In this document: positions 1 through 64,000 of the stretch, piece by piece
Numbering within the stretch: the stretch's first letter is position 1
How the letters are laid out: each line of letters begins with the position of its first letter
NCBI GenBank assembly: GCA_949751835.1
Contig: CATKHK010000058.1
Location: 186,001 to 250,000 of the forward strand
Direction: 5' to 3'
DNA from: Blepharisma japonicum
Lineage: Eukaryota; Ciliophora; Heterotrichea; Heterotrichida; Blepharismidae
Length of the DNA: 64,000 nt
Notes under the pieces: generated by a model
Told to the model about the DNA's origin: nothing
The model's database searches: none
The model's input: the letters and a program-made list of their open reading frames with translations, nothing else
Translations under genes and position numbers: made by a program

Positions 1-111
1 TTTCTCCTTCTTCAAGAAGTATTTTCTTCTACCTTTATGTGTGATTGAAAATGATATAAATGCTCCGTAGTTAATGCTTATAACAGATAATTGCTTTTGA
101 TAAATTTTCAT
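1..111 (-). CDS. possible 5' end of a gene running off the left edge
   Basis: On the minus strand an ATG at 111 opens 37 codons without a stop down to base 1. The visible peptide is basic towards its cut end (motif KGRRKYFLKKEK). I do not recognise it. In AT-rich DNA with only two stop codons an open frame of this length can arise by chance, so this is a weak call. Confidence 0.2.
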   Translation of the reverse strand, partial: MKIYQKQLSVISINYGAFISFSITHKGRRKYFLKKEK

Positions 112-1260
112 GTTCAAATTAATTGAGCTTCTCAGTATTGAAAACTATTACCTCTGGATGTGTTATAAATATCATTTTGTTAAAAATAATGACAGTCTTT
201 TAATGCTTTCGTAAGATTTGTGGCAACCTTTGCTTTAGACAAAAATAGAAGGATTAAGTAGGGTCATAGCGATTATATGAAAAATTTTTTATTAGAATTA
301 ATTTGCTACTGAGCTTCTTATTTTATTCCAAGTAGTGCCAAACTATTTCTTTTTCTTTTTTGAACACACACTTTCACTCATCTTCGCTGATTTCTTTAGA
401 CTTAATATAAATAAGAAAGATCAGGTACGATATTCTAGAACAAAAATAAGATCTCTGATGGCTCCCGACTTCATTTCAAGTAGGATTTCTATTATATACA
501 TAAATTGCTTAATATAATTTAATTTTTGTACGCTCTGCGTTTAATTAACAGCTAAAAAATAAGCTCATCTTTTTGAAATTTGTAATAAATTTCATTTTTA
601 AAAACATTTTGTCAGCAATAACTTCACTGCTCAAAACTGAATTGCTGAATAAAAAATTTATGTTAGAAAATAGCAATATAGGTGAAGCTCTATTTTTAGG
701 TATTATGAATGCTAGGGTTTTTTTTAAATAATTGATGCATAAAAGGAGACTCTTCTTATAAATATTGAGTTGATTTTTTTATGATTTATTGTTTTTAAAA
801 TGCCTATTATTTCGTAAAATTTGAATGGCGGCTTATTTTCAGCCGATATAGAATTAGATAAATAACTGTTTTACACCCAAATAATCTAAATTTTTGTTCT
901 AATTTTTTACATTATTTATCATATGTAAGCTATAATCTATAATAGACATGAGCTTCCAGAAATATTTTTAAAATTATTAATCCCACATATCCTCAATACA
1001 AATCTTTAATTAAAAGATATGATTGAAAATAAATCAGGAAACCTATTTTTTTAAATATGAATTATATCTGATTGTATATGAAATATGCAAAAGATTATAA
1101 GACATAATGAAAATCTTAGGAAAATCCAGTAATTCTTAGCATCTTATATAAAATTTCATCAATAATTTCATCGAAAACATTAGAAAAATCAGTTTCCGTC
1201 CATTTTCGGCTATTACTGGCACAGCTCTAAAATAAATGCATAAAATAAATTAGTTAATTC
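112..1260. other. AT-rich gap before the array, no gene seen
   Basis: This stretch carries long A and T runs and no reading frame that resembles the neighbouring family. The longest open frame (335-517, plus) starts at a non-ATG codon, is Phe-rich from a T tract and has no recognisable motif. The 5' control region of TM-A presumably lies in the last few hundred bases, but no element can be named. Confidence 0.5.
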
Positions 1261-4200
1261 ATGCTTACAGAATTTGCAGTCGGAGAAAAAGAAAACAATG
1301 ATTTTCACGAATTTTTATCTCATTCAGTTTTTACTAGTAAGTGAAAAGAGTATGTTTATGGCTTTTTAGGGCAAATTTTCAAGGAAAAATACAATCACAA
1401 AACGAAGTGGCAAGCTCAGCTATTTTTTGAAATTTTGGTCAACTTAATATTGATGCTTCAGCTTTCAGCGTTAACATGATATCCAAATATGAACCCGGCC
1501 GGCTGAGACTCATTTGTAGGGTTTTGACAAGGAATTGCATTTGCCAGCTATGATGAATTTTGCGTTGACTATGAAGCCATGGATTTTTGTTTTTTTGGGA
1601 CAGTTTCTCTGATCGGCGCTTGTTTAGCATCTTTTGCTGTCTTTGGACTTTATATTTATTTGGGTAAAGATATTCCAGTAATTGTTGCAATTTTACCTAG
1701 AAAGATAGCAATGCTACTAACATCAATATGCATAATTCCAAGCACGCTAATACTCACTCTTGTAATAAAATATTCTTCGGTAAATAAAAGTATTATTGAA
1801 GAATATTCAGGAGCAGTTTCCTCTGAAATTTGCAATTATGGGCCTGCTGGGATTGCTGCTGCAGTCTTTTGCCTTCTAATTTTGATTTTTATAAATTATT
1901 TCAGTGAATCTTTCTGCTGTGATATGAAGCACTCCCATTCAAAAACCAACATAAAAGCCAGATCATGTGCAGAAAATGACTTAAATAGAAGATGATATTA
2001 TATATTAACATGCATATTGTACATAATATTCGGCGGGTACTATGCAGTTTATTATCAAATTATTGGGCTTTGTTACACATTCTACCTTTATTACCGTTCC
2101 ATCATTTCAGCACAATATTATAACCCTATTGAAAATTCGATTCAAGGCTTCAAAATGGGTTCTATTGCAGGTACTTATTTAATTTTTTTATTTGGACAAA
2201 TACTTGATGATGCTTTAACCGTGGTTGTTTTTATGATCTTTATGCAGCCTGCTCTTACATTTATGACTGTGAAAACTGTATATAAAGTATATGGAAACTT
2301 AAAAAATTCATGCGAGATCCCAAAAAACCAGTTTGAATTTGAGAGGAAATTTAGACATTTGCTGACTGATGAAGGGCTTGATAATAAAAACGAGGTAATT
2401 TGTTTGTTTAAAGGTTACTGGAAACCTGGATCATTTTATAAAGACAAGCTATTTGTTATATGAGAGTTTAATTTTTGTTTTTTTATTTTGCATGATGAAA
2501 AACTTGCAAGAATAAAATTATCAAAAATAGCCTACGCGCAATCCACTTTTGAAGGAGATGTCCAAGAATGGAAACTATTTAACTGATTTATCAAACAAAA
2601 TAATGCAGCATCCCCAGATATCAGCTATTTAGATTATTTAAAAGAATTCAGTAGAATCAGAAGCCAAGATGAAGAACTTTGCTTTATTCTAACAGAACTT
2701 CAAGCTGAATTTTCATCTAGAACACCAAGAGTAGAAAAATTGATAAATTTAGTAAATAGGTCAGCAAATCATATAACGCATATAGGAGACGCATACAAAA
2801 GTTTAGCAGAAAAACACAAAAGTGTCGAGGTTCTTGAAATTTATGCGTCATTTTTAGAAAATATTATAAATAATCATGAAGAGTCCAATTTAATCATAAG
2901 AAAGAAAAACGGGATTAATTATTATAATGAGCGTACTGATATAAATAATCTTGAAAGCTATGGAAAAGAGCTTGCCACAATGCTAGTATCTCTATCAGAA
3001 AATACCTTCGGGAGTATTGTTTATTTAAACGAAAAAGCAGCGCAGTTCTTAAAAGCGCCTATAGGGAGTATTCTCGGATCAAAAATATTAAATTATATTC
3101 CTCAGCCTTATGATGCCATACATGAGAAACTTATGAGAGAGTTTGTATTTGAATGTAATTCAATAGAGCTTTTTTCTCACTCAAAGCTGTTTTTCCAAAA
3201 TCATGCAGGATTTCTTGTGGAATGTGATTTTCTTATCAAACTGACCGCGTTTCACAATTCTGCTTACTTTTTGATCTCATTTAAGCCAAAACCTACAGTT
3301 AGAGAACTTGCCTTAATTTCTGAAGAAAATATTGTCATTGCTCATACAGAAACGTTTCCTTATTATGTAGGCTCTGATGAAAAATGTTTAAAAAATAAGC
3401 GACTTTCAGACTTAATCCCGATTTTGAACATAAGTAATATGAAAGAGTTCGAGCCATGGAGGCTTCCTTTTAATGGCTCTGAGTTAGTTTTTGTACATAT
3501 AAAAAAAAGAATAACCTCTACAGTAGTCCATATGCTTGTGGTGATTCATGACTATAGAGAAATTGCAAACTGAAAAGAAGGTAGAGGCCAAGATCAAGTA
3601 AACCAAATTATCCCTTTACAAAAATTTGATAAAAATTCCATAGAAAACAGGCGAAAATCAATACAGCTCTTAAAAGTGAATTTTAATGAATTAAATTTTA
3701 CGCTAACAGCAAAATCTATAGACAAAATGGATGCAGAAATCTCGACTCACCAAGATTATGCTGATGAGCAATCCCTATTGAAATCCCATAACGAAATTGT
3801 GTCAAATTCTGACAATAACTCACGCGTTTCTTCTACATCAAAAAATGCAAAATATAAAGTCCCAAACTATGCTAAAAGCTTATTATTGCAATGTAAGAAG
3901 AAAATCAGGGTCCTCCAAATAGTTTTATTTATTGTGGTAAAAATTATGTAGATGTCATCAGTTATCGTGACTGTTGTTGCAATTATGGGGTATATGAAAA
4001 CAGATGTATCATATACTAGTAAATTAGGCAAGCTAAGTAGATTTAGCCAAATTTTATATGATATTAATTCTATGGCAGATTCAGCAAAAACTCTGCATAT
4101 GAGTATATTAGAAAAAGCCTCAGATGCTGAAATTTTGGGAAATAGTGAAAAATTGCAAAAAATAGCTGAAGATTTGATAGGTGTGCAAAATTCAATGCTA

Positions 4201-5490
4201 GGGGATTTTGACCAGTGAAAATATTGCGAGTGCACAGATATAATCACAAAAAATAAGGTCCCTATGTGGCATTTTAATGGGAATATTGCAGAAATTGAAT
4301 ATGAAAATTTGTATGACTCTGTCTCCGACCTCATTTCTAATGTAATTTCTATTCAGGCCCAAAAAATGATAATCGCAGTTTCTTCAAGCCAAGAGTTTTC
4401 TTCAAACTCAAAATTTCTATTTGTGAATGGCTTGGGAAATGCTTTCCACTACGCAAATCTCAGTATTTCAGGAATAGTTGATTGTGAAATTGATAGGGTA
4501 AAAAACACAGGCACAACAATTAACATACTTTTAATATTTGGCTTTTGCACATTGGGGTTGCTAATTTTAATCATTATAGGCTATATTATTCTTGTCTCAA
4601 GAAAGTATGATGAATTTTGAAATTATATTTTAAATAACGCCCAGTGGTTTCTATTCAAATTAAAATGCGAAGCACTGGACAGACTGGCAACTGCGCATGG
4701 AATTGATCAAAATATTAGCAGCGAAGCTGCTATAGACTCACAAAAATTTTTTAATTTGCCTAGACAAGTGAAAACAACTCTCCATCTGCAATATATATGA
4801 AGAATTATGCTGTTTTTCTTAATTGCAGCTTCTTATTATTTGCTTATTTATTGCTATTTGTACCCAACTTGTGAATCTTCAATGTTAAACCGCCCTAATC
4901 TTCTCAACAATTTTATTAACAGACGGCAGCTAATAGTCCGTCTTTCTATTATATCAAGAGAAATATATCATAAATATAATTATCAAGAAATTCCAGAAGT
5001 TTATGCATTTGAAGATCCTGATATTGCCCAAGATGAAATGGTGGGCTGACTAAAGTTTCAAGACAGAGAAATTCGTGAAGGAAAATATTTATCTTTAATA
5101 TCAGCTGAGCTTGAAACAAGAATGTATAAAAAAATAGACTCGCCTATAAAGTCATTAAGAGAAGGTGTCGAAGCCTCATCAATTGATATTATAAGTGATA
5201 TTGCAAGCATGATTTATTGAGTTTATACATCTGCTATTGATATTAATGAATTTTTAAACCAAATTGATATAATACAAGACGAAATTAGACAAGAATTTTT
5301 ATTAGCTGATAGAGACTCAATTGATATAATTAATAAGCAGTTAGATATGATTGTGAAGGTGACAGCTATTTATTCAGTGGCCGTTTGTATGTTATTTTTC
5401 TTTTATTATTTACCATACTTGAATTATCAAATCAAGCAGCTTAAAAGATTTTCAGTTTTGCCTTCAATTTTGCCAGTTGAGTTGGAGTAG
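1261..5490 (+). CDS. TM-A, TmcB-like PAS multi-spanning membrane protein
   Basis: 1399 aa. Exons 1261-3936, 3952-4341 and 4357-5490; introns GTAAAAATTATGTAG and GTAATTTCTATTCAG. Order of parts: eight hydrophobic helices (about residues 55-340) with a conserved loop after helix 4 (CDxxH, then NIKARS); a conserved IWEFNF segment and a charged helical region with a TPR-like block (YASFLENIINNHEES, about 527-541); PAS 1 starting near 570 (FGSIVYLNEKA at 583) and closing with LFFQNHAGFL and IKLTAFHN; a second PAS-like segment opening ALISEENIVIAHTE; a polar linker; helix 9 after KKKIRVLQ; a loop of about 150 aa; helices 10 and 11; a loop of about 150 aa ending LADRDSIDIINKQL; helix 12; and a short tail. 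At least 13 in-frame TGA codons sit where paralogues have Trp. No kinase, cyclase or channel signature is visible. The family is seen, function is unknown, and a sensory role is inference. It converges on TM-B with a 128-bp gap. Confidence 0.93.
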
Positions 5491-5618
5491 ATACTCGTTA
5501 AGAAATTCAAAAATTAAACTATTTGTGCATAAAAAATATTTTTAAGCATATTTTTTAATTTATTTTTTTATTATTTTACTATAAATATATAAAATAACGG
5601 TCCTGTTAATAATAAAAA

Positions 5619-8600
5619 TTAATCTGCTGCCAGTATCTCAAGAAAGTATGAAACCCAAGTAAGTTGCTTTATTTGATAATGGAGAAATGGCAAATAATAA
5701 ATAAAAAATAGTCCACAGAAAATTATTGAATAAATCGCAGTGGTAGCTATAATAACATTCAATTGGCGATCAATAGCATCATAGGAGTCTCCATCAGCTA
5801 GCTGGAATTCTATATCAATATTATTTTGCAATATTTGAAGAACAGCCACATATTGAAATACCCCAAGTGCTGGAAGAGTAGGGTTTGCAGCAATATAATA
5901 ATTATCATCAATTGAAATTTCAATAGCAGTCTCAGAACCATACTTCAATAGCGGATGTGTTAAATTGCTGCTTTCAAAAATTTTTTCTTTCAGCTCTTTT
6001 GACATGATTTTCATGAATTTCTTTTCACGAAGTTCTTTATTTTTATTTTTAAGGATTCTAACATCCAAATCTGTCACAGAATGAGAATTAGCAAATCCGT
6101 ATAATGATATAAAATTATTTTTGAAATACGGAGTGTACACATCTCTGGAAAAAATGCTAACCCTGGAAACTAAAGATCGTCTTAAATTAAAAATATTCAG
6201 TAATTTTGGCCTATTTATCATATAGCTTTGACAGTCGGGGTACAGATAAAAATACATCAAAAAATAGTATGACGCAGAAATAATGATAAATATAAGGATT
6301 TTTCAAGTAAAAGTTATTTCAATCCAGGTTCTAACTTTTCTTTTTGTTTTAATTCGGCCTGTGTTAACACTTTCCTCAGGACTTGCTTCGGTATTGTGAG
6401 CGTAAATAAGTCTTTCCATAGACTCAGTTTTTAATTTCATCATAGAGATTTGAAATTTTTTGATAAAATAATTCCAAAATTCATCGATTTTTCTCGCTGT
6501 GAGATAAATAAATAAAAGAATAATTCCTAGCAATATTGCAAGGATTATTATCCCTCACAGTATTAATGTATATATCAAATTTCCTATAGATTCAATTTGG
6601 CTAATTGCGCAGTCCTCTAAATCTAATATTGTGTGATTTAAAGAATCATAAGTTTGACCTAAACCATTAAGAATCAGGAATTTAGAATGCATTTTATAAG
6701 TTTTGTTATTATTCAGTGCATCGTTCATATTTCGAATCTATATATAATTTACATGAAGTAAAAAAATTTCTATAGCGTTATACATGTTTTCATATATTAC
6801 ATATGGCGATTTTTCATCAAAAGACCACATTGGGATCAAAGGATGAGTTACTACCTCATAAGCAGAGCAAAATTTTCAATGGTCAAAATCAGATAAAATG
6901 TTATTTTGAATGGTTTGGATTTCCTTCATAACATTTAAAAATATTACTTTTTGAGCTGAATAATCAAAATTAAAACTTTTTGCTTTGTCTATTGTTCTTG
7001 CAGAATCTGCAGTTAATCCAATATTATATAGCAGATCTCCCAGATTTCGAAAAATTATCATTGAAGAGGTCAAATTTACATCATTTACAATATTGGCCAT
7101 GATTGAGACCATTGTGACTATGACAGCTAGAGTCTATATATTTTTTACCACAATAAAGAGAACCCATTTAAGTATTTTTATCCTTTTCTTTGACCCCATA
7201 ATTAAATCTTTTGACTGTTCTGAATAATTTTTACTTAAAATGATTGATGATGAAGACTTGCTGGGTTGATCATCTGAAGATATATGATGCTTTGGAGAGT
7301 TATCATACGTATTAAGTAAGGCATCCTCAACATCTTTGAATGATATTTGGGATTTACTAGTTTTTTCTTTGGTATCTTTATTATATTCGCTTTCAAGAGT
7401 TCCATCTTCTATTTTCTCATATGTTATTCAAGACTTGGGATTCTCTTGTCGATTCTCTTGCTGATTACCATTCTCGAATTTTGTTATTTTTGAGTCATTA
7501 TCTATTATACATAAAATATTAAGCATTTCATTCTTTATTGTTTTTTTAGCGTATACAAAGCACATTTCTTTATTATTGATTATCGCTTTTTGTGATTTTT
7601 TTTCTTTTAAAGTATCGATATCAACTGAAGGGCATATATCAGCAAAATAGATATTTTTTACATATTTCGAAGGGCAGCCTAAGGAGTTAGAAAAAAACTC
7701 TGAATGGCCAAGAATTATACCTTCTTCAGAAATTAATGCAAATTGCCTTTGTGTATGTTTTTGTTGGAAGGATATAAGAAAATAGCTATTATTGTGAAAT
7801 GCAGTTAATCTTATAAGCATATTGCATTCTGTAAGAAATCCATATTGATTTTGGAAGAACAACTGATTATGAAAAGGGACTTCTACGCTTTCCGAATGAT
7901 TTATAAATTTTTTCATAAGCTTTTCATGAGTGTTACCGTATATATATGGAATAAAGCTGAAAATCGTGCTAGTATAAACTTCAATCATTGGCAACTTCAG
8001 TATTTCTGAGGCTTTTTCATTCATATAAATAATGTTTCCAAAACAATTATCCATGCAGGAAATCAACAATATGCCAAGCAGGTTTCCATATCTTTCTAAG
8101 AAATGATCTTTTCTATAAGAATAATCAACTCTGCTTGCTTTTTTCTTTATTTTATTTGCTTCTTTATGATCCTTTAATATCCTTTCCAAATAGCTTGCAT
8201 ATAAGTCAAAAGTTTCTGAATTTTTATATTTTTCTGAAGCCATATTATACCCTTCATTAACTCTATACAAGATTTTTGACGTTTTTGTTGACAAATCTAC
8301 TAGTGAACGCATTTTTGGAGCTCTAGATGCAAATTCAATTTGCAACTGTATGATTATATTGCACAATTCCTCATCGCGTTCTTTTAATATTCCAATATCT
8401 TGCAAATACTCTAAATATAAAACTTCAGGAAATTCGCATCCTTTTGTAGTCTTTAATCAGTTATAAGCCCTTCATTCTTGGACATCCCCTTCAAAGCTAT
8501 TTTCACATAAAGCTAATTTAGTGAGTTTTACTCGGGCAAGTCTTTCGTCATTTATAACAGAAATGCAGAAATTAAACTCTCATATCACAAATAGCTTGTC

Positions 8601-9773
8601 TCTTTTGAAATGAATCAATTTCCGATGCTTACTAAATAGCTTTAATATTTGATACTTATCATCTGGATTTGGATTAGTTAGTGAGGAACGATATTTCCTT
8701 TCAAAATCGAATTGATTTTCTGGATTATTTAAGTCATTTCCAAGAATTTTGTATCTTTTTGATGTAAAATTGATAAGAAAGAGAAGTAAAATTGGCTGCA
8801 AAATTAAAGAGAAAACAAGAATTATGAGTGAGTTATCTAATAATTTCCCAAAAATAAATATCAGTAACGTTAAAGTAATCGATCACATTTTACATGCTTG
8901 GATTGCGTTTTCAATGTAATTAAAATAAGGGAAAAATCTTGTGGCCTTGATTCCCAACAAAAATGCGCATATACAACAAATAATTTGATGGTAAACAGCT
9001 AAGCTTTTTCCAAAACATACATAAGAAATACACATAAATATAAAAAATAGCTGCCTTTGCAAATCCAAAGCTGCACATGCCCTTGCTTTAATATTTTTAT
9101 TATAGTTTGCATGATTTATATCACACGAAAAAATCTCATACAATATCACCAAAAACACCAATATAGGCAAGCAAAATGCTGAAATAATTATACCAAATAC
9201 ACCAAAATTAACGTCAGCAGTATTTATGTCATCTAATTCATCTACTGAATATGTACTAAAAATTGAATATTTTAAAACAATAAGGAAAATCATAATAGAT
9301 GGAATCAAAAAAAGTGTTGAAAGCATCTTAACAATTTTACTTATAAAAAGCACTAAAACATTGGTTGGATCTTTTCTAAGGTAAAAGTAAACCAAAAATA
9401 TCCCAAAAGAAATACAACAAATTCCTATTAAAAAAATCGTCCCATAGTAGCATATTTCTAGCAACTTAAATAATGCACAAGCATGATCATAATTAATAAT
9501 TCCTATCATTTTCCAGAATTCCTTATAAGAACTTCATTCTGAAATTTCTAAATGTGGATACCAAACAATAGAAGTTGCTTGAAGAGTGATCACTATATTT
9601 GCAACGATTTCATATTTCAGCTGCTGCTTGAATGATAATTTATCACTGTATTCTGCCTCAAAAATGTGCCCAAAGAATCCAAAGAAGTAATTTTTACTTG
9701 TAAAAAAATATTTGGAGAGATGATCTTGGTTTTGTAAGTACTCCTTTTCTATGTCAGCATTATGGAAGAACAT
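5619..9773 (-). CDS. TM-B, TmcB-like PAS multi-spanning membrane protein
   Basis: 1374 aa, first of the five-gene minus-strand block. Coding exons run 9773-7149 (875 codons), 7133-6753 (127) and 6737-5619 (373). The introns read GTAAAAAATATATAG and GTAAATTATATATAG on the coding strand. The start is fixed by an ATG (MFFHNADIEKEY, a block shared with TM-C) preceded directly by an in-frame TAA. PAS 1 carries FGNIIYMNEKA near residue 578; the PAS-like second segment opens ALISEEGIILGHSE. The linker after it is rich in Ser, Asp and Lys. The segment before the last helix reads LADGDSYDAIDRQL, with Gly for the usual Arg. In TM helix 7 a TGA (Trp) stands where paralogues have Gly after CKM, a possible GGA-to-TGA change. 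Closest to TM-C. Confidence 0.93.
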
Positions 9774-10413
9774 TTATTATAAGAATAGTTATTAAAAAAT
9801 AATTTTAAGGAAACCAACAGTGCTAAAGACTAATTGATATATACAAATACATGAATATAAAGGACTTAATTGATATCATATAGGTTGTTAACTACACTAA
9901 GAGCTATTAATATTATTGAAATATCAATAAATAAATAATTATAAATTCAATTTAAGAAAAAAAAAAATTGACTTAGACACAAATATTTAATTAAATTTAT
10001 TGATGCGATTTATTATTTCTCGCATCAATATTTACTGGATTTTACTTTTATAATTATATAAATTTTAAATATATCAAATTCTAAACACATGACATAAATA
10101 AATTTTCAAATATATAAGATTGAAACTATTATGATTCATTAGATATTTAATGTTTTAATTAATTATTCTCGAGATTGATAACAGTTTGTGTAAGTTTTTT
10201 AATATTTATTGCTATTGAATATTTATTAGATAATGAACTGTTTTCCTTTTAAACTTAAATTTAAAGGCCATCTAATAATTATTAAATAAAAAATTTATCT
10301 AGCTTATTCATTATTTACCAAAAATATTAATAATTGGCATGCCATTATAATAATGATAGTTTTATATTATGTGCATATATGTAATATAGAAATTTATACC
10401 TTTATTATATAAT
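9774..10413. other. AT-rich gap between TM-B and TM-C with one hairpin
   Basis: No coding signal was seen on either strand. The gap holds the 3' flank of TM-C and the 5' flank of TM-B, both transcribed leftwards. The only distinct structure is a perfect 11-base inverted repeat (9998-10030), listed separately. Confidence 0.6.
9998..10030. repeat. 11-bp perfect inverted repeat with 11-nt loop
   Basis: TATTGATGCGA at 9998-10008 is followed after 11 bases by its exact reverse complement TCGCATCAATA at 10020-10030. The arms contain four G/C bases, which stand out in this very AT-rich gap. It could be a stem-loop in the 5' flank of TM-B, a palindromic protein site, or chance. Confidence 0.6.
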
Positions 10414-13400
10414 CTATTCTGCTGATACAACCTCAATCAAGAATGAGAGTCAATTAAGCACTTTTATTTGATATTGCAAAAATGGCAAATAATAAATAAT
10501 AAAAAGACCACAGAAAATGACTGAGTAAATAATAGTTGTTGCTATAATTATATTTAGCTGAGAATTTATAATATCATGAGAATCATGATCAGCTAGTTCG
10601 AATTCTATATCAATATTATTTTGCACCACTTGCAGAGCAGCTATATAGTTAAAAACTACCACAGGAGGTAGAGAAAGACTATACGCAATATTAATTGTAT
10701 CATAGCTAGAAATTTCAACAGCAGTCTCACTGCCAAATTTTAATATTGGGGTAGTCAAATTACTGCTCTCAAAAATTCTTTGTTTTAGCTGCCTAGACAT
10801 CATTTCCATAAATTTCCCTTCCCGAAGCTCTTTATTTTTTTCTCTAAGGATTTTAGCATTTAAATACATCATATAAGAAGAGTTAGGAAATCCATATGAT
10901 GATATAAAAGTTTTAGAAAAATAAGGGCTATATAAATCTCTTGCAAAAATACAGAGCCTTGAAACCAAGGATCTCCTTATATTAAAAATATTCAATAATT
11001 TTGGCCGATTTGTCATATAGTTCTGGCAATCTGGGTATAAATAAAAATAAAGCAAAAAATAATATGATGCAGAAATAACAATAAATAAAAGGATTTTTCA
11101 TGTAAAATTGACTTCTATTCATGTTCGAACTTTTCTTTTTTTATTAACACGACTAGTATTTGCGCTTTCTTCAGGATTTGCTTCTGTATTGTGAGCATAT
11201 ATCAGTCTTTCCATAGCCTCACTTTTTAGCTTCATCATTGGTATTTGCAAGTTTTTAATAAAAAAATTCCAAAATTCATCAATTTTTCTTGCTGCAAAAT
11301 AAATAAATATAAAAATAATTGCCAATAAAATTCCGAGAGTGAAAAATCCTCACAATAATAATGTATTAATTATATGCCCAATAGACTCTATTTGATTAAC
11401 TGCACAATCTTCTAAATTTAATATTGTGTGATTTAAATAATCATAAGTTTGCCCTAACCCATTAATAATTAGAAATTTAGCATTTGCTTTATATGCTTTG
11501 TTATTATTGATCGCATCCATCATACTTCTAGCCTATATATAATTTACATGCAATAAAAAATTTTCTAAAGTATTATATATATTTTCATATTGTATTTTTG
11601 GTGATACTCCATCAAAAGACCATAAAGGAATCACAGGATTATAAACTATGTCGGAGACAGAACAAAATTCTCAGTTTGAAAAATCAGATAAAATGCTGTT
11701 TTGAATGGTTTGGATTTGTTGAAGTGCATTCAAAAAGGGAGCTATTTGAGAAGAATAGTCAATATTAAACATTTTTGACTTGTCTATTGTTCTAGCAGAA
11801 TCAGCTGTCAAGCCAATATTATAAAGCAGATCTCCTAGATTTCGAAAAATCACCATTGAAGAAGTTAAATTTACATCACTTACAATATTCGCCATAATTG
11901 AGACCATTGTAATTATGACTGTTAAAGTCTATATACTTTTTACCACAGTAAATAGTACTCATTTAAGTGCCCTTATTTTTTTCTTAGACTGTAAGATTAA
12001 GTTTTGTGACTGCTCTAAATAATTTTTACTCAATATAGTTGATGAAAATGATTTTGTCATTTTATTATCTGAAGATAACCGACTTTGTGGAGAACTCTCA
12101 TCAATTTCATATGCTTTTGGTATTAAAGCTTCAGCACCTTTAAAGGATATTAGTGGCTTATTTATTTCTTTATTTTCTAAAGGACTTTCACTGTTTTGAT
12201 AATTATCTTCAATAATTTCACCTGTTTTTAGAGATTTAAAATATTTTGGCTCGTCATCTTCTTTGAATTTTTTTATCTCCAATCAATTATCGATTACGAA
12301 TAAAACATTAAGAGTTTTAGACTTCATAATTTTTTTGGTATATACTAGATAGACTTCTTTATCTTGAATTTTCTCAAGTCATGGCTGATTTTCTTTTAAA
12401 TTATCTGCATCAATAAATGGGAAAATTGCAGATATATGAACATTTTTAACGTATTTGGAGCTATAACCTAAGCAAATAGAAAAATATTCAGAATGGCCCT
12501 GTATGACCCCTTCTTCAGAAAGTAAAGCAAATTGCCTCTGAGTATGCTTTTGTTGAAAAGATATTAAATAATAGCAGGAGTCATGAAAAGCAGTTAATTT
12601 GATCACCATTTTGCACTCTGAAAGAAAGCCGTACTGGGTCTGAAAAAATAAATTGTGATGATTAGGAACTTCCACAGTCTTCGAATGATGAATGAACTTT
12701 CTCATGAGTTTTTCATGGTTTTTTCCATATGAATGAGGATAAAAATTAAAAATTGAGCTTCCAGTGATGTCAGCAATAGACATTTTCAATATTTCTGAAG
12801 CTTTTTCATTTAGGTAAATAATATGTCCAAAAGAGCCTTCTTGACAAGAAATAATTAATATCCCTGTATGGCTTCCGTATAATTCTAAGCCCTTGTCCCT
12901 TAGGTAAGAATACTCAATTCCATTTTTCTTTTTCCTTATTAAATTTGCTTCTTTACGATTTTTTAAAATGTTTTCTAAATAGCTCGCATATATTTCTAAA
13001 GTTTCAGTGTTTTTATATTTTTCTGCAGCTAGTTTATATCCTTCACTTACTGTTTTTAAAATTTTTGATGTCCTGGTTGATAAATTTATTAGTGAATGCA
13101 TTAATGGAGCTCTGGATGCAAATTCAGTCTGCAGCTGGATGATTAAATTACATAGCTCTTCATCATGGTCTTTTAATACCTGAAATTCTTGTATATAATC
13201 CAAATACATAATTTCAGGAAATTCACTTCATTTTTTACTTTTTAAAATATTGTAAACTCTTCATTCTTGAAGATCCCCTTCAAAGCTATTTTCACATAAA
13301 GCGAGCTTTGTTAGCTTTACCCTGGCTAATCTTTGGTCATTTATTATAGAAACGCAAAAATAAAACTCTCATAATACAAAGAGTTTGTTTTTGCTAAAAT

Positions 13401-14562
13401 GAATTACTTTTCAGTGTTTGCTGAATATCTTAATAATTTGGTACTTATCTTCAATATTTGGAGTTGTCAGCAAAGAGCGGAATTTTTTTTCAAAATCAAA
13501 TTGATTATTCGGAGTTTCTGTTATGTTGCTTAAATTGTTGTAGCTTTTTTGAGTAAATTTTATAAGAAAATATAGCAAAATTGGATGTAAAATTAAATTG
13601 AAAACAAGAATTATGAGAGAATTATCTAGCAATTCTCCAAAAATAAATATCAGTAAAATTAAAGATATCGAGCCCATTTTACAGACTTTGATTGCATTTT
13701 CTATGTAATTAAAATAATGCAAAAATCTTATGGCCTTAATTTCCAATAAAAATGCACATAAAAAACAAATAATAAGATGATAAATTGAATATTTTTCTCC
13801 AAATGATACATATGAAATGCACATAAATACAAAAAAAATCTGCCTTTGAAAATCTAAGGCTGCAAAAGATCTTGCCTTGATATTTTTTTTAAAATTTGCA
13901 TGATTTATATCACAAGTAAAAAATTCATATAAAATAATCATAGCAATAAGTACAATCAAGCAAAAAATTGAAATAAAAATTCCAATTGCTCCAAAATCAA
14001 GGCTTTTTGTGTCTATATTATCTAATTCATCTACTGAATTTGAGCTGATAATTGAATATTTCAAAATAATGAGCAAAATCATAATTGAAGGAATCAAACA
14101 AATAGTTGAGATTATCTTAACAACTTTAATAGAAAATTCAACCAAAATCTTTGGTGGACTTTTCCCAAGATAAAAGAAAACGAAAAATATGATAAAATAG
14201 CTGAAACAATTTCCTATAGCAAAAACTGTTCCATAATAGCAAAATTCTAACAGCCCAAATAATGCACAAGCTAAATCATAATTAGTAATACCTATCATAT
14301 TTCAAAATGGTTTATAAGAGCTTCAATTTGAAATATCTGAAGTCGGGTACCATATAATAGATGCAGCTTGGAGTGTTGTAACTATATTAATAAAGATCTC
14401 ATATTTCAGCTGCTGCTTATATGATAACTTATCGCTGTATTCTATATCAAATATCTGCCCAAAAAACTCCAAAAAATAGTTTTTACTTGTTTTTAAATAC
14501 TCAGATAGATGCTCTTGATTTTGTAAGTACTCCTTTTCATAGCCAGCACTATGGAAGAACAT
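10414..14562 (-). CDS. TM-C, TmcB-like PAS multi-spanning membrane protein
   Basis: 1372 aa, the shortest copy. Exons 14562-11944 (873 codons), 11928-11548 (127) and 11532-10414 (373); introns GTAAAAAGTATATAG and GTAAATTATATATAG, the second identical to that of TM-B. The gene ends in TAG after the tail LSFLIEVVSAE. The N-terminus MFFHSAGYEKEYLQNQEH matches TM-B closely. PAS 1 has FGHIIYLNEKA and the second segment ALLSEEGVIQGHSE. The linker contains KMTKSFSSTILSKNYLEQS just before the basic KKKIRALK that leads into helix 9. The motif before the last helix is LADHDSHDIINSQL. TGA codes for Trp in the QEW motif, where some paralogues have TGG. Same architecture and unknown function as TM-A. Confidence 0.93.
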
Positions 14563-14989
14563 TTTTATAAGATATTACTAGAGAATAATTATTAACAAAT
14601 ATATATATGATCGTTGATATGCAATTATTGTGAGGATTGCTAAATATAGATTAATAAAGTAGAGAATCGTTTATATACATAAAAGAAATATCAAAATATA
14701 AGAAAGGAGATTATATTTTAGAATAAAAAAATTCACTTAATCAACTTTGTTTACTAATATATTAAGGAAAAATGAAAATTAATTCAACTCCTTTATCTGC
14801 AATTAGAAAGTACCAACATTAATTGCCAAAAATATCAGCAGAAAATGATAAATTACTTTTTCTTCCTTTTGTAGCTGAAATATCTAAATAAATACTCACA
14901 AAAATCTTAAATATAATATCAAAGAAAGGACTTTCGTATTTTAATTAAATTTGATTTATTTGTAATAAATAATTAAATTTAAAAAATTA
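14563..14989. other. AT-rich gap between TM-C and TM-D
   Basis: No open frame with a recognisable motif was seen. It holds the 3' flank of TM-D and the 5' flank of TM-C. Confidence 0.6.
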
Positions 14990-17900
14990 TTAATCTATTG
15001 CTATCACCTCAAGCAGGTATGAATGTAAATTAAGCTGCTTTATTTGATAATGAATAAATGGCAAATAATAAATAAAAAATAGTGCACCTAAAATAACTGA
15101 GTAAATCGCTGTAGTTGCTATAATAATATTCAATTGCTGATTTATGGCACCATAAGAGTCACTATCGGCTAGTTCAAATTCTATACCAATATTATTTTGA
15201 ACTTTTTGTAGAGAAGCCACATACACTAAAATAAGATCATTGGGCGTGTAAGTATGCGCAATATTTGAAGAGTCAATAATAGAAATTTCCACAGCTGTCT
15301 CAGTGCCAAATTTTAATATTGGGGTTGTCGTATTGGTGGTAATTTCAAAAATCCTTTGCTTTAGCTCTTTAGACATCATTTTCATGAATTTTCCTTCCCG
15401 AATCTCTTTATTTTTTTCTCTAAGTATATTTGCATTTAGATCCATAAGAAAATTTGAGTTAGCAAAGCCATAGGATAATAAAAATGTTTTATTAAATCAA
15501 GGAGTAGTGATATCTCTCGCTAACATGCATACCCTTGAAACTAAGGATCTCCTTATATTAAAGTTATTCAATAGTGCCGGTCTATTTATCATATAGCTTT
15601 GACAGTCTGGATACAAATAAAAATAAACCAAAAAATAATATGACGCAGAAATAATAATAAAAACAAGAATTTTCGATGTAAAATTTATCTCAATCCACGT
15701 TCTTAATTTTTTTTTCTTTTTATTTTTGCTTAAATTTATACTTTCCTCTTTATTTACCTCAGTGCTATGAGCATATAAAAGCCTTTCAACAGCCTCTCTC
15801 TTTAATTTCATTAAAGGGATTTGCGATTGGTTTATAAAAAAATTCCAAAATTCATCAATTTTTTTTGCAGTTAGATAAATAAATATAAAGACAAATAGCA
15901 ATAAAATCCCAAGGGTGGCAAATCCTCAAAAAATCAAAGTATCAATTACGCTACCGATTGCCTCTATTTGGTTCACAGCACAATTTTCTAAATCTAGAAT
16001 AGTGTGATTAAAATGATCATAGGCTGAGCCTAATCCATTCATTATGAGAAATTTAGCATGATTGATATAAGTTTGATTATTATCTAGAGCATAAATCATG
16101 CTTTTTATCTAAAATATTTCTTACGTGATATATAAAGCTTTCTATGGTATTATACATGTTCTTATGGATTATTTTTGGCAAATTTCCATCAAATGTCCAT
16201 AATGGAATCGTGGAATGAGTTACAATATTTGAGGCAGCGCAAAACTCTCATTTCTCAAAATCTGATAATATACTATTTTGAATAGTTTGCAGTTCATGCA
16301 TTACAGTTAGAAATGGAGTAATTTGCGAAGAATAATCAAGGTGATATATAATTAGCTTACATATTGTTCTTGCAATATCAGCTGACCATCCTATATTATA
16401 AAACAGATCTCCCATATTCCGAAAAATTATCATTGAAGATGTTAAATTTACATCATTTACAATATGTGCCATAATTGTGACCATAGTGATTATGGCAGCT
16501 AAAGTCTATATATTTTTTACCACAATAAATAGCACCCACTTAAGCATTGATATTTTTTTCTTTGATTGAAAAATTAAAATATGCAGTTGCTCTAAATAAA
16601 TGTTACTTCATATAAATGATGAGGATGTATAGATCTGATTCTCAGAATATAAGTCACTTTGCTGTGTAAGATCATTATCGCAAGTTATAGGCGACGATTC
16701 TTGAATATCCCTGATTGATGTTTGTGGCGAGTCTTGAACATCTTTGAATTTTATTTGTGTTTTTCCAGTTCCCGCTTTAATTTCATGAGTATTTTCATTA
16801 GTCTGAAAATTATGCTCGCTTTCTTCAAATGTGAAGGACAATTCCACATTACATGTATCATCGGATTTTTTGATGTTTTTAATCTCTGATTCATTATCAA
16901 TCACATATAAAACATTAAGTACTTCCTCCTTTATAATTTCCTTAAAATATGCCAAACCAATCTCTTTGTCTTTTATTTTCTCTGTTCATGGCTGATTTTC
17001 TATTAATTTATTAACTCCAATAAAGGGGAAAACATCAGATATATTTCTATTTTTAATATACTTGGAATCATTCCCTAAACAATTTGAAAAAAATTCTGAA
17101 TGGCCTATTATCATCCCTTCTTCAGAAATTAATGCAAATTGTCTGGGTGTTTGTATTTGCTGAAACGATATCAAATAATAGCAATTATTATAAAATGCAG
17201 TTAATTTTATCAACACATTGCATTCTATAAGAAAATCATATTGATTTTGGAAAAATAAATGGCTATGATATGGAATTTCAACACTTTTTGTATCGTGCAA
17301 AAATTTTTTCATACATTTTTCATGGCTAAATCGATAATAACGAGGGATAAAACTAAATATTGTGTTTCCGCAAATTTCAACCATAGATAATTTCAATATC
17401 TCTGAAGCTTTGGTATTAAGGTAAATAATATTTCCAAAAGAATTATCCTTGCATGAGATAAGTATTGTTCCGATTTGGCTTCCATATTTCTCTAAATAAT
17501 TATCTTTTCGATACGAATGAACAATCCCACTTTTCTTTTTTTTAATTAAATTCGCATCATTATGATTCTTTAATATATTTTCTAAATAACTTGCATATAG
17601 ATTTAAAGTCTCAGTATTTTGATATTTTTCTGTATCTATTTTATATCCCTCATTAACATTTTGCATTAATTTTGCAGTTTTTGTTGACAATTTTTCCAAT
17701 CGATGTATCCTTGGGATTCAAGATGCAAACTCAGCTTGCAACTGTATAATTAAATAGCACAATTCTTCGTCACGTTCTTTTAATTTCCCAAATTTTTGTA
17801 AGAATTCTAAATAAGTTATCTCAGGAAATTCACTACCCTCACTGGTTTTTAGCCAATTAAACACTTTTCATTCTTGAAAATTTCCTTCAAAGCTATTTTC

Positions 17901-19169
17901 ACATAAAGCTATTTTAGTGAACTTCACTCTGGCTAGTCTTTCGTCATTTAAGATATAAATACAGAAATTAAATTCCCATATTACAAATAGCTTGTCTTTT
18001 TTAAAATGGATCATTTTTCAGTGCTTGTCAAATAATTTCAAAATTTTATATTTATCGCCTGGATTTGGATTAATTAGCAAGGAACGGAATTTTCTTTCAA
18101 AATCAAATTGACTTTTAGGATCGTTTTCGTCATTTTTAATATTTTTACAAGCTTTTGAGGTATAATTTATAATAAAAAGAAGCAGGATTGGCTGCAGAAT
18201 TAGAGTGAAGACCAAAACTAAAAGAGAGTTGTCTAATAGTCCTCCAAAAATAAATATCAGCAATGTTAAAGATATTGATCCCATTTTACAAGCTTGAATT
18301 TCATTTTCAATAGTGTTATAGTATTGTAAAGCTCATATCGTTTTTATTTCAAGTAAAAATGATAATAGAAAACTAATAATTTGATGATAAATAGCATACT
18401 TACTCTCAAAACAAACATAAGAAACGCACATAAATATGAAGAATGATTGCCTTTGTAGGTCCAAGCTAGAGCTGGATTTTGCTTTTACATTTTTATTAAA
18501 GTTCATATGGCAAGTGTCACATGAAAATATCTCATATAAAAAAGCTATCAGAATTGTAAATAGCAAAAAGAAGACTGAGAAAATAGCCCAAATTATACCA
18601 AAATTAATATGGCTTGCATCAGTATTATCTAATTCTTCAACTGACTCTGAACTAAAAATTGAATATTTGAATACTATAAGAAAAATCAAAACAATAGGAA
18701 TAAAGCTAATAGTTGAAATTATTTTTGCTGTTTTTCTTAAAAATAATATCAAAACATTTGGAGGATTATTTTCAAAAAAATATAAAATCAAAAATATGCC
18801 AAAAAACATACCAAAAGCTCCATTAATAAGAACTGCTCCATAATAACAGTAGTCTAGAAGTCCAAATCATGCACCTGTCTTGTCATAGTTAATAATCTCT
18901 ATAATTTTTCAGAATTCTCTATATGAACTCCAATCTGAAATATCTAAATTTGGGTACCAAATAATTGATGCAACTTGCAAGGTTGTCACTAAATTTATAA
19001 ATATTTCTATCTTTATTTGTTGTTTAAATCCGAGCTTATCATTGTATTCTGTTTCAAAAATCTTCCCAAAGATCTGAAAAAAATAATTTTTGTCTACTTT
19101 AAAATAATTAGACAGGTTTTCTTGATTTTGTGGATACTCAATCTCAGAGTCTGAAATACCAAATAACAT
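14990..19169 (-). CDS. TM-D, TmcB-like PAS multi-spanning membrane protein with a 16-nt intron
   Basis: 1382 aa. Exons 19169-16521 (883 codons), 16505-16125 (127) and 16108-14990 (373). Intron 1 is GTAAAAAATATATAG (15 nt). Intron 2 is GTAAGAAATATTTTAG (16 nt): the reading frame changes across it by exactly the amount this removal restores, and the flanking exons then have the same codon counts as in TM-B and TM-C. The N-terminus (MLFGISDSEIEYPQNQENL) differs from the MFFH start of its neighbours. PAS 1 reads FGNIIYLNTKA, with Thr for the usual Glu; the second segment opens ALISEEGMIIGHSE. The region before PAS 1 has the variant ASWIPRIHRLEKL where neighbours have Arg-Ala-Pro. The final extracellular motif is LADSDSYGAINQQL. 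The conserved WEFNF Trp is TGG here but TGA in TM-B, C and E. Confidence 0.93.
16109..16124 (-). other. 16-nt spliceosomal intron (TM-D intron 2)
   Basis: The coding strand reads CAC, then GTAAGAAATATTTTAG, then ATAAAAAGC (His, intron, Ile-Lys-Ser). The homologous intron in the eleven other copies is 15 nt. A stays at position 10 from the 5' end, so the extra base lies between the putative branch A and the AG. Confidence 0.9.
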
Positions 19170-19334
19170 TTTATATAATTAATAATAAGCGAGTAAATAT
19201 GCTTTTATGTGGATTAGTTTAAGAATTGAAGAATATAAGAATATGTTGCCAAAAATATAATTAAAAGGGGTTCTTAACACGAAAGAGTAAAATGAATTTA
19301 ACTTAATAAGTAATTCTAAAAATTAATTATTTTT
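19170..19334. other. short gap between TM-D and TM-E
   Basis: 165 bp of AT-rich DNA with no coding signal; the shortest same-strand gap in the array. Whatever starts TM-D transcription must be compact or lie inside the 3' end of TM-E. Confidence 0.6.
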
Positions 19335-22300
19335 TTAATCAGTTCCTATGACTAATATCTCAAGTAGTGTAGCAATTCAATTGAGCTCTCTTATTTGATA
19401 GTTTAGAAGTGGCAAATAATACATGAAAAACAGCCCACAGAGGATAAAAGAGTAAACTACCGTAGTGATTATTATAATTTTCAGTTGTGAATTTATGATT
19501 TCATAGGAATCATGATAAGCTAGCCCAAATTCAATGTCAATATCGTTTTGGATTTCTTGTAAAACAGCTACATAGCGCAAAACTTCAATTGGAGGGACAT
19601 AATCTTGGTAAGAAATATTAATAGTGTCATATATAGACACATCAACAGCTGCCTCAGTTCCGAAATTTAGTAATGAAGTCGTCAAGTTGCTTCTTTCGAA
19701 TATTCTTTGCTGAAGCTCTTTGGACATCATTTTTATGAATTGCTCTTCTCGTAGTTCTTTATTTTTTTCTCTAAGAATTTTTGCACAAAGGTTCATCATA
19801 TAAGAAGAGTTAGGAAGATCGTATGATAATATAAACTTATCTATGAAATAAGGGGCATAAACATCCCTTGAAAAAATCCCAATCCTTGAAACTAGAGACC
19901 TTCTTATATTGAAATTATTCAGCAATTTTGGTCTATTAATCATATAATTTTCACATTCTGGGTATAGATGAAAATATAATATGGAATAATATGAAACAGA
20001 TATGATAATAAATAAAAGGATTCTTCAAACGAATTTAATTTCAATTCTAGTCCGTACCTTTCTGCTTAAATTAAGCATATTTCCATTTAAATGTTCTTCA
20101 TAATATTCAGTATGATGCACCAATAATAGTCTATCAGCTGCCTCACATTTTCATTTCTTAATTGCTATTTGTGAGTTATTTATAAAATAATTCCAAAACT
20201 CATCAATTTTTTTGACAGCTCGTCAAATAGTCAAAAGAATAACAATTACTAATACTGCAAGAGTATAAAATCCACACAGCAATAAAGAATATATCATACC
20301 TCCTATAGATTTCACCTGATTTACTGCACAGTTTTCTAACTCTAAAATAGTTTGGTTAAAGAAATCATATGTGTGGCCTAAACCATTTAGGACAAGAAAA
20401 TCAGTATGTGGCTTATAAGATCGAGTTTTATTTAATTGCTTTATCATGCTTGAAATCTAATTTATATTTACATGAAATAGAAAACTGTCAATTGTGTCAT
20501 ATATATTTTCGAATGCGATCTTTGGTAATTTTTCTTTAAATGATCATAATGGGATTAAAGGATTTGTTGTAACTTCAGATGCTGAGCAGAATTCCCAGCC
20601 CTTAAAATCAAATAAAATATTTTTTTGAAAAAATTGAATTTCTGACATTACTTTTAAAAATGACTCTTTTTGTGAAGAATAATCTAGCACATAACCAATT
20701 GACCTCTCAATTGTTCTAGCATAATCAGCTGATAAGCCAATATTATATAAAAGGTTGCCCAAATTATGGAAAATTACCATAGAAGAAGTCAAATTTACAT
20801 CATTCACAATATTTGCCATAATGGCGATCATGATTATTATTACAGTCAATGTCTAAATTTATATTACCACAAGAAATAATACTCATTGGACAATCCGAAT
20901 TTTTTTCTTTGAATCTAGAATTAATGCTTTTAAGAATGCTATATAAAAATTACTTGACTTTGCTGTATTTGATAAAGATTGCTTATAATCTCTCATATCA
21001 TTAAGAGATTTACTGAATAATAAATGCTGATCTTCATTCACTGAAAATAATGATTCTTGCATAACTTTAACTGATTTATGAACTCTTAAAATTTCGACTT
21101 TATTTTCTTGGCCATCCATAGTACCTTTATTGCAAACTGCAGATAGTTTTTCATTTATTTCTGAGTTTTCTAGCATATTTTTCTCCTGTATTTCTCTTAT
21201 TTTTTTAATCTCTAATCCATCATGAATTACTATTAGTATTCTAAGCACTTGAGATTTTATCGCTTTTTTAATATATAATAAAGCAAATATTTCATCATTT
21301 GATTTCATTATTAATGGCTCATTTAATTTCAAGCTTTTCATGTCAAGCTTAATTATATTAGAAATGTGAGTATTTTTAATGGTCTTTGAATTGTAGCCTA
21401 CATAATTAGAAAAAAATTCTGAGTGGTTTAAAACTATTCCATCTTTAGAAATCAAGGCAATCTGCCTCGTTGTAGGGGCTTGTTGAAACGATATAAGAAA
21501 ATAAGGATCATTATTAAACGCAGTTAGTTTTATAGTCAAGTTGCACTCAATCAGAAATCCATGCTGATTTTGAAAAAATAGCTCTTGATGGCAAGGGACT
21601 TCAACACCTTCTGAATTAAGAATGAAGTTTCTCATGAGCTTTTTATGGCGATTTCCATAAATCCAAGGAAAAAGATTAAAAATTGAGTTTCCACAAATGT
21701 CGATAACAGATGATTTTAATATTTCTGAAGCTTTTTTGTTGCTGTGGATAATAATTCCGAATGTACTCTCTATCCCAGAAATTAGCATTATCCCAACACT
21801 ATCTTCATATTTATCTTGAGTTTTATATTGCATCATAGAAAATTCCATTCCATTTTTCTTTTTCTCAATCATATTCACCTCCTTATCATTTGATAAGATA
21901 TTTTCTAAAAATCCATTATAAAGTTCAAATATTTCAGTACTTTTGTGCTTTTCTATTGCAATTTTATAACCTTTTTCAATATTATTTAGCTTTTTCGAAG
22001 CTTTGATACATAATTTAATAAGAGACTGCATTTTTGGAGCTTTAGATGCAAATTCAGATTGCAATTGTATAATTAAATAACATAAATTTTCGTCTTTTCT
22101 CTTTAGTTTTGCAAGTTCTTGCAAGTATTCTAAATAAATTATTTCAGAATATTCTTCATTTTTTTTGGTTTTGAGCCAATTATAAACTCTTCATTCTTGG
22201 ATATTCCCTTCAAAACTATTTTCATATGAAGCAACTTTTATTAATTTTATTCGAGCTAACCTTTCATCATTTATGATAGAAATGCAGAAATTAAATTCTC

Positions 22301-23486
22301 ATAGAACAAATAGCTTGCTTTTTCTAAAATGAGCGATTTTAGAGTATTTGCTAAAGAAATTTAATATTTGATATTTATCATCCAGATTTGGATTAGTGAG
22401 AAAACAACGGAATTTTCTTTCAAAATCAAACTGATTTTCAAGGTGTTTTGTACCAAAATTTTTATAGTTTTTTAAAGCCAGTTTTATAAGGTAAAAAAGG
22501 AAAATTGGCTGTAGAATTAATGAGAATATAAAAATCATAAGAGAATTGCCTAATATCCTTCCAAAAATAAATATCAATAAAGTTAAAGATAATGAGCCCA
22601 TTTTGCATATTTGGATTGCATTTTCAAAAAAATTAAAATATTGCAAAAACCTAACCATTTTGATACATAATAAAAGTGAGCATAAAAAACAGATAGATTG
22701 ATGATATATTATATATCTTTTCCCAAATCACACATAAGAAGCGCACATAACTACATAAAATAGCTGCCTTTGCAAATCCAAAGTTCCACAAGACCTTGCT
22801 TTAATATTTTTGAGATAACTTGCGTGCCTAATATCGCTTGTAAAAATTTCATAAAAGGATATTATGATAATCAAGCTAAGTAAGCTAAATGTCGAAAAAA
22901 ATACCCCAAATTGCCCAAAATTGAGATTCTCTGTGTTTATATTTTCCCATTCATCAACTGAGTTTGGATTAATGATTGAATATTTCAAAATGGCTAGCAA
23001 AATTACGAGTGAAGGAATTAAACAAACTGTAGAAATAATATCTGCAAGCTTCTTGAGGAAAAGCACAATAATATTAGGTAATTTTTTCTTAAAATAGATT
23101 AAAATTGCAAAAACACTCATAGAAATTGGTAAAATTCCTATTATTGATATGGTGCCATAATAGCAAAAATTCATTAATCCATATCAAGCGCAAATATTAT
23201 CATAGCTAGTTACTCTTATAATATCCCAAAATTGTTCATAAGAGCCTCAGTACGGAATATCTAAATGTGGATATCATACAATAGACATGAGCTGTAAAAT
23301 CATAACCAAATTTACCAAAATTTCATAGGTCACTTGGTGCTTAAATTTCAGATTTTTATTGTATTTTTCTTTAAAAATCTCATAGAAAGCATAAAATATA
23401 TGATTTCTTATTTTAATCAGTCAGAAGCCTAATTTATGATGGTTTTCTGAGTAACATCTCTCAATTTCATTGTAATTGAAGAACAT
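19335..23486 (-). CDS. TM-E, TmcB-like PAS multi-spanning membrane protein
   Basis: 1373 aa. Exons 23486-20868 (873 codons), 20852-20472 (127) and 20456-19335 (374); introns GTAATATAAATTTAG and GTAAATATAAATTAG. The start is the ATG of MFFNYNEIERCYSENHH, first in a frame that stays open through several TGA codons. It is the most diverged of the B/C/D/E group: PAS 1 reads FGIIIHSNKKA, losing both the Tyr and the Glu conserved elsewhere; the second segment opens ALISKDGIVLNHSE; the pre-helix motif is LAYHDSYEIINSQL, with Tyr replacing Asp. The loop after helix 4 has TSDIRH in place of the usual CD pair. These substitutions suggest a changed ligand or partner preference, but that is inference. 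The tail is LLEILVIGTD. Confidence 0.92.
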
Positions 23487-23804
23487 TTTTATGAATATAT
23501 ATTATTAATAATGATCAGAACTACTTAAAGATATTTTTGTCAAGCTTCTTGCTATCATTATGAATATTTGACCTTTAAACAATAATTTTTAGTAAAAATT
23601 AAAGAGAAATCCTGCAAACTGAGAAAGATAGAAAAATCAAAATCTAATACAAAAATAAAAAGGCAAGACTATAATAAAAATTACCATTGTTTTAATTCTT
23701 AAATTAAAGCCGATCTGACTTCTTCAATTATTAACTAATTAGGAGAAAATAAATATTAAGCTTGGATGCTTAAATTAAAAATTATTTATAAAATAAATTC
23801 TTTA
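23487..23804. other. gap between TM-E and TM-F
   Basis: 318 bp, AT-rich, no recognisable coding or repeat structure. Confidence 0.6.
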
Positions 23805-26800
23805 CTATTCATTGACCAGTGCTAGTACTGATGATAGCACTGAAAACCTCTGAAGCTCTTTAAGTTCTTTATAGAAATGTGGTAAATAATAAAACAGCAA
23901 TAATCCACACAAAGTAAAGCAGTAAATTATAGTAACTAAAGTAATCACATTCAGCTGATGATTTACTATATTGTTTGAATCCCGGTCAGCCATTTCTAAT
24001 TCAATTCCGATTTCATTATTTATATCAGTAAGCATTGCCAAATACGGCTGCATTACTGTTGGCGGAACATTTTTTTGATATCCTATGCTAATGCTATCGT
24101 ATATAGTCATTTCAATTGCTATTTCAGACCCATAAGCAAGTTCTGGCTCCTTAAATGTTGTCTCTTCAAAAATTTTTTGCTTTAATTCATCAGAGAGCAT
24201 TTCTATAAATTTATTTTCTCTTATTTCGCTATTTTTTTGTCTTAGAATTTGAACTGAAATATTTACCATGTTATTTGAGTTGATAAGGTCACAGGATGAT
24301 GGAAAAATCGTCATGAAATATGAGGATAATATATCTCGAGAAAATATTGAGACTCTAGATACTAAAGATCGCCTAATATTGAAATTATTAAGCAATTTTG
24401 GGCGATTTATCATATATTTTTCACAGGTTGGGTATAAATAAACATAAACCAAAATATAATAAGACGCTGAAATAATGAAAAACACAGCAATTTTCCAAGA
24501 GTGCCTTATTTGTGTCCCTGTATTTATTTTTTTGTGGGAATGTTTTGGATTATTGCTTTCTTCAGCCATAAATTCCTCATCATGGACAAGAATAAGCCTA
24601 TCAATTGCTTCACTTTTTCACTTTGTTATAGGAATTTGTATGTTATTTAATACAAAATTCCAAAAATCGTTTTCTTGCTTCGCGACAAGTCAAATAAACC
24701 AAAGGATAATTAAAACTAAAACAATGACGGTAATAAAACCGCTGATAAGGAGGGCACGCATACTTACTCCTATAGAATGGACTTGGTCTGCTTCACAATT
24801 TTCAAAATCAATTATGGTTTGGTTCAAGAAATTGTAGGTCCTTCCTAGGCCGTTCATAACAATAAATTGTGTATGATTCTTATAGCTTTGATTTGCACTA
24901 ATTGCACTTGACATGCCTTGGATCTGGATATAAATTACGTGAAACGTGAAATCGGATATGGTGTCATAGATATTTTGATGCATAATTATTGGAGATTTTC
25001 TATCAAACTCTCATAGAGGGATTAATGGATTATTAGCAATTTTTGAGGCTTGACAAAATTTTCATTGCTCAAGATCTGAAATTATGCCACTTTGGCTTTC
25101 CTTTAAAGCGTCCATAGTTTCTACTAGCTGGTTTAGATGGGTTGTATAATTGTATGATAATGATATTTCTCTATCAGTTAATCTAGCAAAATCAGCAGCA
25201 ATTCCAAAATTATATACAATTTCTCCAATTTTATAGAAAATGCTCATCGATGAGGTCAAGCTTACATTATTTATCATATTTGAAATGACCGCAATCATCG
25301 TGGATATTATAGTTAAAGTCTAATTTTTTCTTACTATAGCTAATAATACCCATTGAAGTACCTTTATTTTTTTCGAAGTCCTAACTATCAAATTCTGTGC
25401 ATGCCCTAAATAAGCAATACTTGATTTTATTGATGAGTGGCTTTGATTATCATTACCAACTGATATATTATCAGCAACTGATTTACTTCCATTTTCTGAT
25501 ATTTCAGGTAAATTTTCAATTTCACCTTTTTCGCTTAATTTGAAGGAAATAGAACACTCCTTGAACTGTTGGTATTTTGAGTCTCTTTTATGATCTGAAA
25601 TTTCTTTATGATGTGAAGAATCTTCTTTAATAGATCTCTCTCGCTCACGATAATGGGAGATTTGGTCTTCGTCTTTGCCTTCTTTTCATCTTGTTATATC
25701 ACTATGCTCGTGAAGTAAATATAGCAAAATTAAAGTTTTTGAATTTATTTGCTTATCAATACGCACCAGAGCAATATTAATCAAATTCGGTTTCATTAAT
25801 ACTGGGTCATAAGTTTTCATTTTATTTATTTTTAGGCATGGCACAACTTGTTCTATATGAAAGTTTTTTAAGGATTTCTCATTTAACCCTAAATAATGTG
25901 GAAAAGCTTCTGAGTGGCTTAATATAGCTCCTTCTTCTGAAATTAATGCTATCTGTTTACTTGTGATTTTTGGAAGAAATGAAACAATATAATAAATATC
26001 GCTATTATAAGCAGTAAGCTTTATCAGCATATTACATTCTACTAGAAATCCTCTGCTGTTTTGAAGAAATAAATTTTGATGATATGGGACTTCTACGCTT
26101 TTTGAGCTCCTCAGGAAGTTTTTTGTAATTTTTGAATGATATTGATTAAAAGGCTCTGGGAGGAAATTGAATACTGAGGTGCCAATAGTATCAGATGATG
26201 AAACTTTTAAAATTTCAGCAGCTTTTTCATTTAAATAGACTATTGAACCAAGTGAATTTTTAGAGCTCGACGCAAGAATTATTCCAAGATGCCGCCCATA
26301 CCTGTCTAAATTTTGATTTTTTTCGTTAAAAATTTTGATTCCACTTTTCCTTTTGTTGATTTTGTCAGACTCTTCATAATTGTGCTCGATATTTTCTAAA
26401 AAGCTTGCATATAATTCAAAACCTCCTATATTTTCGTATTTTTCTATAATGCTGCTATATCTCCTCTTTAACTTTTCTAAGCATTTTGATGCTCTATTCG
26501 TCAAATCGACAAGGACTTTAAACCTTGGAGATCTTGAAGTAAATTCCAATTGTAATTGGATTATCAGGTAGCATAGTTTTTTATCAAAATTTTTTGTTTT
26601 TCCAAATTCTTTTAAATATTCCAAATAAATAAACTCTGGAATTGGTTCATTTCTTTTACTTTTTAATCTTTCCAAGATTCTTCACTCATAGACGCTGCTT
26701 TCAAATGAGGACTCACAACTGCCTGCTTTTGTTAAAATCACACGGGCTAGCCTTTCATCTTTTAAAGAATGCAGACAGTAATTAAATTCCCATTCCACAA

Positions 26801-27986
26801 AAAGCTTATCTTTTTTGAAATATGGCAATTTAGAAAATTGGCTAAATAATTGCAAAATTTTTACTTTATCTTCAGTATTCTTGTCAGTTAACAAATAACG
26901 GAATTTTCTTTCAAAATCATATTGGTTTCGAGGGATTTTACTGCTGTTTTTAAGCTTCTGATACTGTATTTTCGTATAATGAAAAATCAGTAAAATGGCT
27001 ATTGGCTGCAAAATTAAAGTAAATGTTAATGTAATCAAAGCATTATTTATTGAGTATCCAAAAATAAAAATTAAAAATGTCAAGCTGACTGATCCAAATT
27101 TATAAGCATGAATTGTGTTTTCTATATAATTAAAAAATTGAAGTACCCATATGATTTTTATGAACACATAAAATGAACAACAAAATCAGAAAATTTGATG
27201 GAAAATAGCGTTTTTCACACCTACTGTAATATAAGATACGCATAGCAAAGCATAAAAAAGCTTTCTTTGTAAGTCTAAGCATGCAGAAGATCTTGCTTTT
27301 ATGTTTTTTTGAAATTTAGAATGTCTAATATCACAACTGAACACTTCTGTGAAAATGGCCATCGGGATTAAAATTAATAAGCACAGAATTGAAAATACCA
27401 TCCCGACTGCTCCAAAATTCAAGTTTTCGCTGACTGAGTCAGTGATTTCATCTACTGAATCAAATTTTCCAGTAGAATACTTTAAAATTATCAATAAAAT
27501 AATAGTTGTCGGAATGAAACAAACTGTAGAAAGTAATCCAGCTATTTTCTGCGGAATAATAATGAGCAGGCTTGGAGGCTTTTTCTCAATTCAAAAAAAA
27601 ATCCCGAAAGTCACAAAAGATGCAAGACATATTCCTATCGTGGATATGGTCCCATAAAAGCATAAATCCATCAAACTAAATCATCCACAGATTTCACTAT
27701 AATTTGCAACGCCGACCAGTACTCAAAAATTATGATATGATTCTCATTCATCTATGGATAAATTAGGGTATCAAGCCAAGGAGCTCATCTGCAAAGCTAT
27801 AATTGTATTGATAAAAATTTCATAAATAAGCTGCGTAGTTCATTTAGTTTTACCGCTATACTTAACTTCGAAAATTTCACCAAAGAAAGAGAAAACGAGA
27901 TTTTGAATCCGTCTCATAAAGAGAGGTTTTTCAAAATGTGAAGAATTTAAAAAATAATCTCTTTCTCCTTTGCTATTAGAATTCAT
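23805..27986 (-). CDS. TM-F, TmcB-like PAS multi-spanning membrane protein
   Basis: 1383 aa, last and most divergent copy of the minus-strand block. Exons 27986-25335 (884 codons), 25319-24939 (127) and 24923-23805 (373); introns GTAAGAAAAAATTAG and GTAATTTATATCCAG. The second intron ends in CAG and has no in-frame stop, so unspliced RNA would gain five residues instead of terminating. The ATG at 27986 (MNSNSKGERDYFLN) follows an in-frame TAA four bases upstream. PAS 1 reads LGSIVYLNEKA; the second segment opens ALISEEGAILSHSE; the pre-helix motif is MADRDSNNIVNHQL. The linker after PAS 2 is unusually charged (His, Asp, Lys, Ser). Ends in TAG. It faces TM-G across a divergent 1.26 kb gap. Confidence 0.93.
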
Positions 27987-28777
27987 GATTTATATTTTCA
28001 GCATATTAGTTTTTAAGATAATCTTTATTTTTAATGGTTTTATCTTATGCTAAGACAATATTAAGACTTCTATGGCTTTTTAATAAAATATTAATTATAT
28101 GACTTTCAATAAAATTGTGGGAGAAGATTTATTTTTGTGTATATGGAAAATGCAAATATCTCTTTAATAAATACATAATGCACAGAAATTAAGAAAAAAA
28201 AAACTAAGCAGCTCTTTTATAAGGACTATTTGCTTATAAAATAGGAAAATAGGCTAAATATTTTAATCTTGAGATCCTTTTAATTAATGAATTCTTTTTC
28301 TTACAATCAAAAAATTTGACATAAAAGTCTTGTGAAATTAGTATATCGTAAAACAATCTTAAATCCAAAAATAATACTAAAAAAAATTACTATTGTCTGA
28401 TGCCAGATTTTAATAACCTCCTTAGCTTTTGGTGGGATTTTTATTACATTTAATTAAAAGAACAAAGAATTTCTTTGCAAAAATGATAATACAAAATCCT
28501 ATTGCTATAACACAAGGTCTGTGAACGTTCACTAGTATTTACATAAATTTCTGATACTTAAGGTGCAACTTTACCCCTGCAAATTTAGCAAAATTATGTA
28601 AATAGGAAAGATGTTTTATTCTATTCAAGAATATAGGCAAATTCTCTTATAATTTTAATAAATGCATCATATATTAGCTTTGATGTTATAATTCAAAATT
28701 AGCTTTTTGACAACTTAATTTTCCATTTATACAAAATTTTATATTTTGCGAGCAATGGCCAAGGAGGTCTGCAATAA

Positions 28778-29020
28778 TATTTAGTAAATGCAGGCGAAGC
28801 TTTTTGAATTTACAAAACATTTAAAAATAGCCCCCAATTGCCAACTATTGACAGTCAAATACTTTTTGTATATATTATTTACTATTTCGACAATAGTCAT
28901 ACAAATTTCAAAAAAGAGCAATTACACGAATTTTCTGATCTTGCTCTAATGATACAGCATAGTAAAAAAATTCTAAGTTTTGAATTAACCCCTCTACTGA
29001 GTAGAAGCTCTATGTACTAA
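28778..29020 (+). pseudogene. open fragment with weak resemblance to a transposase core
   Basis: An 80-codon frame open between stops, with no ATG at its left end and one TGA (Trp). It reads NAGEAFWIYKTF early, then PTIDSQILFVYIIYYF and DNSHTNF. The order (Glu-Ala-Phe-Trp block, Pro-Thr-Ile with an Asp, then an aromatic block and Asn-Ser-His) recalls the region around the second catalytic Asp of MULE-type transposases. The similarity is from memory and short. It may equally be a chance open frame. Confidence 0.3.
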
Positions 29021-29142
29021 GGATTCATATTTTAATGTAGTGAATGAATTATTATATTAATTAAAAGCAAATAATTTAAGAATAAAATTATATATATTAT
29101 CTAATTTATTAAACAATATTTTCCAGTCAGCTTTAAAATTAG

Positions 29143-29243
29143 GACTTTCTTTATTTTTTTAATAAAATTTCCATTTTCAGCTCTAATACTGATGAGGAAA
29201 TTTATCTCTAAAACTGCCATAAAAATTAATTTCTTATTTGATA
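29143..29243 (+). promoter_or_regulatory. 5' flank of TM-G shared with TM-H
   Basis: About 100 bp upstream of the TM-G start resemble the region upstream of TM-H: TCTAATACTGAT at 29182-29193 and a shared CTAAAACTGNCATAAAAA block near 29208, in the same order and close to the ATG. This is a candidate promoter and leader, or just residue of a recent duplication. No TATA-like element can be singled out in such AT-rich DNA. Confidence 0.45.
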
Positions 29244-32200
29244 ATGTCAACAGATTTTGATTTAGGAGATAAAGAAAGCAATGATTATCGTGGCTTTATG
29301 GCGGAATCTTTTTTCTCAAACAAATTTAAAGAGTACCTCTATGGCTTTTTCGGGCATCTATTCAAGGAAAAATATAGCCACAAGACTAAAATTAGGATTC
29401 AGGTATTTTATGAGATATTGATAAATATTATTATAGTTTTACAGCTTTCTCCGCTTGCCTGATATCCAGAAATGAAAGCAACAGGGTGGAATTCATATGT
29501 TTGATTTTGGCAGGATATGTCCTATATAAGTTACGATGGTATTTGTGCTTACTACTCTGTTATGAATTTTTGCTTTTATGGCACCGTCATACTGATTGGC
29601 GCTTGTTTTGGATCATTTGCAATATTTTGGCTTTATATTTACTTTGGTAAAAAAATTCCAAAATTTATCTCAATTTTGCCAAAAAAAATTGCAATGCTCA
29701 TGACATCAATCTGCATAATTCCAAGCACTATGATATTAGTTCTGGTGATAAAATATTCCATTGTTAATAGAGCTACAATAGAGGAATACAGCAATTCGCT
29801 TTCTTCTGAAACATATAATTTTGGGACTTATGGAGTAATTTTTGGGATAATTTGCTTATCAGCATTGATTTTTGTAAATGTTTTTTGTGAAGCTTTTAGT
29901 TGTGACATGAAGCATTCTCATTCAAAAACTAATATAAAAGCTAGGTCATGTGCAGATTTTGATTTACAGAGAAGATGATTTTATGTAATATCATGCATTT
30001 TAAATGTATTTTTGGGGACTGATAATGCGATTTTATTCCAATGCATAAGCTTTTTCTACTCATTTTACCTTTATATTCACTGCATATGAGATTTACAATA
30101 TTTCAATCCTATTGAGAACGCAATTCAAGCATCAAAAATGGGTTCAATTACAGCGCTTTACATTACTTTTTTGTTTGGCCAGCTCTTGGACGATGCATTA
30201 GTAATCATAATTTTTACTTTATTTTTGCAGCCCATGGTTATTTTTATGACTATTAGGATAGTCTATAAGAGATACAAAAACCTAGAAAAATCGATTCATA
30301 ACCCAAAAGATCAGTTCGAATTTGAGCGAAAATTTCGACATTTATTAACTGATGAAGACCTTTCAGACAAAACAGAAGTCATAAATGTCTTTAAAAAATA
30401 CTGAAAACAAGGATTATTCCACAAAGACAAACTTTTCGTGATTTGGGAGTTTAATTTTTGCTTTTTTATCATGAAAGACGAAAGACTTGCCAGAATAAAA
30501 ATTTCTAAAATTGCAAGTGCGATGTCTACATTCGAAGGTGACGCCCAAGAATGGAGATTGTTTGACTGACTTATAAGAAAGCAGCACTCAGTATTTCCTG
30601 ATACTAGCTATTTAGAGTTTTTAAAAGAATTCAGCAGAGTGAAAGGTCAAGATGAAGAGCTTTGCTTTATATTGACTGAGCTACAAGCAGAATTTTCCTC
30701 TAGAACCCCAAGAATTCAAAAACTAGTAAATTTAGTCAACAGATCTGCAAATCATATAAATTTTGTAAATAGTGGGTATAAATCTCTTATAGAAAAGCAC
30801 AAAAATATTGAAGCCTTAGAAATGTATGCTGGCTTTCTTGAAAATATCATTAATAATCATGATGAAGCATGCATGGCAATTAAAAAGAAAAACGGAATTG
30901 ACTTTTATAACGATCACAACGGTAATAATAGTCTGGAAAGTTATGGAAAAGAACTTGCGACAATTCTTGTGTCTTGCGCTGATGATTCTTTTGGGAATAT
31001 TGTTTATCTCAATGAAAAAGCATCACAGCTGCTAAAGGCGCCAATTGGAAGCATTCATGGCTCATCTATTTTAAATTATATTCCTCAGCCTTATGACAGT
31101 TTACATGAAAATCTGATACGAAATTTTATATTTGAATGCAACTCGACTGAAATTATCCCTCATAGGCAACTTTTTTTTCAAAATCATGCTGGTTTTTTAG
31201 TAGAGACCCATTTTCTAATAAAATTAACTGCATTTCATAACTGTGCTTATTTTCTGATTTCTTTTCAGCCAAGAGAGATTTCGAGAGAATTAGCTATATT
31301 GAGTGAAGGGGGTATAGTTATTGGTCATACAGAAGCATTTCCATATTACATAGGTGTTGAAGAAAAAAGTGTAAAAAATAAAAAATTGGTAGAGATAATC
31401 CCTGTTTTAGATACAGATCATATGAAAGAGCTTGAACCTTGGCTGCTTCCTTTTAATGATACTGAGCTTATGATTGTGCTGATGAGGAAACAAATAAAAT
31501 CAAAGACAATTCGTTTACTAGCTATAATTCATGATGATGCAGGAATTAAAAATTGAAAAGAAGGAAGCTCTCATGACCAAATCGATTTTCTTTCATCATT
31601 AAATCTTGTAGAACAATATGATAATAATGCTGATACTCCAGTGATACCCAAGCCAGTTTTAACGGTCAAATTTCAACAGATAAATTATTCACTGTCAACA
31701 AAAACTTTTGATGTTCTAGAAAACGACACAAGCACCCATTTTGAAAACTTAGGAGACAAAGAAAAAGCTGATCAAGATAGGCTCTCCGATAATAATTCTC
31801 GAATTTCTACTACTAAAACCATAAATCTTACAGTTGCGAATTATTCCAAAAAATTGCTTATACAGTCTAAGAAGAAAATAAGAGTCCTCCAGGTAATTTT
31901 ATTTGTGGTGGTAAGAAATAAACAGATGTTTTCTGTAATAATAACAGTTGCAGCCATTTTAGGCTATATGAAATCTGATGTCGCGTTCACTACTAAGCTG
32001 AAAGGGCTTATCCGATTTAATCAAATTTTATATGATATAAGCTTATTTTCTGACATTGCTAGATCTTTAAGCCAAGATGCTCTTAATAATGATACAAATA
32101 ATGAAGACGTAAAGAGCTTGCAAAATCTTATAGAAAATATCACAGCTATTCATGATGATTATTTTAATGATTTTAAAACCTGAAACTATTATCCAAGCGC

Positions 32201-33434
32201 AGCAAATGCTAATTTGCCTATTATTCCTCTGTGGTATTTTGATAAAGATTATCCAAAGCTAGAGTATAGAAATTTTTACAATTTAATCTCTGATTTTATT
32301 CTAAATGTAAAAGCTATATAGGGCCAAAAAATACTAGCTGCATTTCAGACAAACCAAGAATTCTCTCCCTATTTAAAATTTTTATATATAAATGGGTTGG
32401 GAAATGGATTTCATCATCCTAATATGAGTTTGAATGGGCTAATTGAAAATGAGATTGAAAGGGTAAAAAATACTGGAGGTATAATCAGTATATTGCTGAT
32501 ATTTGGATTTTGTACTTTAGGATTGCTAGTTTTAGTGATCATTGGGTACATTTTAATTGTTTCAAGGAAGTATGATGAATTTTGGAATTATATCCTAAAT
32601 AATGCTCAAAGGTCTATGCTTAAGCTCAAATGCCTTGCGATAGAAAGGCTAGCTAGTATCCATGGGGTAGATAATTGCATTGACTCAAATACGGAGCTTC
32701 AAAAGGCAGGGAGTATAACTAGGAAAGTAAAGATGACGATTTATTTGCACTATATATGAAGAGTTATGCTGTTTTTTTTGATTGCTGCTTCTTATTATTT
32801 GCTTATATATTGCTATCTATACCCCATCTGTGAAGCCTCTATGATAAACCGCCCCAACCTTCTAAGCAATTTTATTTCAAGGCGCTTATTGGTATTCCGT
32901 CTTTCTTTAATTTCAAAAGAAATTTATTATAAGTTCAATTATCAAGAAATTCCTGAGCTTTACCCTTTTAAAAACCCAGAAGTTACACAGGACACAATGA
33001 TAGGGTTACTAAAGTGGCAAAACAAAGAAATTCGACATGAAAAATACGCCATTTTAATGTCAAGCGAGTTGAAAAAAAGAGTATATGAGACCATTGACTC
33101 ACAAATGGCTGCCTTAAATCAAGGATCTGAAGCCTTAAGTGTTGACTTGATGAGCAGCTCAATTATTGATATTAAGAAATTCACATACCAAGTTGATATG
33201 CTGCAAAACGAAATCGCAGAAGAATTCGAGCTGGCTGATAGAGACTCAATTGATGTTATAAACAGGCAATTAGACACCATTGTGAATACTACAGTGATTT
33301 ATTCAATAGCTGTGTGTGCTTTATTTTTCTTGTATTATTTGCCTTACTTAAATTACCAAATAGGGCAGTTGAAAAGGTTTTCGGTATTACCATCAATTTT
33401 GCCAGTTGATTTGGACCATGGAAGATTTTATTAA
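29244..33434 (+). CDS. TM-G, TmcB-like PAS multi-spanning membrane protein
   Basis: 1386 aa. Exons 29244-31910 (889 codons), 31926-32306 (127) and 32322-33434 (371); introns GTAAGAAATAAACAG and GTAAAAGCTATATAG. The first intron lacks an in-frame stop. The ATG gives MSTDFDLGDKESNDY, matching TM-H. Approximate layout: helices 1-8 at 54-343, TPR-like block near 525-555, PAS 1 from 571 (FGNIVYLNEKA), second segment from 682 (AILSEGGIVIGHTE), helix 9 around 880-905 straddling intron 1, helix 10 at 1070-1092, helix 11 at 1162-1184, helix 12 near 1340-1360. The pre-helix motif is LADRDSIDVINRQL. The tail ends DLDHGRFY, a few residues longer than in other groups. The WEFNF Trp is TGG here and TGA in TM-A. 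Confidence 0.94.
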
Positions 33435-33463
33435 TATAATTAGATTAATATATTCAATAATAA

Positions 33464-34055
33464 CAATTAGACAATGCCATAAGAAATAGTTATGGTGAGC
33501 TAGTAAGATTCTTTGATTTGAATAAAAGGTGAGAAAAGATAAGATCATCATGCAGTGAATTTGGAACACATAGAAAATGATCTAACTCTAAAAAACTAAT
33601 TCTATGCGAGAATTCTAATGCCACTTTGCTTGTTGCTCCAATAGAAGTGATACTACGATTTTTGGAAATATAAATTAATTGATATATAGGATATTAAGTC
33701 TTTAAATATTGCTGCAGATGAAAATGAAGCTTTTGGTCTTACTAGAGTTTTTATGAGTATTTATAACCCAGGCTCTATATCAGTCGTCCTGGGCTATACT
33801 GATGCTACTAAAAAATTTTAATTAATTTCTTATCATATGATATATGATCCATTATTAGTGTCAAATGAGAGATCATTTAGAATATGGATTCGTGCTTTAA
33901 TAATTAATACCCTAAGAGATAATGTAAATTTAACTACTATAATCTTCATAATAGATTGAAATTGGCATTTTCATTATTTTGCAATAAGGCTATAATAAAT
34001 TGAGGTTTCCTTCATAAGCAAGTTATTATGCTCATTAGGCAATACTTTATATTAG
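33464..34055 (+). pseudogene. degenerate MULE-like transposase remnant
   Basis: There are two coding-like frames. Frame 2 is open at 33464-33673 (69 codons, two TGA read as Trp) with no ATG. Frame 3 then runs 33690-34055 with stops at 33819, 33993 and 33996. Frame 3 shows, in order: TRVFMSIYNPGSISVVLG and YTDATKKF; a Glu-containing block with aromatic residues (ERSFRIWIRAL); TTIIFIIDWNWHF with an Asp; then an Ala-Ile pair, IEVSF, SKLLC and an Asn. That succession follows the MULE pattern (D-T-Y-x-T-N-x-Y, V-G-x-T, N-E-x-x-x-F-x-W, T-D, A-I, E-V-F-P, L-L-C). The first catalytic Asp is not visible. I infer a dead transposon copy; no terminal repeats were found. Confidence 0.5.
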
Positions 34056-34628
34056 TTAATTATTTATTTAAGAATTATAGCTTATTTTATTTAAATTCTT
34101 TTATGATTAATAAATTTCATGATTATTCTACTTTAAATTTATATTTCTCATAATTAATCATAATGAAATGCTTTGCATTTATGAATTTGAAATTTTTATT
34201 GCAATAGTGTATATATATGGCTTAATGGTTCCTCTAAAAATGCTTACTAATTTTTTTAATTATTCAAGCAAACATTAAAGGTTCTGCTTTAAGAACTGTT
34301 AAAAATATTCTTTTCTTAATATAACTTATTTATATTTTACAATTGACTCTTTTAATCAATCTGAAAGCCTCTTGCAAATTAAAAAAAAATAAGAGGTCTA
34401 TAATAATATTCGGCAAATTGAAATAGAAATCCCTTTCTAAAAGGATAAAATATTAAATATCCCTAGGACCAAATATTAATGTCTAAAGACCTCTTTACTA
34501 TTATTTAGTTTATTATGGAATATTGATAATGAGTTTAGGGAAAATGAGTGATTATAAAATATTTTTAAAACTTATTAAATTTATATTTTAATAAACGATA
34601 AATTGTAATGAACTAAGCTTAAAACCAA

Positions 34629-34715
34629 AGTTTCCTTATTTTTTTTATTAAAACTGCTGACTTATAGTCTAATACTGATTACTAAAACTGACATAAAAAA
34701 TTACTTAAGTTAATA
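34629..34715 (+). promoter_or_regulatory. 5' flank of TM-H shared with TM-G
   Basis: It carries TCTAATACTGAT at 34668-34679 and a CTAAAACTGACATAAAAA block at 34682-34699, matching the TM-G upstream region in order and spacing. Candidate promoter/leader, or a trace of the G/H duplication. Confidence 0.45.
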
Positions 34716-37700
34716 ATGTCAACAGATTTCGAAGCAGAAGACAAAGAGGGTAATGATTTTCGTGGCTTTATGGCAGAGTCCTTTTTCTCAAGCAAATGAA
34801 AAGAGTATATCTATGGCTTTTTTGGGCATCTTTTCAAAGAAAAATATAGTCATAAGACTAAAATCAGGATGCAGGTATTTTATGAAGTATTGATCAGTAT
34901 TATTATCGTTTTACAACTTTCTCCACTAGCTTGATATCCAGAGATGGAAGCAACAGGCTGGAATTCTTATGTTTGGTTTTGGCAGGATATAGCTTATATA
35001 AGCTATGATGAAATTTGCGCTCATTATTCTGTTATGAATTTTTGCTTCTATGGCACAGTTTCACTAATCGGTGCTTGCTTTGGGTCATTTGCAATATTTT
35101 GGCTTTATATTTTCTTCGGTAAAAAAATCCCAAAATTTATCTCAGTTTTACCTAAAAAAATTGCAATGCTTATGACATCAGTCTGCATAATACCAAGCAC
35201 AATGATTTTTGTCCTAGTGATAAAATATTCCATAATTAGCAGGGCGACAATAGATGAATATAGCAATTCGCTCTCTTCTGATACTTATAATTTTGGGACT
35301 TATGGAGTAATTTTTGGGTTAATTTGCTTATCAGCATTGATTTTTGTAAATGTTTTTTGTGAAGCTTTTACCTGTGACATGAAGCATTCTCATTCAAAAA
35401 CTAATATAAAAGCAAGGTCATGTGCAGATTTTGATTTACAGAGAAGATGATTTTATGTAATATCATGCATTCTAAATGTGTTTTTAGGGACTGATAATGT
35501 GATTTTATTCCAATGCATTGGTTTTATTTACTCATTTTACCTTTATATTCGATGTATTTTAAATGTCCAATATTTTAATCCTATTGAAAATGCAATTCAA
35601 GCTTCCAAAATGGCGTCGATCTCAGCCCTTTACTTAACATTTCTCTTTGGACAGCTACTTAACGATGCCTTAGTAATTATAATTTTTACTTTATTTTTGC
35701 AACCCATGGCTATTTTTATGACTATTCGAATAGTCTATAAAGGCTACAAAAACCTAGAAAATTCAATTCATAACCCAAAAGATCAGTTTGAATTCGAGCG
35801 AAAATTTCGGCATTTATTAACTGATGAAGACCTCTCAGACAAAGATGAAGTCATAAATGTCTTTAAAAAATACTGAAAACAAGCTTTGTTCCACAAAGAC
35901 AAACTTTTCGTGATTTGGGAGTTTAATTTTTGCTTTTTTATCATGAAAGATGAAAGACTTGCCAGAATAAAAATTTCGAAAATTGCAAATGCAAAGTCTA
36001 CATTCGAAGGCGATGCCCAAGAATGGAGATTGTTTGACTGACTTATAAGGAAACAGCATTCTGTATTTCCTGATACAAGCTATTTAGAGTTTTTAAAAGA
36101 ATTCAGCAGAGTGAAAGGCCAAGACGAAGAGCTTTGCTTTATATTAGCTGAATTACATTCAGAATTTTCTTCTAGAGCCCCAAGAATTCAAAAATTGGTG
36201 AATTTAGTCAACAGGTCTGCAAATCACATAAATTTTGTTAACTATGGATATAAATCTCTTATCGAAAAGCACAAAAATATTGAAGCCTTAGAAATGTATG
36301 CTGGCTTTCTTGAAAATATCATTAATAATCATGACGAAGCAAGCATTGCAATTAGAAAGAAAAATGGAGTTACTGCTTATAGTCAACCAAACGGTAACAC
36401 TAATTTGGAAAACTATGGAAAAGAGCTCGCAACACTCCTTGTGTCTTGTGCTGATGATTCTTTTGGAACTATTGTTTATCTCAATGAAAAAGCATCACAG
36501 CTGCTTAAGGCGCCGATAGGAAGTATTCATGGCTCATCCATTTTGAACTATATTCCTCAGCCTTATGACACTTTGCATGAAAATTTGATTCGAAATTTTA
36601 TATTTGAATGCAATTCAACAGAAATTATTCCACACAGAAAATTATTTTTTCAAAATCATGCAGGATTTTTAGTAGAGACTCATTTTTTAATTAAATTGAC
36701 AGCATTTCATAACTGTGCTTATTTTTTGATATCTTTTCAGCCAAGAGACATTTCTAGGGAAATCGCTATTATATCTGAAGGAGGGATAATTATAGCTCAC
36801 ACAGAAGCCTTTCCTTATTACATTGGCTCTGAAGAAAAAAGTGTAAAAAATAAGCAACTTTCTGATCTAATCCCTATTTTAGAAATAAACCACCTTAAAG
36901 AGCAAGAGCCTTGGCTTATACCATTTAACAGTACAGAGCTCATGATTGTTCTGATTAAAAAACAAATTAAATCAAAAACCATTCGCTTGCTTGCAATAAT
37001 TCACGATAATGAAGGTATTCAAAACTGAAAAGAAGGAAAATCTCAAGACCAAATCAGCCTTTTGGCATCATTAAACCTAATAGAAGAAGCTGATGAAACA
37101 TCACCTATCACCAAAGCATTTTCAGATATAAAATTTCAACAATTAAATTTTACATTGACTGCGAAGACTTCTGACTTTCTAGAAGATGAAACAGCGCATT
37201 TCGAAAACTCAGTAGAAAAAGTAAAAAGAGACCAAGAAAGAAATTCTGATGGTAACTCAAGAGTCTCATCATCTAAAAACTTCAATTTTACAGTGCCGAA
37301 TTTTTCCAAAAAAATACTACTTCAGTCAAAAAGGAAAATAAGAGTTCTCCAGATAATTTTGTTTGTGGTGGTAAAAAATATGTAGATGTTTTCAGTAATA
37401 ATTACAGTTGCGGCAACTTTAGGGTATATGATATCTGATGTTTCATATACGAGCAGGCTAAAAGCACTTGTGAGATTTAACCAAGCTTTATATGATTTCA
37501 CTGCATTTGGAGATACTGCGAGATCTTTAAGCCTAGGCATTCTTAATAATGCATCAATATCTATAATCAATGAAGATATACACAATTTGCAAAACCTTAT
37601 AGAAAATATTACAGAAATCCAGAATGAATATTTTAATGATTTTCAAAAATGAAAACACTATGGAAGCTCTGGAAAGGCTGATAAGGACACTATTCCTTTA

Positions 37701-38927
37701 TGGTACTTCGATAGAGGAGTACCTGAGGTGGAGTATAAAAACATGTATAATATGATGTCTGAATTTATTCTAAACGTAAAAATCATATAGGGGCAAAAAA
37801 CATTGATGGCACTTACTGGAAGCCAAAACTATTTGCCTTCAATAAAATTTTTATATATAAATGGGCTTGGAAACGGCTTTCATTACCCTAATATGAGCCT
37901 GAATGGGCTAATTGGAAATGAAATAGATAGGGTAAAAAGCACTGGAAATACAATTAATGTCTTATTAATATTCGGCTTTTGCACACTGGGGGTGCTAGTT
38001 TTAGTGATTGTTGGATACATTGTACTTGTGTCAATGAAGCAAGATGAATTCTGAAATTATATTCTAAATAATGCTCAATGGTCTATGCTTAAGCTGAAAT
38101 GCCTTGCAATAGAAAGGCTGGCTAGTGTCCATGGAGTAGAAAGTATCATTGACTCCAATGTGGAAATTCAGAGGGCAGGTAATGTAACTAGGAAAGTAAA
38201 GATGACGATTTATTTGCAGTATATATGAAGACTTATGCTGTTTTTTTTGATTGCAGCTTCTTATTATTTGCTCATATATTGCTATCTATATCCTATCTGT
38301 GAAAAATCAATGTTAGATCGCCCCACTCTTTTAAACAATTTCATATCAAGGCGCTCATTGATAGCCCGTATCTCGACAATTACAAAAGAAATTTACTATA
38401 ATTATAACTACCAAGAAATTCCAGAGCTCTACCCTTTTAATAATCCCGAAATTGACCAAGATGAAATGATAGAACTCCTAAAGTTTAAAAACAAAGAAAT
38501 TCGAATTGAAAAGTACTCCATTTTAATGTCGAGCGATCTGAAAAAAAGAGTATTTGAGACTATTGATTCACAAATAACATTAAAAGAGGGGTCTGAAGCC
38601 TCTATTGTTGAATTTGTGAACGATATCGAGACATTGGCTTACTGAGTCCTCAGCTCAGTTATTGATATTAAGAAATTCACCAATCAAGTTTATATACTGC
38701 AAAATGAGGTTGCAGAAGAATTTGAGTTAGCTGATAGAGACTCAATTGATGTGATAAACAAACAGTTGGACACAATTGTAAATACTACAGTGATTTACTC
38801 AGTAGCTGTGTGCGCACTTTTTTTCTTGTATTATTTGCCTTACTTAAATTATCAAATCAAACAGCTGGAAAGATTTTCGGTTTTACCGTCAATTTTTCCT
38901 GTTGATTTGGATCATGAAAGATTTTAA
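34716..38927 (+). CDS. TM-H, TmcB-like PAS multi-spanning membrane protein
   Basis: 1393 aa, the closest relative of TM-G. Exons 34716-37370 (885 codons), 37386-37775 (130) and 37791-38927 (379); introns GTAAAAAATATGTAG and GTAAAAATCATATAG. The start MSTDFEAEDKEGNDF, the loop after helix 4 and the PAS region are nearly the same as in TM-G. Differences gather in the linker after PAS 2, in exon 2 (130 codons against 127) and in the first large loop. PAS 1 reads FGTIVYLNEKA and the second segment AIISEGGIIIAHTE. The pre-helix motif is LADRDSIDVINKQL and the tail ends DLDHERF. Because TM-A also has a 130-codon exon 2, the 127-codon exon of TM-G may reflect a deletion or gene conversion. Confidence 0.94.
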
Positions 38928-39749
38928 AAGACTAATTAAATTATTATCATTAAATAGAAATTAGGCATGCTATAAGATTATTTTTATTAAAATTAATTAA
39001 GTGGCATTGTAATCATTTAAACAACTTTAATTCAATTTTAATTGGTTTTAATGAATGACTTTCTATTCTTAATTCATATAAATCCATAGCTTAGGTATCA
39101 GCGAGTTAATAATAATTATAATTTATAGCAGTTTTATTAAGAATTGCTCTTATTTTGTCTTATTTTCCCTTAACATTATAATTTTGCATCATTACTTATT
39201 TAGATCTATTTTGATGATAATTATTTTCTAACAATTTTTATGTGTATGCCATTGCTAATTTTTATTATTATATTTATATAAGTGTAATCAGCCATTTTAT
39301 TGTCCCAAAACGTTTATTATGAATTGAGCATCATTTAAGTATTGAACTGAATTTAGGCTCCCTTATACTAATGCCATCTCAGACTTTTTATGAAGATTTT
39401 TTGTTCTTTAAGATTTGGCCATAGAGCATGAACTTCTTAAAACTTCTTTATGACTCAAAAGATGTTAAATTAGAAGCCAGCGAATATTCCAAAGTACTAA
39501 ATCATGTTTGAGATTGGATGAAATCCCCTCTCATGAAGGTCAAAGAGGATAGAGGCTATACAATAGATATTTTTGGTTTATTAATAATTAATATCTAAAT
39601 TCAGAAAAATTATAAACTATTATTTTAAGTAGCAATTTCTTTATTAATCCTTTTTGAGTTCATAATTTTTACAAATATATAATTTGATGCTCAATAGTGA
39701 GTTTCAGATTAACTATTGTAATAGTAATAAAAAAATTTCCATAATCACC
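38928..39749. other. gap between TM-H and TM-I with a coding-like stretch
   Basis: 822 bp, mostly AT-rich. A frame at about 39299-39598 (plus) reads through one TAG at 39422 and otherwise stays open for about 100 codons, including VPKRLLWIEHHLSIELNLGS and a helix-like EASEYSKVLNHVWDWMKSPL. It is more G/C-rich than its surroundings. I do not recognise it. It could be a decayed gene piece or chance. Confidence 0.3.
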
Positions 39750-42700
39750 ATGAATACCGATTTAGACAATGAGCAAAAGGAAAGCACTGATTTTCATGAA
39801 TTTACTTCGCATGCAATCTTTTCTAATCCAATAAAAGAGTACCTTTATGGCTTCTTTGGACACATTTTTAAAACAAAATACAGTACCCACACACGATTCA
39901 GACACCAAGTGTTTTACGAAATAATTATCAATGTGATATTTACTCTCCAGCTCTCCACCTTATCCTGGCATCCGAGTTTAACCCCATCTGATTGAGACAC
40001 TATAAAGGATTTTGAAAATCATTTTCTTTTATAAGTTATGATGAAGTTTGTGCAAATTTTGGGATCACAGATTTTTGCTTCTATGGGACAATTTCTCTAA
40101 TAGGGGCTTGCTTGTGTTTTTTTGCAATTTTTGGATTTTTTATGTATATAGAAAAAGATATCCCAATGATACTTGCAATTTTGCCAAGAAAAATAGCTTT
40201 GCTGCTAACATCGGTCTGTATTATTCCTAGCACAATGATTTTAGCTATGATAATTAAATATTCCTTTGTAGGCAAAACAATAATTGAAGAATATTCAGGA
40301 AATTTTTCATCTGATACCTTTAATTATGGAATTTTAGGGATTATTATTGGAATTTTTTGCTTATTAGCTCTGATTTTTATAAATTTATTTTGTGAAGCTT
40401 TTTCTTGTGATATGAGGCACTCAAATTTCATGAAAAATCTAAAAGCAAGGTCTTGTGCTGAGTATGACTTGGCCAGACGTTGGTTTTATATGATAATGTG
40501 CATGCTTTATGTATATATTGGAAATAAAAATGCCTGGGTCTACCAAATCATTTTTTTCCTTTTTAGCTTATATCTATGCGTGCGTAGCATTCAATTTTTA
40601 CAATATTTCAATGCAATAGAAAATTGCATTCATGCTTGCAAAATGTCATCAGTTTCATGCACTTTATTAATCCTTATGTTTGGGGAGCTAGCTGATAATT
40701 CATTAATTATTGTTTGGCTTCATTTATTTTTGTTACCGTTTATAATTTATCTCACAATTAGAATAATTTGAAAAAATTATGAAAAAATGTCAAGTTCAGA
40801 AAGTTCAATTCTTACACAGTTTGATTTTGAAAGAAAATTTCGGAGTTTACTGATTAATGAAAACCTGGAAAACAATGAAAAAGTTATTGAGCTATTTAAA
40901 GCCTTTTGGTCATTGCCTGGCTTTCATAGAGACAAGCTGTTTGTGATATGAGAATTTAATTTTTGCTGTTTTATTATTAAAGATGAACGATTAGCAAGAA
41001 TAAAACTCACAAAAATTGGAGAGTCCAAATCGTCATTTGAAGGAGATATACAAGAATGGAGACTTTTTGACTGGCTTTTCAGGAAGCACAAATCATCTTT
41101 TATTGATCTAGACCATTTAGAATACCTGAAAGAATTCAGTAAAATTAAAAAATATGATGAGGAGCTCTGCTTAATTTTAACTGAGTTGCAAGCAGAATTC
41201 TCATCAAGAAATCCTAGGATTAATAAATTGGGTCATTTCGTGAATAGAATTGCAAAAAATATATTTTTTGTTAATAATGGGTATAAAGCTTTAACAGAAA
41301 AATATAAGAACATAGAAGCCTTCGAATATTATGCAACCTTTCTTGACGCAATAGCAAATAACCATGAGGAAGCTGATCTAATTATAAGGAAAAAAAATAA
41401 TATGAATTTTTTCAGCCAACGTAATAATGAAGAAAACCTTGAAAATTATGGAAAAGACCTTCCTATAATCCTAGCTTCATGCTCGAATGAATCTTTTGGG
41501 ACTATTGTATATACAAATGATAAGGCTTCCCAGCTTTTAATGTCATCTATGGGAAACATCATAGGCTCGTCAATATTGAATTTTATTCCTCAACCTTATA
41601 GCTCACGTCATGAAAAGTTAATGAAGGATTTTATTTTTAATTGTAATTCAATAGAAGTGTCGTCTCACGACTCATTATTCTTTTTACAAAATACTGGATA
41701 TCTTTTTGAATGCGATTTGTTGATAAAATTAACCGCATTTCATAATTGTGCTTATTTTATGATCTCATTTAAAGAAAGTTCTCTAAAACGGCAAATTGCC
41801 TTGATTTCTGAAGAAGGAACTATTTTATCTCATACCGAAAAATTCTCAAACTATTTCGAGTTAGAAGAGGAAAATTTAAAAGGAAAATTATTGTCAGATC
41901 TGATACCCATCTCTGATGTAACTGAAATGGACGAATCAAAACCGTTAAAATTCACTCAAAAAAGCAAAGAGTTATTCCTTACTCTCATTAGTAAAGAAAT
42001 AAAAACAAAGACAATGCATATCATTGCAATTATTGAAGATATAAACGAGATCTCAAAATGAAAAGAGGCAAAATCTCCAGCTTTTTCAAGAGAGTTTGGA
42101 TCAATTTATTCATATGATGATGAAAATGAAATAAAAATACAAAGGGAAAACTTTGAAGTCCAATTTCAGTCGATTGATTATTTAGTTTGCACTAAATCAC
42201 TTGAAAATCCTGACACTACAATTTTTACTCATTCTCATAATTCTCAGCCTGATTATGCACCAGAAGAAAAAAAATTCATGGAAAAAAAATCAGATTCGGA
42301 AAGCCGGTCGAAAAGTGAGACTTCACGCACACAAAATATGGCCAAAAAATTGCTGATGGACTCTAAAAGAAAAATAAGGGTGCTTCAGCTTGTTCTATTT
42401 GTAGTTGTAAGGAACATTTAGATGTCTTCTGTTATAATAACAGTCGTTGCTATTTTAATTTATATGAAAAGTGATGTGTCTTATACCAGCACATTAGGAT
42501 CTTTTAAGGACTTTGGCCAGCTTGTATATGATTTTGAGCTCTCTGCTGATCTTTCACTTAACATAGTGGCCGAGTTTTTATGAGGTGGAACAAAGGAAGA
42601 GTTAATTGCAGAGCTTGGAAGACTGCAAAACCTTATTGAAGATCTTGAACAAATTAAGGGATCTCTTTTCAAAGATTTTGACCAATGGACTTATTGCTCA

Positions 42701-43954
42701 TACTCTAAGGTTGTTAGAGAGCCTTCAATATTACTATGAAACTTTGAGCAGCAATTGCCACAAAGCAGTAAAGAAAATCTCTATGATACTGTAACAAGCT
42801 ATATTTACAATGTAATATATATTTAGGCGCAGAAGCTTATTGCTACTATAAACTTAGGAGAAGGATACTGACCCTATGCCAAATTTCTATATGTAAATGG
42901 CTTAGCAGGAATTTTTCATGATGCTGATAGGATAATGAATGGATTGGTAAACTGTGAAATTGAGAGGGTAAAGAGTACAGGAGTTAATATTGATATTCTT
43001 TTGATATGTGGATTCTGCACTCTTGGAGTTTTGGTCTTGATTATTATTGGCTATATTATGCTTGTGTCAAAAAAAGTTGACAAATTTTGAAATTTTACTT
43101 TAAATAATTCGCAATGGGCTATGTTTCAGTTAAAAGGCTGTGCAATGGACAGATTGACAACAACTCATGGACTAGAATGCAAATTTGAAGTCAACACAGA
43201 TAATCAAAGAAGCACTTATCGCACAAGAAAAGTAAAAGGAACGCTATATCTTCAATATATTTGGAGACTTATGTTCTTCTTTGCTATCGCTGCATCTTAT
43301 TATTTATTAATTTTCAACTATTTATACCCTATACTAGACCAAATGATGATTACTCGTCCTTCTTTACTGAATAATTTTATTATTCGAAGAGCTTTGCTCA
43401 TGAGATTATCCCTCTTTTCAAGGGACCGTAATGTGGATTTTACATATTATATGATCCCAGAATTTTATGGCTATTCCAAGCCAATCACAGAAGAACTAAT
43501 TATTATTGATCGCATAATAATATTATCTAAGCGTCTGGAGACCAAAAAATATGCAAAATTGTTCTCAGCCGAACTGAAGCAGAAAATTTTTAAGGAAAAT
43601 AATTTAGCTTATAAAATTATGGATTATGGATCAGAAGCCGCAATGCTATCTATGATGGGAGACATAGAAGACATTGGATATCCACAAGGCAGAAGCATAG
43701 AATATTTTATATGATTTATAGATAATGTAAAGGCTTTAGGAAATCAAATTAAGGATGAATTTTTATTGGCAGATAGAGACTCGATCAACGTTATAAATAA
43801 ACAGCTGGATACTATTATAAACACAACTATAATTTATTCAGTGGCTTTGTGTGTTCTTTTTTTCTTATACTACTTTCCTTATTTAAATCTTCAAATAAAG
43901 CAGCTTCAAAGATTTGCAGTTTTGCCTACCATCTTACCAAAAGATTTTGATTAA
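39750..43954 (+). CDS. TM-I, TmcB-like PAS membrane protein with a one-base frameshift
   Basis: Exons 39750-42406, 42422-42811 (130 codons) and 42827-43954 (376); introns GTAAGGAACATTTAG and GTAATATATATTTAG. Frame 3 is used from the ATG (MNTDLDNEQKESTDF) to about 39998; frame 2 thereafter. Alignment with TM-K at the conserved FWK-SFSFISYDE segment shows one base missing near 39998-40001. Replacing it gives 886 codons in exon 1, exactly as in TM-J, and a 1391-aa protein. As written, translation stops at TAA 40032 after 94 codons. The remaining 1297 codons have no other lesion, so the deletion is either very recent or a sequence error. PAS 1 reads FGTIVYTNDKA; second segment ALISEEGTILSHTE; pre-helix motif LADRDSINVINKQL. 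An in-frame upstream extension exists, but the ATG at 39750 matches the starts of TM-J and TM-K. Confidence 0.9.
39996..40003 (+). other. single-base deletion in TM-I
   Basis: TM-K has GATTCTTATAAAGG where TM-I has GACACTATAAAGG, one base shorter. Both flanks align to paralogues in different frames. The context is not a long homopolymer. Confidence 0.8.
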
Positions 43955-44576
43955 ATTATTAAAAAATAAAGCACCCAAAAGACTGAAATTTTTAGATTAG
44001 GGAAATAAAAAATGAATTCAAACGTCAATTAAATATTACAGTATTCTATATTTTATTTATTTATTCAAATAAGGAGAATAATATTATAATATTAAAACAA
44101 AATAAATTAAGCTGATCATTAATTTTGAATAATACAAACACTAATAATTCTGCCAATGGTTTATAGATTAAAATATATTCGATTTATGCACTGCAAATGC
44201 CACTATTATTTTGAAAATATACCATATACAAATTTGATAGAGAAAATTGCTCCTAACTATTGTAGGATTGTCTGGGCTATAGAATCTTAGTCCCAATTTT
44301 AAAACTTGGCATTATTTATTTTAAAATAAGTATCCTTAATATAGCAAAAATCGTATTAATTATACAGAGTTCTATAGCTTGTAGAGTTTTTTTTTTCCCA
44401 ACTTTAGCATTGGGGAAAATATCAGCATAAATAATTGAAAAGTTCCATTTCAAGTACTTTTAAAATATTTTTTCATGATTAATGCCAGAAAAATCTACTA
44501 ATCTTAGTAAATAAAATGCCAAAGTATGATTTATTCAAATCAATTCATCAAATTATAATAAAAACAAATAATTGCT
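43955..44576. other. gap between TM-I and TM-J with a possible decayed coding stretch
   Basis: 622 bp. A plus-strand frame around 44150-44430 reads through three TAA/TAG codons and contains a run of 58 open codons (DCLGYRILVPILKLGIIYFK and following), ending in a poly-T tract near 44389. Unidentified; chance cannot be excluded. Confidence 0.25.
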
Positions 44577-47500
44577 ATGTCTATTGATTTTGATAATGAA
44601 CAAAAGGAAACTACCGACTTCCATGAATTTACTTCTTATGCAATCTTTTCTAATCCAATAAAAGAGTACCTTTACAGCTTTTTTGGGCATATTTTTGAAA
44701 CAAAGTACAGCACTCATATAAGACTCAGAAGCCAAATACTTTACGAAATAATTATAAATGTGATATTTATCCTTCAGCTCTCTACATTATCTTGGCATCC
44801 AAGCTTGAAAGCATCTGGCTGGAATTCTTATGTAAGTTTTTGGAAATCATTTTCTTTTATAAGCTATGACGAGGTTTGCGAAAGTTTTGAAATAACAGAA
44901 TTTTGTTTTTATGGGACAGTTTCTTTAATAGGAACTTATTTAATTTTTTTTATTGTTTTTGGAATTTTTATGTATATAGAAAAAGAGGTCCCAAGGATAC
45001 TAGCGTTTTGCTCAAGAAAAATTGCATCGCTTCTTACATCTGTATCCGTTATTCCTAGTACGATGATTTTGAGCATGGTTATTAAATATTCCTTGATGGA
45101 AAAAGAAGTTATTGAAGAATATTCAAGGAAAGTGTCCTCTGAAATTTATAATTTTGGGGTTTCTGGGATAGTTATCGGAATCTTCTGTATACTGGTACTG
45201 ATTTTTATAAATTTATTTTGCGAAGCTTTTTCTTGTGATATGAGGCATGCAAATTTTAAGAAAAATCTAAAAGCAAGATCCTGCTCTGAACTTGACTTAA
45301 TAGAGCGCTGGTTTAATGTGATAATATGCATACTGTATGTATATATTGGAAACAAAAATGCGTGAATATTTCAATTCATTTTTTTCTTTTTTTGCTTTTA
45401 TTTATGTGTGCGTAGTATTCAGCTTTTACAATATTTTAATGTAATTGAAAACTGCATTCATGCTTCCAAGATGGCATCAGTGTCATGCACATTGCTAATT
45501 CTAATATTTGGAGAACTAGTTGATAATGCATTAATTATTGTTTTACTTCATCTGTTTGTTTTGCCTTTTGCTATTTATTTGGCAATTCGAATTATACGGA
45601 GAAATTATGAAAAACTGCCAGATATAGAGAAACCTATCATATCACAATTTGATTTTGAACAGAAATATAGGAGTTTTTTGACTAATAGTAATTTTGAAAA
45701 CAAAGTGCAGGTTATTGAAATATTTAAAGCATTATGGCAGCTACCTGGATTTTATAAAGATAAATTGTTTGTGATATGAGAATTTAACTACTGCTACTTC
45801 ATAATGAAAGATGAAAGGCTGGCAAGGATAAAACTAACAAAAATTGCAAATTCTAAATCATCGTTTGAAGGAGATATACAAGAATGAAGACTATTTAATT
45901 GGCTTTTCAGAAAGCATAAATCATCATTTATTGATATAGACCATTTAGAATACTTAAAAGATTTTAGTAAAATTAAAAAACATGACGAAGAACTTTGCAT
46001 GATTTTAACAGAACTGCAGGCTGAATTCTCATCAAGATTTCCTAGAGTGAATAAACTAGCACACTTAGTAAGCCGCACAGCTAAAAATATTTATTTCCTG
46101 AGTGATGGATATAATAGTTTGATAGAAAAATATAAAAATTCTGAAGCTTTTGAATACTATGCGACCTTTCTTGATGCGATAGTAAATAATCATGAGGAAG
46201 CTGAGTTTATTATTAAGAAAAAAAACAGCATAAGTTTTTTTAGCCAACGCAATTATGAAAGAAACCTTGAAAATTATGGCAAAGACCTTCCAACAATCCT
46301 CGCTTCATGCTCTAATGTATCATTCGGGACTATTGTATATATCAATGATAAGGCTTCTCAGCTTTTAATGTCATCTATGGGAAATATCATAGGCTCATCA
46401 ATATTTAGTGTCATTCCTCAACCTTATCGATCACGCCATGAAAAGTTAATGAAGGATTTTATTTTTAATTGCAATTCTACAGAAATTGTATCTCATGACT
46501 CATTATTTTTCTTGCAAACTACCGGATATCTTTTTGAATGCGATTTATTGATAAAACTAACTGCATTTCATAACTGCGCTTATTTTTTACTATCATTTAA
46601 AGAAAGTTCTATAAAGAGGCAAATTGCCTTGATATCTGAAGAAGGGATAATTCTATCTCATACAGAAAATTTTTCAAAATATTTTGACTTAGAAGGGAAA
46701 GATGTCAAAGGTAGCATGCTATCTGGCATAATTCCTATTTCTGATTTATCCCAGATGAAAGAATTTGAACCACTTACAATCAAGCTAAATGATCGTGAAA
46801 TAATTATCACTCACATAACTAAAACTATAAAAACAAGAACTATCCATATGATTGCTATAATTGGCGATATAAGTGAAATCCAGAAATGAAAAGAAGGCAA
46901 ACCTCAAGTTTTTGAAAGGCCAATTGAATCAGTTTACTCAGATGAAGATGAAAATGTAGGAACAGTAAAAGAAAATCAAGAAATGGCCTTCAATTCTACA
47001 GATTATTTAGTACCAACAAAATCTTATGAAAACCCAGATACAACGATCTTTACATGTCCTCATGATAGTCAACAGGCAGATCACAATTTTGAGGTGAAAA
47101 CTTTTATGGAAAAAAAATCCGACTCAGAAAGTAGATCAAGAGGCGGAGAAGGGCATACGCAGCACAAAGCAAAAAAGCTACTTATGGAGTCTAAAAATAA
47201 AATTAGGATACTGCAGCTTATATTATTTTTGGTGGTAATAAATATTTAGATGTCTTCTGTCATAATAACAGACGTTGCCATATTAGTTTATATGAAAATC
47301 GATGTGTCTTATACAAGCACATTAGGCTCCTTTCAAGATTTTGGCAGACTTGTATATGACTTTGAGCTCTCTGCTGATCTCTCAATGACCATTATTGGAG
47401 TGTATATATATGGGGGAACTAAGGAACAACTAGATCCAGAGCTCAAAAAATTGAAAAGCCTTATTGACGATTTAGAACAAATTAAGGGATCTCTTTTCAA

Positions 47501-48782
47501 AGATTTTGACCAATGAAATTATTGTCCTTACTCCAAAGCAGTTAGAGAGCATTCAATATTACTATGAAACTTTGAGCAAAAATTTCCACAAAGCAAAAAA
47601 GAAAATCTCTATGATACTGTAACAAGCTATATTTACAATGTAATATATATTTAGGCCAAAAATTTAATTTCGGCTATAAATGCAGGCGAAGGCTACTGAC
47701 CTTTTTCTAAATTTTTATATGTAAACGGGCTTGGTGGAATTTTTTATGATGCTGATAGGATAATGAAAGGGCTGGTAGACTGCGAAATTGAAAGGGTAAA
47801 GAGTACAGGAGTTAATATTGATATTCTTTTGATATGTGGATTCTGTACTCTTGGAGTTTTGGTCTTGATTATTATTGGCTATATTATGCTTGTGTCAAAA
47901 AAAGTCGACGAATTTTGAAATTTTACTTTAAATAGTTCACAATGGGCTATGCTTCAGCTAAAATGTTGCGCGGTGGACAGATTGACAACAACTCATGGAC
48001 TAGAATGCAAATTAGAAACGAGTACAGATCCTCAAAGAAAGGCCTCTTACTCAAGAAAAGTGAAAGGTACGCTTCACCTACAATATATTTGGAGACTTAT
48101 GCTCTTCTTTGCTATCGCTGCATCTTATTATTTATTGATTTTCAATTATCTATACCCTATATTAGACGAAATGATGATTACTCGTCCTTCTTTACTCAAT
48201 AATTATATCATCAGAAGAGCTTTATTAATGAGATTATCGATTTTTTCAAGAGATCGCGTCGTTGATTTTACCTATTACCTCATTCCTGAATTCTACGATT
48301 ATGGACAATCACTGTCAGAGGAAGCGAATATTATCGAATATATTAACACCCTAACAGTAAAATTGCGAAACAGAAAATACTCAGAGCTGCTCTCAGAAGA
48401 ACTAAAACAAAAAATGTATGAGCAAAATGAGTTGGCCGATAAAATAGTGGATTATGGATCTGCCTCAGCAATACAGACAATGATTGGTGATATTGAAAAT
48501 ATTGGGTATATAAAAACTGGTACCGTACAGTTTTATTTAGACTTTGTTGATAAAATTAAAGTATTAGCAAATGGCATTAATGATGAATTTGCGCTTGCAG
48601 ATAGAGATTCATTTAACATCATCAACAGCCAATTGGAAAATATTGTTAACACAACTATTATATATTCTTTAGCATTATGCATGCTATTTTTCTTTTATTA
48701 TTTTCCATATTTTAACTTTCAAATAATGCAGCTACAAAGGTTTGCAGTTTTACCAGCTATTTTGCCCAAAGATTTCGATTAA
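44577..48782 (+). CDS. TM-J, TmcB-like PAS multi-spanning membrane protein
   Basis: 1391 aa. Exons 44577-47234 (886 codons), 47250-47639 (130) and 47655-48782 (376); introns GTAATAAATATTTAG and GTAATATATATTTAG, the second identical to that of TM-I. Starts MSIDFDNEQKETTDF. This is the intact reference for the I/J/K group. PAS 1 reads FGTIVYINDKA and the second segment ALISEEGIILSHTE. The linker carries NPDTTIFT and a Ser-rich acidic-basic stretch (KKSDSESRSRG) shared with TM-I and TM-K, a candidate phosphorylation region by composition only. The pre-helix motif is LADRDSFNIINSQL. The tail FAVLPAILPKDFD differs from the PVDLD ending of the A/G/H group. Confidence 0.94.
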
Positions 48783-49481
48783 ATAAAATAACATCTTTAT
48801 ATTATATAAAAAATGAGCAGCTTATATAAGAATGAAAATAATAAAATTTTGCTTTTTAATCTTAGCCGTTTAATAAAAATGATTTGGACGGAAGTATATT
48901 GTTTTTTTTATTCAAAATCTCAAATTATTTTTATATAATCATGATTACAATTTATTGAATTTGATATTTATGCAGTAGTGTGGGGTTAAAGTCTTTATAA
49001 GTGAAATCATAATCTTGGAGAGTATAATGCATTATTTAAATTTCTTTTAGGATCCTTAAAAATTCTAAGGGAAATATCATTATGCAGCATTGGGTATTTT
49101 TTGGGCACCTTTGTCTAAAACAGTGAGGGTATATTTTGTAGGCTAATCTACCTTAGGGGTAAGAGTGCTAAAGTGGAGGAGTAAGCACAATTTATAGAGA
49201 CAATATTAACACCTTCTGATAATAGGCAAAAATTTTGAGTAGGTTGTGAGTTAGTAATTCGTCAAATTATTAGAAAGTTCTAAAACTGCTTGTAAATGAA
49301 TAATACTTAAAAAGGAAACAGAAAATGACATATAACTTATCGGAGTAAGCCAGTATCATTTTGTCTCTTAAAAAAAGTTTATTTTGTTTCATTGCTATAA
49401 TAAATAATTATTTCTAATAATTGGTAGCTTTGCAATCTATTATTTAAAATGCTTATGTAAATTAATAAAAAAACTACAATC
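48783..49481. other. gap between TM-J and TM-K with a coding-like stretch
   Basis: 699 bp. In plus frame 3 (about 48990-49283) the sequence reads like protein across TAA codons at 49116 and 49182, e.g. NALFKFLLGSLKILREISLC and FIETILTPSDNRQKFW (with TGA as Trp). It is richer in G/C than the flanks. Not recognised; a decayed gene or element is possible, chance also. Confidence 0.3.
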
Positions 49482-52400
49482 ATGACCACTTCTGCTGATC
49501 TCGATAATGATCAAAAGGAAAGCACAGATTTCCACGAATTTACTTCCCATTCAATATTTTCTAGTCCAGTTAAAGAATACCTTTATGGTTTCTTTGGGCA
49601 CATTTTTAAAACAAAATACAGCCGACATACAAAATTTAGTTACCAAATTTTTTATGAAATAGTCATAAACGTAACATTTGTCCTTCAGCTGTCAACATTA
49701 TCCTGACATCCAAGTTTAACACCTTCTGATTGAGATTCTTATAAAGGGTTTTGGAAGGCATTTTCATTTATAAGTTATGATGAAGCTTGCGCAACTTTTG
49801 AGGTGACAGATTTTTGTTTTTATGGAACAATTTCTCTTATAGGAGCATGTTTATGATTTTTTATTGTTTTTGGAATTTTCATGTATCTAGAAAAAGATAT
49901 TCCTATGATTCTTGCATTTTTGCCAAGGAAAATTGCTTTTCTTCTTACCACTGTATGTATTATTCCGAGTACAATGATTTTAGCTATGGTTATTAAATAT
50001 TCTTTTGAGGACAAAGAGGTAATTGAAGAATATTCAGGAAATTTTTCTCCTGAGACATATAATTATGGATCTTTAGGGATTGTTGTAGGAATTTTTTGCT
50101 TATTAGCACTTGTTTTGGTGAATTTATTTTGTGAAGCTTTTTCTTGTGATATGAGGCATTCACACTTCAAAAAAAACTTAAAAGCAAGGTCCAGTGCTGA
50201 GTACGATTTAATCAGACGTTGGTTTTATATGATAATATGCATCCTATATGTATATATTGGAAATGAAAATGCCTGAATATTCCAAATCATTTTTTTCCTT
50301 TTTTGTTTTTATTTGTGTATACGCAGCATACAATTTTTGCAGTATTTCAACGTTATTGAAAACTGCATTCATGCTTGCAAAATGTCATCTGTATCATGCA
50401 CATTATTGATCCTTATATTTGGAGAATTAATTGATAATGCACTAATTATCGTTTGGCTTCATTTGTTCTTCTTACCTTTTGTTATTTATCTGACAATTCG
50501 AATTATCCGGAGAAATTATGAAAAAATGCCAGATATAGAAAAATCCATTATAACACAATTTGATTTTGAACAAAAATACCGCAATTTATTTGTCGATGAA
50601 AACCTTGAAAACAAAGAGCAGGTTATTGAGCTATTTAAAACATTTTGGGCAATGCCTGGCTTTCGCAAAGACAAATTGTTTGTGATATGAGAGTTTAATT
50701 TTTGCTGCTTTATTATTAGAGATGAAAGATTGGCAAGAATAAAACTCACAAAAATTGGAGAGTCTAAATCTTCATTTGAAGGAGATATACAAGAATGGAG
50801 ACTTTTGGATTGGCTCTTCAGGAAACACAAATCATCTTTTATTGATTTAGACCATCTAGAATACCTCAAAGAATTCAGCAATATTAAAAAACATGATGAG
50901 GAGCTCTGTATGATTTTGAACGAATTGCACGCAGAATTCACATCAAGAAATCCAAGAGTTAATAAACTGACTCATTTTTCTAATAGAATCGCAAGACACA
51001 TACAATCATTGAGTAATGGGTACAAGAGCTTAATTGAGAAATATAAAAATATGGAAGCCTTTGAGTACTATGCAACATTTCTTGATTCTATAATGAATGA
51101 TCACGATGAAGCTGATTTTATTGTTAGAAAGAAAAACAATATAAATTTTTTTAGCCACCGAGATGATGAAGGAAGCCTTGAAAACTATGGAAAGGACCTT
51201 CCAACAATCCTAGCTTCATGCTCGAATGAATCTTTTGGGGCTATTGTATATATAAACGATAAGGCTTCTCAACTTTTAATGACGTCTATGGGTAACATCA
51301 TAGGCTCATCAATATTGAATTTTATTCCTCAACCTTATAGCTCACGCCATGAGAAATTAATGAAGGATTTTATTTTTAATTGCAACTCTATAGAAGTGCT
51401 TTCTCACGACTCACTATTCTTTTTACTAAATACTGGATATCTGCTTGAATGTGATTTTTTGATAAAATTAACCGCATTTCATAATTGCGCTTATTTTTTA
51501 CTATCATTTAAAGAAAGCATGAAAAAAAGGCAACTTGCCTTGATTTCTGAAGAAGGAGTAATTTTGGCTCATACAGAAATTTTCTCACATTATTTTGGAT
51601 TCGAAGGGGAAAATATTAAAGGAACATTAATTTCAGATTTAATTCCAATATCAGATGTATGCGCTATTAAAGAATTTGAGCCAGTTCAAATCTCGCTCAA
51701 TAATCGTGAAATAATTGTTACCCATATAGCAAAAGAAATAAAAGCCAGAACGGTCCATATGATTGCTATAATTGATGATATAAGTGAAATCCTAAACTGA
51801 AAAGTTGGGAATCCACAGATTTTTTCAAGAGATGCTGGCGTTTTCAGCTCTGATGATACTCAAAAAGAAGGGATATCAAGGGAAAATTTGGAAGTAAAAT
51901 TCAATTCAGTTGACTATTTAGTGCCAACAAAATCTTTTGATAATCCGGATACCACGATATTTACTCATTCTCGTGACAGTCAGCTACCTGACCAAGTTTT
52001 GGAAAAAAGCACATTTCTCGATAAAGCCTCAGACTCAGAAAGCCGCTCGAAAGGAGGAACTGAGCATTCACAGCATCAATCAAAAAAGTTGCTTATGGAT
52101 TCTAAAAGAAAAATCAGGGTGCTACAGCTTGTGTTATTTGTGGTGGTAAGGAATATTTAGATGTCTTCTGTCATAATAACAGTGGCAGCAATTTTAGTAT
52201 ATATGGAAATTGATGTGTCGTATACGAGCACATTAGGCTCATTTCAAACTTTTGGGCAGCTTGTATACGATTTTGAGCTTTCTGCTGATCTTTCACTTAC
52301 CATTAATGCGCTGGTGCTATTCAATGGTTCCAAAGAAGAGATAAGTACAGAAGTCGAAAAAATGAAAGCTCTGATTGATGAGTGAGAAAAAATTAAGGGC

Positions 52401-53693
52401 TCTATTTTCAAAGATTTTGATCAATGGAATTACTGCTCGTATTCAAAAGTGGTGAGTGAACCTTCAATGATGCTATGAAATTTAGAGCAAAAAACGCCTC
52501 AAAATAAAAAAGAAAATCTCTATGATACGATATCAACTTATATTTACAATGTAATAACTATTCAGGCAAAAAAACTACTCTCAGCAGTAGATGAAGGATT
52601 CGATCAGCTTCCTTATGCAAAATTTCTGTATATAAATGGACTTGGAGAAATTTTTCACGATGCTAATAATATAATGAATGGATTAGTAAGCTGTGAGATT
52701 GAGAGAGTAAAAAGCACAGGGACAAATATTAACATGCTTCTTGTATGTGGACTCTTCACTCTTGGAATTTTAGTTCTAATTATTATTGGTTACATTATGC
52801 TTGTATCATGAAAAATTGATGAATTTTGAAATTTTACTTTAAATAATTGTCAATGGGCCATGTTCAGATTAAAATGCTTGGCTATGGACAGGCTAGCAAC
52901 CACCCATGGAGTTGATTTCAAAGCAGACGCAAACTCAGAGTCTCAAAGAAATGCTTATCATAAAAGAAGTGTAAAAGGCACACTTTATTTACAGTATATT
53001 TGAAGACTAATGCTGCTCTTCGCCATTGCTGCTTCATATTACTTATTGATTTTCAATAATTTATACCCAACTTTGGACCAAATGATGATTACCCGCCCTT
53101 CTTTGCTCAATAATTTTATTATCAGAAGAGCTTTATATCTAAGACTATCACTTTTCTCAAGAGACCGTGTAGTAGATTATACTTATTATATTATCCCAGA
53201 ATTCTACAACTACCGGCAGTCGTTCGCTGAGGAAGATCTTATTATTGATCACATAAAAGCATTAACAAAAGATTTGCAGACCAAAAAATACCAAGAACTG
53301 CTCTCGGACGAACTGAAAGAGAAAATGTATAAAAAAACTAGCTTGACTTATAAAATTCTGGATTATGGGTCTTATGCAGCATTACTATCAATGACTAGGG
53401 ACATCGTAGATATCGGATACGTACGTGGAGAGAATAATGCATATTTTCTAAGGTTTATTAATAAAATGAAAGCTGTTTATGATGAAATTAGAGACGAGTT
53501 TGTTTTAGCTGATAGAGACTCAATCAATATTATTAACAAACAGCTAGATACAATTGTAATTACCACGATTATTTATGCTTTAGCTTTATGCGCGCTTTTT
53601 TTCTTTTACTATTTCCCATATTTAAATCTCCAAATAAAACAGCTCCAGAGATTTGCAATTTTGCCCACAATTCTGCCTAAAGACCTTGATTAA
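49482..53693 (+). CDS. TM-K, TmcB-like PAS multi-spanning membrane protein
   Basis: 1393 aa. Exons 49482-52145 (888 codons), 52161-52550 (130) and 52566-53693 (376); introns GTAAGGAATATTTAG and GTAATAACTATTCAG, the second without an in-frame stop. Starts MTTSADLDNDQKESTDF. PAS 1 reads FGAIVYINDKA; second segment ALISEEGVILAHTE; pre-helix motif LADRDSINIINKQL. Conserved Trp residues are coded by TGA at several places where TM-J has TGG and vice versa. The gene is intact across the site where TM-I has lost a base. Its 3' end lies only 59 bp from the 3' end of the convergent TM-L, leaving room for little more than two transcript ends. Confidence 0.94.
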
Positions 53694-53752
53694 ATTAAAA
53701 TGATTATAATAAAACTAAATATTTAGGCAATATATTATATATATTATGAATA

Positions 53753-56700
53753 TTAAGCAGTCGGGTCTCCAGCATCCATTTGCAAAATGCCTGGAAGAAT
53801 AGAATAGAGGTTGAGTTTCTTAATTTCTTGATTTAAATACGGGAAATAATAAAAGCAAAACAGTCCAGATATAATCAATGAATAAGCAATCGTGGTATAA
53901 ACAATGATGTCTATCTCAGAGTTTATTATATCCTTAGAATCATTCTCAGCTATTTGCAATTCATCTCAAATTTCATTTTCAACTTCTTTTGCCAAGCTGA
54001 ACAATGCCTCCATGCTTTTTGAGTTCTCACTTGGCTTAAAAGCAATATCTAGCAGATCAAATTTTGTAATGTCAATTCCTGAATACGAACCGAAATTTAG
54101 GAAAGAAACCGTTTGATTGCTTTGCTCAAAAATATTGTTAACTAGCTCTTGAGACATTAAATTCCGAAAATCATTTTTGAGCAGCTCAATATTTTTTTCT
54201 TCAATTAATTTAGCTGTTTTACTTATAAGTGATTCAATATTGCTGAAATCATAGGAGTCATCAAAGTTGTATACCAAATATGGAGAATATAACTCTCTGG
54301 CAAAAATAGAGAATCTCGATATTAGCGATCTTCTTGCGTCAAAATTGTTAAGCAACTTGGGACGAGTTTTTAAGGATTTTTCGCAATTTGGATAGAAATA
54401 AAGCTGGACTAATAATAAATAAATAAGCGTGATGGAAAAAAATATCATCAATCTGAAGGTATATTTTAGATGAAGCTTTGATTTGACATTTCTCTTTATT
54501 TTGTGATAGCCATGATGATCAGTCTCTTCATTGGAGATATTATTGTCATAAAGAGCTATAAGTCTCTCTATAGCTGCAGTTTTTAAGGAAATCAAAGCGA
54601 ATTGAGCACTATTCAGAAGGAAATTCCAAAATTTATCATAATTTCTAGAAACAATGGAGAATAGCCATACGATTATTCCAAATAAGCCACAAGAAATCGA
54701 AACCCCAAGCACTAATAAAATATTTATTTTTCAGCTTATTTTCTCTATAGCATCAGCTTCACAATTTTCAAACTCATGGAGATTTTTAATAAGGCTTTTA
54801 TATCCAATTCCAAGCCCATTAGCAATAATAAATTTTGCATGATTTTTATAATCATCATTACTTTTGATATTTTGAATCATATTTTGGCTCTGCATAAAAT
54901 TTACATTGAATATAAACTTGTTCAGCATATTGTAAATATTGTCATAAACGACTTTTGGCTTTTCTTCATCAAAGTTCCATAAGGGAATCATAGGATTAGT
55001 CACAGCTTTATAAGCTTCACAATAATTTCATTCTTCGAAATCATCAAAAATTTTATTGCGAGTGCCAATTAAAGACAAAGACATTTTTTCTAAATTTTCT
55101 ATTGCTGACTCTATTGAATCATTATTTTTGTAGCTTTGATCTAGTCTTTCTGCAAAATCAGCAGAAAGTCCGACATCATATATAATCTGGCCTAAATCTT
55201 TAAAAATGACTGCTGAAGTAAGAGTCGAAATATCATGCTTCATATACTGTAAAATGGCTCCCAAAAATCCAATTGTAGAAATTATCTAACTATAACTTAC
55301 AGCAAGCATCAAAACCAACTGCAAACTTCTGACATGTTTTTTAGACCTCAACAGTAAATCTTGGCAATGCTCTGAATTTCAATTACTTCTTTTTATCATC
55401 CGCGATGTATTACTGCTTGAGTTTGGAGATGTAGAATTATCATTTGCAACTTGAACTGTACTATTTTTTGGCGAGTTATCCTTATGCGGAATTAAAAAAT
55501 CAATCTCTGCTTTGCTATGCAGTTCTTGAACTTCACGTTTTTCCCCATGATTTGCAAGTCCTACAAGATCTTCTTTAATTTCGTCCATAAAAATAGTTTC
55601 CTGAAGACTTTTTCCATTTAATAGTTTTTCTATTTCTAATTCATCTTGTACAACAAATAAAAAATAAATCGTGGTCGTCACCACAAGTTTTTCCATATAG
55701 ACTATAGCAAATGTCAACCCATTTTGGTTTACAAGCTTTGGCTTATTTATTGGTCTGGTTTTTATATCAAAGCTGGGAATAAGATGTGAAATGTGATAAT
55801 TTTTGATTTCAGTATTATTAAAGCCGATAGATTGGGCGAAGGCTAAGCTATGAGCTGTAACCGTACCATCCCTTGTCATTAACGCTAGCTGTCTATCTGT
55901 GTCTAGGGGCTCAAAAGAAACCAAAAAATATTGAGCGTTATGCATAGCTGTAGCTTTTATAATTAAATTGCATTCTTTTAAATAGCCTTTATAAGTCTGC
56001 AAAAACAGCCAATCGCACCAAGTGAAAGAAGTATTAAATTCAGCAAAAAAAGTTTTCATTCTTTTCTCATGTCACGCACAATAAGGCTTAGGTATGAAAT
56101 CTCAATTGTGACATTCCAATGCATTGCTAAGTGAAATTTCTAAAAAATTTCTTGCTTTTTCATTTATATAGACTACTTTTCCGAAGTTTTCATCTTCACA
56201 GGTAATCAGCATTATGCATATGTCTCGCCCGTAGTTTTCAAGATCATGGCCATCATTTTTTCGGATACTCATTTCGAGTCCATTTTTTTTTCTATTCAGC
56301 TTGTCTCCTTCTTCATTGTTATTCATGATATTGTATAGGAAACTTGTGTAGTTCTCCAAGGCATCTATCTGCTTGAACTTTTTCACTAATTGTTTATAAC
56401 CTTCGTCAGTCCGTTTTATTAAACTGCAAGCTCTGTTTACAAGCATTTCAAGTTTATTCAACCTTGTGACTCTCAGTGAAAATTCTGACTGCAAATCAAC
56501 CAACAAATCGCACAATTTTTCATCTTGTTTTCTTACCAATGTAAAATCGTTCAAATACTCTAGGTAAAGAGTATCTGGAAAAGCTGTAAATTTTTTTGAA
56601 ACCAGCCAATAAAAAATTCTCCATTCTTGTATGTCACCTTCAAAAGAGCTTTCAAAATGGCGGACTTGCGATAATTTCATCCTCGCAAGCCTCTCATCTT

Positions 56701-57925
56701 TTATTATAGCAATGCAAAAATTGAACTCCCAAATAATAAGAAGCTTGTCTTTCTTGAAATTTGAGTCTTTTGCACATTTATTGAATAAATTAAGCACTGA
56801 AATCTTGTCTTCAATATTTTTATCCATCAGTAAATGCCTTATTTTCTTTTCAAACTCAAATTGATCTTTTGGCACATTTTGGTTTTCTTTTAATTTATTG
56901 TAATTTCTTCTGACAATATAAATGGAAAATAAAATCATCATTGGCTGCATAAATAAATTGAAAACAACAATAATTAGTGCATTGTTCATTATTTGACCGA
57001 ATATAAAAATAGCCAAAGTGCTTACAATAGAAGCTATCTGGCTGGCTTGAATAAAATTTTGTATGATGTTATAATATTGAAGATAAAAAAGGCACTTGAT
57101 AAATAAATATGCTGAAAAAATAAGCAAAATTACCTGATGAATCAATATGTTATTTGCCCCAAAAGTAACATATGAAATGCTCATGAATATATGGAAGCTA
57201 CGAATTTCAAGGTCTAATTGGGCAGAAGACCGTGACTTTATGTTTTTCTTACCATTAGTGTGCTTTATGTCACATCTAAATGCTTCTGAAAACAAAAGGA
57301 AAGGAAGCAAAGCAATTAGGGTAAATAGAGATAAGATAAATCCTAAGGTTCCATAATTCAAGCTGCTAGGTGATGTATTTCCATCATATTCATCTACAGA
57401 ATTTGCTCTAATAAGTGAATATTTCATTATCATCAGTGACAAATTTCAGCTAGGGATTAAACCCAGTGTTGAAAGGAAAATGGCAATTTTCCTTGGGAAA
57501 ATTGTTACAATTTTAGGAGTTTCCTTTCCAAAGTAGATGAAAAGCCAAAATATGAAGAATGACAGAAGGCAAGCACCAACAAGAGATATTGTACCATAGA
57601 AACAGAAGTTCATAACCCCAAAGCTAGCACAAACTTGATCATAGCTAACAACTCCAATACTTTGCCAAAAAGTTATGCATGAATCCCACCCTTCAATATT
57701 TATGCTTGGGTACCAGGTCAAAGATGTGAGTTGCATCGCTATAATAAGGTTTGTCAGAATTTCATAAATGACTTGCTCTTTAAGCTTTGTTTTTGTGCTA
57801 TATTCTGCCTGAAAAAGATCCCCTAAAACTCTATATATATTTTCTTTGATTTTGCTAGCGAAGAGGGATTTTTCTAGGAAATCTCCATCCTCAATTTCGT
57901 CTAAATTTTTTAGATTTTTTTTCAT
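53753..57925 (-). CDS. TM-L, divergent TmcB-like PAS multi-spanning membrane protein
   Basis: 1380 aa. Exons 57925-55301 (875 codons), 55285-54905 (127) and 54889-53753 (379); introns GTAAGTTATAGTTAG and GTAAATTTTATGCAG, the second stop-free in frame. The frame is open further upstream but the first ATG is at 57925 (MKKNLKNLDEIEDGDF). It is the outlier: PAS 1 reads FGKVVYINEKA and is followed by the variant KPYCAWHEKRMKTFF; the second segment opens ALMTRDGTVTAHSL, losing the SEE/G consensus; the pre-helix motif is IAENDSKDIINSEI; the tail is ILQMDAGDPTA. The loop after helix 4 keeps CDIKH and NIKSRS. The WEFNF Trp is TGG. Confidence 0.93.
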
Positions 57926-58416
57926 GGATTTATTATGAATGCAATATAAAAGTTCATAAAGAAATAATTTTGATAATGAACATTTATGAGAAATAATTTT
58001 TGACAACGAATTTAATCTGATTTTTAACAAAAGTTTAACGATTGTGTGGCCCAGATATTTGCCGATTTACGGTTATTCATTTTTATTTAGCTAGACTCAG
58101 AGTTATGAAGATATTGAATAAATATCAAGCTATTATTAAAATAACTATTTAATTCTTTATTTGAGAGCAAATTTTAATGCTTAATAATTACAGCACACTT
58201 CTTACTCATTTCTGTATAATTGTAGCAGATAGCCTTCTTTTATTTAAAAAGGTGCATCTTCAAAAAAGAATACAATTTCAACTTATATCTTAAAAAAAAA
58301 TAAGTAAATACCACTCAAATCACATTAAAATTCTCACTACTCTTAATAAGATTAACCCAGCACCCTTATATATTTTCATTTTAAGTGTAAAATCTTTCAA
58401 ACTGTCAGAACAAAAA
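57926..58416. other. divergent gap between TM-L and the TBC gene
   Basis: 491 bp with no coding signal. It must hold the 5' regions of both genes. It marks the right border of the TM array. Confidence 0.6.
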
Positions 58417-59352
58417 ATGAGAGAATCGCCTGCCCACCGTCATCATCCCACTATGAAATCTCGACTACACAAAACATTTTCCCGAGAAGAATGAGACTTA
58501 ATAATCAAAAGAAATGATTTTGACAACGTTTCCAAGCTTCGACTTCGAGATAGCCTAATTCACGGAGTCCCAGACGATCTTCGCGGTGAAATCTGGGCAT
58601 TTTTAACCAAGGCTTCTCAGTTATCCCTTCAGTTCTCTTCAGGGGTGTATAATAGACTCTTTGAAAGCATTGACCCAAATATAGCAAATGCAATAGAGCG
58701 AGATCTCCATCGGACATTTCCTGATCATTTTTTATTTCGCGAAAGAGGCGGAGAAGGCCAGACAGCTCTATGCAATATTTTATATGCTTATGCAAATTAT
58801 GACCCTGAGGTCGGGTACTGCCAAGGAATGGGATTTATTGTAGCCTGCTTAATAATGCAAATTTCAAATGAAGAATTGGCTTTTTGGGCTTTTGTGCAAG
58901 TGATGTTTGAATACAATTGAAGACTTATGTTTACGTAAGAAATATGCAGAAATGGGACACCGAAGCTTATTAATATGATAAAAAACACAGAAAAAAGTAT
59001 AAAATATCGATTTCCAGAAATTTTGGAGCATATTGAAGAAAATGAACTAACCCTGGTATCATGTTTTGCACAATATATGGTTACAATATTTTTATATGAT
59101 ACTCCGCTTGATATTTCTGTAAGGATAATGGATTTATTTTTACTTGAAGGTGAAAAGTTAATGCATAGGCTTCTATCAAAAATGCTGGAACTTAAAAGAG
59201 AAAAGATTTTGGAATTGAACTCAGAGGATCTTTATCAATTTTTAAGGAGGAGAATGGTAAAAGAGTGCTTTGAAGAGTACCATCTAGGGACACTATTCAC
59301 AGCATTTAGGAATGATCAAGAGCTTGAACTAAATGAAATTGAGCCAGTTTAA
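58417..59352 (+). CDS. TBC-domain Rab GTPase-activating protein
   Basis: 306 aa after removal of one 15-nt intron, GTAAGAAATATGCAG at 58935-58949 (phase 2, splitting a Thr codon). TBC proteins speed GTP hydrolysis by Rab GTPases and so switch off membrane-traffic steps. Visible domain marks, in order: RGEIW near residue 60, IERDLHRTF with the arginine finger at Arg99, YCQGM with the glutamine finger at Gln136, then the C-terminal helices (LVSCFAQYMVTIFLY, RIMDLFLLEG). Both catalytic fingers are present, so an active GAP is likely. The protein is little more than the TBC domain with a short N-terminal extension rich in His, Arg and Ser. TGA codes for Trp in the REEWDL and YNWRL segments. The target Rab cannot be told. 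Confidence 0.93.
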
Positions 59353-59855
59353 AAATATTATAAATTGTGTATTTTAGCCAGCCAAAAACTGATTCCAAAG
59401 CTTTTTAAAAGACTAAATTATAAGATAAAGTGAATTTTACCATATGCTTACTATCAAATAAAATCTGTTGTTTTTACCTCTACAATATAAACTTTAAATT
59501 TGATGCATTTTTTATTTAAAAAAAATTCTATCTTCTTCACTTAGAGGTTATCTAAAAATCAAGTTTTAGAATAGAAAATACATTTAAATTTAAAGTAATA
59601 CCTAATATAACTTAATGCTATTAATCTGCTGGCTTGAGCTTTAACCATGAGCTTATTTCACATAGCCTTGAATTCGATTGCTCATAACTTGAAATATTTT
59701 TTTATTTCATTATTTGCTAGAGTATTATTTATATATATATATATATATTATGATTCAATTTATAATTAACCCAAAATTTATAGAATTACTTGCCATTTGA
59801 TGCTTGCCTTTTCTTATTTCTAGTAAAAGATGGCACCAAATTTATTTCAAATAAA
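59353..59855. other. gap between the TBC and nucleoside hydrolase genes
   Basis: 503 bp of AT-rich DNA with a (TA)n tract at 59730-59749. The last 66 bp form an open frame joined to the next gene but lack an ATG. No other structure was seen. Confidence 0.6.
59730..59749. repeat. TA dinucleotide tract
   Basis: About ten uninterrupted TA/AT units in the gap upstream of the nucleoside hydrolase gene. A simple microsatellite. Confidence 0.9.
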
Positions 59856-60815
59856 ATGTCGAAAAATATGTGGATTATTGACACAGACGCTGGGGTTGAC
59901 GATGCCCAAGCTTTAGTTTTAGCATTAAAGTGCCAAGAATATCACAATTTTGAAGTCGTTGCTATAACAAGTGTAGCAGGAAACGTTCCGCTCCCACAGG
60001 TGAATAAAAATATTGGTGAAATATTACGTGTCTGCAACAAAGCTCATATTCCTTATTATTCAGGCTCCGCAAAGCCTTTAATTAATGATTTGACGGACTG
60101 TGCATCAATCCATGGTGTAGATGGGCTCAATAACTATTGGTCAAACCCAAACAGAGAGTTAGAAGAGATCCCTCAAATCCAATCCAAGCATGCTGTTCAA
60201 GCAATAATCGACATTGCAAATGAGCATCCAGGTCAAGTCAGCATAGCTACCATTGGGCCTTTGACAAATCTAGCCTTAGCTGTCTGTCTCGACCCTTCTT
60301 TGCCAAGTAAGTTCAAAAGAGTTCTCGTTATGGGCGCTGCTGTTCATGGAAAAGGCAATATAACTGTTTCTGCAGAATTTAATATTTGGTGCGATCCTGA
60401 AGCTTCTCATATAGTTTTTGAGAGATTTCCTCTTCTAGAAATCGTTCCTTGGGAGACCTGCATTGCAAAAGAACATAAATTTACTTCAGAATTTTTGAGC
60501 AGGTATACTCATGGAAATACACCTCAAGGCAATTTTGTGAGAGAAATTACCACAATTGTGGGAGGAGAAAGCCACGTGTTTTTCTGTGACCCCATCACGA
60601 TATGCATTGCAATTGATGAGACAATAGTAAAAGAATTTTCAGTAAGGAAAGGCTTCGTGGAACTGAATGGAGGATATACAAGAGGAATGACAGTGGTCAA
60701 TTGGGGATGCTCAGATATGAAAGAAATTAATGAAGGAGGCGGTGCAAATCTAAAGATAGTTGAAAAGCTAGACTTAGAAAAAATAATGGCTCTATTTCTT
60801 CATTCTATAAGTTAA
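59856..60815 (+). CDS. inosine-uridine-preferring nucleoside hydrolase family protein
   Basis: 319 aa, the usual length for the family. These enzymes split the N-glycosidic bond of ribonucleosides to base and ribose, in purine/pyrimidine salvage. The N-terminal calcium-site motif DTDAGVDD is at residues 9-16. It is followed by a VAGNV segment, HGVDGL near 85, TIGPLTNLALA, FNIWCDPEAS (Asn176, Asp180) and a late Asp245 in FCDPIT. The residue before Asp245 is Cys, where the best-studied members have the general-acid His; some homologues are known with Cys here, so it may still be active with altered specificity. I chose the ATG at 59856 because it lies eight residues before the catalytic motif; the open frame continues upstream without an ATG. 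No signal peptide, so probably cytosolic. Confidence 0.93.
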   Translation: MSKNMWIIDTDAGVDDAQALVLALKCQEYHNFEVVAITSVAGNVPLPQVNKNIGEILRVCNKAHIPYYSGSAKPLINDLTDCASIHGVDGLNNYWSNPNRELEEIPQIQSKHAVQAIIDIANEHPGQVSIATIGPLTNLALAVCLDPSLPSKFKRVLVMGAAVHGKGNITVSAEFNIWCDPEASHIVFERFPLLEIVPWETCIAKEHKFTSEFLSRYTHGNTPQGNFVREITTIVGGESHVFFCDPITICIAIDETIVKEFSVRKGFVELNGGYTRGMTVVNWGCSDMKEINEGGGANLKIVEKLDLEKIMALFLHSIS

Positions 60816-60881
60816 ATCTTAATTAAAAAGAAAATGCTTAAGATTATCCTTTTTATTTTTTATTTTCAGAAAATTTCTAAT

Positions 60882-61553
60882 TTAGCTATTAAATTGCTCA
60901 GTTTTTCTCTTTTTGTGTGCTTTGTTGACTTCAGCAGTTTCTTTAGCTGTTTCTCTCTTCCTTTTCCTTTTAAGATACTTGCTTATTTCCCCTGTTTCTT
61001 TAAGCTCTTCCAATTTTTCTTTCATTGCTTGCATTTTTATTATCTTTTTCTTAAAGAAATACGGCTTTTTCCCTGCTTTTACCTTTTCTCTTTCTTCTTT
61101 CATCATTTTTCGCTTTACATTTGTGTATCTTTGTTCGTCTTTGGCTCGCTGAATTTCTTGTTTTTTCTTGATAATTAGCTCTTTTATTTTGCCTCTATCA
61201 GCAGCATAGGCTGGGTCATCAAGAGATTCTTGAAGTTCTTTGAGTTCTTGTGAGAGGAAATCGTCAATAAATGAATAAGATTTCTCAAAAAAGCCTTGGT
61301 TAAACTTGCCTGAAAGATTATCGAATCGAGGGTCTCTTTTCTTTGTTTTTTTGGTAAAAATCCCGTGCTCTGGGTCTTCATCTGGCTTTGGGAATTTGAT
61401 TTTTTTGAAGCGAGAAACAGGGTGTTTTGATGAGATTTCTTTTGGAGCATGCTTACTGTGCTTTTCAAATTTTTTAGGTGGGGAGTGTGACCTAGGCTTC
61501 TCTTTTCCCACTTTTTGCTGTTCAATAATCTTTCTTAATGGAATATCGTCCAT
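60882..61553 (-). CDS. RRP36: ribosomal RNA processing protein 36 (RRP36) homologue
   Basis: 223 aa, very Lys-rich. RRP36 is a nucleolar factor of the 90S pre-ribosome needed for early cleavages that make 18S rRNA. Family blocks in order: KHAPKEISSKHPVSRFK at 34-50, RDPRFDNLSGKFN at 73-85 followed by SYSFIDDFLSQEL, a long charged coiled coil (about 100-160), GKKPYFFKKK at 161-170, and a basic C-terminus (KRKRKRE) that may serve in nuclear import. No intron and no TGA. It converges on the nucleoside hydrolase gene, with 66 bp between stop codons. Confidence 0.93.
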   Translation of the reverse strand: MDDIPLRKIIEQQKVGKEKPRSHSPPKKFEKHSKHAPKEISSKHPVSRFKKIKFPKPDEDPEHGIFTKKTKKRDPRFDNLSGKFNQGFFEKSYSFIDDFLSQELKELQESLDDPAYAADRGKIKELIIKKKQEIQRAKDEQRYTNVKRKMMKEEREKVKAGKKPYFFKKKIIKMQAMKEKLEELKETGEISKYLKRKRKRETAKETAEVNKAHKKRKTEQFNS

Positions 61554-61702
61554 TTTATTAAATAACTATGCCTCGCTCCTAACAAAAGAAATAAATTTTT
61601 GCATTTAATTGCTCAGTTAAACATATAAAAAGATTGAAATTTTTAATTATATTACACAATTCCTATCATTGCTTTTTGATTGAAATTTCTGACTTCTCAA
61701 TC

Positions 61703-62695
61703 CTATTCAATGATTTTAATCAGTCTTGATTTTTCTTTTTTCCTCTGCTGCGCAAAATGTTTAGACACATCTTTTGTGTTTACAATTGACCGCTTACTTG
61801 AGTTGCTTCTGATCGTTTTTTGGAATTCCATATGGTTTTTCATGATAACACTAGGCCTGTTAAAATTTGTATCAAAATACTTAATGCAATTTTGAATTGT
61901 TTGAGATTTCTGAAGGGGTGGCAGCTTATTTGTGTTATTAGAAAGTCACGAAAATAAACTCACAAATGTATCTGACTCATGAGATTCATGATGGGGCTGA
62001 ATCCTATTCTTGACAAATTCTGGAGGTTTCGTAATTTTTGGTTCAATACTTTTGTTTTTTGCTGATTGTGGCCCGCTTGCTGCCCTATTTGTGCTTGAGG
62101 AACGATTCGCCTGATTTACTGTATCAATTTTGGGGTTTTTCACAGCAAAAGTAGCCGGCTCTCTTAAAGTTGGAAAATTTTTAGGAGAATTTGGGTCTCC
62201 TTCTTTACTTTTCACATTTTCATGGACTACTTGGGCGTTTTCCAAAATCCGCCTTATTTTTACTGCTTGTTCGTCTTCTCTTTCTGGAGAAATTGCAGAA
62301 GATCGATTTTCTAGCAACTTTTTAGTTTTCTCTTGAAGACCTATAAGTGGCTGTATTATAATTTGAGGTTCTGGTGATCTTCGTGCTGTAGATCCATGTC
62401 TGGAGACGTTGAAGCCAGCAGGTATAATCTGTGGTCCAGGAGATTTTCTATTTGATTCTTCTTTTTTTAAGTTCGCAGAAGCTAAACTGAATAAAGGCTT
62501 TTCTATTGGTTTTAAGGGGAAATCCTCACTTTTTTGTTTGTTGTGATAGAGAATATCGGCACTATTTACATTTGATTTTCAAGGAGAAATACTAAAATCG
62601 TCAAGAGATATACAGTTTTTTCATTTTAAATCTTCAGGACACCTTTGTGTTTCACTTTCAGTGGCAAGTGAAGAAATTAATATTTTTTCGTTCAT
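61703..62695 (-). CDS. hypothetical low-complexity protein with an ISPWK motif
   Basis: 330 aa on one exon, ending in TAG. The frame is coherent through several TGA codons (e.g. in KWKN near 25-26 and SISPWK at 35-40), which supports it as a real gene. It is rich in Ser, Pro, Lys, Asn and Gln and is probably disordered. A short internal repeat is visible (SPGPQII and SPEPQII). KLPPL occurs at 257-261, followed by a moderately ordered-looking segment. It resembles the next gene in the position of ISPWK, in KLPPL and in the Asn-rich stretch after it, so the two may be old duplicates. No known domain recognised; no membrane helix or signal peptide. Confidence 0.8.
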
Positions 62696-62962
62696 TTTTC
62701 TTTCAATCATTATTTACTTAGCTAGGATATTTAGATTCTCCAAGCAATTTATTTGAAGATATTTCATAACTTGCTAAGTAATTAGCAGTATTATGACTCT
62801 TCATGATGCCTAAACTATACAACCTGTAACTTCTAAATATTATTAAACTTTTTATTAAAATATCTAAAAAATTAGCATAAATTTAGATAATGAATCCTTT
62901 ATTCGTTAATTTTTTCAGTTTATTTCCACTTGCGGTTATAAATATCTATTTACATAGATCTT
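62696..62962. other. gap between the two ISPWK-protein genes
   Basis: 267 bp, AT-rich, with no coding signal; 5' flank of the gene to the left and 3' flank of the gene to the right. Confidence 0.5.
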
Positions 62963-63724
62963 TTACTCAAAATAGTTTTTTATTCCTCCTCGCTGATATT
63001 TCCAAGGCACCTGGAACATATAACTTTCTGGAATCCCTCCATTCTCCCTTTTTGTCATCATAAATTCCCATTCTTTTTTTGAAAGATTAATTAGCTGTGC
63101 CAATGAATGGACTCTATAATTGGTCTGAGGCTTATTAAAAGCATGGCCGTTTGTGAAAAACTTTTGATAGTTTTGTTGTGTATTGATTTTATTTATTTCT
63201 AGTGGAGGTAGTTTATTGAAACTCTGAGGACTTCTGTCGCCTATTTTATTGAGATTCTGTGGAGTCCTTTCGCCTATTTTTAGATTGTCGGTATTATTCC
63301 ATTTTAAGATCTCTGGAGAGTTACGGGATGCCGTCTGCAGATTTTTGGCATGTTTGGGTAGATAATTTACAATTTCTTCGTCTATGCTCAAAGACCGAGT
63401 TGTATGTTTTCTCCTTAATTGGGTTTTTCGGTGGATTATTGGACTTGCGTTATGTGGAGATGAGAAATCTTGAATTAAAATTGGTTTTGATTCAGATACC
63501 TGGTTTAAAGGGATTTTTGAAGGTTTCGCTGCCTTTTTTAGTAGCTTTGGATGATAAGTTGAGAAAACTTTGTTTTCAAGGTCAAGATTTTTCCAAGGAG
63601 AAATGCTCGATTCATTTAGAGGAGAAAAAGCATCTATTTTGGACTTGATAGCATTAAATTGAGTAACATTTTCACTTTCTGAATCTAAAACTGAGATTAA
63701 TTTCATTTCATTTGATGTATTCAT
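62963..63724 (-). CDS. hypothetical low-complexity protein with ISPWK and KLPPL motifs
   Basis: 253 aa, single exon, TAA stop, ATG start (MNTSNEMKLISVLDSES). SSISPWK lies at 39-45, followed by a Lys/Ser/Pro-rich middle. There is a tandem 11-residue repeat at 149-170 (KIGERTPQNLN, KIGDRSPQSFN) whose TP/SP sites suit proline-directed phosphorylation, by composition only. Then KLPPL at 171-175 and a better-ordered C-terminal part (LAQLINLSKKEWEFMMTKRE, then PWKYQRGG). No intron or known domain. Possible paralogue of the gene to its left. It diverges from the partial gene at the right edge. Confidence 0.85.
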   Translation of the reverse strand: MNTSNEMKLISVLDSESENVTQFNAIKSKIDAFSPLNESSISPWKNLDLENKVFSTYHPKLLKKAAKPSKIPLNQVSESKPILIQDFSSPHNASPIIHRKTQLRRKHTTRSLSIDEEIVNYLPKHAKNLQTASRNSPEILKWNNTDNLKIGERTPQNLNKIGDRSPQSFNKLPPLEINKINTQQNYQKFFTNGHAFNKPQTNYRVHSLAQLINLSKKEWEFMMTKRENGGIPESYMFQVPWKYQRGGIKNYFE

Positions 63725-63902
63725 TTTTTAATATAATCTCCCTGCTCAACAGTAAAATTATATGGATTTTTTTAAAAAAATTAGAATCTTCCCTGTCTTC
63801 CTAAATGAAAAAATAAGCTACAAATTAAAATAAGGATTTATTGCTACTGGCCTTTCAAGCTTATCCATTTTCATTAATCTTTAAAATTGTGAATTTAAAT
63901 TT
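63725..63902. other. divergent gap
   Basis: 178 bp between two divergent starts; no element recognised. Confidence 0.5.
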
Positions 63903-64000
63903 ATGAATTCGCAGCTAGTATATAAAGAAGAATCTGTAACTCCAGGCTTTTATCCATACTCTTCAAGTTTCAACAAACCTCTAGGAAGTGTCGCTGCTTA
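63903..64000 (+). CDS. start of a gene cut by the right edge
   Basis: An ATG opens 32 codons that run off the window (MNSQLVYKEESVTPGFYPYS and on). The peptide has balanced composition and no stop, and it sits where a divergent gene would be expected. Too short to identify. Confidence 0.45.
   Translation, partial: MNSQLVYKEESVTPGFYPYSSSFNKPLGSVAA

Follow-up and report, generated by a model that had tools for sequence, protein, structure and literature searches.

Several described systems come close to parts of the locus reported here. TmcB, a name that we take to stand for ‘tiny macrocysts’, defines a family (PF25474) with which our proteins share a TPR_TmcB region scoring over the cut-off, a PAS domain after that region and an N-terminus with several transmembrane (TM) helices. 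FixL and EcDOS (DosP), assigned to cluster 3 in PMC10468136, have in common with our proteins the PAS fold and an I-P-x-P-Y/F-x3-H motif carrying the Falpha histidine, and are the proteins listed first in the PDB for one low-copy paralog (L002). Our proteins differ from them in that no kinase or phosphodiesterase was found, in their membrane receptor setting and in the divergence of their members, most of which also carry a second histidine (His640). In the heme-PAS protein FG214 (PDB 10jx), the heme ligands are His156 and His175, 19 residues apart, with Met172 as an alternative (PMC13060918); the same 19-residue spacing separates His621 and His640 in our proteins, but these are predicted membrane receptors, unlike the soluble HTH transcription factor FG214. 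Finally, the four-helix sensor modules of NasR (NIT), McpN, NarQ, PcaY and Tsr resemble the predicted fold of the C-terminal half of our proteins, in which no chemoreceptor signalling domain was found.

Among titles and abstract openings, with few subscription journals covered, we found no account of a ciliate TmcB array, a ciliate heme-PAS protein or the histidine pattern of TmcB proteins. We analysed a window of 64,000 bases from Blepharisma japonicum (contig C58, positions 186001–250000 of 308,841; genome 45.19 Mb in 224 contigs), together with neighbouring sequence and the rest of the genome. We interpret the locus as a tandem array of TmcB-family membrane receptors in a somatic genome, an array that has expanded by local duplication and been maintained under purifying selection and in which the first PAS domain (PAS-A) most likely binds heme through His621—a reading to which, taken as a whole, we would give an even chance.

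Gene content of the array

Twelve family genes occupy window positions 1261–57925, as follows (window coordinates).

1261..5490, +: g1, receptor gene of TmcB type encoding 1399 aa once spliced; first intron 3937–3951, second intron stop-less, 15 nt; TPR_TmcB 39.7 bits, cut-off 27
2968..3297, +: g1 PAS-A, residues ~570–679, FixL/DosP-like (AF2, VIA, PDB profile, alignment columns)
3121–3123, +: g1 His621 codon, predicted heme ligand (alignment columns)
3178–3180, +: g1 His640 codon, possible distal ligand (alignment columns)
3301..3546, +: g1 PAS-B, residues ~681–762 (AF2 model only)
3952..5490, +: g1 C-terminal half, modelled as two TM-anchored four-helix modules (AF2 mean pLDDT 81.3; VIA)
5619..9773, -: g2, 1374 aa
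10414..14562, -: g3, 1372 aa
14990..19169, -: g4, 1382 aa, intron 2 of 16 nt
19335..23486, -: g5, 1373 aa
23805..27986, -: g6, 1383 aa; PAS-A scores 29.7 bits against Pfam PAS_9, over its cut-off of 27
29244..33434, +: g7, 1386 aa, intron 1 stop-less
34716..38927, +: g8, 1393 aa, 81% identity to g7
39750..43954, +: g9, copy with a frameshift near 40,000, where 1 nt is missing; retains the two introns and the two PAS-A histidines
44577..48782, +: g10, 1391 aa
49482..53693, +: g11, 1393 aa
53753..57925, -: g12, 1380 aa, at the end of the array; His621 present, Cys at 640

The original prediction of twelve copies of 1372–1399 aa described a real array but understated its size. Eleven of the twelve genes are intact at that length once spliced, and g9 is frameshifted, which the original prediction overlooked, being either a pseudogene or an assembly error. 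With neighbouring sequence included, the array extends over G000:C58:99603–243925 (144,323 bases) and contains 29 near-full-length genes and one degraded remnant at C58:114065–115422 (5′-truncated, with several frame breaks), which together account for 123,133 bases (85%). Open models were obtained for 28 of the 29 copies, 26 of them automatically and two by inspection. These two, C58_110821m and C58_132978p, had been candidates for broken genes, which was ruled out: both are open, the former with an intron 1 of 16 nt and the latter with one additional 15-nt intron in the fast-evolving linker (C58:135502–135516, L012), perhaps gained recently.

The twelve window genes, g9 included, share the positions of their two introns, just as had been proposed. 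Among the 40 automatically called intact genes on two contigs, all 80 introns are GT..AG (76 of 15 nt, four of 16 nt) and nine lack a stop. Stop-less in-frame 15-nt introns occur in g1, g6, g7, g11 and g12, where a gene finder could take them for five extra residues. Reading of UGA as Trp, introns of 15–16 nt and CCCTAACA telomere repeats (168 overlapping matches of three units in the genome, none for the reversed control; those listed sit at contig ends where contig size is known) agree with Blepharisma as described in PMC9942806; the published B. stoltei assembly is 41 Mb.

No tRNA or Rfam genes were found in the window, nor did PADLOC find anything on g1. The right flank of the array (window 58420–62710) carries a RabGAP-TBC gene, an inosine-uridine nucleoside hydrolase, RRP36 and a protein with no Pfam match. 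A palindromic MITE-like repeat of ~56 bp (23-nt arms, 10-nt loop) lies in the pseudogene remnant (L010:8481–8536 = G000:C58:114481–114536) and was also found at 11 other places in the genome, 81–95% identical.

Family membership and predicted architecture

Pfam profile searches upheld the proposed TmcB affiliation. Against TPR_TmcB (curated cut-off 27 bits) g7 scores 43.5 bits and g1 the value given above; ten of the twelve window genes exceed the cut-off among the matches listed, for which the best candidates were scored and which do not include g5 and g6; and all 34 exon-1 proteins scanned match at E ≤ 0.1. Chance is therefore excluded. PAS_9 was matched at E ≤ 0.1 by 20 of the 34; g1 had no PAS_9 match at E ≤ 0.5 and reached 15.5 bits against PF00989 (cut-off 22.6). 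The PAS folds expected at residues ~570–770 are present in the predicted structure of g1, which contains two of them (AF2).

In predicted order, the proteins would comprise an N-terminal domain of eight TM helices, a cytosolic TmcB/TPR helical region followed by a pair of PAS domains, then a disordered linker and two more TM pairs, each holding an extracellular four-helix sensor module; this topology is deduced from hydropathy and charge. The large loops of the original prediction are thus TM-anchored in the model and look like sensor modules, their predicted fold being like that of bacterial four-helix modules (VIA). By sequence, neither Pfam nor the PDB yielded a match for the C-terminal modules at E ≤ 0.1, a profile of the 8-TM domain (24 of 34 rows) had none among PDB sequences at E ≤ 1, and a PAS-B profile (26 of 34 rows) retrieved no PAS protein from the PDB and one non-PAS match at E 0.77. 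An arginine run in loop 2, reminiscent of a nitrate-sensor P-box, was considered as such and dropped, being without sequence support.

Searches of Pfam at E ≤ 0.1 with 34 exon-1 and 36 C-terminal sequences (six of the 36 including exon 2) found no kinase, cyclase, GGDEF or methyl-accepting signalling domain. Since no enzyme domain was found, the signal would presumably reach a partner by way of either the N-terminal TM domain or the TmcB/TPR-like region.

PAS-A and its histidines

The likeness of PAS-A to heme-PAS proteins is clear for the low-copy paralog L002, for which FixL was the best PDB match (E 1.2e-8). With a profile built from the array alone (21 rows, g12 left out), CLOCK PAS-A (E 0.0036), which is without the Falpha histidine, headed the list, followed by FixL (0.0077), and g2 PAS used singly matched only CLOCK (E 0.57). 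Individual histidine-bearing array domains matched the FixL model at E ≤ 0.1 in one case of 26 and the general PAS model in nine; single members also match PpsR, NR(II) and a MASE3 kinase, and HIF-2a and PpsR led the Foldseek list. As controls lacking the histidine, the A4 profile (8 rows) had no PAS match, one of its eight members matched the general PAS model in NCBIfam, and the PAS region of L043 had no PAS match; A4, with fewer rows, is a weaker control. PAS-A looks to have descended from a FixL/DosP-type heme-PAS domain, although the ranking of CLOCK above FixL and the one FixL-model match among 26 single domains count against this, and the head of the Foldseek list counts against heme binding.

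L002, L003 and L004 (two on C54, one on C5) are low-copy paralogs, a FixL-like PAS being shown for L002; a long acidic Ser/Glu-rich stretch follows the PAS in L002 and L004. A further PAS_9 match over the cut-off (33.2 bits), at G000:C105:72363–72671, adjoins none of the TPR_TmcB places listed.

In alignment, g1 His621 falls on the second of the histidines in FixL PEPYRHEHDGYL, the proximal heme ligand. This Falpha histidine occurs in all 29 array genes (26 of 26 plus three inspected), in none of 14 genes examined on contig C38 and in 31 of 48 loci on other contigs—eight of these 48, drawn from 96 places outside C58 and C38, being the best TPR_TmcB matches and 40 hand-picked—which brings the number that have kept it to 60 of 91 examined. 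The C38 genes are 14 further intact genes at 190–290 kb with the same two intron sites, only 19–23.5% identical to the C58 array; a fifteenth, cut by the end of the stretch, was left out of the counts.

His640 is present in 27 of the 29 array genes, replaced by Cys in g12 and Asn in C58_132978p. Elsewhere it occurs in five of the 31 loci with His621 (L003, L004, L052, and the C40 loci L063 and L069) and in one of the 17 without; the residue met most often at this position in the two groups is proline (12 of the 31, 14 of the 17), and six of the 31 (L002, L044, L045, L048, L072 and L074) have a histidine at 641 instead. FG214 aligned with the array-only profile over equal spans (query 25–81, chain 50–106); assuming no gap, and three extra residues before residue 73 in the 145-residue chain, the two query histidines would fall on chain positions 87 and 106, i.e. 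residues 156 and 175.

Whether PAS-A binds heme is, on this sequence evidence, a prediction for which we regard the case as about evenly balanced. The same receptors could instead have a PAS-A without heme, docking proteins or binding a small metabolite, with His621 a structural leftover of a FixL-like ancestor. We rate this a serious possibility that falls somewhat short of even. It accords with the ranking of CLOCK above FixL and with the fact that His621 is one of eleven PAS-A columns invariant in 26 array genes, the ten others being equally fixed; moreover, arrays lacking the histidine retain a PAS-A that is just as conserved (mean identity 56% in C38 vs 50% in C58), which indicates a constrained role for the domain without it. 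Against such a leftover, only three places of the tree, when rooted on L002–L004, lack the histidine: a clade of 27 tips, another of three, and one lone tip. Of the 50 tips in the clade containing the C58 array, 49 have kept it, and nearly all array genes carry a further histidine at the distance found in FG214.

If heme binding is the better reading, array PAS-A would hold heme through the conserved Falpha histidine, with His640 perhaps a second ligand in most copies. Because that histidine is kept as in bacterial oxygen sensors, the cluster may consist of gas or redox receptors, each of which would combine cues from outside the cell with its internal O2, NO, CO or redox state. In the likeliest account overall, paired extracellular sensors would be coupled to a cytosolic PAS pair that is either heme-bearing or heme-derived, with output by the TmcB region.

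Duplication, selection and the wider family

Local expansion, as originally proposed, is evident as local duplication: neighbouring intact genes are on average 52.6% identical vs 43.2% in shuffled orders, a value reached in none of 20,000 shuffles of the 26 intact C58 genes, and for 14 of these 26 the next intact gene is the closest paralog. In a tree of 88 sequences (450–775 region; several deep nodes weakly supported), a single clade of 28 tips (support 0.965) unites the 26 C58 genes with two C40 loci, of which one is nested inside.

The 14 closest pairs are under purifying selection, with whole-protein dN/dS of 0.18–0.28 at dS 0.31–1.03 (Nei–Gojobori). Over all 325 C58 pairs, for the distant ones of which dS is near saturation, mean dN relative to the whole protein was 0.76 in the TmcB/helical region, 0.78 in TM12, 0.83 in PAS-A, 0.94 in the N-terminal TM domain, 0.98 in the TM10-cytosolic segment, 1.10 in PAS-B, 1.19 and 1.18 in the loops and 2.27 in the linker. 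The expectation that PAS cores and large loops vary most therefore fails for the PAS cores, PAS-A being one of the more conserved parts, and is half right for the loops, the linker being the most variable. By this crude method, no segment reached a dN/dS of 1 in the ten closest pairs (highest 0.92, in the linker; one PAS-A value undefined).

The array might also be a repertoire of receptors for extracellular ligands (mating, prey or chemical cues, for example), with specificity in the large loops and PAS merely relaying; we consider this nearly as likely as the reading without heme. Neutral or dosage amplification, i.e. tandem duplication without functional divergence, would fit the resemblance of neighbouring copies and the turnover seen in one remnant and one frameshifted copy, but is improbable, since a median identity of only 41% in the array, with 28 of 29 models open and dN/dS near 0.25 in the closest pairs, means that old, divergent copies have been kept.

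TPR_TmcB matches in the genome number at least 146, the best 150 of 174 candidates having been scored, and six contigs contain 93 of those listed (C58 24, C38 26, C57 16, C50 11, C40 8, C56 8). Extending the heme-binding reading to this family, Blepharisma might have dozens of chromosomal membrane heme-PAS receptors, a eukaryotic counterpart of bacterial O2/redox sensor sets, each fused to paired extracellular sensor modules. Arrays would then differ in predicted heme chemistry: C58 would be largely bis-His (621/640), in the C50/C49/C165 clade several members would have His at 641, and the C38 and C57 groups would be heme-free because they lack the heme histidine. We rate this broader proposal as less likely than not.

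The array bears on the molecular basis of oxygen, redox or chemical sensing in heterotrich ciliates. Blepharisma has rquA genes, which are tied to low-oxygen life, although rhodoquinone was not detected in its extracts (PMC7813818). Even without heme, at least 146 family matches and a 144-kb array amount to a striking sensory expansion. If PAS-A does bind heme, this would be an unusually large candidate set of gas or redox receptors for a eukaryote, the histidine-less arrays would serve as natural built-in controls and the TmcB family would gain a biochemical handle, with the low-copy paralogs L002–L004 as good candidates for a first heme test.
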